Shown: one piece after another, positions 1 through 64,000 of the stretch
Layout of the letters: each line of letters starts with the position of its first letter
Numbering within the stretch: the first letter of the stretch is position 1
Source of the DNA: an uncultured Clostridia bacterium
GTDB taxonomy: Bacteria > Bacillota > Clostridia > Christensenellales > Pumilibacteraceae
Assembly (NCBI GenBank): GCA_947175195.1
Contig: CAMWLQ010000004.1
Span: 62,001 to 126,000, forward strand
Direction: 5' to 3'
Length of the DNA stretch: 64,000 nt
Made by a program: the position numbers and the translations under genes
Notes under the pieces: model-generated
The model's database searches: none
What the model saw: only the letters and a program-made list of their open reading frames with translations
Told to the model about the DNA's origin: nothing

Positions 1-333
1 GGACTCGCCGTCATACGCGCCCTCGCGCTCCCTGCGTATTACTGCGGAATAAATTTTGCCGCTGGTGATGTTGCTGTTTTCGGTAAGGTTTTGATCCAAA
101 AACCGCTCGTAGTGACCGAGCACCAAATCGCCCTCGCCGCCGTCGTCGGTGACAAACACTTCGCCGTGCTGATACGGACTCAAGTACAGCGAATCCACGT
201 TAAAGTACGGGTCGAACTTGATAATATCGACCGAATAGCCCTGCGCCTTGATTAGCATTGCCATGCTTGCCGCCGTTATTCCCTTGCCTAAGCCCGACAC
301 CACACCGCCGGTAACAAAAATATATTTAGACAT
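1..333 (-). CDS. pyrG: CTP synthase, N-terminal part (cut by window edge)
   Basis: The first 111 codons of CTP synthase, which makes CTP from UTP using glutamine and ATP. The translation begins [18 protein letters not shown], the amidoligase P-loop, and continues with FDPYFNVD and [15 protein letters not shown]-like segments (here [19 protein letters not shown]) and GHYERF, all diagnostic of the synthase domain. The rest of the gene, including the glutaminase domain, lies outside the window. An AGGAGG ribosome site overlaps the stop of the upstream gene and sits 22 nt from the ATG, with a small palindrome in between. Co-directional with the RnlA-like gene, 26 nt upstream, so probably co-transcribed. 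Confidence 0.96.
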
Positions 334-340
334 AATAGTT

Positions 341-360
341 AAGCGTAACGCTTGTCCTCC
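341..360 (-). promoter_or_regulatory. Distant Shine-Dalgarno with intervening hairpin before pyrG
   Basis: The SD (read as AGGAGG on the minus strand, about 355-360) overlaps the TAG stop of the upstream gene. It is 22 nt from the pyrG ATG, too far for normal use. Between them lies the 13-nt palindrome AAGCGTTACGCTT (341-353), which could fold and bring the SD close to the start. No in-frame alternative start exists in the gap. Confidence 0.5.
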
Positions 361-2219
361 TACTTGTTTGACGAAGATTGTTTGTTGATATTATAATTGA
401 TCTCTTTAAGCTTTTTCGCGTTGTATTCCACAACGTCCAGCAAATGCTCGAATATCTTTTGCGCCGTGGCGCGTTCGGGGATAGAGCGCGAAACGTTGCT
501 GTCCGTGTTGTCCGAGTGCGCAAAAAAGTTGCGCTGCGCAAAGTATTCCGAATATAACGCCACCAGCACCTCGGGGTAAATTACGCTCTTCATGCGCTGG
601 GTATAGCCGCTTTTTAGAATGTACTTGCCGCTGTCGTCCTTGTCGAACGCCTGACCTATCATCTTGACCTTGATGCCCTCGGCGCACTGAAGGTCGAATA
701 CAAACCGCTCCAGCCCCCTAAACGCAGGCACCAGCAACACCGAGTAATCGGACAAATGCAGTGAGCTTTGCGAAAAGTCATGTATGCCGTAAGAAAAGTC
801 AATGCGCGATTGCTCGGACAAATAATCGTATGCCGTGGGCAGGCGCTTTTTCAGCTTGTTTTGTACGTCCGAAACCTTTTTGCCACCGCCCGATTCCTCT
901 ACATAGTTTTCGAGCGCCGACGAATAGTCGCTGTAATTGCTGACCTGCGACATGACCTCGCCGAACAAATTGCTGCGCTTGCCTTGCAGCTGGAGCGTCA
1001 TGCGCTTTGTCGCGTACCTGAGCAGCACCCTTTGACCTGCGGCGTCCGATACGGTGTAATTCTTTACCTCTTGCACCGTGCCGGCAAACTCCGTTTCGCC
1101 TGACGCCACAGTCTTGCCGTATGACTTTAATCTATTAAGCGCCCCGTCCAGCGCGTCAAACGGAAAGTTCTTTACCGAATATCCGTTTTTGTATTCGGGC
1201 GTGGGCACTATGTCCGCCGTTATTTCCTCTTTTTTTGCCTTGGGCGGTCTACCGCGCTTACGCTTTTCGGTCGGTTGCTGCGACGCCTGCTGGGTAGGCT
1301 GCTGTGCAACGGCTTTGGGCGGCCTGCCACGCTTGCGCTTTTCCGTCGGCGCTTGCTCGGCTTGCTGCGGTTGTTGCTGCGGCCTTGTATTGATTTTAAA
1401 CAACGTGCCGTCGTCCTTACCCGAATCCTCCGAGCCGAATGATATTCGAGGCGAATCCGTGCGCGAACGATGACCTATCGATATAGCCAAGCCGCCCGAA
1501 TCGGAACGCTTGTCCATGCGCGGGCTTTGCGAATACTCATACGTGCGCACCGATTGCGGCGCTGTTTGAACGCGCGTGCCGTTAAACGGCGCATTTGCGT
1601 TTTGCTGCGCGCCGTTGAACTGCGGGCCTTGCTGCTCCAACCGCGTTTCGCCGTATGACGGCAACGTGCGTTTTTTTATTATTTGCGGCGGATATATAAT
1701 GCCCCCGCCGTTGACGTCCGACTGCTCCCGAACAGGCGCTTTTTTCTTTATAGTTTGCGGCGGGTAAATTTCATCGGTGGAAATTTCCGCGCCCTTGGAC
1801 GAAACAAACAGCGTGGGTACGGGCGCGAACTCAGTTCTACGCCGTATGCTGTCGGGCGAAACAAACAGCTTTGCGCGCGTAGAGCCGTCGTTTGACTGCT
1901 TTACGATAACCTTTTGCGTCGGCTGAGTGCCCTGTGCCGGCACGGAGGAACGCTTGATCGACTTACCCGTAGGCGCGTACAAGTCCAGCAATCCTTGCGC
2001 CAAATCACTCCTGCCCGTTATGGACAGTATGCACGCGGACGTGTCGTAAACTACCGCAATTTTATTTTCGCCCACAAGATAGGAATACCTATCGTAATGC
2101 GATCTTTCGGTAGCGCTAACCGAGCCGTTTGGCGTATAGGTTTTGGTGTCTATCTTGCGTATAAACCCCTTAACCTCGTCAGACGAGCACGGCGAAATAT
2201 TATACCTTACATTTTCCAT
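360..2219 (-). CDS. RnlA-like HEPN ribonuclease with two AT-hooks
   Basis: A 619-aa protein laid out like the RnlA (RNase LS) toxin family. Residues 1-85 and about 343-440 look like two copies of the alpha/beta (TBP-like) repeat, and the C-terminal helical part (about 455-610) carries RNFFAH at 563-568, an R-x4-H motif as used by HEPN RNases and at the same spacing as in RnlA. The linker (85-340) is long, Gln/Pro-rich and basic. It holds a doubled segment around IYPPQ-IIKK (152-184) and two AT-hook motifs KRGRPPK (about 296-302 and 321-327), not usual in RnlA. No RnlB/Dmd-type antitoxin gene is adjacent. Predicted activity is RNA cleavage. Family membership was judged by eye from layout and motif. 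Confidence 0.62.
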
Positions 2220-2385
2220 TATAACTCCGTTATAATAAATCCGATATTTTTATCCGTAGTAAATTAAAACAAAGTAATTTAATATAAAAATATCTTTAGA
2301 TTATGATTTGCGCGCGGCGTGTTCAATTATATTGAACGACGGAATACAACCGAATATGACTATTGTATTCCGTCGCCTCGCAAAT

Positions 2386-2416
2386 AAATATAAGCGACTC
2401 ACCGTCGCTTATATTT
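2386..2416 (-). terminator. Terminator after the Ig-like surface protein gene
   Basis: A 13-bp perfect inverted repeat (2386-2398 with 2404-2416, 5-nt loop) starts 7 nt after the stop codon and is followed on the minus strand by a T-rich tail. A second stem (CGACGGAATACAA with its complement, about 2337-2374) lies just beyond. Confidence 0.75.
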
Positions 2417-2422
2417 TAGTTT

Positions 2423-5400
2423 TTATTTCTTTACTTTGCGGAAACGCACAACGTAGATGATGACGCCCGCGAGCAACACTATAGCTACTATAATGAGCAC
2501 CGTGGAAAGCGTGGTCCACGTGGTAGGAGTGCTGGAGCCCTTGCTGGTTACGGTAAGCGTTTCGGTAATCTTGTAATCGTTGCCGACAGCGTCTTTTGCC
2601 GTGTAAACAATGGTGTACTCACCTACCTTGCTGAGCTTGATGTCCGAGCCGTTGTTGGCTTTGTTGGCATAGCTGCTGTAGCTGCCCTCAACGGTGCTGC
2701 CCGAAATAAGCTCGTGCGAAGGATCGTAAATTTGTTTTGTAATCGTTACGCCGCTTGTTTCCTCGCCGTCCGAAAGCTCGATGGTCTTGAACTTGAAGGT
2801 GTCGCCTTCCTTCTTGGCGGAGGCAGTGGACGTGCCGCCCGTAACGGTGAACTTAGGTGCGAATACGTCGCCTATGTTGATATAGAAGTGTTGAATGTCT
2901 TCTTTACCGTTCTTGTAGGTTGCGGTATACGTTACGGTGTAGGAGCCGTCCTTGTCGGCTTTGAACTGATTTTCATCGTCAAGCTTAACGGTGCTGCCGT
3001 TGGGATCCTTAACGTCTATCGTCACCTCGCCCATTCCGTACTGGGTGTAAGCAACAGCCACGGGAACCTTGACAAGACCGTTTTCCAAAGAATAGTCGCC
3101 AAGCTTTTCGTCGTACTTTGCCTGGTAGCTGGGCATTGTGCCTTGCAGCTCGAGCATCGGCGAAGAGTCGTCAACAACGTTCACGGAGTAAGCAATTCCA
3201 ACAGGCGTAACCGCGGAGTAATCAAATCCGTTTCCTTCAATTTTGTTGGCGTTGATATAGCCGTCAGCAATGCTGTAAGACTGTGCGGTCTTGGCGGTGA
3301 ACTCGTTGCCCATAAGGCTGAATATGCCGCCCGTTATCTTGCGAACAACACGGAATTCACCCGTTTCGCTGATATGCTTGATAACCGAATTTTTAAGCTT
3401 GTACGTTACGTTTACAGTACCGCTGGCGTCGACATTGGCAATAGCCGAGGTTTGGTTGTTGTCAAACGGCGAAGGATTTACGCCGGTGAGCTTGTAACCG
3501 TACACGTCGTTGTTGCCGTTTACGTCGAACACGCGAATGGTCATTATATACGCGCTTTCGGTTTCTTCCTCGCCCTCGGCGGCTTTGGTCTCGTCGGATG
3601 CGGTGAAGGAGATGTTTTGAACGTAAATCTTGGCACCGTCGCCGTTTACGTCGGACAGCGTTTCAAGCGTTACGTTTACATGATTGCCTTGCGGATTGTA
3701 TACAGCGACCTCAAAGCCGGTATAATTGCGCATATCCTTGTTGGCAGCGGTTATTACAAACGAGCCTGCATTTACCTTGTCGCCTACACGAATAGGCGTA
3801 GTATCGGTGCTGCCAGCCTTAGCGTTTACAAACTTGATGTTGCTGCCGTCAAAGCTGAACTTTTCGTCCGTTTCGGACTCGGTGATGATTGTGGTAACAG
3901 CGTCTATCTTAGCATATTCCGCGGGATTTGCGGCTACGTCGATATAGCTCTTGTCGTCGGCTACCGCGTTGCTGCGGAAATTGCCAACCTTGTCGGTAAC
4001 ACCGATATAGTAGTAAAGCTTGTCGCCCAACAAAAGCTCCGCCTCGTCGCTCTTGCCCTCGTTGATTACAAGGTATCCTTCTTTTGCGGTAAGGGACGCC
4101 GTTTCGCCGCCCTTGACCGAAATATAGTTTTCGGCGTCGGTGTACAGTCTGTAATCGACAAGCAAGCGAGTGTCTTCCCTATCGGCGTACACGGGGTACG
4201 GAACGGTGAACGTTTCGTCGGCTGCCGAAAGGTAATCGGGAGCGGTCACCTCTGCGGTGTTGGGTATGTTGGTGTCCTCGTAGGTGTCGGTCAACGTGAT
4301 CGTATAGGTCTTGGACGACGTGTTGTTGTCTTTATCACGTGCGCGGAACAATACGGTGTAGGTACCGGCAAGCGACATGGACTCACCCGAGGAGTTTTTC
4401 TTTTTGTAGTTGGAGAAATCGAATACAAACGCTTTTTCGTCGTTGTTGAAGGTTGCGTCGGCATCGTACACGTCGTTTTTGGTGAACTTGCCGTCGTCGC
4501 CATACGACAAAATGTTGTTTATGGTCAATACGGTTTTGGAGTTGTCCGAGTCGGTAATGCGGAAATACAGGGAAATAAGGTCGTCCGTATCTTCCTCACT
4601 TACCGGCATATGGCACTTGTTGTCCACAAGCTCGGGAATAAGGAACTTAATTTTGCCCTGCATAGCTGCAGTTTCGCCGTCTGCGTCTTTAACGTCCATA
4701 CCCCATTTTTCGGGAATGAGATATTCGTAGCTTTCGGTGTTTTTGAACACAGGTGCAACGTGGTCGTCAACAGTGATGATGCCCTCGTTGGTGCCCGACT
4801 TGCCGCCAGCCGACGGATTGTTCTCGTCGTAGAAATCGTTGTACGCGGTGTAGCGAACTTTGTACTTACCCGTTTTGGTCGGATAGAAGGTCATCGTCTT
4901 ATCGTTGTCGAATAAGACGGGATCGTTTTCGATAGTTTCGTAAGCATAGCCGTCGTCGTTTACCTTGACGTTGTTTACGAGATTGTCGTCGGGATCGTAA
5001 ACTTCGATAACAACCTTAACGTTGTCGTCGCTCTTGTCCGAAACCTTTGCCGTGGGCAACGTAACGGGACGGTTGACCGATGCGGTCTGCGTCATGCCGG
5101 ATACGGCGAGCGAAGGATTGCCGCTCTTGTTCACCTTGGACTGAACGTTTACGGTAAACGTTTTGGTAAGGCGCTTAGTGCCGTCGGTGCCGAGCGTGGC
5201 GGTATAGGTAATGAATACCTTGCCGTCTTCCGTCGCCTTAAAGGTTTTGTCTTCGTCATACGAATTGTTCCAAGAGTCCTTGATTTCGATAGTGTAATCG
5301 CTTTCGGGATACTCTCTGAGAATGTTGTTTTCGTCGTAATATTTGACGTAAGCGGTGGGCAGCGTGAACTGCGCGTCCTTTTCCACGTACGTGGGAATAT

Positions 5401-5806
5401 CGGCGCCGTTGTACGCAATATACAGGAAATATTCTTCCGCAAGGCTTACGCTTACGTTGAAGTCATACGAAATGCCGCCTTGGGTATAGCTCACTTTGTA
5501 AACGCCGAGCTGAGTAGCGGTCACTTTGCCGTCGGTGGCGGTAACCGTTTCGCCGTTGGGCGCGGTAACGGTTGCGCCCGTGGGGACGGTAATATCGTCG
5601 CCGTAGTCACAGCTGTCCTGTACCTTTACGCCTTTGGCAACGTCTACCTTTGCGTGGGTAGTGGGCGATACCAAATCATTGTCGTCCTCATCAGCCCAAG
5701 CGGCGTGCGGCGCGACAAAAGTAAAGCAGGTAATCAGCATTGCCAAACATACAAAAAGCGTCGTGGCAGTCAGTCCGATTCTTTTGATTAATCCGAGTTT
5801 TTTCAT
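2423..5806 (-). CDS. Large secreted, membrane-anchored Ig-like surface protein
   Basis: A 1127-aa protein with a signal peptide (about residues 1-38, ending AAWADED), a long ectodomain and a C-terminal membrane anchor (TLSTVLIIVAIVLLAGVIIY followed by RFRKVKK). The ectodomain is a string of beta-sandwich-like modules with recurring signatures such as GTYTVLFRARDKDNN, GEYTIVYTAKDAVGN and GKYKVRYTAYNDF, typical of bacterial Ig-like/cadherin-like repeats. There is no LPXTG motif, so anchoring is by the TM helix. A clear SD (AGGAG) and a perfect promoter precede it. Function is probably adhesion or cell-surface structure; no catalytic domain was seen. Confidence 0.8.
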   Translation of the reverse strand: MKKLGLIKRIGLTATTLFVCLAMLITCFTFVAPHAAWADEDDNDLVSPTTHAKVDVAKGVKVQDSCDYGDDITVPTGATVTAPNGETVTATDGKVTATQLGVYKVSYTQGGISYDFNVSVSLAEEYFLYIAYNGADIPTYVEKDAQFTLPTAYVKYYDENNILREYPESDYTIEIKDSWNNSYDEDKTFKATEDGKVFITYTATLGTDGTKRLTKTFTVNVQSKVNKSGNPSLAVSGMTQTASVNRPVTLPTAKVSDKSDDNVKVVIEVYDPDDNLVNNVKVNDDGYAYETIENDPVLFDNDKTMTFYPTKTGKYKVRYTAYNDFYDENNPSAGGKSGTNEGIITVDDHVAPVFKNTESYEYLIPEKWGMDVKDADGETAAMQGKIKFLIPELVDNKCHMPVSEEDTDDLISLYFRITDSDNSKTVLTINNILSYGDDGKFTKNDVYDADATFNNDEKAFVFDFSNYKKKNSSGESMSLAGTYTVLFRARDKDNNTSSKTYTITLTDTYEDTNIPNTAEVTAPDYLSAADETFTVPYPVYADREDTRLLVDYRLYTDAENYISVKGGETASLTAKEGYLVINEGKSDEAELLLGDKLYYYIGVTDKVGNFRSNAVADDKSYIDVAANPAEYAKIDAVTTIITESETDEKFSFDGSNIKFVNAKAGSTDTTPIRVGDKVNAGSFVITAANKDMRNYTGFEVAVYNPQGNHVNVTLETLSDVNGDGAKIYVQNISFTASDETKAAEGEEETESAYIMTIRVFDVNGNNDVYGYKLTGVNPSPFDNNQTSAIANVDASGTVNVTYKLKNSVIKHISETGEFRVVRKITGGIFSLMGNEFTAKTAQSYSIADGYINANKIEGNGFDYSAVTPVGIAYSVNVVDDSSPMLELQGTMPSYQAKYDEKLGDYSLENGLVKVPVAVAYTQYGMGEVTIDVKDPNGSTVKLDDENQFKADKDGSYTVTYTATYKNGKEDIQHFYINIGDVFAPKFTVTGGTSTASAKKEGDTFKFKTIELSDGEETSGVTITKQIYDPSHELISGSTVEGSYSSYANKANNGSDIKLSKVGEYTIVYTAKDAVGNDYKITETLTVTSKGSSTPTTWTTLSTVLIIVAIVLLAGVIIYVVRFRKVKK

Positions 5807-5852
5807 TTAGTCGATATTCTCCTAATATGCTTTTGTACACATATACTCTCAA

Positions 5853-5881
5853 ATTATACAATGATGAGCCGTGTTTGTCAA
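5853..5881 (-). promoter_or_regulatory. Perfect sigma-A promoter for the surface protein gene
   Basis: TTGACA (5876-5881), 17-nt spacer, TATAAT (5853-5858) on the minus strand, about 47 nt upstream of the ATG at 5806. Both hexamers match consensus. Confidence 0.85.
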
Positions 5882-6022
5882 ACATTTTTAATACCAAATC
5901 AAAAAAGATTTCATTTTGTTGTAAGGTATTTTTGCCGTGGGCAAGCCCGCCGTTTCCTTTATTATGAGAAAGTTCCCGAAAAATATGTAAGATTGGTTAA
6001 TCCCCTTCCCCCACAACGCAGT

Positions 6023-6054
6023 CGAGCGGGCGCTCAACCTTGAACGCCCGCTCG
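6023..6054. terminator. GC-rich stem-loop downstream of coaX
   Basis: A 10-bp GC-rich stem (6023-6032 with 6045-6054) about 22 nt past the coaX stop. There is no clear T-tract on the minus strand, so it may be a weak terminator or a 3'-end stabiliser. Confidence 0.5.
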
Positions 6055-6076
6055 ATATTTCAATATTATTAAAGTC

Positions 6077-6844
6077 CTATTTCTTGTTCATTGCGTACAA
6101 AATGTTCAGTCCGCGCAGCGTCAGCGTTCTATCCACAACGTCGATTACGGACACGCATTTGTTTACTATATCGGCAATGCCGCCGGTTGCTATAACCTTT
6201 GCGTTATTGAGTCCACTCTCCCTTTTGAGCCGCGCCACCATCGATTCTATCATACCCGAGTAGCCGAAGATTATGCCCGACTGCATGTTGGCTATGGTGG
6301 TCTTGCCTATCGCGTTTTTGGGTGCGGAAAGCTCCACCTTGGGCAGCCTTGCCGCAGCGTCGGACAGCGACTCGGACGCTGCCTTCAGTCCGAACGAGAT
6401 AGCGCCGCCCAAAAACTCGCCCTTTTCCGATATAACGTTGAACGTGGTTGCAGTGCCGCAATCTATAACGATGCACGGCGCGCCGTACAGCTTGTACGCA
6501 CCCACGCACCCCGCTACCCTATCCGCGCCCAGCTCTTTGGGATTGTCGTACTTTAAATCAAGCCCGCACTTGAGCCCCGCGCCCACGGTGAGCGGTTTTA
6601 TGCCGAAATACGTCTTTACCATATGCTCGAACGTGTAGTTGAGGTTGGGGTTGACCGAGCTGATAATAACGCCCTCGACGTCGCGCGGCGAAATGTTTTT
6701 GACTGCAAGCATGTCCTTGATGAGCAACCAGTACTCGTCGCCCGTCTTGTTGGCGGACGCCATGCGCAGCGTGTGCATCAGCTCGTCGCCGTCGAACACG
6801 CCCATTTTTATGTTGGTGTTTCCTATGTCGAATACTATAACCAT
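6077..6844 (-). CDS. coaX: Type III pantothenate kinase
   Basis: A 255-aa ASKHA-fold kinase that phosphorylates pantothenate, the first step of CoA synthesis. It has the N-terminal phosphate motif DIGNTNIKMG, the GADRVAG segment (ELGADR at the dimer interface), the IDCGTATTFNVI phosphate loop and GGAISFGLK. Length is normal for the family. It overlaps the preceding S-component gene by one base (TAATG), so the two are translationally coupled. The pairing suggests pantothenate uptake followed by capture. Confidence 0.95.
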   Translation of the reverse strand: MVIVFDIGNTNIKMGVFDGDELMHTLRMASANKTGDEYWLLIKDMLAVKNISPRDVEGVIISSVNPNLNYTFEHMVKTYFGIKPLTVGAGLKCGLDLKYDNPKELGADRVAGCVGAYKLYGAPCIVIDCGTATTFNVISEKGEFLGGAISFGLKAASESLSDAAARLPKVELSAPKNAIGKTTIANMQSGIIFGYSGMIESMVARLKRESGLNNAKVIATGGIADIVNKCVSVIDVVDRTLTLRGLNILYAMNKK

Positions 6845-7455
6845 TATATATTACCGTTTTGTCCGTTGTTTTCGATTGTCGTAGTTTTGACGGCGCGCAG
6901 CTTGCCCTTGCCGCGCAGCACCACGCGGTTGAGCGTAACGCTTATCGGCGGCGTGATCACCGCCATGCACGCACATTCTATAGCGCCGCTTATCAGCATT
7001 TCGGGCACGGCGACAAGCATAGTAACGCCGTTAAGCGCAAGATTGGGCAGTATCAGCACGAACATTGTAACCACAAGCCCTGTGTTGAGCAGGCTGCCAA
7101 TCGCCGCCGAAATCGACACTGCCGCGAGCTGCCCCACTTTCTTTTTGGGTTTTGCCAAATGTTCTATCAGCTTGTACGCGCCGAACGCGCCGAGCGCCGC
7201 GAGTATGCGCGGGAATATCGCAATGTACGGGGCTTGGATAAACCCCAGTGCGGCAAACGACGCCGCGGGCGTAATAAAGCAATACGCAATGCTTATGCAC
7301 CCGAACGCCAGTCCTACAAACGCCGTCATGCCTACGGTCAGCGTAGTAGCCGCCACCACTACCGGTAAAAAGAACACGAACGGCAAAAAGCCCGTAACGG
7401 CGCACAGCGCGGAAAGCGTTGCGGCAAGAGTAATCGACCGCGTGCTTATTTTCAT
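6844..7455 (-). CDS. ECF transporter S-component, possibly for pantothenate
   Basis: A 203-aa membrane protein with about five to six hydrophobic helices, Ala/Gly-rich, in the pattern of ECF-type vitamin transporter substrate-binding components (start MKISTRSITLAATLSALCAV). The start at 7455 was chosen over the longer frame because AGGAGG lies six bases upstream. No ATPase or EcfT gene is nearby, so it would use a shared group-II energising module. Its coupling with coaX makes pantothenate the likeliest substrate; that is inference from context. Confidence 0.7.
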   Translation of the reverse strand: MKISTRSITLAATLSALCAVTGFLPFVFFLPVVVAATTLTVGMTAFVGLAFGCISIAYCFITPAASFAALGFIQAPYIAIFPRILAALGAFGAYKLIEHLAKPKKKVGQLAAVSISAAIGSLLNTGLVVTMFVLILPNLALNGVTMLVAVPEMLISGAIECACMAVITPPISVTLNRVVLRGKGKLRAVKTTTIENNGQNGNI

Positions 7456-7531
7456 TTGAATCCTCCTGTTGGACCTTTGCCTAAACGCAAATAGCCCACA
7501 GTCATATTTTCGGCAAATAGCCGCCGCAAAT

Positions 7532-7560
7532 AGTTTAGCACAGCAATAAAAAATACGCAA
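7532..7560 (-). promoter_or_regulatory. Candidate promoter for the S-component-coaX pair
   Basis: TTGCGT (7555-7560), 17-nt spacer, TAAACT (7532-7537) on the minus strand, giving a leader of about 70 nt before the ATG at 7455. Confidence 0.5.
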
Positions 7561-7578
7561 ATAATATTTGAAAGTTTT

Positions 7579-7608
7579 TTGCACACAACGCCGAAAATTC
7601 CATACACT
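7579..7608 (+). promoter_or_regulatory. Candidate promoter for the cysteine-rich small protein
   Basis: TTGCAC (7579-7584), 18-nt spacer, TACACT (7603-7608). The predicted leader of about 100 nt contains a GC-rich stem (CCTCGCG 7653-7659 with CGCGAGG 7670-7676) ahead of a strong SD. Confidence 0.4.
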
Positions 7609-7717
7609 GAAATTAGATAGGCGCTTATCGCACTAAAGAAAAACCGTACCGTCCTCGCGTAACCGCGGACGCGAGGCGCGGCAACGGCAAACAAATCTAT
7701 GGAAGGAGGAACGCAAA

Positions 7718-7894
7718 ATGTTCAACGGTGGCGGATGCTGCGATATACTTTGGCTCTTATTGCTTTGCAGCTGCTGCGGCGGCAACAACTGCGGCTGTGA
7801 CTGCGGCTGCAAAAAGGGCTGTGACTGCAACGAATTACTGTTATTCTACATTCTTATGTGCTGCTGCGGCGGCAGAGATAAATGCTGCTGCTAA
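7718..7894 (+). CDS. Small cysteine-rich protein (58 aa, 17 Cys)
   Basis: A 58-codon ORF directly behind a near-perfect SD (AAGGAGG, 7 nt before ATG). Seventeen residues are Cys, in clusters GGGCC, CSCCGG, CGCDCGC, GCDC, MCCC and KCCC. Two short hydrophobic runs (ILWLLLL and ELLLFYILM) alternate with the Cys clusters. It resembles the tiny high-cysteine proteins of Clostridia sometimes annotated as chorion-class high-cysteine proteins. Role unknown: metal binding, a disulfide-linked coat-like structure or membrane association are all possible. It stands alone on the plus strand between two divergent/convergent minus genes and ends in a shared bidirectional terminator. Confidence 0.72.
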   Translation: MFNGGGCCDILWLLLLCSCCGGNNCGCDCGCKKGCDCNELLLFYILMCCCGGRDKCCC

Positions 7895-7963
7895 TCCGAT
7901 AAAACAACGCGGCAAAACTATAAGCATGCTATTGCCGTTTAGTACTGTACATAAGTTAAAAAC

Positions 7964-7986
7964 CCACCGTCTGATCACGACGGTGG
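7964..7986. terminator. Bidirectional terminator between small Cys protein and glyS
   Basis: An 8-bp stem (CCACCGTC 7964-7971 with GACGGTGG 7979-7986) flanked by A-rich sequence on the left and T-rich on the right, so it can terminate both convergent genes. Confidence 0.85.
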
Positions 7987-8013
7987 ATTTTTAATATTCG
8001 ATATTGCGTTATA

Positions 8014-9399
8014 TTAATCCAGTTTGCAAGCGTCCAATATATAATCGGCGACCTTGCTTTCGTCCATGCGGATTTGGCTCATGCTGTCGCGGTCGCGCAC
8101 TGTGACTGTGCCCGTCGGCTCGGTGTCAAAGTCCACCGTAATGCAAAACGGCGTGCCTATCTCGTCCTGACGGCGGTAGCGCTTGCCTATCGACCCGGGC
8201 AGGTCGTAAGTGCAAGCTATGCCCTTTTTGCGCAGTCCGCGGTAAAGATTGTCGGCGCGCTCGGACAATGCCTTTTGCAACGGCAATACCGCCGCCTTGT
8301 ACGGCGCGATAGCGGGTGCAAAGCGCATAACCGTGCGTGTTTCCTTTTCCAGCTGTTCCTCGTCGTATGCGTCGCAAAGCACGGCAAGCATTGCCCTGCC
8401 CGTACCGAGCGACGGCTCGATAACGTACGGCACGTATGTTTCGTTGGTGACGGGGTCGGTGTACTCCAGCTTTTCGCCCGAAAACTCGGCGTGCTTTTTA
8501 AGATCGTAATCGGTGCGGTCGGCTATGCCCCACAGCTCGCCCCAGCCGAACGGGAAAAGATATTCAAAGTCGCTCGTCGCTTTGGAGTAAAAGCTGAGCT
8601 CGGCTTTGTCATGGTCGCGTATGCGCAGGTTTTCCTTTTTGATGCCCAGCTTTTGCAGGAACTCGAAACAATAGTTTTTCCAGTAGTCGAACCATTCGAG
8701 ATCGGTGTCGGGCTTACAGAAAAATTCCATTTCCATTTGCTCGAACTCGCGCAGGCGGAAAATAAAGTTGCCCGGTGTTATCTCGTTGCGGAAACTCTTG
8801 CCGATTTGGCAAATGCCGAACGGCACGCGCGCACGCGCCGAACGCGTAACGTTTTTAAAGTTGACAAATATGCCCTGCGCTGTTTCGGGACGGAGATAGC
8901 ACGTGGACACGGTGTCCTCGGTAACGCCCTGAAAGGTCTTGAACATAAGATTGAATTTTTTGACGGGCGTAAAGTCCGACTTGCCGCACACGGGGCAAGG
9001 AATTTTATGCTCGGCTACGAACGCGGAAAGCGCGTCGTTATCCATTGTAGCGACGGGCACGGAAAGCTTGTGCTTGTTCGCGTAGTTTTCCACAAGGTCG
9101 TCGGCGCGGCAACGGCTTTTGCACGAGCGGCAGTCCATAAGCGGGTCGGAAAATCCCGCAAGGTGTCCCGACGCCTCCCATACCTTGGGATTCATAAGTA
9201 TGGCGCAGTCCAAACCGAAATTATTTTCGCTTTCGGTGACAAACTTTTGCCACCACGCCTTTTTTATATTGTTGTACAGCTCCACGCCCACCGGACCGTA
9301 GTCCCACGTATTGGCAAACCCGCCGTAAATCTCGCTGCCTGCAAAGATAATGCCGCGCGACTTGCACAGCGCAACCAGCTTGTCCATTGTAACCTTCAT
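8014..9399 (-). CDS. glyS: Glycyl-tRNA synthetase, single-chain type
   Basis: A 461-aa class II synthetase charging tRNA-Gly, of the alpha2 (eukaryotic/archaeal-like) type rather than the alpha2beta2 type. Landmarks are [20 protein letters not shown] at the N-terminus, Zn-type cysteine pairs CRSCKSRC and CPVCGKSD, motif 2 region [21 protein letters not shown], and the motif 3 region [11 protein letters not shown]. The C-terminal anticodon-binding domain follows. The start at 9399 is preceded by GAGG and a consensus promoter; the 49 codons upstream fall in a repeat. No T-box leader was seen. Confidence 0.95.
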
Positions 9400-9429
9400 A
9401 ACCGCACCTCGGTAATAATTTCGTATAAG

Positions 9430-9459
9430 ATTATATGATATATCCGCACGCTTTGTCAA
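9430..9459 (-). promoter_or_regulatory. Consensus promoter for glyS
   Basis: TTGACA (9454-9459), 18-nt spacer, TATAAT (9430-9435) on the minus strand, about 30 nt from the ATG. Confidence 0.8.
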
Positions 9460-9464
9460 GCCAA

Positions 9465-9553
9465 TTAATAAGGTTGAGATTCCTCGCGTTGCTCGGAATG
9501 ACAAAATTATTTTTCTTGTCATTCTGAACGCAGTGAAGAATCTCAACCTTAAT
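9465..9553. repeat. Dispersed palindromic repeat (B'-B hairpin)
   Basis: An 89-nt near-perfect inverted repeat: AAGGTTGAGATTCCTCGCGT... is mirrored by ...AGAATCTCAACCTT around an AT-rich loop. Half copies occur at 12869-12903, 23070-23104 and 58196-58232. It lies between cls and the glyS promoter and may also serve as the cls 3' end. Confidence 0.8.
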
Positions 9554-9590
9554 GCCGCACAAGCGGCGCATTCTTAATTCAGCATTCACA

Positions 9591-11129
9591 TTACATCATT
9601 GGTGCTATTAATCTTAAAACACTTCTTGCCAACCGTGTTGTGGGCAAAACGTCGTTTATTTGTTCGGCGGTCAAAAGCTCGCTGACCTCCAATGTGTTCA
9701 AATAATCGGTTTTCATATCGGCAATGGAATCGACGTTGTACAGTATAGCGCCGTCCTCGTAATGCAGGTAGAACGAGCGGTAATCCATATTGCACGTGCC
9801 GATAAACGCGCGCTCGTCGTCCACTATCACCATTTTGGCGTGAATGAATCCCGGCGTATACTTGTACACCTTGACGCCCGCTTTGACAAGTACTGGTACG
9901 AACGACTTGGTTGTTTGGTACACTATTTTTTTGTCGGGCTTTTTGGGAATGATTATCCTTACGTCCACGCCCGCAAGCGCGGCGCCAACCAGCGCGGTTT
10001 GGATTTCGTTGTCCAATATAAGATATGGCGTTGTTATATACACGTAGCGCTTGGCGGTGGAAATCATATTGATAAACGCGCTTTGGATAAGGTGATCGTC
10101 ACGCCCCAACGGTCCCGACGACAGCGGCTGGACAAAGCCCACCGCATTGGTCTTTTTGGTGGCGGTAAGGTACGAACGGTAGTCGAGCATACCTTTGTCC
10201 GAGATAATGCTCCAAAACGACAGGAACATTACGGTAAAGCTGAGCACGGCGTCGCCGACAAACCGCATATGCGTGTCCTTCCAGTGCCCAAACCGCTCCA
10301 CCTTGTTTGCGTACTCGTCGGCTATGTTGTTGCCGCCCGTGTACGCGATTTCGCCGTCGATAACGGTGATTTTTCGGTGCGAACGGTTGTTCAACCGCAT
10401 ATCGAACGACAGTGTGATTTTGTTGAACGGCAAAACCTCAACGCCGCCCGCGCGCAGGCGCTTTATCCCCTTTTTGGGCAAAGTGAACATACTGCCCACG
10501 TCGTCGTACATGACCTTGACTTCTACGCCCGCCGACGCGCGTTCTATAAGCGCCGTTTCTATCTCGTCCCAAACCTGCCCATGCTCATAGATAAAGTATT
10601 CCATAAGTATGAACTTTTTTGCCGCGCGAATGTCCGCAAGCATTGCGGGGAAAAAGTCGTCGCCCAGCGAATAGTACGTGGTGGTAGTGCCGCCGTAAAC
10701 GGGATACGAGCCCGAATTAAGCACCAAGTCCGCGCACGTCGTGCCCGTGGGATTGGCAACCCCGCGCTCGCTGATGAGCGCGCCGTTAGTTCGGTTAAGC
10801 AAAACCTGCGACACGTCGGACGCGCGCTTTAAACGCTTGCGCACCCGTCGCGGCGTGTGCTGCCTGCCTATGAACAAATACACCAGCCACCCGAACGCGG
10901 GCGCAAGCAGTATTAAAACACACCAGCTCAGCTTGTATGCGGGGTTAATGTCCCGCGACACAATATACAAGCATATGAGAAAGCTGACAAACTCGAATAC
11001 CAGCCATACCCACCAAAACTGCGCGGCGGCGTACAGCACGCCCACCACGATGAGCGCAATTTGTATCAAAAACGACAGGACTGTTATTGCCGCTTTTTGG
11101 GATAATAGCTTGAGTAGCTTTCTGAACAT
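9591..11129 (-). CDS. cls: Cardiolipin synthase
   Basis: A 512-aa phospholipase-D family enzyme that joins two phosphatidylglycerols to cardiolipin at the membrane. Two N-terminal TM helices (about residues 12-32 and 38-58), then a second hydrophobic pair region, then two HKD motifs: HRKITVIDG (with GGNNIADEY) and HAKMVIVDD (with GTCNMDYRS). Length matches Gram-positive ClsA-type enzymes. There is no SD; a promoter ends 6 nt before the ATG, so the mRNA is predicted to be leaderless. Confidence 0.93.
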   Translation of the reverse strand: MFRKLLKLLSQKAAITVLSFLIQIALIVVGVLYAAAQFWWVWLVFEFVSFLICLYIVSRDINPAYKLSWCVLILLAPAFGWLVYLFIGRQHTPRRVRKRLKRASDVSQVLLNRTNGALISERGVANPTGTTCADLVLNSGSYPVYGGTTTTYYSLGDDFFPAMLADIRAAKKFILMEYFIYEHGQVWDEIETALIERASAGVEVKVMYDDVGSMFTLPKKGIKRLRAGGVEVLPFNKITLSFDMRLNNRSHRKITVIDGEIAYTGGNNIADEYANKVERFGHWKDTHMRFVGDAVLSFTVMFLSFWSIISDKGMLDYRSYLTATKKTNAVGFVQPLSSGPLGRDDHLIQSAFINMISTAKRYVYITTPYLILDNEIQTALVGAALAGVDVRIIIPKKPDKKIVYQTTKSFVPVLVKAGVKVYKYTPGFIHAKMVIVDDERAFIGTCNMDYRSFYLHYEDGAILYNVDSIADMKTDYLNTLEVSELLTAEQINDVLPTTRLARSVLRLIAPMM

Positions 11130-11135
11130 ATATTT

Positions 11136-11164
11136 ATTCTACCACGTTTCGACTAAATAATCAA
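11136..11164 (-). promoter_or_regulatory. Promoter giving a leaderless cls mRNA
   Basis: TTGATT (11159-11164), 17-nt spacer ending TGG, TAGAAT (11136-11141), then 6 nt to the ATG at 11129. The predicted +1 falls on or next to the start codon, and no SD is present. Confidence 0.6.
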
Positions 11165-11165
11165 C

Positions 11166-11195
11166 AATAATTCCGAATTCATAATTCCGAATTAA
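11166..11195. repeat. Short GAATTCGGAATTA-type repeat
   Basis: A 30-nt stretch of alternating ATTCCGAATT units, related to those at 19911-19940, 21451-21480, 21681-21715 and 23033-23064. Confidence 0.6.
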
Positions 11196-11228
11196 AAAAG
11201 CCTTATCTTGTGCAAGATAAGGCTTTTT
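11194..11228 (-). terminator. Terminator of the first InlB-repeat lipoprotein gene
   Basis: An 11-bp stem (GCCTTATCTTG with CAAGATAAGGC, 2-nt loop) followed on the minus strand by six T. Almost the same sequence ends the next lipoprotein gene (12919-12953). Confidence 0.9.
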
Positions 11229-11247
11229 GGATTATTATTGCATTGGT

Positions 11248-12543
11248 TTAGTCGATGCACGTAAATACGACCATACCGTCCTCATACGTGATCAAGTAAG
11301 TATGCGTGCCGCTCGTGACACTGGCATTGCCCATACCGCTGTCAAGCGTCGAGAAATTCAAGTAAGTGCCGTTTACCTCTTTGTATTTGGTATTGTCGCC
11401 CATATCCCAAACGGTGCCCGTGCCCGCACTATCGCTATGGCAAGTCTTAAACGAATCGCCTTGTTTGAGGGTAATAGTCAATCCTTCATCGGGATCGATA
11501 TAACAGTCGGTAGAGGGAGCCCAGCTCGCATTTGCAAAGCCTTCGCCTACCAAGTACAATCCGCCGGGAACGAGCTGGTCGACGCCGCCGTCGAAGAACT
11601 CTATAGACCAGCAGGGATGCTCGTCGTTTCCTTCTCCGGTGTCATAATAACGAAGATAGATGCTGAACACACCCGTCGAATTGGATTTAACGGTGAACGC
11701 ACCGGTAGCTTGGTTCCATGTTGCGCCGTGACGGGAAGATGTATCAAAAAGACGAGGACCTTCCGCCGGCGTGCTGTGGTGAGCCAAAACTGTACCATTA
11801 ACGCTGAACGTAACGACGTCGCCCGCGCTGAGCTGTACGCCTGTTGCATAATATTCGTAGGTTGCGGTAGCGCCTTCGGGCGGAGCTTGAATGAATGGCG
11901 TGTTATCGGTAAGCTCAAGCTTAAACTGTCCGTTTACAAGCAGTTGCGCGCCGTCGCCTGTAGGTTGAGGCGGCTCAACGCCTTCGTCGGAATACTGCGC
12001 GTAGATAGCGCCGCTTTGCGTAAACGTCGTAGCTGTCGACACCTGGCTGCCGCCCGTTGCCGAGGTAAACCAGCCGTCAAACTTTTTGCCCGAGGGGGCA
12101 ACGGGAGTGGGCAAGGACGTGAGCTTGCCGTTTACCGTTTGCGCCGACGCGGGCGCGCCCGTGCCTATGCCGTACTCGAATGTGATTGTATATTCTTCAC
12201 CTGCTACTACGGGCGTATACACCGCGTACACGGTTCTATTGCTCGTAAATGCTTGCGTGGTGAAATTAATCGTGGTCGTTTCGCCTTTGGTAAGCGTCCA
12301 GCCCTTGAACGTGTTGTCAGCTTTTTCGGCTGTGGGCACTTGACCCTGAACAATGCCGTCGGCATTGGTCTTTAACGTTGTTGCGCCTTTGAGCGTGCCA
12401 CCGTCCGCGTTGAACGTGACGGTATACGTTTTACCGACAGAGCCTAAGTCACCCGCGTCTTTGTCGCACGCAACAAGACCGCACGCAGCCGTTGCGAACA
12501 TGGTTGCGGCAAGCGCCGCGACTAACACCTTTGATTTCTTCAT
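11248..12543 (-). CDS. Surface lipoprotein with InlB-type repeats and carbohydrate-module-like tail
   Basis: A 431-aa lipoprotein. The signal peptide MKKSKVLVAALAATMFATAA leads to a lipobox ending LVAC at residue 26. Two InlB B-repeat/Flg_new modules follow (about 38-110, GWTL...VYAVY; and 115-185, FDGWFTSATGG...IYAQY). A middle beta-rich domain and a C-terminal module beginning YLVGEGFANASW resemble starch/glycan-binding modules seen in the two following genes. The three genes share start region, promoter and terminator type, so they are paralogues. Likely surface adhesin or glycan binder. Confidence 0.8.
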   Translation of the reverse strand: MKKSKVLVAALAATMFATAACGLVACDKDAGDLGSVGKTYTVTFNADGGTLKGATTLKTNADGIVQGQVPTAEKADNTFKGWTLTKGETTTINFTTQAFTSNRTVYAVYTPVVAGEEYTITFEYGIGTGAPASAQTVNGKLTSLPTPVAPSGKKFDGWFTSATGGSQVSTATTFTQSGAIYAQYSDEGVEPPQPTGDGAQLLVNGQFKLELTDNTPFIQAPPEGATATYEYYATGVQLSAGDVVTFSVNGTVLAHHSTPAEGPRLFDTSSRHGATWNQATGAFTVKSNSTGVFSIYLRYYDTGEGNDEHPCWSIEFFDGGVDQLVPGGLYLVGEGFANASWAPSTDCYIDPDEGLTITLKQGDSFKTCHSDSAGTGTVWDMGDNTKYKEVNGTYLNFSTLDSGMGNASVTSGTHTYLITYEDGMVVFTCID

Positions 12544-12628
12544 ATTTCCCTCATGAAAAAAATTATTTATGCAAATGCTGCAAACAGACGTACCTCATCT
12601 TTCCTATGCATTTGCGCTTGTATTTGTT

Positions 12629-12657
12629 ATTATACCACTACACACAATATATGTCAA
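12629..12657 (-). promoter_or_regulatory. Perfect extended promoter, lipoprotein gene 1
   Basis: TTGACA (12652-12657), 17-nt spacer ending in TGG, TATAAT (12629-12634). The leader is about 80 nt, and its sequence resembles that of lipoprotein gene 2. Confidence 0.88.
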
Positions 12658-12696
12658 TACCCGAATTGAAAATTTTGACGAATTTTTCCATACTTC

Positions 12697-12750
12697 TTTT
12701 GAAAAAGAAGTATGCAAGAAAACTTTAAACGTATGGTTTTGCATAGATTA
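12697..12750 (+). repeat. 54-nt dispersed repeat A, copy 1
   Basis: Core AAGAAAACTTTAAAC followed by TATGGTTTTGCAT. Copies are at 12802-12855 and 58143-58194, all in the same orientation. Confidence 0.75.
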
Positions 12751-12801
12751 ATGTACGCTATTCTTTTGTAAGTACGAGAGTTGACCTTCTCCCTATTACC
12801 A

Positions 12802-12855
12802 TTTTGTAAAAGATGTGGGCAAGAAAACTTTAAACTTATGGTTTTGCATGGATTA
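12802..12855 (+). repeat. 54-nt dispersed repeat A, copy 2
   Basis: Shares the core GCAAGAAAACTTTAAAC and ATGGTTTTGCAT with copy 1, 105 nt away, and is followed directly by a half B hairpin (12869-12903), as at 58143-58232. Confidence 0.75.
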
Positions 12856-12918
12856 TAAAACAGCCGCATGTCACTCCGAACGCGGCGAGCAATCTCAACC
12901 TTATTTTAATTCTTAATT

Positions 12919-12953
12919 AAAAAAGCCCTATCTCGTACAAGATAAGGCTTTTT
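12919..12953 (-). terminator. Terminator of lipoprotein gene 2
   Basis: Stem GCC(C/T)TATCT with its complement and a T6 tail on the minus strand; a near copy of the terminator at 11194-11228. Confidence 0.85.
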
Positions 12954-12969
12954 GCAGTAGCAATAATTA

Positions 12970-14853
12970 TTATTTATTCAAATAAATCTTACCGTCGGTC
13001 GTACTAAAGAAAATTTTGTACGTGCCGAATTTTTTGAAGACTATATTGCCGTCGGCGTCGGTTTCCGCCCAATCCTTGTTGCCCCAGTCCGCGTCGATAT
13101 TGGCATAGCCGTACTCATTGTCGCCGAAAACTATTTTTACTGCGCCACCCGCCTCGACGGTAAAGCCTATTACTACATACTCGTAGCTGTTGTCGGGATT
13201 TTGCAGCATCTCGTAGCCGTTGTCCGCGTCGAATTCCTCGCCGATAAACCCGCCTACAAGATAGTACTTGGTGCTGTCAACCGCGCCGTAGGTGTAGCCC
13301 TCGATCTCCTTGGTATAAGTTATTACGGGCTCTTCTACGTCGTCGGAGGTTATTTCGATTTGACCGTTGACAAGCCTAATAGTATACGTGCCAGGGGTTT
13401 CAAGCACAATATTGCCGTCGTTGTCGGTGGTAACGTAGCCCCTGCCCGTCGTTGCAACGTCGTTCGCGCCGAGTGCGCTGTCCCAATCTATCGCGCCCGC
13501 GACGTTAGCGCATTTGACCAGCTTAAACCTGACAGGATCCTCGCCGACGGTAACTTCTATCTCGCCCGAGGTTTCGCCGATATAGCCGTCTTCCACACAT
13601 GCCGTCCAGCCGAGGTCGCCGCCTACAAGATAATAGTGCCTTGCAAAAATAGTGACGGGCGGCTCTTCTACGTCGTCGGAAGATATTTCGACTTGACCGT
13701 TTACAAGCCTAATCGTATACGTGCCCGGGAGCGTAAGAACAATATTGCTTGAGCCGTCGGTAGACGCATACCCGCTGCCCGTTTCGGCAACGGCGTTAAT
13801 TCCCAGCACACTGTCGTCCCACAGTATTGTGCCAAGCTTTGCACTGCTGCACTTAGCCAGCTTAAACGCCACAGGCGACTCGCCTACTGTAAGCTCAAAG
13901 CTGCCGAAGGTTTCGCCTACATAGCCGTCTACCGAACATTCCTCCCAGCCGTAATCACCGCCTACAAAATAATAGTGATCGGCGTGGAAGGCTATTACTC
14001 CATCGTCGCCCTCTACACGCCAGGTATCTTCGGTGCCGACGGACGCAGGATAGTAGCCCAGCTTGAACTCGAACGTGCCTTGACGCGCTGCGGTAAACTC
14101 GCTCGTTATTACCGACACTTTTTCCATGCCGATCCAAACGTCGCCGCGCTGCGCCTCTATCAGTTCCGCGTCGATATAGAACGAAACAGTGTCGCCCGCG
14201 TTAAGTTCGACGCTTACGGAATACGCCTGCGTCGCGCCCGCAAGCGTTGTCGCGGTAAGCGTATACTTGTCGTTGCCCACCATGCAGTAGTTGTTAAGCT
14301 CGGCTATAGTGGACTTATAACGCGCGTAAATCGATCCCGATTGAGTAAACAGCGTATTGGTCGTTACATACTCGCCGCCGACAGCCGCAGTGTACCAACC
14401 GTCAAACATTTGGTCTTGCGGCGGTGTAGGCGTAGGCAAAGATTGCAGCTTGCCGTTTACCGTTTGCGCCGACGCGAGCGTACCCGTGCCATCGCCGTAC
14501 TCGAACGTAATGGTAACCTCGCTAACGCCATTTGACTCATACACGGCGTACACGGTTTTGTCGCCAGTAAACTTTTGCGACTTGAAATTGATAACGGCAG
14601 TATCGCCCTTGGAAAGCGACCAGCCCGTAAACGTATAGTCAACTTTTTCGGCGGTAGGGATAGCGCCTTTAACAATGCCGTTTTTGTCGGTCTTTAACGA
14701 TTGCTCGCCGTCCAGCGTGCCGCCGTCCGCGTCGAACGTAACGGTGTACGTTTTGCCGGAGTCTACGTTGTCGCCGCAGGCAACAAGCCCGCACGCCGCA
14801 GTAGCAAACATGGTCGCGGCAAGCGCCGCTGCTAATAGCTTGGATTTTTTCAT
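12970..14853 (-). CDS. Surface lipoprotein with InlB-type repeats and three tandem binding-like modules
   Basis: A 627-aa lipoprotein (start at 14853, with GAGG 5-6 nt upstream; a longer frame adds 39 unlikely residues). Lipobox LVAC at residue 26, then two InlB-type repeats (about 34-105 and 113-180) and a middle beta domain. The tail has three modules: about 291-402 and 404-511 are near-identical in plan (HYYxVGGDxGW, then GTYTIRLVNGQ(V/I)EI(S/T)SDDVEEP), and 526-627 is more diverged (YYLVGGFIGEEF). The YLVG plus FKL pattern recalls SusE/X25-like starch-binding modules. Likely a polysaccharide-binding surface protein. Confidence 0.8.
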   Translation of the reverse strand: MKKSKLLAAALAATMFATAACGLVACGDNVDSGKTYTVTFDADGGTLDGEQSLKTDKNGIVKGAIPTAEKVDYTFTGWSLSKGDTAVINFKSQKFTGDKTVYAVYESNGVSEVTITFEYGDGTGTLASAQTVNGKLQSLPTPTPPQDQMFDGWYTAAVGGEYVTTNTLFTQSGSIYARYKSTIAELNNYCMVGNDKYTLTATTLAGATQAYSVSVELNAGDTVSFYIDAELIEAQRGDVWIGMEKVSVITSEFTAARQGTFEFKLGYYPASVGTEDTWRVEGDDGVIAFHADHYYFVGGDYGWEECSVDGYVGETFGSFELTVGESPVAFKLAKCSSAKLGTILWDDSVLGINAVAETGSGYASTDGSSNIVLTLPGTYTIRLVNGQVEISSDDVEEPPVTIFARHYYLVGGDLGWTACVEDGYIGETSGEIEVTVGEDPVRFKLVKCANVAGAIDWDSALGANDVATTGRGYVTTDNDGNIVLETPGTYTIRLVNGQIEITSDDVEEPVITYTKEIEGYTYGAVDSTKYYLVGGFIGEEFDADNGYEMLQNPDNSYEYVVIGFTVEAGGAVKIVFGDNEYGYANIDADWGNKDWAETDADGNIVFKKFGTYKIFFSTTDGKIYLNK

Positions 14854-14934
14854 ATTTTCCTCATTAAAAAAATTCCCACAAACGCACAAAAAAACGCACA
14901 TCATTTTCTCTATGCCTTTGCTGTTGTGCTTATA

Positions 14935-14963
14935 ATTATACCACCAATTATTATGTATGTCAA
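14935..14963 (-). promoter_or_regulatory. Perfect extended promoter, lipoprotein gene 2
   Basis: TTGACA (14958-14963), 17-nt spacer ending TGG, TATAAT (14935-14940); about 81 nt upstream of the ATG. Confidence 0.88.
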
Positions 14964-15003
14964 TAATCAATCGTGATTAATCGCACATTAATTCCACGAC
15001 AAA

Positions 15004-15024
15004 GCCCGACGGAAACCGTCGGGC
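15004..15024 (-). terminator. Stem-loop after lipoprotein gene 3
   Basis: Stem GCCCGACGG (15004-15012) with CCGTCGGGC (15016-15024), loop of three, and a TTTG tail on the minus strand. Confidence 0.65.
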
Positions 15025-15092
15025 CTAATCTATTTAGGATTAAATAATTGTTGACGTTAGATACTCGGTATGAATTCGATTAAAGCCGTGAT

Positions 15093-18000
15093 TTAAGCCT
15101 TAGCCAAAAGACCGTCATCATACATAAAGTAGTATGTGTTGCCGTTGCCAAGACCGCTTATCGAATAATTCTTCGACCAGCTACCGAAATTGCCGCTATT
15201 AATTGCGCCAAACTCCATGGTGCTAACATCGCTCATATTCATATCAACTGTTACGGTTGAGCCCCACACTACCGCAACGGCAGTATTGTTAAGTTTAATA
15301 GCGGTATATGCAGTGCCATTGCCATCTACGGCATAACCGGTACCCGTTTGGTCGATAATGATATAGCCGTCATTGAACTGCAAACATACCGAATTGCCGT
15401 TAAGAGTTACATCACCGCCGTTATCGTCACCGTCACCGTTGTCGCCTTCGCCTTCGTCCGGGTCGGTAATATCGGTCGTAGAATTTTTTGTAGCAATAAT
15501 TTTCGTAACGTTTCCGGTTGCGTCAATAGTGATTTCAAACTGATACTTTCCTGCAGTGCTGCAAACCAAGTTGTTATCGGCATTGGTTGTAAGTCCGCCG
15601 TTGGTGTTGTTGGTTAAAACACCTGCAGCGCCCCAGCCGGTTTGAGAACTTGCGTTGCCTGCCAGCGTTACCTTTATTCCGAATATACGCCCCTGAGTAA
15701 GATCACAGGTAACAGTGATTGTCGATCCGCCTGCTACACCCGTCTGCAATGACTGGCTCGACCAGTTGGTGACAAAATTACCATGGATATAAACGTCAAA
15801 GGTCATTGCCAATTCAGTTACGTCGCCCAATCTTTCCGCAGTCAGCTTTTGAGTTTGAGCGTTGTAAGTGAGCTTGTATTTGCCGGCCACGTCTACGTGG
15901 ATATTGGACGTGCTGTTTTTGCTGAAATTAGCATTGCCTTGAATAGCGGAATAACCGACCTCTTTATCCCAGCCCGTGCCCGCGACACAAAGTTTGAAAT
16001 TAACGCCTGCGTCAAGCTCTACCTCTAATACAAAGGTTACGCCGTCGGTCGTGGTGAAGTGAATAGCGTCGGGAATATCATCGGCGTCGGCTATTGTAGC
16101 CCATTCCAAACCGAGTCTTGCGGACTCGCCCACCAAGTAGTAGTGGTCGACGTCTTCGGTGGGAGTTGTCGAGAACTCACCGGTAGTAGTGCCTTCTACC
16201 CATACAACCCAATCGAGAGTTGCTCTATTGTCGGAGTAGTTCTTCAAGTAGATTCGGTAAGTACCGGCAGGGAGTGTGAATTTGCTGCTGCGCGCACCGC
16301 CGTCGCCTACGGTTTCCACGGGGACTAAAGAACCGTTTGCCTTAACCTGAACTGTCGCAGCGTGTTTAATCCACATACTCGCAATCTTTGTTCCGTCTAC
16401 GGTAAAGGTTACATCGGTTTGCTCGGTCAAAGTTATTTCTTTATAGAACTGATCATTAAGCGAATCGGTCGCGTCGACACTCGCAGTGGTGTCCGTCATC
16501 GCCTCGCCATTCATGTTGATAACCGCGTCTTTATATACTCTGTTACGGGTATCTTCCACATCACCGCCGCCTTCGAATTCGCCGGTGGTAGTGCCCGCAA
16601 CGTATACGTTCCAGCCGCCCGTACCTGCCGCGCCGCCGTCGGTGTAGTACTTAAGATAGAAATTATAAGTACCCTCTACCAGCGTGACCACGGTGTCGCG
16701 TGCGCCCAATGCGCCTTCGCCGTTGACAAGCTTGTTGTTTGCCTTGACCGTAACGGTCGTGGCGGTTTCTACCCATACGGGAATGACAGTGCCGTCTACC
16801 GTGAACGATACCTCGGTCAGCTCGGTAATTGTTACGCCCTCAAGCGCGAACTGGTCGGCAAGGGTTTGGTTGATAGCATTGCCCGCGCTGTCCGTTCTTT
16901 CTATAGTTGCAGTAGTATCGGTAAACGCCTGTTCGCCCATTTTGACGTCCGCGCCCTCGTTTACACGATCGGGGCCTTCAGTGGGTGTCGGCGTGGGCGG
17001 AGTGATGATTGTGCCCTTTTTGGTAATCGTCCATTGGCTCGGTCCGACGATCGTAATGATATACGTGCCGTCCTCTTTTACCTTTACGCCGGTTTCGTTG
17101 CCGCCCTCTTTGGTCACAAGCGCTTGCGACGCTGCGTCGAGCTGATACCAGTTGAACTCGTTGGTGCCCGTAGGAGCCCAAACCATTTCAAATACTTGTT
17201 CGCCTTCGTCATTTGTGGTAAGTGCGCAGCCGCAAATCTTGAACCAGTTGTCTACCATTTCTCCGCCGGAATTAACCTGGGAGGTAAGCTCGATTTCCAA
17301 CGACTGACCGGTCTTGATTTCGTTTGCCTCTTTCATTTGCCAGTCGGAGAACCAACCGACAAGATAATGTCCGCCGTCGGTCAAGTCGCCTATATCGGAA
17401 ATCTTGCCTTGACCGTCCGAGGCATAAACCGACCAGCTTTCCGCGGCATTGCCGCTAAGGTCCTGCGTGTTGTGCTTGAGCGAGATGGTGGCGTACGTGC
17501 CGGTGCGGAGAACGTCCAATCCCGTTACCGCCGACGACGTTACGCTGATGTCAACGCCTTGGCTTTCTTTATCTACAAAGAACGAAGGTACAGCCACAAG
17601 CTCGCCTGCGTCGTTGCGTACCTTGAACGTCAAGGTCGAGCCTGCCGTCAAGTCGATGCCGAGCGCAATATATTCTTTGTCCATTCCGTTTTCAACCGCC
17701 GTCGGATCCATGTTCTCGTTAAGAGTCATGGCATACTCCGTGTTGCCTACTACGAGCACTGCGGGTGCCTCGGTCACGGGATCGACGTCATACGTTGCAA
17801 CAACGGTCATATTTCCGGTAAACGTATACGTGTAGTTTACGGGGAAACCGCCTTCCTCTGCCACCCAGCCGGCGTGTATCCAGCCAGCGTCGGCAGTTAC
17901 CGTGGGGAATGCATTTTCGGCTATCTTGCCGCCGGTCGTTGTCACGGTAGCGATAGAAACCGTGCCGTGGTCGCCGCCGAGGAACGTTATGGTGTATTCC

Positions 18001-18428
18001 TCATCGTCATCCGTACCGGGTCCGGGACCGACGGGACCGGTCTTTTCTTTGAATACGGCGTAAACGGTTACGTCTTCCGTAAACAAATGGCTGTTATAGG
18101 TAGCCGCCGTGATTGACGGAACGGTCTGACCTGCCTCAAGTCCCCAGCCCTCAAACGTGTAGTCGTCGTTATTCTCGTTCTTTTCCGCCGTGGGCATTGC
18201 TCCGGACAAAAAGCCGAGTTTGCTTGTAGTCAAAGAATTGCCGTCAATGCCTTTGAGCGTTGCACCCGTGCCGGCGTCAAAAGTGATGGTATGGGTGTTG
18301 TCCAAGTTCTCGGGCAGTTTGGTGCCGTCGGGCAAATCCAAACCGTCGCCGCACGCGACTAACGCGCCCGCCGACGTTGCGAACACTGCTGCTGCCAATG
18401 TTGACAACAAAAATTTGCGTCCTTTCAT
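15093..18428 (-). CDS. Large modular surface lipoprotein
   Basis: A 1111-aa lipoprotein; the start at 18428 is supported by GAGGG 5 nt upstream. Signal peptide MKGRKFLLSTLAAAVFATSAG, lipobox LVAC. Two InlB-type repeats follow (TFEGWGLEAG...VYAVF; IHAGWVAEEGG...VVATY). Then come four or more beta modules: two PPC-like/pre-peptidase-like units ending GTYNFYLKYYTDG and GTYRIYLKNYSDN, and two YLVG modules (HYLVGWFSDWQ and YYLVGESARLGLEW) like those in the neighbours. The tail has an acidic Gly/Asp linker and a short final domain. Predicted surface glycan-binding protein; no catalytic motif recognised. Confidence 0.78.
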   Translation of the reverse strand: MKGRKFLLSTLAAAVFATSAGALVACGDGLDLPDGTKLPENLDNTHTITFDAGTGATLKGIDGNSLTTSKLGFLSGAMPTAEKNENNDDYTFEGWGLEAGQTVPSITAATYNSHLFTEDVTVYAVFKEKTGPVGPGPGTDDDEEYTITFLGGDHGTVSIATVTTTGGKIAENAFPTVTADAGWIHAGWVAEEGGFPVNYTYTFTGNMTVVATYDVDPVTEAPAVLVVGNTEYAMTLNENMDPTAVENGMDKEYIALGIDLTAGSTLTFKVRNDAGELVAVPSFFVDKESQGVDISVTSSAVTGLDVLRTGTYATISLKHNTQDLSGNAAESWSVYASDGQGKISDIGDLTDGGHYLVGWFSDWQMKEANEIKTGQSLEIELTSQVNSGGEMVDNWFKICGCALTTNDEGEQVFEMVWAPTGTNEFNWYQLDAASQALVTKEGGNETGVKVKEDGTYIITIVGPSQWTITKKGTIITPPTPTPTEGPDRVNEGADVKMGEQAFTDTTATIERTDSAGNAINQTLADQFALEGVTITELTEVSFTVDGTVIPVWVETATTVTVKANNKLVNGEGALGARDTVVTLVEGTYNFYLKYYTDGGAAGTGGWNVYVAGTTTGEFEGGGDVEDTRNRVYKDAVINMNGEAMTDTTASVDATDSLNDQFYKEITLTEQTDVTFTVDGTKIASMWIKHAATVQVKANGSLVPVETVGDGGARSSKFTLPAGTYRIYLKNYSDNRATLDWVVWVEGTTTGEFSTTPTEDVDHYYLVGESARLGLEWATIADADDIPDAIHFTTTDGVTFVLEVELDAGVNFKLCVAGTGWDKEVGYSAIQGNANFSKNSTSNIHVDVAGKYKLTYNAQTQKLTAERLGDVTELAMTFDVYIHGNFVTNWSSQSLQTGVAGGSTITVTCDLTQGRIFGIKVTLAGNASSQTGWGAAGVLTNNTNGGLTTNADNNLVCSTAGKYQFEITIDATGNVTKIIATKNSTTDITDPDEGEGDNGDGDDNGGDVTLNGNSVCLQFNDGYIIIDQTGTGYAVDGNGTAYTAIKLNNTAVAVVWGSTVTVDMNMSDVSTMEFGAINSGNFGSWSKNYSISGLGNGNTYYFMYDDGLLAKA

Positions 18429-18480
18429 TTTTCCCTCTCTATAAATGAATTTATGGGTATTACACCACATTAATGCATTA

Positions 18481-18509
18481 ATTATACCACTACTAATAGC
18501 AGTTGTCAA
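18481..18509 (-). promoter_or_regulatory. Perfect extended promoter, lipoprotein gene 3
   Basis: TTGACA (18504-18509), 17-nt spacer ending TGG, TATAAT (18481-18486), 52 nt upstream of the ATG. Third member of the matching promoter set. Confidence 0.88.
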
Positions 18510-18686
18510 TACATTATATGAAATTTTTCGGCATTAATTTACAGTAAAATAATATACAAATAATTGAGTTACAGCAACGCAATTTGCCGATTGTCAACAA
18601 AAAATCCGCCGTAAGAGTGTATTTCATAGGGATTGTTCCCGTGGACAAAAACAGCTCACTATACTTTATACAATCTACACCGCTAA

Positions 18687-18830
18687 GTGATATTGTTTGC
18701 GTTGCAAACAGTGATATTTTGCTTACGCAGTTATATTATATTTGCCTTAACTTCGCCGTCAGGCGAAATATCACTCCGCATAGCGGAATTACACTCTTTC
18801 TATATAACTTGCCGTTGGGCAAATATAACT
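18687..18830. repeat. Array of mini-hairpins spaced by ATATCACT-like units
   Basis: At least four short palindromes, GTTTGCGTTGCAAAC, TTCGCCGTCAGGCGAA, CCGCATAGCGG and TGCCGTTGGGCA, are separated by related spacers (GTGATATT, ATATCACT, ATTACACT, AATATAACT). The palindromes differ in sequence while the spacers are conserved. Confidence 0.65.
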
Positions 18831-18863
18831 GTGGGACTTGCGATTCCTTATCGCAAGTCCCAC
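18831..18863 (-). terminator. Long hairpin downstream of gpsA
   Basis: A perfect 14-bp stem (18831-18844 with 18850-18863), 22 nt past the gpsA stop. It lacks a strong T-tract, so a terminator role is probable but not certain. Confidence 0.6.
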
Positions 18864-18884
18864 TAACAGCGGATTTTGTTATTG

Positions 18885-19892
18885 TTATACCAAATCGTCT
18901 TTAAGCGTTCTGTCGAACAACTGTTCCATTACCGCGCGCGGCGCGACCTTGTCCAGTATCATTGTGTTTACCGCGGTGGTAATGGGCATATCTACGCCGT
19001 GCTTGTCCGCAAGTATGGACATTGCACGCGCGGTATGTACACCCTCGGCAAGCTTGTCGTACTTTTTGCCTTTTACGTAGTTTTCGCCCCACATTCTGTT
19101 GTGGCTATGTTCGGAAAACAGCGTTGTTTCGTAGTCGCCGATATGGCACAAGCCGTAAGCCGAAAGCGGATTGCCGCCAAGCGCCTTTATCAGCCGCGCC
19201 ACCTCCCTGCTGCCGCGCGCCATCAGCGCGCCCTTGAGCGTGGTAAGATTCATCCCGTCCAGCACGCCCGCGACAATACCCATAACGTTTTTTGCCGCCG
19301 CGCCGATTTCCGTGCCGATAATATCGCTGCCGTAGTAAAACCTGATAAGCGGGCTTTTAAAGTATTCCACTATGCGCTCTATCGTAGTGCGCTCGTACCC
19401 GTCTATAAGCATGCAGTTGGGATTGCCCACCGTAAATTCCTGCACATGCCCGGGTCCAGCCCATACCGCTATTTGCCAGCTTTCCAGTCCGAATTCCAGC
19501 GCGACCTCGCTGAGCCGTTTGCCCGTGCTTATCTCTATACCCTTCATGTTGGTGACGAGGTATTTGCCCGTCATGTCGCAAGTACTTCGTATATCGCCCA
19601 TTACGCTGCGGAACGCCTGCGACGGCACGCTGACAAGCAGCACGTTGGCGCTGCGCACGGCGCGCTGCAAATCGTTGGTAAGCTCTATCGATTTGGGTAG
19701 CGTTACGTACTCGTTTTTGTGCGTCATAACAAGCTGCTCGTACGTGATTTCGCCCGACTTGCCGTACACCGTTACTTTGTGTCCGAGCTGATTAGCATAC
19801 CACGCCAAAAACGAGCCCCACCTGCCGCAGCCGATGACGGTAACCTTGATTTTTTGACGGGTATAGTCCATTGGAATAGTGTATTCGGGCAT
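18885..19892 (-). CDS. gpsA: Glycerol-3-phosphate dehydrogenase [NAD(P)+]
   Basis: A 335-aa enzyme reducing dihydroxyacetone phosphate to sn-glycerol-3-phosphate for phospholipid synthesis. The Rossmann motif VIGCGRWGSFLAWYANQLGH is at residues 19-38, and the catalytic Lys region GAAAKNVMGIVAGVLDG and substrate-binding ARGSREVARLIKALGGNPLSAYGLCHIGD are intact. It has an unusual 15-residue N-terminal extension. The start has AAAGGAG 5 nt upstream. With cls it forms part of lipid metabolism in this stretch. Confidence 0.93.
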   Translation of the reverse strand: MPEYTIPMDYTRQKIKVTVIGCGRWGSFLAWYANQLGHKVTVYGKSGEITYEQLVMTHKNEYVTLPKSIELTNDLQRAVRSANVLLVSVPSQAFRSVMGDIRSTCDMTGKYLVTNMKGIEISTGKRLSEVALEFGLESWQIAVWAGPGHVQEFTVGNPNCMLIDGYERTTIERIVEYFKSPLIRFYYGSDIIGTEIGAAAKNVMGIVAGVLDGMNLTTLKGALMARGSREVARLIKALGGNPLSAYGLCHIGDYETTLFSEHSHNRMWGENYVKGKKYDKLAEGVHTARAMSILADKHGVDMPITTAVNTMILDKVAPRAVMEQLFDRTLKDDLV

Positions 19893-19910
19893 AAGAATCT
19901 CCTTTGGAGC

Positions 19911-19940
19911 TTAATTCGGAATTATGAATTCGGAATTAAT
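19911..19940. repeat. Short GAATTCGGAATTA-type repeat
   Basis: TTAATTCGGAATTATGAATT followed by CGGAATTAAT, between gpsA and the next gene. Confidence 0.6.
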
Positions 19941-19956
19941 GATAGGGTTGAAATAA

Positions 19957-21396
19957 TCAGTTATTACCGCCGATATAAGCGGCGAGTTTGTCCGCGTAGA
20001 CCTCCAAGATTTGGCACGACGTCACGCTTGACATACCGGTGAGTTTGTAGTCCACTAACGTGTACTTTTTGCAAGTATCGACAGCATCACGTATTGCCTC
20101 GCCATTCATGCCGAGATTTTTCATGTTGCCATATAACAGCATTTCCATGTACCACAGCTTTCTGGATACGTCGGACAGCACTCTCAACCAGTACAACTGG
20201 TGCAGTACGCCGTTCTCCTCGGACGGAACTGTATCTACCGCCATTTGCGCATAGCGAGTAAAACTGCTGAGCTGATTGAATAACCGCGTAAAACCGTAAG
20301 AATCCGGAGTAACTTCTTTTAGCGGCAATATGAACAGCGAGAACTCGTCGCCGTCCAGCTTGTCGCTGTAATATAATTGTACAAATCTATCGTTCAATGC
20401 GGTAACGTTTAAAGAAATTTCGTCGCCCGAAACAGGCTCTTTTACCTTAATTGTGTACCGCTTGCTGAAATCGGTTTCCACACCGATACGCATAAACTCA
20501 ATATCCAGGTATGCGCCGAGCTGCGCCGCATAATCCACATACTCGTCCAAAAGCGCAATGCGTCCTTGCTCCGTATCGGCAACCGTTCCGTAAAGTCGCT
20601 CCGAACGTTCGCTCGGCGTGGTCATTACGCCCAGTCGCTCCGAACGGTTGTTATACGTAATTTTGTCGGTCTTACCCAGCACTGCACGCGCACGGTAGTT
20701 AAGCACGTGCATATCGTGCTCGTAGCTGTATACCGCAGGGCGCACAGCCGCAGGCACGCTTGCTATGTTGTCCCTGTCTTTTTTGAGAGTAACGGCGCTC
20801 AATCCATTGAGCGACAAGTACGTCCTTGTGTACTTTTCCAGCCGCACGGCGTAGTACTCGGCGCGAGCATTGTCGCCCGCCTTAAGGCTTTCGGTCATCA
20901 GCTTGTCCGAAAGATTATTGCACACGTACAGCGCCTCGATAAAGTCGTCGTTGGTAAGCGCGGGCGTAGCGGTGAGCACGGGCATATTGCCGTCGCTGTC
21001 CGCGTAAGCCGCGGTGCGCTTGCCGTCCGTCGATTTGTTGCTTTCAAGCTCTCGCGAGATATACCGTTCGCCAAAGTCCACCGCACGCTCGCTTAGCCCC
21101 ATGGAATTGAATAACCGCATGGTGGTGAGCGGAATGGCAAACGCAATAATACACGCCAACATCGCTATAAGCGACAGCGCGACAAAAGTCGTTTTGAATA
21201 TTGCGGACAGCAGCTCGTCGACAAACGAGTTTCCGCTCGGCTCGTCGGGTTGCGGAGCGGGCTTGGGCGTGGCGGTGCGCGTCGGCACGATTTTGGGCAT
21301 AACGTCATTGTCGGCGTCTATACCGACGCTTACTTTGTCACTTACGCCGTCGCCGCGTTGTTCGCCGTTTTTGTATTGTTCGTCCGAGTAATTCAT
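19957..21396 (-). CDS. Single-pass membrane protein of unknown function
   Basis: A 479-aa protein with a charged, Pro-rich cytoplasmic N-terminus (about 1-65), one TM helix (about 68-92, TTFVALSLIAMLACIIAFAI) and a large, mostly helical extracytoplasmic part with spaced Leu/Ala patterns that could be TPR-like. No family recognised and no catalytic motif seen. The start has no SD; a promoter ends 8 nt before ATG, so translation is probably from a nearly leaderless mRNA. Confidence 0.7.
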   Translation of the reverse strand: MNYSDEQYKNGEQRGDGVSDKVSVGIDADNDVMPKIVPTRTATPKPAPQPDEPSGNSFVDELLSAIFKTTFVALSLIAMLACIIAFAIPLTTMRLFNSMGLSERAVDFGERYISRELESNKSTDGKRTAAYADSDGNMPVLTATPALTNDDFIEALYVCNNLSDKLMTESLKAGDNARAEYYAVRLEKYTRTYLSLNGLSAVTLKKDRDNIASVPAAVRPAVYSYEHDMHVLNYRARAVLGKTDKITYNNRSERLGVMTTPSERSERLYGTVADTEQGRIALLDEYVDYAAQLGAYLDIEFMRIGVETDFSKRYTIKVKEPVSGDEISLNVTALNDRFVQLYYSDKLDGDEFSLFILPLKEVTPDSYGFTRLFNQLSSFTRYAQMAVDTVPSEENGVLHQLYWLRVLSDVSRKLWYMEMLLYGNMKNLGMNGEAIRDAVDTCKKYTLVDYKLTGMSSVTSCQILEVYADKLAAYIGGNN

Positions 21397-21711
21397 TACC
21401 GAATATTATATCACAAAATTCTCTACCGCACAAGCGTTTTGAATATAATTATGAATTCGGAATGCGGAATTCGGAATTATAGATAGCAATTGCGAAACAC
21501 ATATGCGGCGGTTCGCCTAGATTTCTCCACTTCGTTCGCTACTCTCACTTCGGTCGAAATGATGGGTGGTATGGACAGGTCTTTTAAGAAAAGATAACCC
21601 TATATCCCCATCATCCCGAGCAATGTCGAGGGATCTAGGCGTAGCCGCATAATTTTTAATAAAACATTTTCCTTATCCTCGCATTCCGAATTCAGCATTC
21701 CAAATTCCGAA
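21397..21711. other. Gene-free stretch filled by a MITE-like inverted-repeat structure
   Basis: A 315-nt gap holding the promoter at 21405-21433 and a large imperfect inverted-repeat element (21451-21715). No coding ORF seen. Confidence 0.75.
21405..21433 (-). promoter_or_regulatory. Near-leaderless promoter for the 479-aa membrane protein
   Basis: TTGTGC (21428-21433), 17-nt spacer, TATAAT (21405-21410), then 8 nt to the ATG at 21396; no SD. Confidence 0.6.
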
Positions 21712-21715
21712 TTAC
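21451..21715. repeat. MITE-like composite inverted repeat
   Basis: Outer arms ATGAATTCGGAATGCGGAAT... (21451-21480) and ...GCATTCCGAATTCAGCATTC (21681-21715) are inverted relative to each other. Inner arms include CGCCTAGAT with ATCTAGGCG and GATGGG with CCCATC. The right arm runs over the stop codon of the following lipoprotein gene. Confidence 0.65.
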
Positions 21716-22350
21716 TTTTTCGCTATCACCTTTGCCGTAACGGGATCGAGCAGTACGCCGGTATTGCCGTCCGCCGTGATAAAGGATATATGCCAGCACA
21801 AGCCGTCCGCGCCAAGCGGATTCTTGATTATGCGCGCGCGTATCTCGTATTCACCCTTGGGGTGCACCGCCGTTTTTGCCGCCGATATTGCGCGGTCATA
21901 AGTTATCATATCACCCGTGATTTGGCTTTGCAGTGTGAGCACGGTTGTATTGCCGCCGCACTTGATTGTTACGGTAAATTCCTTTGCCTTGGTTTCGTGC
22001 TCGAACTCCGCCGAAAAGCTTGCCGCAAACGGGTGTACAATCATAGTTCCGCCGAAAGTGCAGCCGTCCGCCTCGGCGGTATACGTGATAACCGCGTCAA
22101 TATCGAACTCGGTCGGAACAAGCGTGATAAGCGTATACGGCTTGAGCTTGTCGCCCTGCACTTTTCCGTCCGCCGCAAAGGATTGCTCACGCACGCCTGA
22201 CACCGCCGTAAGCGTATACCCGTCGCCCGCCGCGGTGTAATAGCCGCTGCGCCGTTCGCTGACGTCCTTCATTGTGTCCGTTCCGCACGAGCAAAGTACA
22301 ATCGTAACCACGGTCATTATCGCCGCAAAAAGCATACACATTTTTTTCAT
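21712..22350 (-). CDS. Small lipoprotein of unknown function
   Basis: A 212-aa protein with a hydrophobic signal (MKKMCMLFAAIMTVVTIVL) and a CSCG lipobox-like site near residue 21. The mature part is beta-rich with no recognised domain; the end (GLCWHISFITADGNTGVLLDP) faintly recalls PepSY-like folds. Its stop codon is formed inside the MITE-like repeat arm, so the C-terminus may have been set by that insertion. Two ATGs (22350 and 22341) are possible. The first gives a basic n-region and is preferred. Confidence 0.65.
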   Translation of the reverse strand: MKKMCMLFAAIMTVVTIVLCSCGTDTMKDVSERRSGYYTAAGDGYTLTAVSGVREQSFAADGKVQGDKLKPYTLITLVPTEFDIDAVITYTAEADGCTFGGTMIVHPFAASFSAEFEHETKAKEFTVTIKCGGNTTVLTLQSQITGDMITYDRAISAAKTAVHPKGEYEIRARIIKNPLGADGLCWHISFITADGNTGVLLDPVTAKVIAKK

Positions 22351-22366
22351 ATTATAAAATATGAAA

Positions 22367-22394
22367 ACCGCACGGCGAATATTCGTCGTGCGGT
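22367..22394 (-). terminator. Terminator of the V-ATPase operon
   Basis: A 14-bp stem (22367-22380 with 22381-22394) 14 nt past the ntpD stop, followed on the minus strand by TTTTCATATTTT. Confidence 0.85.
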
Positions 22395-22408
22395 CTATGT
22401 GTATTTTA

Positions 22409-23017
22409 CTAATCGTTCTTTACCTTCATCAGTCGGACTATGGACGCGCGCTCGTTCTCGTCCAGTTTCATCAGGATATACTTGATTGTTTCCTGCAGCT
22501 GCGGAATCATTACGTATTCCAGTGCGTTCACCCTGCGCCTGTTCTTTTCTATCTCGTCGGCGAGCATGTTGCAAGTCTTTTCCACCTCGGCAAGGTGCAG
22601 CAGCTTGTCGGTAAGCGCAGTCAGCTTTAGCACCGCGTCGTCCAATTCCGCGGGCGCCGAACACAGCGCGTACGGCAGGCTTACCTCGCCCACACGCTTG
22701 GTTTCCATAAACGGCACGTCCACGCCCATTATGTTTTTTGTCCCGATAGTCACGGACGCGGAAAGCGACGGGAGCGAAATCGCCTGCACTACGTCGAGCG
22801 GCGCGGCAGCCGACAGCGAAAAGCTCTTTAGCGCCTCGCCTATCTCGCCCTCGATTTCCTCTCTCAACCGCTTGTTCTCTTTTATGAGCGTCAAAAACTG
22901 ACGGACCATTTCGTCCGACTTGTCTTTTAACAGCTTATGTCCGCGCTCGGCGGTCTTGAGCCTATCTTTTAGCCTACGCAATTCCATGCGCGTAGGGTTT
23001 ACATTAAGTCTTGCCAT
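22409..23017 (-). CDS. ntpD: V-type ATPase subunit D
   Basis: A 202-aa central rotor-shaft subunit. It opens MARLNVNPTRMELRRLKDRL, the family hallmark, and forms a long antiparallel coiled coil, ending in a helical RLMKVKND-type tail. Last gene of the operon, in the same order as Enterococcus hirae ntpFIKECGABD. It is separated from ntpB by 94 nt of repeat sequence, unlike the tight joints elsewhere. Confidence 0.95.
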   Translation of the reverse strand: MARLNVNPTRMELRRLKDRLKTAERGHKLLKDKSDEMVRQFLTLIKENKRLREEIEGEIGEALKSFSLSAAAPLDVVQAISLPSLSASVTIGTKNIMGVDVPFMETKRVGEVSLPYALCSAPAELDDAVLKLTALTDKLLHLAEVEKTCNMLADEIEKNRRRVNALEYVMIPQLQETIKYILMKLDENERASIVRLMKVKND

Positions 23018-23032
23018 AAAACTCCGTTTAAT

Positions 23033-23104
23033 TTCGAATTCGGAATGCGGAATTCGGAATTATGGATAAGGTTGAGATTCCTCGCGTTGCTCGGAATGAC
23101 AAAA
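23033..23104. repeat. Composite repeat inserted between ntpB and ntpD
   Basis: GAATTCGGAATGCGGAATTC-type sequence (about 23033-23064) followed by a half hairpin AAGGTTGAGATTCCTCGCGT...GGAATGACA (to 23104). It fills almost the whole ntpB-ntpD gap. Confidence 0.75.
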
Positions 23105-23111
23105 AGAATTA

Positions 23112-24488
23112 TTACATCTTATCGAAGAACTCTTCCAAGTTCTCGTCGCGGATACGTTTCAGCTCGGAACGCGGCAGTATCTTGAGTAATCGCCAGCCAA
23201 TATCGAGCGTTTCCTCGATAGTGCGGTTTACGGTGAAGGTTTGGTTTATATACTGCTTTTCAAACTCCTCGGCAAACCGTGCGTACAGCCTATCCACGTC
23301 GGACAGCGCCGCCTCGCCCAAAATGGAGCTGAGCTCCTTTGCGTCCTTACCGCGCGCATACGCCGAAAACAGCTGGTTCATTGTGTCGGCGTGGTCCTTT
23401 CTTGTCTTGCCCTTGCCTATGCCCTTGTCCTTCAAACGGGACAGCGACGGCAATACGTCGATCGGCGGGTTTAAGCCCTTTTTGTACAGCTCGCGCGACA
23501 GTATGATTTGCCCTTCCGTGATATATCCCGTAAGGTCGGGAATGGGGTGCGTTTTGTCGTCCTCGGGCATGGTCAGTATGGGAATGAGCGTAATAGAGCC
23601 TTTTTTGCCGCGTATACGCCCCGCGCGTTCGTATATGGTTGCAAGGTCGGTGTACAAATATCCGGGATAGCCGCGCCGTCCCGGCACCTCACGCCGCGCC
23701 GCGGAAATCTCGCGGAGTGCCTCGGCGTAGTTGGTTATGTCGGTCATTATTACGAGCACGTGCATGTCGCACTCGAACGCCAAGTATTCCGCCGCCGTCA
23801 TTGCCATGCGCGGCGTGTTTATGCGTTCTACCGCGGGGTCGTTGGCGAGGTTGAGGAACATTACCGTCCTGTCAATCGCGCCCGTCCTGCGGAAATCGGC
23901 GGTGAAGAACTCGCTCTCCTCGTACGTTATACCCATTGCCGCAAACACGACGGCGAACTTGTCATCGGTGTTCTTTACCTGCGCCTGCCTTGCTATCTGT
24001 GCAGCAAGGTCGGCGTGCGGCAAGCCCGACGCCGAAAACACGGGTAGCTTTTGTCCGCGGACAAGCGTGTTAAGTCCGTCGATTGCGCTGACGCCCGTTT
24101 GAATGAACTCGTTGGGATAATCGCGCGCAACGGGGTTTATGGGGCTACCGTTTACGTCAAGACTGCTTTCGGGCAGTATTTCCGCGCCGCCGTCAATGGG
24201 ATTACCCATGCCGTCGAACACCCTGCCCAGCATATCGTGCGAAACCTTAAGCTCTATCGCCTTGCCCGTAAACGCGGCTTTTGCCGCCACAATCTTCAAG
24301 CCCCTGCTCGGCGCGAAAAGCTGAACAAGCGCTTTGTCGCCGTCCACCTCAAGCACGCGCCCGAGCCGTTGCTCGCCGTCCGAGCCCTGCGAAATCTTGA
24401 CAAGCTCGTTGTACTTGACGCCCTCTACTTGTTCGACAAGCATGAGCGGTCCGACTACTTCTTTTATTGTACGGTATTCTTTACGCAT
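23112..24488 (-). CDS. ntpB: V-type ATPase subunit B
   Basis: A 458-aa non-catalytic nucleotide-site subunit of the V1 head. Begins [20 protein letters not shown]; the degenerate P-loop region [20 protein letters not shown] replaces a Walker A, as normal for B subunits. The AAMGITYEE and [20 protein letters not shown] segments are conserved. It overlaps the A-subunit stop by one base. Confidence 0.96.
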
Positions 24489-26239
24489 TACTCAGACTCC
24501 TTAAGTTCGGCGAACTGTTTGTTCATTTCGTCATGAAGATCGTCGAGCTGTGCTATATCCTCTTCCTTGACGTACTTTGCCCTGCCTATGCGCTCGCGGC
24601 ACGGGACGTTTAACACGTCGTTTATGTCCACGCCGCGGTCGAGCGCACGCCGCGCCGCATAGTAAAAGTCGACTATAAGCTTGAGCATTTTGAACTGCTT
24701 TTTGGGCGAAGTGTATGTGTCCACCTCGTGGAAGGAGTTTTGGTGCAGATAATCCTCGCGCACCGACTTTGCCGCCTCCATAGTGAGCCTATCCGCAGGC
24801 GACAGCGCGTCCATACCGACAAGCCTTACAATCTCGTCCAGTCGCGCCTCCTCTTGCAACAGCCTGCTGATTTCCATTCTGTACGCGACGAACTGTTCGT
24901 CAACGTTGCGCCCAAACCAGTCCGCCAGCCTATCGCTGTACAGCGAGTAGCTGACAAGCCAGTCGATTGCGGGGAAGTGCCGCTTGTACGCAAGCGCGCT
25001 GGAAAGTCCCCAGTACACCTTGACTATGCGCAGCGTTGCCTGGCTGACAGGCTCGGACATATCACCGCCCGGAGGCGACACCGCGCCGATAGCCGTGACC
25101 GAGCCCGTGCGCTCGGTCGAGCCCAAAAGCTTGACCTGACCCGCGCGCTCGTAGAACTCGGCAAGACGGCTGCTGAGGTATGCGGGATAGCCTTCCTCGC
25201 CCGGCATCTCTTGTAATCTTCCACTCATTTCGCGCAGCGCCTCCGCCCAGCGCGAAGTGGAGTCCGCCATGATAGCTACCGAATAGCCCATGTCGCGGTA
25301 ATATTCCGCTATCGTTATGCCCGTGTAAATACTCGCCTCGCGCGCCGCAACCGGCATATCCGAGGTGTTGGCAATAAGCACGGTACGTTTCATAAGCGGC
25401 TGACCCGTTTTGGGGTCTATAAGCTCGGGGAACTCGTTGAGAACGTCGGTCATTTCGTTGCCGCGCTCGCCGCAGCCCACGTACACGATTAAGTCGGCGT
25501 CGCTCCACTTAGCCAAAGCGTGCTGCAAAACCGTTTTGCCCGAGCCGAACGGACCGGGAACGGCAGCCACGCCGCCGCGCGCTATGGGGAACAGCGTGTC
25601 GACAACGCGTTGACCTGTTACAAGCGGCTCCTCGGGCGGGAGCTTTTCGGCATACGGTCTACCCTTTCGCACGGGCCAACGCTGCAGCATAGCCACGTTA
25701 TGCTTTTGCTTGCCGTCCGATATGACCGCCACGGTATCGTCGATTGTATAATCGCCCGAATTGATTTTTTCTATCTTTCCGCTTACACCGTAAGGCACCA
25801 TAATGCGGTGCGTGATAACCTCGTTTTCCTGCACCGTGCCTATAACGTCGCCCGCAGTGACAGTATCACCCTTTTTGGCGACAGGCTCGAATTTCCACTT
25901 TTTTTCGTGGTCGAGCGCGGGCGCGCTTACGCCGCGGTCGATTCTATCGCCCGACAGCGCGTAAAGCTTTTCCAGCGGGCGCTGTATTCCGTCGTAAATA
26001 CTTCCGATAAGTCCCGGACCGAGTTCGACGGACAGCGGCTGCTCGGTAGATACGACGGGCTCGCCCGTGCCGAGCATACTCGTTTCCTCGTACACCTGCA
26101 CCGACGCCTTATCGCCGCGCAATTCTATGACCTCGCCGATAAGTCCTTTTTCGGACACCTTGACGACGTCGTACATTTTTACGTCCTGCATACCGTCCGC
26201 AACAATCAGCGGTCCGCTTATTTTGATGATTTTACCCAT
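24488..26239 (-). CDS. ntpA: V-type ATPase catalytic subunit A
   Basis: A 583-aa catalytic subunit of the V1 head, hydrolysing or making ATP. Walker A is GPFGSGKT (about residue 230), preceded by the A-subunit-specific non-homologous region (about 115-180). The catalytic segment [15 protein letters not shown] and the [16 protein letters not shown] region are intact. GGAG lies 7 nt before the ATG. A 127-nt repeat-rich gap separates it from ntpG. Confidence 0.97.
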
Positions 26240-26254
26240 GATGTCTCCGAGTGA

Positions 26255-26365
26255 ATAATGAATAGATAATAGTGAATAGTGTCGGACTGCGGCTTAGCCG
26301 CACTGATTTTAATAAAAATTTTTCCGCCATTCTTATTTCTTATCTTTTATCTCTTATCTAAAATT
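26255..26365. repeat. Low-complexity repeat tract between ntpG and ntpA
   Basis: Iterated GAATAATGAATAGATAATAG-like sequence, a TGCGGCTTAGCCGCA palindrome and a TTATTTCTTATCTTTTATCT-type tract. A related GAATAGAGAATAATGAATAA stretch occurs near 55257. Confidence 0.6.
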
Positions 26366-26366
26366 C

Positions 26367-26693
26367 TTAATTAAACAATATGTCTACGCCGACTGCCTTT
26401 TCCACGTCCTTTTTGACGCCCGCCATACCAAAGCCGTTGGAGCCCGTGGAGCCGGGAATACTCAGGACTACGGGGAAGGCTTGCTGTTTGAGCTTTTGCA
26501 TAAGCCCTTCCATCTTGGCGGCGTAGTTTTCGGTGACGAGTATTACGGCGTATTCGTCGGACTTGGCTATCTCGCGCAAAACGTCCGCCGCCTTATTTTC
26601 GTCGTCCACCTTGTACACAGCCGCGCCAATCGCCAAAAACGCAGTCGCGCTTTCGCTGTCGCCTATTACCGCTATCTTTCCGATTTTTTCCAT
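26367..26693 (-). CDS. ntpG: V-type ATPase subunit F (NtpG)
   Basis: A 108-aa rotor subunit. Start MEKIGKIAVIGDSESATAFL, with the VILVTENYA and PVVLSIPGSTGSNGFGM segments typical of the family (FPVVLSIPG near the tip). Normal length. Confidence 0.93.
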   Translation of the reverse strand: MEKIGKIAVIGDSESATAFLAIGAAVYKVDDENKAADVLREIAKSDEYAVILVTENYAAKMEGLMQKLKQQAFPVVLSIPGSTGSNGFGMAGVKKDVEKAVGVDILFN

Positions 26694-26717
26694 TTTTTAC
26701 CCTTTGCGCTCTCGCCC

Positions 26718-27635
26718 CTATTTGTAAATTTCCGGTATGCGCTTATAGAACATATCGCGCGAGTCGGTCTTGACGCACACAAGCGCCGTCTTGACCGTTT
26801 TCAGCTCGATGAGCGTTTCCGTATAGTAGTTTAGGAACGGCGTGTTCGACACGTACGACACAACTTCTCTATACGTGAGCCAGTACAAAAAGTCGTCAGC
26901 CTCAAGCTCCGATTTCCATAAATCGGCAAAGTCGTTTTCCGCTATGCGCTCGGCATACTCGGCATAGGGCGTATGCTCAAAGCACGACGGGAAATCGTCC
27001 TCGGCAAGCGCCTCGGTAAGCGTTTCCGTCCCTATCCTTCCGCCCGATATAAACTGATCGTCCGCTATGCCCAGCTTTTTCATGCGCGCGGCGGTGAGAA
27101 TGTTTTTCATATCGATTTCGGCTTTGGCGTACTTTTTTACGAGCGAAACGCCGCACGACAAAACGTATGCGTACATGGCGCGAGTGAGCGCAAGGTCGAT
27201 AGCCTGCGGACGGGTTTCGTTATTCTCGTCCAGCGTTTCAAGCGCCTTCGCCATAAACGGGTCGGCATCCGAATAATCGCCGTCGGCTATCTTTTTGCTG
27301 TCAAAGTCCACCGCGTAATATCCGTCGTCGGGCACTGCGGCAAACCGTGACTTGTACGCCAGCTTTGCGTTGTTGTACTTAAACCGCGCAAGGCATGCCT
27401 CAGCCAGTTTTTCGCTCGGCGCATTTTCCGATACGAACTCTATCAGCTTGTTGGTTTCGCCCACGATAAACCCGTCCACGCTTTGCCCTTCCGAGTAAGC
27501 GTAGCCGTAATCGCCCAGTACCTTAAAAGCCTCCGCTACCGTCTTACATTCGACGACGCGGCGCAAGCGTTCGGTATTCAGTCGGCCGGAATTAAATACC
27601 GCCGACGTATTGGCAAAAACCTTGGTCGTGTTCAT
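26718..27635 (-). CDS. ntpC: V-type ATPase subunit C
   Basis: A 305-aa funnel-shaped subunit that couples the shaft to the membrane ring. Helical protein with the recurrent D-x-KNIL element (IDMKNILTAARMKKLGI) found in V-ATPase C/AC39 proteins. It starts one base after the ntpE stop. Confidence 0.9.
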   Translation of the reverse strand: MNTTKVFANTSAVFNSGRLNTERLRRVVECKTVAEAFKVLGDYGYAYSEGQSVDGFIVGETNKLIEFVSENAPSEKLAEACLARFKYNNAKLAYKSRFAAVPDDGYYAVDFDSKKIADGDYSDADPFMAKALETLDENNETRPQAIDLALTRAMYAYVLSCGVSLVKKYAKAEIDMKNILTAARMKKLGIADDQFISGGRIGTETLTEALAEDDFPSCFEHTPYAEYAERIAENDFADLWKSELEADDFLYWLTYREVVSYVSNTPFLNYYTETLIELKTVKTALVCVKTDSRDMFYKRIPEIYK

Positions 27636-27636
27636 T

Positions 27637-28218
27637 TTACAGTCCCAGCTTTGCTACCGTATCGTATACGGTGCGTTCTTTCAGTTCGTCCACTATAGCG
27701 TCCACGGTGAGGTCGCGGTCGTACTTTGCGTTGCGCAAAATCACGCCGCCGTCAAAGTCGCCCTTTTCGCTCGACAGCGTAAGTTTCTTTTTAGCCGCGG
27801 TAGCGACCTTTTTTACCCACGCCGCCGTGACGCGCTTGCCGTCGCTCGCCGCCGCAATAACCTCGTCGCCGTCCTCGCAGTACTGCAATATAACGGACTG
27901 CAGGATGCCGAGATACACGCTGTCGGACGAAGAAAGAATCTTTTTCTTTACTCCGTCGTACACCGCCGCAACGCACTGCTGCTTTGCATGCAACAACGCC
28001 TTGCCAGCCTCCAGCTCGCCCAGCTTGACCTGACCCGCGAACAGCTCTTGTGCCGCCGTCTCCGCCTTTTGCAGGCTTTCCTTTTGCGCGGCGTCAAGCT
28101 CCGCCCTGAGCTCGTCGAGCTCGGCTTGGGACTCCGCCTGCGCCTCCGCAACAATGGACGACGCGGTAGATTTTGCCGACGACAGTATGTCGTCGATTAT
28201 CTTTTCTTTGCCTTGCAT
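27637..28218 (-). CDS. ntpE: V-type ATPase subunit E
   Basis: A 193-aa peripheral-stalk subunit: long N-terminal helix rich in Ala/Glu/Lys (about 10-75, coiled coil), then a globular C-terminal domain with GGVILRNAKYDRDLTVDAIV, typical of the family. Tightly spaced to ntpK and ntpC. Confidence 0.92.
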   Translation of the reverse strand: MQGKEKIIDDILSSAKSTASSIVAEAQAESQAELDELRAELDAAQKESLQKAETAAQELFAGQVKLGELEAGKALLHAKQQCVAAVYDGVKKKILSSSDSVYLGILQSVILQYCEDGDEVIAAASDGKRVTAAWVKKVATAAKKKLTLSSEKGDFDGGVILRNAKYDRDLTVDAIVDELKERTVYDTVAKLGL

Positions 28219-28219
28219 A

Positions 28220-28690
28220 TTAGATTGACAAAAGCATTACGCCGAGAATGGAAACGATGAATGCGAATATAGCAAAGATCTCGACAAGAACAAGCATAGG
28301 GATTGCGTGACCGATTTGGTTTTCCTGCTTGCCAACAAGATTGATGCAGCCGATTGCGACGTTGCCCTGCATGATTGCGGACACCAAGCCGACGATTGCG
28401 ATAGGCATACAATACGCAAACATAATCCAGCCCTGTGCGTCGGTAAGCTGTGCCATATCGCCGAACGCGTTGAGCTTGATGAGCATCATGAACGCGACAA
28501 CGAAACCGTACAAGCCCTGCGTAGACGGCATGACCTGCAAAATCATTGTCGTGCCGAACTTTTCGGGTTGTTTGGACAACAAAGCCGACGACGCTTGTCC
28601 TGCGCGACCTACACCGATTGCCGAGCCGATGCCCGACACGATAACGGCAAGAGCCGCACCGATTATAGCGTAAACATTACCCATAGTCAT
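28220..28690 (-). CDS. ntpK: V-type ATPase rotor subunit K (Na+ type)
   Basis: A 156-aa double-hairpin proteolipid with four TM helices, forming the membrane ring. The start at 28690 is set by AAAAGGAG about 10 nt upstream; the longer frame is not supported. The ion-site residues match Enterococcus NtpK: LQVMPSTQGLYGF in the first hairpin (Leu51, Thr57, Gln58, Tyr61), Gln108 in SAIMQGNV, and Glu137 in VLVEIFAIF. This set indicates Na+ rather than H+ transport. Confidence 0.95.
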   Translation of the reverse strand: MTMGNVYAIIGAALAVIVSGIGSAIGVGRAGQASSALLSKQPEKFGTTMILQVMPSTQGLYGFVVAFMMLIKLNAFGDMAQLTDAQGWIMFAYCMPIAIVGLVSAIMQGNVAIGCINLVGKQENQIGHAIPMLVLVEIFAIFAFIVSILGVMLLSI

Positions 28691-28749
28691 TTTTATCCTT
28701 CTCCTTTTTGAGAAATATTTATGGTAAACCTTAAAAGGCAAAACCCGTA

Positions 28750-30780
28750 TTAATTGTATCTGATGTACTTAGTCTTTTGACCGAGCGGCGCAAACAGCCT
28801 GCCGCCGCCGTCGTAGAACTTGCCGTAGAATTCCAAGAACTGAAGGCGGGCGTCGTGAACGTATGCGCTGAGCACGCCCAAGCCAAGGTTGAACAAATGC
28901 AGCACCACCAGCACTATTGCGCCGATTACGTACCCCGCAATGGGAATATCCATTATTATGCCGCCCAAGCTGTTGAAGGCAAGACCTATTGCGCAGCTTG
29001 CAAGACAAAGACCGAACAAGCGGCAGTACGACAGCAGGTCGGACAAAAGATTGACAAGCCCGTACAAGCCCTTAAATCCGCCGATAACCTTGCCGAAAAC
29101 GTTTTTGCTGTTGCGCCCGCCGAACAAAAGTATGAGCGCAACGCCGGTAAGCGCAAGCACTATCGCGGCGATATTGAGCGCCTTGGGCGGAATAAAGTTC
29201 ACCGTTATGCCGAGCATCGGCGCAAGCGACGGCAGCATGCCGACAACAAGCAATATAAGCGCGACAAACAACAACAATATGGAGCCGCAGTCGAATATAG
29301 CCGAGAACGGCTTACCCTCTTTGCACAGTGCGACAAACTTGATTATAAAGCCCGTCATTATTTGCACGACGCCCATGCCTATGCTTAGCACCAATAGCAG
29401 CAGCGGCTTGTCTAACGGATTGAGAAGTATTGCGACGTTTACGTTTTCGCCGAAATCGATGGAAAAATATCCGCCGAACAGTACGCCCCAAATTATACCC
29501 GATATGCCGCCCATACCGACGAGCAAAGCGAGCCGTTTAATGCCGACGTCGAACTTTTTGGACGTGCCTATAACGAATCCCGCGATTGCGAGGATAAGTC
29601 CGTAGCCCGCGTCGCCTATCATTATTCCGAAGAACAAAAAGTAGAATACAGCCATAATCGGGTTGGGATCGATTTCCCTATACCGCGGCGAGCTGTACAT
29701 ATCGGTAATTTGTTCGTACGGCTTGACAACGCGGTTGTTTTCCACAAGCGTGGGCGGCTGGTCCTTTTCCTCGGGCGCGAGCAGCTGTATAAACGCCTTG
29801 GGCGCAACCTCTTGCACCTCGTCCACAGTGACCTGAGCAATGCGCTCGGGCAGCCACCCTTCCAGCACAAACGTGCTGTCCGTCTTAAGAAACTTTTGCT
29901 CCGCCTCCGACCGCTCTATATCGAGCTCGATTACGTCGTAGAGTATGCGCAAGTCGTTTACGTACTTTTCGTAGTCGAGCGCCGCTTTGGTAAGCTCCAA
30001 TATCTCGCGCTGTACGTCTTCGCTTTCGTTTTTTAACGCGTCCACTTTTTGCGCAGCCGTGCAGTCGTCGTTATACTCACACTTTGTATAACCCGCAGCA
30101 CCGAGCTGTTTGTCTATTTCGGCAATATTATTTTTTCGTGCAACCGTCAAAATTACGGTAACGCCGTCCTGCCCCCGCACCTCGTATGCGCAAGGCAAGC
30201 CGTTCAATAACGCGTCGGGCTTTGCGCTCGTGCGATTGCTGTACATAGCTATTGCTATATCTCCGTCGCGGCTAAGCTCCGAAAGCTTAATAGGCATGAC
30301 GGCATAAGGCTTATAATTCTCGGCAGCGGAATTTAATTCCGACATACGCGCCGTGCAATCGACCAGCTTGAACGAAAGCTGTTTAAGGTCGTCGCATACG
30401 TGCATAAGCTCGTATTCGCGCGCCGCAGCGTCCGAAAAATCGGCTTTGGTTATAAGCCGTCGCGCCGACGAATACTTCTCACCCGACAGCGTGTACCCGA
30501 TAGGCTGCGCTTTACTCTTTTGCACGTCGCGCTTGTTTTGCTCGAGCACCGTCGCCATTGCGTTGTGCCGCGCCTTGAGGAAATCGAGCGCAAAAGATAT
30601 TTCGCTTTGCTTTAGCTTAAGCTCGCGGTAGCGGCTCGTTTCGCCCGATGACAGCTCAAAAGGGAGGGCGTCCGTAGCACGCGCCTCAAACAATCCTCGA
30701 CTTACAAGGACGTCCATTATTTTGTTTTGATCGCACCTTAGCCCGACAAGCCGAAGGTGCGACATTTTGGCTATCGCCAT
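28750..30780 (-). CDS. ntpI: V-type ATPase stator subunit I (a)
   Basis: A 676-aa membrane stator subunit. The N-terminal half (about 1-345) is a soluble helical arm with coiled coils; the C-terminal half has about seven TM helices. The essential arginine lies in LLSYCRLFGLCLASC, and PTLVENNRVVKPYEQITDMY marks the hinge. Overlaps ntpF by one base (TAATG). Confidence 0.95.
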   Translation of the reverse strand: MAIAKMSHLRLVGLRCDQNKIMDVLVSRGLFEARATDALPFELSSGETSRYRELKLKQSEISFALDFLKARHNAMATVLEQNKRDVQKSKAQPIGYTLSGEKYSSARRLITKADFSDAAAREYELMHVCDDLKQLSFKLVDCTARMSELNSAAENYKPYAVMPIKLSELSRDGDIAIAMYSNRTSAKPDALLNGLPCAYEVRGQDGVTVILTVARKNNIAEIDKQLGAAGYTKCEYNDDCTAAQKVDALKNESEDVQREILELTKAALDYEKYVNDLRILYDVIELDIERSEAEQKFLKTDSTFVLEGWLPERIAQVTVDEVQEVAPKAFIQLLAPEEKDQPPTLVENNRVVKPYEQITDMYSSPRYREIDPNPIMAVFYFLFFGIMIGDAGYGLILAIAGFVIGTSKKFDVGIKRLALLVGMGGISGIIWGVLFGGYFSIDFGENVNVAILLNPLDKPLLLLVLSIGMGVVQIMTGFIIKFVALCKEGKPFSAIFDCGSILLLFVALILLVVGMLPSLAPMLGITVNFIPPKALNIAAIVLALTGVALILLFGGRNSKNVFGKVIGGFKGLYGLVNLLSDLLSYCRLFGLCLASCAIGLAFNSLGGIIMDIPIAGYVIGAIVLVVLHLFNLGLGVLSAYVHDARLQFLEFYGKFYDGGGRLFAPLGQKTKYIRYN

Positions 30781-31235
30781 TACGCCTTGCCTCCGAGCAT
30801 TTTGAACAATACGTCTATTTGCTTAGCTATTTCCTTTTCTTTTTCCTTAATCAGCTTTTCGCCGTTAGCGCGCGCCTTTTCTACGCGCTTTTCGCGTTCG
30901 GCGGCGGCACGCTTTAACGCGTCCTCCGTCTTTTGCGCCTTTGCCTCGGCAATCGTGCGGGAACTGACCTCGCGCATATTTCGCGCACGGGTCGCGCCGT
31001 CCAACTGGATAGCCTTGGCGTTTTCCTCCGCTTTGGCTATTATGTGCTTTGCCTCGCGCTCGGCGGACAGTATGTCCGCTATCACGCCCGAAAGCTGTGC
31101 GTCAAGCGCCTCGCGGTCCTCGTATACGATTTCCGGTTGTTTTTTCTTGCTCGACGAAGGCTCGCTATTCGGGGTTTCGTTGTCCCCGTAGACGATTTCC
31201 GATTCTTTATTCTTATCTATTGTCGTGTCATTCAT
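30780..31235 (-). CDS. ntpF: V-type ATPase subunit G/H-like (NtpF)
   Basis: A 151-aa peripheral-stalk partner of subunit E. After an acidic, Ser-rich N-terminus it is one long coiled coil (about 48-140, with AEREAKHIIAKAEENAKAIQ). The N-terminus contains an imperfect repeat, EIVYGDNE and EIVYEDRE. Position first in the operon fits NtpF; sequence alone gives only a generic coiled coil. Overlaps the rpiB end by 8 nt. Confidence 0.82.
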   Translation of the reverse strand: MNDTTIDKNKESEIVYGDNETPNSEPSSSKKKQPEIVYEDREALDAQLSGVIADILSAEREAKHIIAKAEENAKAIQLDGATRARNMREVSSRTIAEAKAQKTEDALKRAAAEREKRVEKARANGEKLIKEKEKEIAKQIDVLFKMLGGKA

Positions 31236-31674
31236 GTGAGCCCTCGTATGCGGTTATTTTTTCCACGCGGTTTGCATGGCGACCGCCCGCAAAGTCGGCG
31301 GTCAAAAACGCTTGCGTTATTTGCAGCGCCGTATCAATATCGGTGTTGCCCGCGCCCAGCGCCAAGCAGTTGGCGTTGTTGTGCTCGCGGCACAGCCTTG
31401 CCATATCGGGATTAAAGCACAGCGCGCAACGCACGCCCTTTACCTTGTTGGCGGCAATGCTCATACCAACGCCCGTCTTGCATATGACTATTCCGCGGTC
31501 GGCTGCGCCGTTTGCCACGGCATTCGCAACCTTAAACGCATAATCGGGATAGTCGCACGACGCCTCGCTGTCCGTCCCGACGTTGCACACGGTAATGCCC
31601 CGCGCCGTCAGTTTGTCTATAATGGCTTGCTTTAGCTCTATACCGCCGTGATCGCTGCCGATATATACCGTCAT
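31228..31674 (-). CDS. rpiB: Ribose-5-phosphate isomerase B
   Basis: A 148-aa enzyme interconverting ribose-5-P and ribulose-5-P. Start MTVYIGSDHGGIELKQAI and the phosphate/active-site segment ICKTGVGMSIAANKVKGVRC with NNANCLALGAGNT are diagnostic; the catalytic Cys lies in IVICKTG. The start at 31674 has GAGGTG upstream and a matching promoter. It follows the ywlE-like gene as in Bacillus ywlF. Confidence 0.95.
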   Translation of the reverse strand: MTVYIGSDHGGIELKQAIIDKLTARGITVCNVGTDSEASCDYPDYAFKVANAVANGAADRGIVICKTGVGMSIAANKVKGVRCALCFNPDMARLCREHNNANCLALGAGNTDIDTALQITQAFLTADFAGGRHANRVEKITAYEGSHE

Positions 31675-31695
31675 ATACAACACCTCTATTGTGAT

Positions 31696-31724
31696 AGTAT
31701 ACCATTTAAAAATTATTTTGTCAC
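31696..31724 (-). promoter_or_regulatory. Promoter for rpiB and the V-ATPase operon
   Basis: GTGACA (31719-31724), 17-nt spacer ending TGG, TATACT (31696-31701), 21 nt before the rpiB ATG. It overlaps the stop region of the upstream gene by position, so it is probably internal to a larger transcription unit. Confidence 0.65.
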
Positions 31725-31729
31725 GTACT

Positions 31730-32203
31730 TTAGCCGTTTTTTTCCTTGAACTTTCGGTCTGCAAGCTCCAAAATCGCGTCAAACCCCGTTTGCATTTGTT
31801 GCGCGCACATAAGGTACGCCTGCGTGTTGTAACCGTACGGATCGGGAATACGACTGCCTATCAAATCCACATACGACACCGCATTGTCGCTGTCGCACCG
31901 CATTGCGTGCTCGTCGGTCATGCCGACAATCAAATCGCCGTCAAGCGACATTTGCACGGTAAACACTCTTGCCTTGCGGTCGGGATTGTGCTTTACACCG
32001 AGCGCGGTGAGCGCCTCTACCGCCTGCGGCATAATCTTATCGCCCTTGCCAGCCTCCAAGCCCGCGCTTGTCACGGTAAAATCACCGCTGCGCTTTTTTT
32101 GGCGCAGGTAGTCCTTGAACAAAAACTCCGCCATAGGCGACCTGCATGTGTTGCCCGTGCAAACAAATATTATGCTGACTTTTTGTTTCTTATTATCACT
32201 CAT
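31730..32203 (-). CDS. ywlE: Protein arginine phosphatase-like LMW phosphatase
   Basis: A 157-aa low-molecular-weight phosphatase. The P-loop is VCTGNTCRSPMAE (C-x5-R-S) and the general acid loop is PDPYG. The Thr in CTGNTCR, where tyrosine phosphatases have a hydrophobic residue, is the mark of YwlE-type protein arginine phosphatases. The start at 32203 overlaps the tsaC stop (ATGA), matching the Bacillus ywlC-ywlE-ywlF order. Confidence 0.88.
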   Translation of the reverse strand: MSDNKKQKVSIIFVCTGNTCRSPMAEFLFKDYLRQKKRSGDFTVTSAGLEAGKGDKIMPQAVEALTALGVKHNPDRKARVFTVQMSLDGDLIVGMTDEHAMRCDSDNAVSYVDLIGSRIPDPYGYNTQAYLMCAQQMQTGFDAILELADRKFKEKNG

Positions 32204-33180
32204 ATTATCATTCCACCGCTCAATTTGATTAATCGCGCTATCAACGACTCGCCCAGTCCCTCGGGATTGACGCCCTCGGCAATTACCGCGTCGTAATGCT
32301 CGCCGTCCGCTTTGCGTAGCACCGCAAACAAATTGTGCGCATACGCCTCGTAGCTGTCGCCCACCGTGTACACGTTGCGGTCGCCGTAGCAATCGCGGTT
32401 GCCGTCAAGGCAAATTATCACCGCAGTTTTTTGCTGTGCAGTAATCTCGTCGTAGCGCTTGCAAATGTTTTCGGTCATGCCATCGTAGTACGCCGAAAAC
32501 AGCACTTCGGCATTGGGCATATATCCGCTGAGCCGCGCGTCCTGCCGCAGCGTTTTTACCTCGCCTATCGCTTGCTTTAGCTGCTCTACGGTAACGCCGC
32601 CTACGCGCAAAACGGTTGGCGGCTCGGTGCGCGCGTCGACAATAGTCGATTCTATGCCTATCTCGGACGCACCGCCGTCCAGTATGTATTCTATCTTACC
32701 GTCAAGATCGTCCTTTACGTGCGCGGCAAGCGTGGGGCTCGCCTTGTCCGCGGTATTGGCGCTGGGCACAACAACGGGCGCGCCAGCAAGCTCTATCAGC
32801 TTTTTGGCAACGGCGTTGTCAGGTATGCGCACCGCCACAGACTCCGACCCCACGGTTACCTCGTCGGGAATTACGTCCGCACGGTCAAGCACGAGCGTAA
32901 GCGCCCCCGGCATAAACCTGTCAATAAGAATTTGCGCCTTTTTGGGAATGGACTTAACAACCTTTTGTATGTCCGACTTTTTGGCGACGGCGACAATGAG
33001 CGGCTTGTCGGTAGGTCGAGATTTAACCTCGTACACCTTTTTTACCGCCTGCGCGTCGGTTGCTATCGCGCCGAGCGCATACACCGTTTCGGTGGGAAAC
33101 GCCACAAGCTCCCCCGCCTTCAACCGCGAGGCACAACGCATAATATTGAGATCGGTCGAAGAAAGAATTTCCGTGTTCAA
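32200..33180 (-). CDS. tsaC: L-threonylcarbamoyladenylate synthase
   Basis: A 326-aa Sua5/YwlC enzyme making threonylcarbamoyl-AMP for tRNA t6A37. The YrdC-like domain (about 1-200) has FPTETVYALGAIATDAQAV, KSRPTDKPL and VPSANTADKASPT; a C-terminal Sua5 domain (about 225-326) follows. A TTG start at 33180 is proposed: AAAGGA lies 8 nt upstream, and a TATAAT box lies between it and the upstream in-frame ATG (33255), which would sit before the promoter. Confidence 0.9.
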   Translation of the reverse strand: MNTEILSSTDLNIMRCASRLKAGELVAFPTETVYALGAIATDAQAVKKVYEVKSRPTDKPLIVAVAKKSDIQKVVKSIPKKAQILIDRFMPGALTLVLDRADVIPDEVTVGSESVAVRIPDNAVAKKLIELAGAPVVVPSANTADKASPTLAAHVKDDLDGKIEYILDGGASEIGIESTIVDARTEPPTVLRVGGVTVEQLKQAIGEVKTLRQDARLSGYMPNAEVLFSAYYDGMTENICKRYDEITAQQKTAVIICLDGNRDCYGDRNVYTVGDSYEAYAHNLFAVLRKADGEHYDAVIAEGVNPEGLGESLIARLIKLSGGMII

Positions 33181-33263
33181 AACAGCCGTCCTTTGTTTAA
33201 AGCGAATTATACCGCAAAAATATTCACGTGTAATTTTAGCACATTTCGTCAACAATTACAAGC

Positions 33264-34025
33264 ATGAAAAGCAAGTTTGCAAAATTTATAGACGGAACGA
33301 TAGGCGCGCTACTCATTTTTTTCGCAGCGTTTGCGATAATGCGGTACTTTATCCCCGCAACTGACGCGGCGGTGTTTTGCGCCGTGACGGTAACTGCGGG
33401 ACTGTGCATGCTTACGCGGCTGCGCGGCAAGAAAAAAGGCGAGCTTTTGCGCATATCCAAAGCCGCTGACGATATGTTTTTCGAGTTTATGTTTTTGCCC
33501 GACAACGCGCCCGCCGTTAAGCTTGCCGACGCGCTAAAAGCCAAGGGCGAAAACGCCGTTAGGCACGGCAACGGCGTGTACCTGAACAATACTGCCGCGT
33601 ACTGCTGCTTTAACAATCCGCCCGACCAAGGCGCTTGCGCACGGCTGATAGCCAAAGCAAAGCACTACAGCGCGGACAAGCTGATTATTATAAGCAAAGC
33701 CCCGCCGCCGGTGCCGCAGGTGGACGGAATAGATATTGCTACCGTTTGCGGCGACGACGCGTACAGGCTGTTTGCCTCGCTAAACGCCCTGCCCGAGCGC
33801 AAGTATGCCGAAACCGCAAAGCGGCACGGCGCGTTTAAAAACGCGTTTTCGCGCGACAAGATTTTGCGCTATCTCGTTCTTGCGTTTTCCTTCTTTTTTG
33901 CGGCGTGGGTCAGCCGTTCTGTAATAACCTTTGCCTGCTCGGTGCTGTGCGCCGCGCTCGCCGTAATAAGCGTTGCAATGACCGCAGTCCACGCCGTTAA
34001 AAAGCGTAAAGAAAATTCGGTGTAA
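33264..34025 (+). CDS. Membrane protein with soluble central domain, unknown function
   Basis: A 253-aa protein with two N-terminal TM helices (about 11-29 and 36-50), a soluble alpha/beta domain (about 55-195, including VYLNNTAAYCCFNNPP and ADKLIIISK) and two C-terminal TM helices (about 203-220 and 222-243). The soluble part has the size and beta-alpha pattern of a small nuclease-like fold, but no catalytic set could be confirmed. Divergent from tsaC and convergent with the ten-gene operon. No SD seen. Confidence 0.7.
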   Translation: MKSKFAKFIDGTIGALLIFFAAFAIMRYFIPATDAAVFCAVTVTAGLCMLTRLRGKKKGELLRISKAADDMFFEFMFLPDNAPAVKLADALKAKGENAVRHGNGVYLNNTAAYCCFNNPPDQGACARLIAKAKHYSADKLIIISKAPPPVPQVDGIDIATVCGDDAYRLFASLNALPERKYAETAKRHGAFKNAFSRDKILRYLVLAFSFFFAAWVSRSVITFACSVLCAALAVISVAMTAVHAVKKRKENSV

Positions 34026-34043
34026 TACCGTGATTACACCGAA
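34016..34043. terminator. Palindrome spanning the end of the plus-strand membrane gene
   Basis: TTCGGTGTAAT (34016-34026) pairs with ATTACACCGAA (34033-34043), an 11-bp perfect stem containing the stop codon region. No T-tract follows. Confidence 0.55.
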
Positions 34044-34052
34044 CCTATAATA

Positions 34053-34242
34053 GGCGCCACAATCGCGCGTCAGGCGGACAACAGGTGGCAAGTAGCCGAC
34101 GGGAGCGTAGACCCACCTACGTGACCAAGGGCAACCAAATGTTGCACGTTCCTTGGTTTATCGCTCACCTCTATGTTGTGCATAGATTGCAAAGAGTCAG
34201 CCTGTGGCTGCGTAGCCCGTATCACGCGATGAGTGCGGCGCC
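34053..34242. ncRNA. 190-nt structured repeat element, copy 1
   Basis: Aligns without gaps to 57101-57290. Small hairpins are preserved (GGCAAGTAGCC, GCAACCAAATGTTGC, CAGCCTGTGGCTG). Two stems show compensatory changes: closing stem GGCGCC/GGCGCC here against GGCGGC/GCCGCC in copy 2, and CGTAG/CTACG here against CGTAC/GTACG. It begins 5 nt after the stop codon of the minus-strand AAA gene. The transcribed strand is unknown. Confidence 0.6.
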
Positions 34243-34247
34243 GGATT

Positions 34248-35399
34248 CTAAAAGTTCTCGTATTCTTTCAACAGCTCGGCGGGTATACTTGGACGGAGCT
34301 TTTTGAACGCCGCGTCGAACATATCGCGCCGCAGCGGTATGGGCTTACTAAGTCCTTTTGCTTGCATTTCCTCCAATGCAAGGCGGCACGCCTCTTCTAT
34401 TATTCCGCAAAGGTCGGCTGCCGAATAGTACATAGTAGTCACCTTTACGTTGGTGTTTGGCACAGCCGTTTTGGTGTACGTTTCGCTTAGCTCAACCAAA
34501 TCCTCGGTGGTCACGCCGTCCAACGCTATGCCGCTGAGTTTGCCCTCGATGATGGCGCGCTTTGCCGTGATGTCGGGCGGCGGCACGTGCACGCGGTGCG
34601 AAAACCGCTTAAACCTGAGATACGCGGGATCGATAACGTCGGGACGGTTGGTCGCCGCTATTATTATGCGTTTGGAGCCGTCCACGCCAAAGCCGTTTAT
34701 GCGCTGCAACAGCTCGGTGGTGACGGCGGCTTTGTAGTCCTTGGTGTCCGAAGTGCGCTTGCTGAATATAGACTCGCACTCATCCACAAACAATATCGCG
34801 CCGTCGGCGCAGGCGTCCATTTCGTCAAACAGCTGGCGCACAGCCTGCTCGGACTCGCCCACGTACGACTTGAATATATCGGCGGGCGTTATTACAAACA
34901 GCGGCAACTGCAGCTTGTTGGCTATCGCCTCGGCAAACATGGTTTTGCCCGTTCCCGGCGCGCCGTACATAAGCATGCCCAAACCGCCCTCTATCTTGTA
35001 ATACTTGATAACGTCGGGATTTTGCGCAATAAAGATAAAGCTTTCCACCAGCTTTTTTACGTCGTCCAAGCCCTTGACGTCGGCAAACGTAGTTTTGGGT
35101 ATGGTGTGGCTGACCGACGAGCCGTATTCGGTCGCCTTCTTGCCCAGCTTTTTAGCCTTGTCGGCATACTCCTCCGCCTTGACTGCGTCGGTGTGCCGCT
35201 CGGACAGCTTTTGCGCGTACTGCGACGCACGCAAGTACTCGGTGCAAAGCCGCTGCTTGTCCTCAGTGCGCAGGTCGCGCTTATCCTTAACCCCGCCCAA
35301 AATAGTGCGGATATTTTCCACAGCCTCGCTGTAGTTTTTTTCCAACTGCTCGAGCGACGAGCCTTCCGCCGCCGTCGATTTCTTTCCGAATCCCGACAT
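34248..35399 (-). CDS. Vps4/SpoVK-like AAA+ ATPase with N-terminal helical (MIT-like) segment
   Basis: A 383-aa protein. Residues about 15-92 are a three-helix-like segment (YLRASQYAQKLSERHTDAVK, then KAKKLGKKATEY) resembling a MIT domain. A classic AAA module starts TFADVKGLDDVKKLVESFIF. Walker A is GAPGTGKT (146-153), Walker B ILFVDE (202-207), sensor 1 is IIAATNRPD, and Arg-finger candidates lie in RFKRF before HVPPP. The layout MIT-like + single AAA + C-terminal helices is that of Vps4. Last gene of the operon, 18 nt after the coiled-coil gene; GGAGGG precedes the ATG. Probable remodelling ATPase acting on a polymer or complex. Confidence 0.82.
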   Translation of the reverse strand: MSGFGKKSTAAEGSSLEQLEKNYSEAVENIRTILGGVKDKRDLRTEDKQRLCTEYLRASQYAQKLSERHTDAVKAEEYADKAKKLGKKATEYGSSVSHTIPKTTFADVKGLDDVKKLVESFIFIAQNPDVIKYYKIEGGLGMLMYGAPGTGKTMFAEAIANKLQLPLFVITPADIFKSYVGESEQAVRQLFDEMDACADGAILFVDECESIFSKRTSDTKDYKAAVTTELLQRINGFGVDGSKRIIIAATNRPDVIDPAYLRFKRFSHRVHVPPPDITAKRAIIEGKLSGIALDGVTTEDLVELSETYTKTAVPNTNVKVTTMYYSAADLCGIIEEACRLALEEMQAKGLSKPIPLRRDMFDAAFKKLRPSIPAELLKEYENF

Positions 35400-35417
35400 T
35401 TAGTCTTTCCCTCCACT

Positions 35418-36188
35418 TTAAAGAATATCGCTTATATCGTCGGCATTTCCCGCACTGCCGCCCGCGGGCGCGGCCGTACCTACGTCACCGACACTGCCCG
35501 CACCGGCACCGTTGCCGCCGTCGCCGCCGCTGCGCTCGCTAATAATCTTGTCCACCATTTTTTCGGCATTGGTGGGCGGCAGCGGCGCGCCGCCGTTTGC
35601 CTTGACCTCGTACTTTTTGCGGCGCTCGGCGCTCTTTGCCAAACGCTTTTGCGTTTTGACGTTGGATTTTTGCAAGCCCTCGGTTATGGAGAACGCAAGG
35701 TCCTGACTGCTTTCCAGCATGTACATGATTTCCTTGATCCTGCCGAGGTTGTTGGTAATCGTCTTTTGCATACGCTTTTTAGCCTTGCGGCGCGCCCAAA
35801 ATCCGTGATTGACCCTTTGCGTGGAGTCAAGCGCCGAGGAATTGAGCTGCAAAATATTATCCATGCAAAGCATAGCGTCGGTAATGCACGACACCGCCAT
35901 GCTGACGTCGGTCAACAGGTCGATGGTGTCTTCCATTTGTATCGCCACGTCCAAAAACGTCAATAGCGTTTGCGACATAAAATAGTCCTTGCCGTACTTT
36001 TGAATCATATCGGCGGCGCGGGTGGCAAGCAGCTCCTTGCGCTTACCGAAATTCTTTTTGGAGCTTTCCAGCTTGCGCTCCTGCTCCGCGCGAACGTATT
36101 CGTTGTCCAGCTCATCCGCCTGCTTGCGTATGCGTGCGCGGCGCTCCTCGCTTTCGGACATCTCCTCTCTTTGCCGTTCTCTTGCCAT
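35418..36188 (-). CDS. Basic/acidic coiled-coil protein, possible ESCRT-III-like partner of the AAA ATPase
   Basis: A 256-aa protein starting at 36188 (AAGGAG upstream). A highly charged N-terminal helix (1-60) is followed by amphipathic helices (70-195) with segments such as AMLCMDNILQLNSSALD and basic RRKAKKRMQK, then a Gly/Ala-rich flexible linker and an acidic end, DDISDIL. The order basic helical hairpin, helices, flexible linker, acidic C-terminal motif is the general ESCRT-III plan. Its gene directly precedes a Vps4-like ATPase gene. Homology is not shown by sequence here; the comparison rests on architecture and context. Confidence 0.62.
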   Translation of the reverse strand: MARERQREEMSESEERRARIRKQADELDNEYVRAEQERKLESSKKNFGKRKELLATRAADMIQKYGKDYFMSQTLLTFLDVAIQMEDTIDLLTDVSMAVSCITDAMLCMDNILQLNSSALDSTQRVNHGFWARRKAKKRMQKTITNNLGRIKEIMYMLESSQDLAFSITEGLQKSNVKTQKRLAKSAERRKKYEVKANGGAPLPPTNAEKMVDKIISERSGGDGGNGAGAGSVGDVGTAAPAGGSAGNADDISDIL

Positions 36189-36213
36189 AATATAAAATCT
36201 CCTTGTGAGTTTT

Positions 36214-39200
36214 TTACTTTGTAACGTACTTTTGCACTGCGGCTTTAAGCGCCGCTTGTTCGGCTTGCGTGTTGTCAAAGTAGTCATGAATATGCACCTT
36301 GTGCAAAACCCAGCCCCTGCCCGACAGCGACGTCACGTACCGAGCGTTGTAGTCGAAAAAGTCGTAACGCTTTTGCACGGGCAATTCGCACCACACGCCT
36401 AGCTCGGCTTTGCTTAAATCCTTTGACAGCACCGCTATAGGTATGCGCACCGAGCCGTCCGTAACGCCGTAATCGGTTACAATACGTTCTTTTGCAATAC
36501 CCAAGCTCTCTATATAGCGTGCCACTGCGGAAATAAAGTGCTCGCCCTTTTCGGGTACTGCCGACACGAACTGACCGGAATTATCGGCAAACCGCTCCAC
36601 GCCCGCAAGATAGCTGCGAATAAACGCTATGCGGTCGTTGCCCGCCATTTGCCGCGACGTAAGCGTGTGAATGACGGTGACCTTATTCTTTGCGCGCGTG
36701 ACCGCCACGTTAAAAATATTCTTGCCCGTCGCGTCGCGGTTAAGCTCGCCGAACGCCAGCTTGACCTTGCCGTTTTTGTCCTTGCCGTACGTGAGCGAGA
36801 GAATAAGGTTGTCCGTTTCCTGACCCTGCACGCTCTCTATGGTGCGGAAAAACACCAGCTTGTCGGGCACGTCGTCAAAGTTGCGCCACGCCGTTTCTAT
36901 CATATCGTTGAGCTTTTTGTCGGCACGGACAAGGCTAAGCACGTACTTTAACTGCGCCTCGCCGAACGTGACCACGCCCACCGACGTGGACAAAACTCCG
37001 CGTTTTTTGTCGTAGTACTTGTCAAAATGCTCGTTGAGCGCGGCGAGGACCGCGTTTGCCTCGACGACGTTTACACCGTCCTCGCAACAGCCGTCGGCTG
37101 TGAGAATATCGGTAAAGCCGAGGTCGGGCGTCTTGGGCACCGTCGCGGGGAAGGTGCGCATATACGGGTAAAACTCGCGCTGCGAAAACTCGATAAGGCT
37201 TTCGGTCTTGCTGCGGTAGTGGCAAACAAGCTCCTCCGTGTCGAACGCGAGGTTGCCCAGCGCAAGACTGAGCGCCGATATATCGGTGTCCAGTGTAAGC
37301 TCTGTTGTTTCGTCGCTTATGCGCTTGCGGTTTTTCGTTTTAAAGTGCGTGAGCGGCGGCATTTGGAACTCGTCGCCCACCAGCACGCATTGCTTGCTAC
37401 GGAACAGCACGGGCAGCAAATCCACAGGCTCCATTTGGCTCGCCTCGTCCACTATTACCACGTCGAAGTTTTCGTAAGCCTCGCCGCGGAACAGCACGCT
37501 CGCCGTGGACGGCGACATTATAAAGCACTTTTTAAGCTTGAGTATAGCTTTTGCATACGTGCGGAACATTACCCGCAGCGACATGTTTATGCCCTTGTCC
37601 ACCGCCAAGAAATCAAAGTCGTCATCATCGGCGTCTATGCGCGCCATGCACAAGCTTTCGGTGCGCACGGCGTTGCACTCGTATATCTCGTTTTCCGCGT
37701 CGGTAAAATTCTTAATAGCAAGCTCGGCGGCTTTGCCCAGTCCGTTGCGGCGGTTGCCCAGCGTTGCGATCTTGCGGTCTATCACAAGCGCAAGGTACGA
37801 ATGAACGAACAAGTCCACAAACCGCTCGGTCGGCACGTCCACCCTGCCGTCCTCTATCGGCGCAAAAAACGCGTCGAGCAATGCGTTTTGCCTGCGCAAA
37901 ATATTGTCGTAGCTTAACGCCGCGCCCGCCGCCGACCTGTCCTTGGCTTGCGTTATCAATACCGCGCTATTTTTCGGCGTAACGCTCCACGGCGCTGCGG
38001 CATAGGCGTTTACAAAATACATAACGCCAAAGTCCTTCAGCTTTTTAACTACCGCCGCCACGTTTGACGCAAGCGCTGTTTCGCCCTGCAAAACAGTTAC
38101 AAATTTTTCCGTCATTTGCGCGTCGCAGTTAAACTGCGGGCAATGGTATATCCTAAGTAGCGCCGACAGCGACTGCGCCTTTAAAAGCGCATTATCGCCC
38201 ACGGCAATGCCGCACCTGCCGCACATTGCGAACAGCGCGGTATTCAGCTCGGACTGCGCTTGCATAAGCTCCACAGCCGATATAAAGCGATCTATTACGT
38301 AATCGTCGGGCGTTTTTACGTAGTCATTTGTTGCGGCTATAATTTCCGCTGCGGACTTGCACGCCGACACAAACTCGCGCATATCGACGCCGAATTTTTC
38401 GCTATGCTCGGCGACCGCGAGTATACATTCCGTTTGCTCTTTTGTAAGTGCGTTAAGTCCCACAACGTGCGCGAGCACGCCGCTAAGCCCGTTGATTTTG
38501 CCGTCACATTCGGCAATACGGTTGTAAGACAGCGCGGCTACCGCAAGCTCATTCAACGCAATATCGGTGCGCGAACACACGGCGCGGATTTTCTTTTCCG
38601 CTCCCTTCGCCTTGAAATCGAACAAGCCGATAGCGGGCTTATCGCCGCCCGCATACGGCGCTAACGCCGCGCACGCCTTGAGTAGCTGCCCGTCGTTAAG
38701 CTTAGCCTTGTCGAACACAAAAAGCACGTCGGCAGTTAGCGCATCGCGTTCCGATTTGAGCGCGTAAATATTTTTCACCGTTTCGGTAAACTTTGCCGCC
38801 GCTTTGTCCGTCATCTCGTCGCGCAAAAACAGCTCGGCATTATCGGCAACGTTGTTGACAACAGAAAGCTTGAGCCCGCGCACAGTCTTTACGTCCGACA
38901 CGTGCATAAAGCAGTCGGCTTTAACGCCGTCCGCAAATACGAATTTATCGGCATCAATCGCCACGGTCTTAGCGCGCTCGTACTTGTCCGCAAGCATTGT
39001 CAGCAGCTCGCCGTCGGTCTTTTTGAGCGTTGTAACAGCCTTTGCTATATCCCCGCCTTTAAGGGCGTTAGGCAGCGCCGCGTCATACAAATCGCCGTAA
39101 GTGCAGTCGCTCCACGGAATATCGCCGTGCGCTTTTTCAAGCCGTTCGATTACGGCGTTTATTCCAATCATATCGTCGGCAATTTCGCCGAGCGCGGATA

Positions 39201-40722
39201 AAGCACCGTCTATGTCCGTTTTGTCGGTTACGCCGTGCCACGGACTGAGCGCGACCTTTCCGTCACGCAATAGCCGCGCATAGTGTGCGGCGCACTCTTT
39301 GACACCAAGCAACAGCTTGTTGTAATCCTCGCGTGAAATTGCCGCCGCGCTGCCGCCGTCCGTAAACTCTATGACGGGCAGGTCGGCGTCCTTATAGTAC
39401 GTATCAAGCGCATCGTAATACGAGCCCCACGCGACGTCGCTGCCGAACACCTCGGCTTGATAGTCGCCAAGTGCTATCATAGCCTCCGCTTTGGCGCGAT
39501 CGGCGCGGCAGTATTTTAGGTCGTACTTTCCGTCGTAAACGTATTCCTTTTTGTTTTTGATAAGCCGCTTAAACTCGGCGCGCACCTCGGCGGGATTGAC
39601 CGCCGCGGCTTTTTGCTCGGTTTCGTAGTCGAGCAGCATTACAAACTTTCTAAGCCGCTCTGGCAGCTTTGCATACACCTCGGCAAGCGCGGAAAGCTTT
39701 TCGGATGCGACAAGCACGCTTTTGCCCTGCGCAAGCAACGTGGCAAGCATGTTGGCTATGGTCAGAGTTTTGCCCGTTCCGGGCGGACCCTTTATAATCA
39801 TAGACTTTCCTGCCGCTACCTTGCCGATAATATTATCCTGCACGCTGTCGGTGGGCAGTACGGGACGAGTAGTCACCTCGCACTCGTCCGTATCGGGCAA
39901 CGGCGCACCGCCGCCGAATACACGCCGTACAAGCGGATGCGCGTAAATCTTTTGCTTGTTGCGCCGCACGTCGTAGTACATGCAAATGTCGCTGTGGTTG
40001 TACTGCGCAATCGTAATTATATCTTTATCGAAGGACACGCTACCGCCGATAGCGGACACAAACTCGCTTACACGGTTCATATACTCCGTGCCGTCAGCCA
40101 GCTTGTCCAAATCGATAGCGTCGTCAAAGCTTTGTCCCGCGCCGTTGGGGTGCGGAAAATTAGAGGTAACGCTTTCCGCAAGCTCGTCCTGCATACGCGC
40201 AATAAGGCAGGGATTAAAATACGCGTCGTCGTCCACAAACTCTATTTCCACATTGCCGGTGTTTGTGCCGCGCACAAGCCGAATGGGAAAAATAAGTAAC
40301 GGCGAATTAACCGATTTTATCTCGTCGCCGTGCGCAACCGCCCACGACAGCAATCCCACGCCCAAAAACAGCGGGTTGTTGCCCTTTAAGTCGAGCGCGT
40401 TGTACGCGGCGGAAATAAACTTATCAAGTGCGGCGGCATTTTTGTTGCACGCAAGATCAGCCCAGTCCCACTGCTCGGTGAGCGTGCTGTTTACCGTCGC
40501 TTTTACAAGCGCGCTGCCGCTGAGCACGGTCTTGTTGGACGGCTTGCCACGGCGGGCGCGAATTACGTTAAGCATAGTGCGGCTGTTGTCGCCGCTTGCG
40601 CAAAACAGGCGGTACGCCTTGTCCGATCCGCCCTCGCCTATCACGCCCACGTCGAGCAGCCTGTTGCCGCGCACGTCGTCGGTGTGTAGTAATCCTTTGA
40701 TAAACTCGTCCAAAAATTCCAT
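36214..40722 (-). CDS. Giant SF1 (UPF1-like) helicase with DUF4011-like front and degenerate Vsr-like nuclease tail
   Basis: A 1502-aa protein. The N-terminal region (about 110-180, NPLFLGVGLLSWAV and SPLLIFPIRL) matches the DUF4011 type. Walker A is GPPGTGKT (312-319). A very long helical insertion follows, then DEASQ (Walker B), VLVGDEFQMPPL (motif III), ESVQGQETDNLI and NVAVTRAKNKV (motif VI). The last 110 residues follow the MTES_1575/Vsr-like endonuclease pattern (RIPIAV, LGVWCEL, GRGWVLHKVHIHDYFDN), but the expected catalytic Asp (RIDxAV) is Pro and the E-C-D triad is W-C-E, so cleavage is unlikely. Probably a nucleic-acid motor with a binding tail. Confidence 0.86.
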   Translation of the reverse strand: MEFLDEFIKGLLHTDDVRGNRLLDVGVIGEGGSDKAYRLFCASGDNSRTMLNVIRARRGKPSNKTVLSGSALVKATVNSTLTEQWDWADLACNKNAAALDKFISAAYNALDLKGNNPLFLGVGLLSWAVAHGDEIKSVNSPLLIFPIRLVRGTNTGNVEIEFVDDDAYFNPCLIARMQDELAESVTSNFPHPNGAGQSFDDAIDLDKLADGTEYMNRVSEFVSAIGGSVSFDKDIITIAQYNHSDICMYYDVRRNKQKIYAHPLVRRVFGGGAPLPDTDECEVTTRPVLPTDSVQDNIIGKVAAGKSMIIKGPPGTGKTLTIANMLATLLAQGKSVLVASEKLSALAEVYAKLPERLRKFVMLLDYETEQKAAAVNPAEVRAEFKRLIKNKKEYVYDGKYDLKYCRADRAKAEAMIALGDYQAEVFGSDVAWGSYYDALDTYYKDADLPVIEFTDGGSAAAISREDYNKLLLGVKECAAHYARLLRDGKVALSPWHGVTDKTDIDGALSALGEIADDMIGINAVIERLEKAHGDIPWSDCTYGDLYDAALPNALKGGDIAKAVTTLKKTDGELLTMLADKYERAKTVAIDADKFVFADGVKADCFMHVSDVKTVRGLKLSVVNNVADNAELFLRDEMTDKAAAKFTETVKNIYALKSERDALTADVLFVFDKAKLNDGQLLKACAALAPYAGGDKPAIGLFDFKAKGAEKKIRAVCSRTDIALNELAVAALSYNRIAECDGKINGLSGVLAHVVGLNALTKEQTECILAVAEHSEKFGVDMREFVSACKSAAEIIAATNDYVKTPDDYVIDRFISAVELMQAQSELNTALFAMCGRCGIAVGDNALLKAQSLSALLRIYHCPQFNCDAQMTEKFVTVLQGETALASNVAAVVKKLKDFGVMYFVNAYAAAPWSVTPKNSAVLITQAKDRSAAGAALSYDNILRRQNALLDAFFAPIEDGRVDVPTERFVDLFVHSYLALVIDRKIATLGNRRNGLGKAAELAIKNFTDAENEIYECNAVRTESLCMARIDADDDDFDFLAVDKGINMSLRVMFRTYAKAILKLKKCFIMSPSTASVLFRGEAYENFDVVIVDEASQMEPVDLLPVLFRSKQCVLVGDEFQMPPLTHFKTKNRKRISDETTELTLDTDISALSLALGNLAFDTEELVCHYRSKTESLIEFSQREFYPYMRTFPATVPKTPDLGFTDILTADGCCEDGVNVVEANAVLAALNEHFDKYYDKKRGVLSTSVGVVTFGEAQLKYVLSLVRADKKLNDMIETAWRNFDDVPDKLVFFRTIESVQGQETDNLILSLTYGKDKNGKVKLAFGELNRDATGKNIFNVAVTRAKNKVTVIHTLTSRQMAGNDRIAFIRSYLAGVERFADNSGQFVSAVPEKGEHFISAVARYIESLGIAKERIVTDYGVTDGSVRIPIAVLSKDLSKAELGVWCELPVQKRYDFFDYNARYVTSLSGRGWVLHKVHIHDYFDNTQAEQAALKAAVQKYVTK

Positions 40723-40747
40723 TCGTAGTACCTATATATCACAAATC

Positions 40748-42646
40748 TTACGTAAAGTCAATACCGTTCCAGTATTCGTCCAGTCCGCGCCGACAGTCGA
40801 TTTCAAACGCGTATGCGTCCGCCTCGTAAATATGCACCTTGTATACGTTTGAGCGCGTGTTGCGGTCGTACGCCTGTTCGAGCGTTTCCCGCCACTTACA
40901 CGACCTGCCGTAGGTTATGCCCATATGGTCGTAATACCACGGCGACCAGTTTCCGCCCATAAGCCGAGCCTGCAACGCGTGAAAGCTTTCGTGCACTATC
41001 GCGTCGCGCATCCACGAAACGTCCTGCGCCGAGGAGTACTTGAACACAATACGCTTGCCGCCGTCGTAGCACAACCCGCCCGCGCTGCCGTTTTCCATTT
41101 CGTCGGCGATTTCCACTATCGGGTCGATAGGTATGCCGAGCACGCGGTAAACCAGCTTGACCGCAAGCGCGGCGCGACCTTCCATATCACCGCGTTCCAG
41201 CCTGCTCCACACCGAGTAATCGTCCGTGCCCGTAGTGCAGTACCGCGCGAGCAAGCCGCACTTGCCGAACACCGTGGCATTGCTTTCCACTATCTTTTTT
41301 ACGTTGTTAATATCTATCGCGGGTATGCCGTCATAGTCGAATTCGCCCGCGCCGTTATCGGCACTGCCGCCGCCGCGAAAATCGCCCCAGCCGTCGTCTA
41401 TAAACAGCATTGCCGATTTGATACGCGACAAGTACCGCTTGGCGGCGTCAGCATTGCCAGCGGAAATCTTGCGCCCGCGCGTCATCCAGTTAGAATGGTG
41501 CTCGGGGCGCACAATCTCGTTAAGCCCCGCAAAGCCCAAAAACGGCATGTCGCGCAACGCCGCGCGCGCCGCAGTATCGTCCGCCATTTTGAGCGACGTA
41601 AGCTCGTCCACAGTCGCCTCGAACGCCGGCATAGTTATATAAGATTCGCTTATATCGAGCGCACTCAAGTCCTCATACTGCACCGCCGCGGTCAGTCCGT
41701 CGTCGTACAGCGCGCCGCCCTGCACGTCGGCAATAAACACGCGCGTACCCGCCTTGCCCGCCGCCATTGCCGCGCGCAAAAAGTACGTGCGGTTATCCTC
41801 GGGAATCATGTCGGTATTGGATACGAACAGCGCGCACTTTTTGTATTCGGCATAACAAAAAACCTTGTCTATGCCGTCGCGCGAGCCGCCGACCGAATTA
41901 ATATTGAACTCGTAAATTTCCATATCGCGCGGTATGGCGTTGGCTGCATACAGCCGCGCCTCGTCAGTAAACGGCGTGTTTAGTATAAGCGCGTTAGCCT
42001 TGCCACCCTCGTCACATTCGGGCGTGGGAAAGTAATCGCAGTCGCGTAAATTCAGTCGTTTTACCGCCACCGTGCGTTCAAGCGCTTTGGCGTACGCGCC
42101 GCAAATGCCCGCCTTCCAGCTTTCCAAGCTCTCCGCTATATCGCCCGACAACGTGGGGAAAACCACGCCGTCCTCAAACGGTGAGGTCATGCCCGCATTA
42201 AGCAATCCGTCTATAAGCTCGGTCGCGTTTTGTATTATCTTTTTGCCGTTTAGCGCAAGCGCGTTTTCGCTGCTCGCCTGCGCGGAAATTTCCTTTTTTG
42301 TGTCTATGTACCGCGCGAACAGCGTGACAAACTTTAGCGTGTTTTCCATTGCCGCGGCGCTCTTGTTGTAGCCCTTTTCTTTGGCTATCGGCAGGTTTTG
42401 CTCGACAAAGTTTTTCAGCTTGTCAACAAGATTGCCGTCAAAGTCGGGAGATAAACATTTGAGCCCGAAAATCTTGCATGCCAAACGCATGCGCAGCGCA
42501 TCGGCGTTTGCGCGGTTATTGTCGTTTAGCGCGGGTATTAGCAAAAGCTCCTCTATAGAGGCAAGCGCACTGTCCAGCGCCGTTATATCGGTCGAGTAAA
42601 TGTACTCGGTATTTGCGTCGGTAATTACCTGTTTAAAATTGATCAT
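40748..42646 (-). CDS. HExxH zincin-type protein
   Basis: A 632-aa protein. The N-terminal half is helical; a middle alpha/beta region (about 225-390) contains a vWA/Rossmann-like run (KCALFVSNTDMI, TRVFIADVQGG). The C-terminal part carries HESFHALQ (HExxH at 552-556) and a downstream YEADAYAFE (about 607-615), the spacing and flavour of a glutamate zincin. It is therefore a predicted metalloprotease, or a peptidase-fold protein. Start codon overlaps the stop of the coiled-coil gene by 4 nt (coupled). No signal peptide, so cytoplasmic. Confidence 0.68.
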   Translation of the reverse strand: MINFKQVITDANTEYIYSTDITALDSALASIEELLLIPALNDNNRANADALRMRLACKIFGLKCLSPDFDGNLVDKLKNFVEQNLPIAKEKGYNKSAAAMENTLKFVTLFARYIDTKKEISAQASSENALALNGKKIIQNATELIDGLLNAGMTSPFEDGVVFPTLSGDIAESLESWKAGICGAYAKALERTVAVKRLNLRDCDYFPTPECDEGGKANALILNTPFTDEARLYAANAIPRDMEIYEFNINSVGGSRDGIDKVFCYAEYKKCALFVSNTDMIPEDNRTYFLRAAMAAGKAGTRVFIADVQGGALYDDGLTAAVQYEDLSALDISESYITMPAFEATVDELTSLKMADDTAARAALRDMPFLGFAGLNEIVRPEHHSNWMTRGRKISAGNADAAKRYLSRIKSAMLFIDDGWGDFRGGGSADNGAGEFDYDGIPAIDINNVKKIVESNATVFGKCGLLARYCTTGTDDYSVWSRLERGDMEGRAALAVKLVYRVLGIPIDPIVEIADEMENGSAGGLCYDGGKRIVFKYSSAQDVSWMRDAIVHESFHALQARLMGGNWSPWYYDHMGITYGRSCKWRETLEQAYDRNTRSNVYKVHIYEADAYAFEIDCRRGLDEYWNGIDFT

Positions 42647-44169
42647 CTATCGTCGTCCGAAAACAGCGTGCTGCGCTTAACCTTGACCTCGGGCTTTTGC
42701 TCTTCGGTTTTTTGCGGTTGCTGCTGCGCCTGCAGGATTGCCGCAAGCTCGGGCGACAATTCGGAAGATACCTGTTCCCTGCTGCTCCTTTCGCGCTCGA
42801 TAATAGCCTGCCTGTCCGTTTCGGGTATAGCCGCCCTGCGCCCGCGCACAAGCCCGTCCATTTTGAGCCTGTCGCCCGACACCGACAAATTGTTTATGCT
42901 GTCGTTGATGCCGGCGATAATGCTGTGTATGCTCTCTATGGCGATAGACTGATTTTTGTCGCTCAATCTTCCGCCCATCATGTCTATCAGCGCGTTAAAG
43001 TCCACGCCGTAGATTATATCGGACAAAAGCACAAGGTCGTTTTTGAACTGACCGAGTACGCCGATAACGCTTTCCAACTCGTTATAGATTATTTCGCGCT
43101 GTTCAAGACTGGCTTTAAGATAATCGGGACCGCTCACCTCGCGCAGGGTGGACACAGTATACAGCAGGTCGTCCTCCTTGGGCTTGAGGCTTTTTATTTT
43201 GCGGTCGGCGGTGGCAAGATCGAATTCGCCGTTTTGGAACGCGGCAACTATATCCGCCTTTTGCTTTTTGATGTCGTCAAGACCTTTTTCGCATTCGTCT
43301 ATTTTGTCTTGGCGGGCTTTGTCGCGCTCGTCTATTTGCGTGCGAATAGCGGTAATATCCGCCTTTTCGGTAGCCATACGGCTAAGGAAGGTATCGAGCA
43401 TTTCCAGCGACGCCCTGCCCTCGACAACCGCCGCCAAAGCGTCGTTGTTTTTGAACACGTGCTGTTCCTTGACACGCTCCTTGCGCGTGACGCCCACGTT
43501 GAGCGCGCCCCACGCCTCTATCGCCTCCAACGCCTTTTTCAGCTTGGATATGGACACCGACTGAAGATTGTTGCGCGAGCAGTCCTCACGCCAAACCTTG
43601 ATTGCGGCAATCGCCTCGTCCGAACGGCTTTGCGCCGTGCGGCTGCTGGTGTCCCCTATGTTGTCCATTGCGGCAAGCATTTGTTCCAAGATTGTTCGGC
43701 TTTGCTCCAACAGCTCGAACTGCTTTTCGTTTACGTTCAAGAGTCCTTGTCCGCTACTGCGCAATTCCGTCATTGTGTTTACCGCGACAATGCTTGATTC
43801 TATGCACTCTTTTAGCGGCTCGGTAACGTTGATGACCGCCTTGCGTGCTTGTAATTCCTTTTGCAGCAAGCCGTCCGCCTTTACCGAATACTTGGTAAGC
43901 TTGCCTATTTGCTCGTTGCCCAGCTCGGTGAGCGCAACCACAATATCGGACAATCCGTCCAGCGCGCTTTTGCACGTTCCGTCAAACCCGTTGTTTATGC
44001 CGTGCACGCACATATCCCACATGCCGTTTACTATGCGATCGGCAAGCTCTTTGGGTCCGTCGAACATGGAATGTCCCGTCAAGTACGAGTCGGTAAACTT
44101 TTTGTTGAGCGACAATCCGTTTTTGCGCGCTACGTCTTGGATGGATTTTACTTTTTCGATAGTGGTCAT
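42643..44169 (-). CDS. Long coiled-coil protein of unknown family
   Basis: A 508-aa almost entirely helical protein. Heptad-rich tracts span about 95-180, 205-330 (charged, DERDKARQDKIDECEKGLDD) and 345-430; a Gln/Pro-rich end (about 455-495, LQAQQQPQK) precedes a short basic tail. Segment LRSSGQGLLNVNEKQFELLE and the general plan recall toxic-anion-resistance (TelA)-like coiled coils, but this cannot be settled by eye. SD GGAG precedes the ATG. Possible scaffold of the operon's complex. Confidence 0.68.
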   Translation of the reverse strand: MTTIEKVKSIQDVARKNGLSLNKKFTDSYLTGHSMFDGPKELADRIVNGMWDMCVHGINNGFDGTCKSALDGLSDIVVALTELGNEQIGKLTKYSVKADGLLQKELQARKAVINVTEPLKECIESSIVAVNTMTELRSSGQGLLNVNEKQFELLEQSRTILEQMLAAMDNIGDTSSRTAQSRSDEAIAAIKVWREDCSRNNLQSVSISKLKKALEAIEAWGALNVGVTRKERVKEQHVFKNNDALAAVVEGRASLEMLDTFLSRMATEKADITAIRTQIDERDKARQDKIDECEKGLDDIKKQKADIVAAFQNGEFDLATADRKIKSLKPKEDDLLYTVSTLREVSGPDYLKASLEQREIIYNELESVIGVLGQFKNDLVLLSDIIYGVDFNALIDMMGGRLSDKNQSIAIESIHSIIAGINDSINNLSVSGDRLKMDGLVRGRRAAIPETDRQAIIERERSSREQVSSELSPELAAILQAQQQPQKTEEQKPEVKVKRSTLFSDDDR

Positions 44170-44179
44170 TGGGTAACTC

Positions 44180-45280
44180 CTATTGTTTTGCTACTTTATT
44201 TATAAGGTCCTCTGTTGCATGCGCGAACGACTCCAGCCGCGATTTGTACATAAGCACGTCGTCCTCGCTGAACACAAAGTCCGTTTGGACCGCCGCGCCG
44301 CTCATAGCGTCGATTATTCTTTTTATGCCGGTGTACTCGCCCAAGCCGCTGTTTTGGCGCAAGGTCTTGGCAATGCGACGGCACTTGCTTTCCGATATGC
44401 CGTGCGAGCCGCCGCCGTTGAAAAAGTACAAATAGTAGGCGCTGTCGGGCTCGATGGCGTTTACGTCCTCCTCCGTCTTGATAGTACGGAATTCGCCGTT
44501 GTCCGCGTCAAATAATACTATAAGCATTTTTCGCGCAAAAGTCAATAGTTTGCTGTCACTATGCTTGCCGTTTGCGCGAATTGCGCTGAGCTCGACGTAC
44601 TCGCCCCTGCCCAAACGCATAATGCCGAACAGCGGCGCACGCTCCTTGTTAAAGCATGTTTGCAATACCGACAGCACGTGCAGGGCGCGGCTTTCGCCCA
44701 CAACGCGTTCCGCGCCGTCGTCGTCGGGTATGGTCAAGCCCAAAGCAATAATCTTTTCCCGCTCGTCGTGATAGTTGAGCTCGCCCACGTGCCTAAAGCT
44801 TTCGGGCAGCTTTTTGAGCAGCTCCAAATAATGCTTAGCCGCGGCGGAGCGCAGCTTGATGCAGCTTTCGGCGTAGTCGCGGTCGGCGGGGCGCTCTTCC
44901 ATTTCGGGCATTGTGCTCCACACCAGCTTGTAGTACTCGTAGGCTATGCGAAAGCTCTCCGTAATATCGGCGGAAATATAACCGTGCTCGTAATAAAACC
45001 CCAGCCGAATAAGCGCCTTTGGATTGCCCATGCGCGCCGCCGTGCGGCAGTACTCTATTGCCATACCGAGCTCACGCTCGTAAAGAGCCGCGTCCTTTTG
45101 GCTTTTGAGCGCGCGCAAATAGCACAGCTCGGACAGCTTGAACGTTTCGTCGTTTTCCTTGTTGACCTTGACGGCGATAGACTTTATGCTGACCACCGCC
45201 TTGCACGACGGGCACGCCCAGTCGCCGTTGTACAGCTCGAGAGGCTTTACTATATTCTTGTTGCAATTACTACAAATCAT
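44180..45280 (-). CDS. Zinc-ribbon protein with Sel1/TPR-like repeats
   Basis: A 366-aa protein. A zinc ribbon is at the N-terminus (CSNC at 3-6 and CPSC at 23-26). A helical repeat region follows (about 50-170), with AIEYCRTAARMGNPKALIRL and FYYEHGYI of the Sel1-like type. The second half (about 195-366) is alpha/beta and unrecognised. Start preceded by GGAGG. Likely an adaptor recognising a nucleic acid or protein partner in the operon's complex. Confidence 0.68.
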   Translation of the reverse strand: MICSNCNKNIVKPLELYNGDWACPSCKAVVSIKSIAVKVNKENDETFKLSELCYLRALKSQKDAALYERELGMAIEYCRTAARMGNPKALIRLGFYYEHGYISADITESFRIAYEYYKLVWSTMPEMEERPADRDYAESCIKLRSAAAKHYLELLKKLPESFRHVGELNYHDEREKIIALGLTIPDDDGAERVVGESRALHVLSVLQTCFNKERAPLFGIMRLGRGEYVELSAIRANGKHSDSKLLTFARKMLIVLFDADNGEFRTIKTEEDVNAIEPDSAYYLYFFNGGGSHGISESKCRRIAKTLRQNSGLGEYTGIKRIIDAMSGAAVQTDFVFSEDDVLMYKSRLESFAHATEDLINKVAKQ

Positions 45281-45283
45281 ATT

Positions 45284-48200
45284 CTATTCCTCCGTCTGCG
45301 TAGGTGCGGTAACTGTGAGCGTGCCGTTTCGCACAACATTCAACTTATAGTTGCCGTTGTCCGAGCCGCTCAACGTAACGTTAATAATGTGTTTGCCTAC
45401 AGGGATATTACCGTCGACGGTGAGTACATTCAAACTGAACGTGACTGTAACGTTGTCACCCGATATAAGTCCGTCGACGGTGTACGTGTAATCGGGCGTT
45501 TGCCCGTACTCGATTGTAACGTCATTTACACTGATGGTCAATACACGTTGTTGTACTGTAAAACGGACAGTCGTATTAGTAAGCGTGTAGTTTTGTTGTT
45601 CGGTAGCGAACGCCGCCGTGGCGGTGCCCGTGCCGACGTCCCTGCGTCCGCCGCTGACGGTAAGCGGCAAATCCTCACCGTTTACGCCCTTGGCGGTTGC
45701 GGTAGGCGTTTGCTCGCTGCCGTTGTATGTGAGCGCAGTGTTGCTCCACTCCACACGCACCTCCATAGACAGGATTATAAACGGCCACTGTGCGGCGGTA
45801 AGTTCACTCGTGATGTCGTCATATATAGGAAATAAGGGGCCGTCATATATTGTATAGTTGGGGTCGGCAACCGTAGCGGTAGCCGTATAATTACCTGCGT
45901 TTATCGCGCCCTCGGGGAAGTCCTCGATGATAACTGTTAAGGGGACGTTTTTGTCTTTAGCTCCGGTAACCATTGCGGTGGGCAATTGCGCTTGACCGTT
46001 GTACCTGACAACACTGTTGGACCATCCGATGCCGGTAAGCACGTACGGCGCGATCGTAAACTCCTTGCTTGCAGTCGTCGGATCCAACGTGTAGTTTTTG
46101 TTCGCCGAGGTTGCGGTTGCCGTGTATGTAGCCGTCTTGTTACCGTCGATCATATTAACGTTTATCTGCCCGCCTGTTATGTTCAGATTAACATTTGCGT
46201 TATTGACGCCGACCGCGGTTGCCGTGGGCGCCTGAACTTCGCCATTGTAAGTAAGCTCGGTATTACCCCACGTTACGCTCACCTGCTTGGGCGTAATTTT
46301 AAAGCCCTTGCTTTTTTCGCTCGACTCGTCAATCGTGTAGTTGGTATTGACTATTTCCGCCGTGACGGTATAGTTTTCGCCCGCATCGATTTGAGTGCCG
46401 ATGTAACGAATATCGAGCTCGCTGTCCCACAAGTCGAATGCTTGCGCCGACGGGCTGTGCGAATTTCCGTCGTACTCGAACTCAGTTTGTTCGCCCCAAG
46501 TGAGAGGGACGGGACGCGGGTAAATTGTGTACGTATACGTTTCACCTTCGGCTATGTAATATTTTTCGGCGATGTAGCTGCTAAGCGTTGCCCTTTCCGT
46601 ATGCGTACCTGCATCCAATACGGTAGCACCCATGAAGTATATAGAATCGTTATTGACAGCGTTGTGCGCCGTAGGTTGGATAACCCTTTGCTTGCCGTCA
46701 AACACGCTTTCCGTGCCGTAAGATTGAGTGTCATCGCCAAGCGATCCAATGCTCTTATGTTCCCACGTTACGGTGAGCGGGCGTTTATTAACGTTCACCT
46801 TGATTTCCGCGGCGTTGCCCGAAGTGCGCAACGTCACCTCCGGCGCGCTCACCTTGACTATGGCGGTGTACGTGTGCATACCGACGTCCGACGCATTCTC
46901 TTTCAAGACTTGGTCGTAGCTTATGCGCTGAGTTTCGTCGTACCATTCGTATTCGATTTGCACGTCGCCGAGCGGGTGCGTAACGGTAGCAGTAAGCTCA
47001 AAGTCGTCGCCGTAAACAAAGTCGGTGCTGCCGTCTACCGCCGACAACGTTATTTGCGGCTTGACAAGCTCCCAGTGCGGCGCAATAGCTACTTCGGAAT
47101 ATCCCTCGCTAAGCAACTCCGAAAGCGAAGTGAACTCACGATATTGGGGAGTGTTGAACGCCGAGTAATGCATATGGCGAGTAAACGCCTCACCTCGGTC
47201 GAACGGCTCTAACAGCTCGTCGGCTTTGTCGGCTACGGTCAGCTTGAAATCGCGCTTTATGCCGTTTATCGTTGCGAAATTGAACCAGTCGGCGGTGTTG
47301 TACATGTTGTCGTTGCTTACGCCCGCAAGCACCTTGTAGATCCTTTGGAAACGCACGGGAACGTTGTCGCAGCTCTTTGTGATTGTCATGCCGTCCAATG
47401 CCTTGCCGCCGTCTTGCAGCTCGCACATTATTTGACCGTTACCGCCGTTGATTTTTATGTTATTGTAGCAGTAGTACAAATCCTCGTCCGAGTTTACGTC
47501 CGAATATTCCACATAATCCACGTCGTCAAAATCGGACAAAACGAACTTATCGCCCTTTTTGCCGTACCACGTGGGAATGATTTCGCCTTGAGCGTACAAA
47601 TACGAATCGCGGTCGTAATCGAACGTTACGTACACCTCGTCCTTGTCCAAGCCGATAGGTCGAACGCGATTGCCAAGCTCATGTTTTAACGTAGTATATA
47701 TGATGTTTTCTTGTTCGCCGTACAGATTGTATTTGATTGTGTCAACGTCTTTTTTGTCGGCGTATATAATTATTTTTGTGTTTAAGCTGCGCACCGAGTT
47801 CAAGTCCTCGCACAACGCAACGTCGCTGTCGCAGTTTAGCGTTACGCTCTTTATATTGGCATATGAAAAAATGTTGGCGGACACGGCGGTCACCTTCCGC
47901 CCGTTGAACTCATACGGGATTACCACTTTGTCGCCCTTGCCGTAAACAATGTCAGTTACCATGCATTCGTTGTCGCCGACATACGTATAAACAAGCGGGA
48001 TTGTGTCGTTGCCTTGACCGAAATAGCCGTCGCTTATTATGGTTATGCCGTAAAACAATACGAGTGCCAAAAGCACAACCGCCGAAAGACCTATAGCAAA
48101 AACGAGCTGAACATGCCGCATCAAGCGCAAACGCCGCGACGCATAAAGGTACGATATTGCCACCGCCAGTATGCCGAAAACATGCAACATTCCCCACGCC

Positions 48201-48535
48201 GCCTCCACGGTGTCGGCAAGTATGGCGGGGTTACTGCTGCCAAATTCGGCAAGCCAAATAATTACAAATACTATTGTGACTATTATATATACTATAAACA
48301 ACGTTAGCGTATACTTGAACCGCTGATTGGACAGCGCCACGCCCGCCAAGTACAGCAGGTCCGCAACCGTCATTGCAAACGGCAAAAACCAGTACGCACT
48401 TGACGCGCCGAATACCCACAACGCTATGCACGCGGCAAAATCGGCTACCGACATTAGCGCCAAGCCTATAATCAACCATATTTTATGTTTGCCCGAAAGC
48501 ATTTCCGTGACGGGCGAATGTGAAACGTTTTTCAT
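45284..48535 (-). CDS. Five-TM protein with leucine-rich-like region and extracellular MBG/Ig repeats
   Basis: A 1083-aa protein. Five TM helices occupy about 18-165. Next comes a BspA/LRR_5-like unit (IPYEFNGRKVTAVSANIF...IKSVTL, about 208-235) and a mixed region. The tail (about 590-1083) is a string of MBG/Ig-like repeats marked by recurring YNGxxQxPTA (ELTYNGEVQAPTA, VVRYNGQAQLPTA, ALTYNGSEQTPTA) and a final YGQTPDYTYTVDGL module. The long repeat tail is probably outside the cell. It is odd to find a surface protein between nucleic-acid-handling genes, yet spacing on both sides is only 3 and 10 nt. Confidence 0.78.
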   Translation of the reverse strand: MKNVSHSPVTEMLSGKHKIWLIIGLALMSVADFAACIALWVFGASSAYWFLPFAMTVADLLYLAGVALSNQRFKYTLTLFIVYIIVTIVFVIIWLAEFGSSNPAILADTVEAAWGMLHVFGILAVAISYLYASRRLRLMRHVQLVFAIGLSAVVLLALVLFYGITIISDGYFGQGNDTIPLVYTYVGDNECMVTDIVYGKGDKVVIPYEFNGRKVTAVSANIFSYANIKSVTLNCDSDVALCEDLNSVRSLNTKIIIYADKKDVDTIKYNLYGEQENIIYTTLKHELGNRVRPIGLDKDEVYVTFDYDRDSYLYAQGEIIPTWYGKKGDKFVLSDFDDVDYVEYSDVNSDEDLYYCYNNIKINGGNGQIMCELQDGGKALDGMTITKSCDNVPVRFQRIYKVLAGVSNDNMYNTADWFNFATINGIKRDFKLTVADKADELLEPFDRGEAFTRHMHYSAFNTPQYREFTSLSELLSEGYSEVAIAPHWELVKPQITLSAVDGSTDFVYGDDFELTATVTHPLGDVQIEYEWYDETQRISYDQVLKENASDVGMHTYTAIVKVSAPEVTLRTSGNAAEIKVNVNKRPLTVTWEHKSIGSLGDDTQSYGTESVFDGKQRVIQPTAHNAVNNDSIYFMGATVLDAGTHTERATLSSYIAEKYYIAEGETYTYTIYPRPVPLTWGEQTEFEYDGNSHSPSAQAFDLWDSELDIRYIGTQIDAGENYTVTAEIVNTNYTIDESSEKSKGFKITPKQVSVTWGNTELTYNGEVQAPTATAVGVNNANVNLNITGGQINVNMIDGNKTATYTATATSANKNYTLDPTTASKEFTIAPYVLTGIGWSNSVVRYNGQAQLPTAMVTGAKDKNVPLTVIIEDFPEGAINAGNYTATATVADPNYTIYDGPLFPIYDDITSELTAAQWPFIILSMEVRVEWSNTALTYNGSEQTPTATAKGVNGEDLPLTVSGGRRDVGTGTATAAFATEQQNYTLTNTTVRFTVQQRVLTISVNDVTIEYGQTPDYTYTVDGLISGDNVTVTFSLNVLTVDGNIPVGKHIINVTLSGSDNGNYKLNVVRNGTLTVTAPTQTEE

Positions 48536-48545
48536 TAATGTACCC

Positions 48546-50186
48546 TCACTTTACCTTTTTGGGCGGATCGATATAGCCGAAATCATGCGCGTCCAGCTTG
48601 TTGAACACGTATCTCTCCTCGCCCAGCTCGAAAATTATAATATTGCTGTCTTCCTTACAAAACTTTTTGTCCTTTAGGTGCTTGAGCCTTACGCGCAGCG
48701 CGAGCATTTTGCTGTACTTGCGGTACAGCTTTTTGCCCTCTTCGGTATACGCAAAATCGCCGCACAGCCTGCAATACCCGTTTTTGCCGGTATGCTCGCC
48801 GTACGTCCTGCCGCAGCACTTGCACTTTTTAACCTTGCCGTCGGTAAGCACAAACGCTTGCTCGTCCAGGTTGAGCGTGGACGTGAGCTTGCCACCGTCC
48901 ACACCGCTCGAAAATATATTGGTATAAACAACCTCGGGATAAGGACAGCCCTTGCACTTGCGTTCCACATTGCCGTCCGCGTCCGTGAATTCCACCGATT
49001 GATTAAAACAAATGAGCCGCGTGCAATCGCTGTTTCGCATATTCTCCTTGCACGAAATTTTGAACAAGTGCCGCGAAATCAACGCCGAGCTTTTTATCAA
49101 ATTGATTGCCTCGTTGCCCAGTCCGAGATTGCGCTCGGCAAAATCCAAAACGTACCCGCCGTCATATTCGTCTTGATCGAACAGTACGTTGTTGTTTTCC
49201 ACCAGCAGTACGCCGTCCTTGCTGCAATTTGTGCAGTACAGGCTTATGCTGTTGTTAAGCCCCACTATCAGCTTGAGCACGTTTTGCCCACCCACGCTGA
49301 CCGCATAGGCAAAGTTTTGCCATTCCACGTGCGAAATGCCCAGCACGGTAACGTGCGTACATTCCAGCTCCTTTTCGTCGCTGGTGGCAAGCAGCTTTAG
49401 CATTTTTTCTATCTTGGGCAAATAGTCGGGGTTGAACATTATGTAATCGGCGCACCCCTCGTCCTCGAAAAGACTGCCCGCGCGGTTGAGTACGTCGCTG
49501 ACCAGTTGACCGTCCACCAGCTCGCCCGCGCCGCTTTGCCCGTCGTCGGACGGCACCGCCGATTTAATGTAATCGTCTATGCCCTTTGCCTCGCCGCGGC
49601 TGACGGGTATGAACTTGCCGTCACGCCCGACTCTAAAGTACACCTTGCCGAGCAACGGCTCCGATTCCGCGCCGCCGTTTATTTCCAAACGCATTGACAC
49701 CGCGTAAAAGTTTTCCGCCTCGGGCGTGTAGCGCTCGGACACCGAAAACGGCGCGTCGATCACGCGCTTTAAAAAGCCGTCCGAAAATCTTTTGATAACA
49801 GCCTCTACAGCGCCGCTGCCGGCAGCAAGCCGACTGTCGACGGGCTGACGGAATTCTATAAGCGAGTAGTATTTGTGGTAGTCCGCGCCGACGTCCGCAA
49901 TGAGCTGTTCCCAGTCCGAGCTGCTGCTGTCAAAGCTTTTGCCGCGCAGGTTGGCAAACCAGCTCGCACCGTCCTTGTCGAACCTGAGCTCGTTTTCCTC
50001 GCCGCCCCTTGCGCCGTTTACGCCGTGCTCGTCTTGGCAGTACACAAACACATTAGCCGCCGTTACTATTTCCGTATCGGTGACGCGCTTTATATTTACC
50101 TTGTCGGACAAAAATCCGTTTTTGTATAGACTGCAAATGCTTTTGAATTCCTTTTCGTATTCGCAGCCGACGTTAATTCTTGCCAT
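48546..50186 (-). CDS. Zn-cluster protein of unknown family
   Basis: A 546-aa protein. An unrecognised alpha/beta front (1-300) leads into cysteine clusters CTNC (about 319-322), CKGCPYPE (about 407-414) and a paired knuckle CKCCGRTYGEHTGKNGYCRLCGD (about 456-478). These resemble the Cys clusters in the tail of the neighbouring helicase. SD AAGGAG is 6 nt before the ATG, 3 nt after the helicase stop. Likely a partner of that helicase. Confidence 0.66.
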   Translation of the reverse strand: MARINVGCEYEKEFKSICSLYKNGFLSDKVNIKRVTDTEIVTAANVFVYCQDEHGVNGARGGEENELRFDKDGASWFANLRGKSFDSSSSDWEQLIADVGADYHKYYSLIEFRQPVDSRLAAGSGAVEAVIKRFSDGFLKRVIDAPFSVSERYTPEAENFYAVSMRLEINGGAESEPLLGKVYFRVGRDGKFIPVSRGEAKGIDDYIKSAVPSDDGQSGAGELVDGQLVSDVLNRAGSLFEDEGCADYIMFNPDYLPKIEKMLKLLATSDEKELECTHVTVLGISHVEWQNFAYAVSVGGQNVLKLIVGLNNSISLYCTNCSKDGVLLVENNNVLFDQDEYDGGYVLDFAERNLGLGNEAINLIKSSALISRHLFKISCKENMRNSDCTRLICFNQSVEFTDADGNVERKCKGCPYPEVVYTNIFSSGVDGGKLTSTLNLDEQAFVLTDGKVKKCKCCGRTYGEHTGKNGYCRLCGDFAYTEEGKKLYRKYSKMLALRVRLKHLKDKKFCKEDSNIIIFELGEERYVFNKLDAHDFGYIDPPKKVK

Positions 50187-50189
50187 GGT

Positions 50190-53081
50190 CTACTCCTTTT
50201 CGCTCTCGCCGTCGCGTTCGAGAATACGGCGGACGTCGGTGACGATTTCCGCCTGCTCGCCGAGGTTTTGGCAAAAGCCTTCGCCGCCGTCATGGTCGAA
50301 CTTCCACAGCTCGGATATGAAGGTGGCAAACGTGCGCGCAACAACGGGGCGCAGCTTGCCGTGGTTACGGCGCGACGAACAGCTTGGCATGGGACAGTCC
50401 GCCTCCCACTTGTCGTTAAACTCCAAAGCATACGGCTTGGGGCTGCAGCCTGCGTAATCGCAGTCGGAGCACCGTCCGCCCTCGCCCGCCTCGCCGACGA
50501 TTTGCTCTTTGGGCAGTCCCGCAATCTTGCATTTGTCCCAGCAGTCGCTGTTGTCGCACATTGCGCAAATGCGCATGAGCTCGACGTCCGATATGTTGCT
50601 GACCTCTTTGTACCGTTTGAGCACGGGGCATTTTCCGTACATATGCCCGCCCTTGTTAAAGCGTTGGCAATGCGCTATGGCACAAATTTTGCGGCAGTAT
50701 ATGGACCTGTCGCCCTTTTCGCCCGAATTGCACATCCTGCCGCGCTCGCCGTTTTCCACACTGGAAAAACACATATATCCGTCCGACACCGAGCGCGTGA
50801 GCACCGTGCCGCAGTTGTCGCACTTAAAGTCGTATACAGTTATCTCGCACATCTCCGTGCCGTTGCCGTCGGCGTCTATGCACTGCGTTTCGGCGCGGCA
50901 TACGAGCGCGCCCGGTTTTTTGCGCTTTTCGTCGTAAGCCTCTTTGGACATCAATACTACCCTGCCGCACGCGTTGCAGCGCAGCGCGACCATTTGGTCG
51001 GAGTTGCTGCCCGCAAGTATGGTGGCGTCGCCCGTGTTGCCCGAAAGCAAGCCTATCTCGGCAAAGTACGCAAGCGCAAAGCCTTCCAGCTTGCTCATAT
51101 CCGCAAGCGAATACACTATTACGTCGTTCTTTTGCCCAAGCCTGAATATACGCCCTATGCGCTGGTCCATTGCCAGCGGGTCGTAGGTTACTTGATAATT
51201 TATTATTATGCTCGATTCCTGAAGGTTTGCGCCCTCGGTGTACTTGGCGTCCTTTACTATGAGTATGGCATTACCGCGCTTTGCCGAATTGAACTCGCGC
51301 TCTACCGCGTGCACGTCGGCTGCCTCGTCGCCCACTATTATCCTGTCTTTAAGCTCGGGATCGCGCATGAGCGCGGCGCACACCTCGTCGTATATGCGTT
51401 CGCCTTTTCCGAGGTTGTAATCGAAGAACACCAGCACGCGTTTGTCCTTGTGCTGCTTGAGTATGCGCACAGCCGTTTCGTACTTGTAGTCGGTAATGCT
51501 GTCGCTCAGCTGTACGGGCACAAAGTACGACTGCTTGGCAACGCTGCCGTGCGTGTTGCGCAGGCGGTCGGCGTAGTACGTGATATAACCGTTTTTGGTG
51601 TGTATGGCTTTGGTTTGCGGATCGCCTTCCGCCAGCCTGCCCAGTATGCTGTTTATTACGTGCGCATACGCCTGCTCCACCGAAAGATTGCCGCGCAAGT
51701 TCTTTACGTAGTCTATTAGCGACAGCTCCTCCGAGCCGACATGCACGATGGGCATGCCCGCCTCTTTCGAGCGCGAAAAGTCTACCGTTATCTTTTTTTC
51801 GTTAAGCCCCGTTATCTTGACCGTTTCGGGCACGCGCGACATCGGATAGAAAAAGTAATTGTGTACCGATTTGGTTTTGGATAGACGGTTGGGCTGGCGT
51901 ATCATAATGGAGCGCAGCACGCCGTTGTGGTACGCGTCCGATATGCGCTTTAGCACGTCGTCCTTTATCGCCTTGTTGCCCTCGGCGTTCAAAAAGTCGT
52001 CTATGTACTGCGCACGGTCGTACTGCGATTTGGCGTTAAAGTCGTCCGCCCTGCCTATTTTGAATAGGTACGAACGCAGCTCGTCAAAGTACTTTTGCAT
52101 TACCACCGAATATTTTACTCGGCGGATAAAATCGGTAATATTGGTCGCGCCGTAGCACACAGTGTCCTTGTAGTACTGCTTTTCCTCCAAGTACTGCGCC
52201 GTGCGGTCGGCGTCGTCCTTTTCGTCAAAGTCGGACGGATTGCCGCCCTTGCACCGCACAAAGTACCACAGGCGGAACATGTTTTCGAGATTGCCAGAGT
52301 GCGGCGTTGCGGTAAGCAACAAGCAGTACGTTGCGCCCGCGCGCTTTTTGGTTTGCATCATCTCCGACAGCATGCGCATTGCGCCCGCGTACTTGCCCGC
52401 GTCCTCGCTAAAGTGATGCGCCTCGTCAACAACGACGACGTCCACCAAAAAGTCGGGGCTGTACCGCCACTGCGCAAATATGTCTACGTCAACTATTATG
52501 GGGCGTTTGGGACGGATAAACTTGCCCTGCTTACTCACGCCCACCTTGGATAATACGTCCTGCAGCGTGGGGTACTCGCCGTCCGTTTTTTGCACCTTGT
52601 ACAACACGTCCTTACCCATACCGAACTTGTTTTCCAGTACGTCCACCCAGCTGTTAAGCACTTGGTCGGGCGTGATGACGATGAGCGATTTCATTTTGCC
52701 GCGCACGGCAAGCTCGCTCAATATTACGCCCGCCTCAAACGTTTTGCCGCTGCCCACGACGTCGGCAAGCAAGCCGAATCCGCGCAGGTCGCGCAAAAAC
52801 TTCTCCGCCGCCGCCTGCTGGTGCGAAAGTATAACGCTGCCGCCCTCGCCGTGAATATCCCTGTCCGCGCCAATGCCGTACTCGACCTTGCCGTTACGTT
52901 TTTTGTAGTGAGAACAGTCAATCAAAAGCTCGTGAAAATCGTCGTGGCTGTCCAACGCCTCCACGCTTTGCTGCGCCTCCGCAACCTGACGGGTAAACTT
53001 CTTTTTGTATTGCAGGTTGCTGCGCTGTACGTCGGCTGAAAACGCCGTGTCCGTAAATGTAAGCTTGTAGTTATCTTTCAT
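50190..53081 (-). CDS. SNF2/RapA-type SF2 helicase with Cys-rich C-terminal tail
   Basis: A 963-aa protein from the ATG at 53081, which has AAGGAG 11 nt upstream; a GTG at 53105 would overlap the previous gene. Motif I is DVVGSGKT, motif II DEAHHF, motif III LLTATPHSGN, and motif VI is MDQRIGRIFRLGQ, the SNF2/RapA signature. From about residue 690 there are over 25 Cys in pairs (CNACG, CDNCG, CAMCD, CSDCDYAGC, CPMPSC), suggesting several structural Zn sites. Predicted dsDNA/RNA translocase. Second gene of the operon, after the Hsp70. Confidence 0.86.
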   Translation of the reverse strand: MKDNYKLTFTDTAFSADVQRSNLQYKKKFTRQVAEAQQSVEALDSHDDFHELLIDCSHYKKRNGKVEYGIGADRDIHGEGGSVILSHQQAAAEKFLRDLRGFGLLADVVGSGKTFEAGVILSELAVRGKMKSLIVITPDQVLNSWVDVLENKFGMGKDVLYKVQKTDGEYPTLQDVLSKVGVSKQGKFIRPKRPIIVDVDIFAQWRYSPDFLVDVVVVDEAHHFSEDAGKYAGAMRMLSEMMQTKKRAGATYCLLLTATPHSGNLENMFRLWYFVRCKGGNPSDFDEKDDADRTAQYLEEKQYYKDTVCYGATNITDFIRRVKYSVVMQKYFDELRSYLFKIGRADDFNAKSQYDRAQYIDDFLNAEGNKAIKDDVLKRISDAYHNGVLRSIMIRQPNRLSKTKSVHNYFFYPMSRVPETVKITGLNEKKITVDFSRSKEAGMPIVHVGSEELSLIDYVKNLRGNLSVEQAYAHVINSILGRLAEGDPQTKAIHTKNGYITYYADRLRNTHGSVAKQSYFVPVQLSDSITDYKYETAVRILKQHKDKRVLVFFDYNLGKGERIYDEVCAALMRDPELKDRIIVGDEAADVHAVEREFNSAKRGNAILIVKDAKYTEGANLQESSIIINYQVTYDPLAMDQRIGRIFRLGQKNDVIVYSLADMSKLEGFALAYFAEIGLLSGNTGDATILAGSNSDQMVALRCNACGRVVLMSKEAYDEKRKKPGALVCRAETQCIDADGNGTEMCEITVYDFKCDNCGTVLTRSVSDGYMCFSSVENGERGRMCNSGEKGDRSIYCRKICAIAHCQRFNKGGHMYGKCPVLKRYKEVSNISDVELMRICAMCDNSDCWDKCKIAGLPKEQIVGEAGEGGRCSDCDYAGCSPKPYALEFNDKWEADCPMPSCSSRRNHGKLRPVVARTFATFISELWKFDHDGGEGFCQNLGEQAEIVTDVRRILERDGESEKE

Positions 53082-53101
53082 ACCGTTCCTGTCTCCTTCC
53101 C

Positions 53102-55093
53102 TCACGTCAACTGCGTTTCGATATTGAACGAGAATTCTATATCGCGTTTAAGCACAGTTTCCCTTTCGCCGTAGCCGCGGCTGTCCAAGTACTCTATAAC
53201 CGTGAATTCCGAGCCGTTGCGCTTTTTGTCGTTGCGGGCGTACGCCTTGGCGTAGCCGTCGCCGTCGATTTCCACGCCCAGCTTTAAGTATACCTCTTTG
53301 ATTATGCGCACGCGCCTGCCGTTGTAGTAGTACTTAGCACGGCTGCCGTTATTCATATTGTCTATACTGCCGTTGAGTACGCGCAAGCCAATTTCCCTTT
53401 GCAGCTTGTTAAGCATCGTCTTGTTGTCGGTGTCCACCACCAACAGGTTTTCACCGCCCGATCTCGAATACGTTATAAGCGGCGCTTTGCGCGAATGTTC
53501 TATGTCCTGCGCCGAGTAGAACGTGCTCATTATGTGCATTGCCGCCGACTGCTCGGAATTGTCGCCGGTAGTTATGCCGCCCTTGTCGCCGTCCTTTGGC
53601 GTGTAGTACGTTGCACCGTTTTGCGGCAAGCGCGTGCCCTTGTTGACCAGCACGCGAAAAAACGGTATAACGTTGTTGCCGTTGCCCACGACGCGGAAAA
53701 GCCGCACGCCGTAGGTCAGCGCAAGCACCATGTCGATTACCATACCGCACATGGACGCCACCGCGCAGCCAAGCGCAGGCGCGTACAGCGCGTCCTCGTG
53801 GCTCATAATGTTAAACCCGTCGTTCTTGACGCCTACGTATTCGCTGTCGTCCTTTTCGAATGTGTATACCTTTACGCCCAGCGGCTCGATAAACCTGCGG
53901 ATATATTTCATAAGTCCGTATGTTTCCACCGGTCCGCCGGTGATGAAAATCTTTTTTATATCGGTGTTTATCGGACGAATCAGCTCGTCGGTTATGTAGT
54001 TGACTATCTTGCGCGCTACGCCGTTGTTGTCCGTAATGCCAACGCACTTTTCAAACTGTTCGCGCGTTATATTGCGCTGTATAAGCAAGTCCCGCGACGC
54101 GGAAATGGGCACGCCGTAACGGAAGGCGCGACTGTCGTAAATGGGCATGCCGAGCACTATCTTTGCCGACTTGATGTCCTTTACAAACAGGTATTGCTTG
54201 GTGTTGAGCGCCGACTCGGCAATGTGCCCTTCCTGCCCGCTGGACGGTCTGCCCATGGTTTCCCGTCCCGACATTTGTCCTTCTATGTACCGCGCGATTG
54301 CGTCGTCGATGTCCTTGCCGCCTATGGGCGCGGGCTCGTTGTGTCCGTCCACGCCGTCCACCGATACGCCCGTTCCCGAAAACGTGACCTTGACGAGCGA
54401 AATGCGCTCCTCGCCTATATTGAATATTATCGACTTGTCGTTCTTAGCCATTCGTCCCGAATACTTGGCGTATGCGCACAGCGCCTTTGCCATGCTCATT
54501 ACCGATTTAGGCTGAGTGCCGAACGCGTGCGTTACAAGCCGTTTAAGCTCGTTTACGTACTCTCCGTCCGAAAACGCGGGATACACAATGCTCGGCGTTA
54601 TTTCGGGCGCTTTGCCCAACAATAATTGCAACCGACCGACCACAATGCCGTGCACGTATTCGAAAAACAGCTCGCACACCTCAGACGGGGTTTGCGGCGC
54701 GGTAAACGTTCTGTCCTTAAGCACCGCCGCGTCCAAATCGTCGGTAAGCACGTCGCGCTGCGGAAAGTAGAATTTGGGGAATCGCGTCTTTTTAAAGTAG
54801 TAATTACGGTTACTCTTTTGCGTCGTCGCGTTTGCCGCGGGCTGCAACAGCCTGAGCAAATCGCAAATTTTGACAACGGTAATAAACGGCTTGTCGCCGA
54901 CCGAATTCACCTCGTCGCCGAATAGCCATTTACTTTCCTCAACGTCGTAGTACGCCACCGACGGCACGGCGGTCATAGTCAGCGGGTCGCCCACTATCTT
55001 GCCCGTGTGATCGTTTCCGTCGTTGTACGCGTACGCGATTTTGATTGTGTCGCTGCCGAGATCGAGAGCTATGTGTACCGATTGTTTTGCCAT
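53102..55093 (-). CDS. Hsp70-like (actin-fold) ATPase
   Basis: A 663-aa protein with the actin/Hsp70 fold. Phosphate 1 loop is IALDLGSDTIKIAYA, phosphate 2 is IIFNIGEERISLVKV (the usual D-x-G-x-G is N-I-G-E-E, so degenerate), and the adenosine loop is KKIFITGGPVETYGLMKYI. The C-terminal region (about 470-663) begins GVRLFRVVGNGNNVIPFF, like the DnaK substrate-binding beta domain. It is not DnaK: length, poor phosphate 2 loop and inserted loops differ, and no grpE/dnaJ is adjacent. First gene of the operon, under a perfect promoter. Confidence 0.84.
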   Translation of the reverse strand: MAKQSVHIALDLGSDTIKIAYAYNDGNDHTGKIVGDPLTMTAVPSVAYYDVEESKWLFGDEVNSVGDKPFITVVKICDLLRLLQPAANATTQKSNRNYYFKKTRFPKFYFPQRDVLTDDLDAAVLKDRTFTAPQTPSEVCELFFEYVHGIVVGRLQLLLGKAPEITPSIVYPAFSDGEYVNELKRLVTHAFGTQPKSVMSMAKALCAYAKYSGRMAKNDKSIIFNIGEERISLVKVTFSGTGVSVDGVDGHNEPAPIGGKDIDDAIARYIEGQMSGRETMGRPSSGQEGHIAESALNTKQYLFVKDIKSAKIVLGMPIYDSRAFRYGVPISASRDLLIQRNITREQFEKCVGITDNNGVARKIVNYITDELIRPINTDIKKIFITGGPVETYGLMKYIRRFIEPLGVKVYTFEKDDSEYVGVKNDGFNIMSHEDALYAPALGCAVASMCGMVIDMVLALTYGVRLFRVVGNGNNVIPFFRVLVNKGTRLPQNGATYYTPKDGDKGGITTGDNSEQSAAMHIMSTFYSAQDIEHSRKAPLITYSRSGGENLLVVDTDNKTMLNKLQREIGLRVLNGSIDNMNNGSRAKYYYNGRRVRIIKEVYLKLGVEIDGDGYAKAYARNDKKRNGSEFTVIEYLDSRGYGERETVLKRDIEFSFNIETQLT

Positions 55094-55143
55094 TGCCGCT
55101 TTTTAGTTCCCTTGTTGTTAGACTATATAATTCGTCTACTTAA

Positions 55144-55172
55144 ATTATATCACCGTAATACTCTTATGTCAA
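55144..55172 (-). promoter_or_regulatory. Perfect consensus promoter of the ten-gene operon
   Basis: TTGACA (55167-55172), exactly 17 nt, TATAAT (55144-55149). The +1 would be near 55137, giving a leader of about 44 nt to the ATG at 55093. Such a strong promoter argues for constitutive transcription unless a repressor acts. Confidence 0.85.
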
Positions 55173-55196
55173 TTTGAGAAAGATTAGATTTACATT

Positions 55197-55235
55197 AAAA
55201 AAGCTCACCGAAAATTCTAAGAATTGTCGGTGAGC
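55197..55235 (-). terminator. Strong terminator between the small membrane gene and the operon promoter
   Basis: A 15-nt near-perfect stem (55203-55217 with 55221-55235, one mismatch) followed on the minus strand by T6. It insulates the ten-gene operon from upstream transcription. Confidence 0.9.

Positions 55236-64000: not shown

Follow-up and report, generated by a model that had tools for sequence, protein, structure and literature searches.

A run of ten genes in an uncultured Clostridia bacterium of the Pumilibacteraceae constitutes one conserved unit, with a gene order preserved beyond chance, and this unit is an accessory locus that is horizontally transferred between species. The genes lie in a stretch of 64,000 nucleotides (positions 62,001-126,000 of the forward strand of contig CAMWLQ010000004.1, assembly GCA_947175195.1) that was analyzed as a whole and is referred to here as the window. 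We tentatively propose, with somewhat less than even confidence, that this transferred accessory locus builds a single membrane-anchored, ATP-driven machine, most likely for defense against incoming DNA. The gene set is large, conserved and transferable, and its components did not turn up in combination in the family libraries or literature searched; should its role be defensive, it represents a new kind of system.

Organization of the locus

The original prediction, made from the window alone, described ten tightly spaced co-directional genes with a perfect consensus promoter in front and a repeat element at the end, and all three features are confirmed by our analysis. An open reading frame analysis of the window places the ten genes (g1 to g10, all present) on the minus strand at 34248-55093, with intergenic gaps of 3-25 nt and 4-nt overlaps at g1/g2 and g6/g7. 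Upstream of g1 is a sigma-A type promoter (TTGACA-17-TATAAT, minus strand, 55144-55172) that carries 12 of 12 consensus bases with a spacer of 17, and this consensus form suggests that the locus is probably always on. A 12/12 promoter, with a changed spacer sequence, also precedes g1 in the six other genomes that have the operon beside pgk; G015 has a 12/12 promoter with a spacer of 16, and the best scores elsewhere are 11 in G018, 9 in G026 and 8 in G041. Downstream of the operon, the repeat element (34041-34247) is matched by a single other copy within the window, beyond pgk at 57112-57291 (86% over 180 nt), such that the two copies flank the operon region; it belongs to no Rfam family at the gathering score. 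The strong upstream terminator that was also predicted is upheld in part: a stem followed by T6 can be read on the minus strand at about 55236-55197, but the terminator scan does not list it, giving a different minus-strand candidate (55728-55697) instead, and the four terminators that the scan found in the region are not above chance by that scan (3.1 in shuffles).

Conservation of the gene order

A profile search of the genome collection with g2 identified 73 loci, of which one (a 77-residue match in Dyella) was dropped; g1 and/or g3 lie beside g2 in 72. The loci belong mostly to uncultured Clostridia or similar organisms, with some Christensenellaceae, two Candidatus Borkfalkia and five Bacilli. 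With identical copies removed, close relatives counted apart and profiles built partly from the same loci, the expected next gene downstream was found in 71/73 cases for g1>g2, 71/72 for g2>g3, 70/70 for g3>g4, 56/57 for g4>g5, 50/55 for g5>g6, 33/35 for g7>g8, 25/28 for g8>g9 and 42/43 for g9>g10. The two exceptions to g7>g8 are tandem copies of g7; such tandem peptidase genes occur at L031:428-4255 (G041) and L217:11238-14714. Over all stretches, 447 of 470 intergenic gaps are 60 nt or shorter. Thus the expectation that at least six of the ten genes would be conserved together is well exceeded, and the independent occurrence without conserved order that would have told against it is not what we see, since neighbor order is kept almost everywhere.

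Searches with other genes give the same picture. A g7 search matched 12 of 61 genomes, the window's own among them, and the surroundings of g7 could be read in ten of the other eleven: in nine the set of ten is complete and identically ordered, and in G005 the operon runs off the contig end within g8. The eleventh, G008, was left out of this reading (its contig is only 3.7 kb), and a g7 piece alone was found there. Identity to the window's proteins is about 23-67%, depending on the gene, in G026 (another genus) and G041 (another family). A g10 gene is matched at E 1e-40 in 24 of 25 genomes that were selected by way of g2.

A variable segment lies between g6 and g9. The gene after g6 is g7 in 29 of 49 cases and g9 in 17, and g7 and g8 are missing between g6 and g9 in L094, L096, L097, L099, L102-L107, L111, L146 and L150, as well as in the Bacilli loci L120 and L127 and in L082, whose g2 is 83% identical to that of the window. 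Scored by hand over 52 rows of the g2 tree, the state of this segment changes at least four times. The two genes, encoding a zincin and an SF1 helicase, therefore form a removable plug-in cassette, and the core of the locus is eight genes. A g8-like gene is located upstream of g1 in L120.

Distribution and insertion site

The locus is patchily distributed among gut clostridia, with carriers in a small number of related bacteria. A g2 gene is present in 10 of 20 members of the genus and 14 of 74 genomes of the family (60 are without a match), and g1 is present in 22 of 297 genomes of the order, the matches in G241 and G152 being weak. Among 391 genomes sampled from the class, g2 occurs in two (the window's own and G038), and among 398 sampled from the phylum it occurs in the window's own only.

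The site of insertion can be defined by two flanking genes, Wf (window 55303-55686) and We (window 33264-34025), in a comparison of genomes excluding G003, G008, G012 and G019. Wf and We enclose the operon in the window itself and in G013, G004, G009, G011 and G007, and one side of the site is visible in G005. In G002, G016, G006, G010 and G014, pgk, Wf, We and Wd are contiguous without the operon. G015 and G018, of the same genus, lack the operon at this site and carry a distant version elsewhere. Other genes occupy the site in G001 (L179:6891-10244) and G017 (L178:4539-8047), and the site may, given these, be a general insertion hotspot. A tree that forces the genus into one clade is rejected (delta lnL 174, p-AU 1.4e-115), and Bacilli rows nest within Clostridia rows in the tree, which is midpoint-rooted and given without branch support. 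It is the patchy presence, the clean empty sites and the rejection of the genus clade that identify the locus as accessory and transferred. Phage or plasmid cargo was considered as the usual vehicle and rejected: searches of plasmids, phages and viral contigs with g2 gave no close match, only weak SNF2 matches, all below 60% identity.

The encoded proteins

The family labels of the original prediction can be retained for most of the ten proteins. The SNF2, DUF4011/SF1 helicase, AAA and membrane repeat (MBG) assignments all pass Pfam cut-offs. The 'Hsp70' label of g1 (53102-55093, 663 aa) holds in a looser sense, as an Hsp70/actin-like (ASKHA) ATPase: a strict LDLGSD-type pattern, which we take to be an ASKHA-type ATPase motif, is present in 57 of 70 sequences and a profile search of the PDB matches Hsp70 chains weakly (best E 0.019), but g1 has no Pfam or PADLOC match. 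The SNF2-family helicase g2 (50190-53105, 971 aa, GTG start, Pfam SNF2 3.4e-8) has a Cys-rich carboxy terminus. Its nearest PDB profile match is RapA (3.3e-26), its PADLOC matches include BrxHI (3.1e-31) and DrmD (8.2e-29), and it conserves Walker A in 71 of 71 sequences and DEAH in 69 of 71. The next gene, g3 (48546-50186, 546 aa), encodes a Cys-rich protein of no known family, with invariant Cys columns; it has no match in Pfam, PADLOC or NCBIfam and no nameable relative by profile in the PDB (best E 0.0011, a designed propeller). Also Cys-rich is g5 (44180-45280), which combines amino-terminal CxxC pairs, probably zinc-ribbon-like, with a Sel1-like region (0.0097, below the cut-off).

The membrane protein of the locus is g4 (45284-48535), in which about five predicted amino-terminal transmembrane helices are followed by Ig-like MBG repeats (MBG_3 3.9e-6); relatives carry MBG_2, MBG_3 and Big_3. 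The positively charged loops by the transmembrane helices suggest that the Ig-repeat part is outside the cell. Of the ten genes, g4 diverges most in five of the six within-genus comparisons, and its identity is 45-68% where g1 and g2 reach 79-92%; the exception is G007, in which g9 (42%), g6 (46%) and g7 (51%) are below g4 (58%).

The zincin label of the cassette gene g7 (40748-42646) is supported by an HExxH motif kept in 34 of 34 unique sequences, with a strict distal-ligand pattern in 22 of 34, and we consider g7 a putative gluzincin-like metallopeptidase; it has no Pfam match, and its profile has no nameable relative in the PDB (best E 0.072). Its partner g8 (36214-40722) is an SF1 helicase (DUF4011, AAA_11/12) that is near the PDC-S37 (2.3e-111), ProA and Hhe models and conserves Walker A and motif II in 22 of 22 sequences. 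The nuclease tail ascribed to it is not borne out. The carboxy-terminal REase_MTES_1575-type domain matches Pfam weakly (0.0016, below the cut-off), and all 22 aligned tails have a Pro (as in RIPIAVL) at the candidate catalytic position, where the REase_MTES family presumably has its catalytic Asp. Because of this replacement the tail is probably degenerate and not a nuclease, and a g8 nuclease as the active effector was rejected on the same grounds.

Coiled coils, a shared tail motif and a Vps4-like ATPase

Two coiled-coil proteins and an AAA ATPase complete the operon. The first, g6 (42643-44169), has an acidic tail and no nameable relative by profile in the PDB (best E 0.013). The second, g9 (35418-36188, its start being taken at 36188 rather than at that of the longer open reading frame on comparison with relatives), is a long-helix protein with a variable linker, likewise lacking a nameable PDB relative by profile (best E 0.04). 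The disordered-looking tail of g9 ends in a DDISDIL-type motif, found in 34 of 39 g9 sequences, in 8 of 48 g6 sequences, where it marks some lineages, and in 6 of 530 other open reading frames. The recurrence of the g9 tail motif on some g6 proteins is a new observation, and it suggests a shared docking tag, whose predicted target is perhaps the Vps4-like g10.

The g10 protein (34248-35399) is a Vps4/CdvC-like AAA ATPase with a helical amino-terminal region (AAA 1.2e-33; Walker A in 41 of 42). Its best NCBIfam match is CdvC (1.2e-42, 146 bits against a cut-off of 650), and Vps4_C is matched below the cut-off (0.003). No MIT domain is found at the amino terminus among the 25 of 31 Pfam families listed or in the PDB profile table, in which the best match of this region is a 14-3-3 chain (E 0.0034). 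A second Vps4-like AAA gene lies beside an SNF2 helicase gene in G710, away from the main locus (L219, G710:C10, 617-5523), near a 1080-residue protein without a Pfam match; this second pairing counts in favor of the machine proposed below.

Vipp1 was at the top of the Foldseek list for a first structural model of g9, and we rejected this as proof of an ESCRT-III identity: a second model, from a deeper alignment, put eisosome/BAR proteins first, neither model has a match under 0.001, and in VIA comparisons the ESCRT-III family rows (15 of 50 for the first model, 5 of 50 for the second) are all below helical noise.

In locus L149, a 935-residue protein (262-3069) matches the g6 profile over residues 4-480 and FtsK over residues 645-831, so that g6 is fused to an FtsK/SpoIIIE translocase, and it is near the SspH (1.6e-56) and mad8 models. 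The FtsK fusion and the SspH match link g6 to DNA. The L149 operon is permuted in order and also contains g9, g10, a Colicin_V-type gene, g1, g2, g3 and g4, and an RNA ligase gene (8172-8792) separates g1 from g2. Directly before g1, a gene for a Colicin_V (CvpA-like) membrane protein is found at L120:3106-3825, L127:7335-8051 and L149:5394-6221.

Evidence for a role in defense

The original prediction placed the locus among bacterial conflict systems, and this kinship is sustained in part: anti-phage proteins have relatives in g2, g8 and g10, and defense genes lie beside or near the operon at no fewer than two loci. In G007, a GmrSD type IV restriction gene is located between g10 and We (L026:10379-12238), at the operon's own site, and at L109:1353-5195 an MmeI-type IIG restriction-modification gene and AbiH are found about 3-4 kb upstream of g1. 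Such proximity, however, looks like the exception in a scan of 101 hand-picked neighbor proteins (88 of 217 candidates, plus 12, plus 1) that had no control set and left out many apparent antisense and end-cut open reading frames. Among the 25 of 110 Pfam families listed for these neighbors, most are housekeeping or metabolic, and the PADLOC matches, among the 25 of 73 families listed, are single ones (MmeI, a type II methylase (MTase_II), GmrSD, MzaA, dGTPase and others); two mad3 matches may be only DnaK.

Seven of the ten proteins have no convincing match in the PADLOC defense library. In the original prediction the full gene set was not recognized as a named system. No named system in PADLOC or NCBIfam matched the whole set either, and full-text literature searching, with most subscription journals and preprints outside its scope, brought up no title or abstract on the ten genes; the locus is apparently undescribed.

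Defense as the purpose of the locus is the least certain step of our interpretation, and we regard the case for and against it, read from sequence, as evenly balanced. Relatives of g2, g8 and g10 in defense systems, transfer between species, the cassette, the consensus promoter, and the GmrSD and MmeI/AbiH genes at G007 and L109 all argue for it, and the housekeeping neighbors, the single defense matches and the lack of a close match to g2 among phages, plasmids and viral contigs cast doubt on it.

A proposed mechanism and its alternatives

Almost every copy retains the Walker motifs of g2, g8 and g10 and the g7 HExxH motif. The single complex and the sensing role put forward in the original prediction are kept here as presumed features. 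In the machine that we propose, g4 would face outward as a sensor or anchor, and below it the coiled coils g6 and g9 would form an assembly at the membrane. Recruited by the tail motif, the Vps4-like g10 would pull on or rebuild the assembly, as Vps4 does with ESCRT-III, and the Hsp70-like g1 may gate assembly. The SNF2 enzyme g2 would move on DNA brought to the membrane assembly and, where the cassette is present, g8 would unwind and g7 would cleave a protein target as the effector step. A more specific version of this proposal, conceivable but doubtful, is that a mobile immunity locus encodes an ESCRT-like bacterial machine, in which a carboxy-terminal tag shared by two coiled coils recruits a Vps4-type ATPase, the whole being anchored under a variable surface sensor and coupled to SNF2, FtsK or SF1 motors, turning membrane events such as phage DNA entry into ATP-driven action on DNA.

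The same proteins could instead form an accessory envelope machine, in which a surface Ig-repeat protein, cytosolic coiled coils and a Vps4-like ATPase remodel or repair stressed membrane and the helicases work on DNA or RNA of the host itself. This is a minority possibility that we take seriously, as it is consistent with the topology and MBG repeats of g4, with the Colicin_V membrane gene beside g1 in L120, L127 and L149, with the weak resemblance of the long-helix g9 to ESCRT-III and BAR scaffolds, with the housekeeping character of the neighbors (among the 25 of 110 Pfam families listed) and with bacterial Vps4-like ATPases beside membrane proteins, as excerpted from PMC11237479. This reading has difficulty accounting for two large helicases and an FtsK fusion, however, and a patchy, transferred locus of cassette-like content is more usual among conflict systems.

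The FtsK-type translocase fused to g6 in L149, the DNA helicases and the variable repeat part of g4 would also suit a mover of DNA or protein between cells (in uptake, in transfer or in contact-dependent antagonism) in which g4 makes the contact; this is improbable, as no relaxase, pilus or secretion family is found among the Pfam matches listed for the ten genes and no plasmid or phage match is close. That the locus is a housekeeping assembly missed in relatives, or a chance cluster, is barely credible in spite of the housekeeping neighbors at several sites. We rejected the former since the operon-free sites are contiguous in five genomes and 60 of the family's 74 genomes gave no g2 match, so that the locus is not a known housekeeping assembly present in all relatives, and the latter since gene order is conserved across loci.

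Comparison with known systems

The SNF2-type helicase g2 belongs to the broad group of DISARM DrmD and BREX BrxHI. It differs from DrmD in scoring 114.6 bits against a cut-off of 610, with no methyltransferase or DrmB among the matches listed (25 of 46 for g2), and the similarity to BREX is confined to the BrxH type of g2, with no PglZ, BrxC or PglX core among the matches listed. The ProA, Hhe and PDC-S37 anti-phage helicases, which act as single large proteins, resemble g8 in being DUF4011-SF1 helicases with a carboxy-terminal MTES-type domain, but g8 reaches 378 bits against the ProA cut-off of 1500 and 246 against the Hhe cut-off of 2000, and its nuclease residue looks lost. IetAS likewise pairs, within one operon, a protease and an AAA protein from the broad family to which g10 belongs. 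The protease IetS is a subtilase, whereas the protease here is the optional HExxH protein g7, the Pfam scan of the ten proteins shows no subtilase, and g10 scores 105.9 bits against the IetA cut-off of 510.

The HSP70-GTPase conflict systems, in the excerpt of PMC7159879, contain an Hsp70-family protein in a multi-NTPase operon, as does the locus with its Hsp70-family-like g1; unlike those excerpted systems, it has no Pfam match to a GTPase, tubulin or GrpE, and g1 is not a Pfam HSP70. Bacterial Vps4-like AAA proteins beside membrane proteins, with a TPR/6TM partner, are described in an excerpt of PMC11237479; these share with g10 a membrane-proximal partner, although neither the operon nor the partner genes of that excerpt are those of the present locus.

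The ESCRT-III/Vps4 (Cdv) system lacks the Hsp70-like, SNF2, SF1, zincin and membrane repeat proteins that this locus adds, but the likeness is evident in the Vps4-type AAA with intact Walker motifs and in its position adjoining a helical protein with a variable linker and a short carboxy-terminal motif. Which ATPase could serve bacterial ESCRT-III-like assemblies is raised as an open question in the excerpted text of PMC8281802. If the Vps4 reading is true, bacteria would possess a pair of ESCRT-like partners coupled to DNA motors, and that question would become testable in a defined operon.
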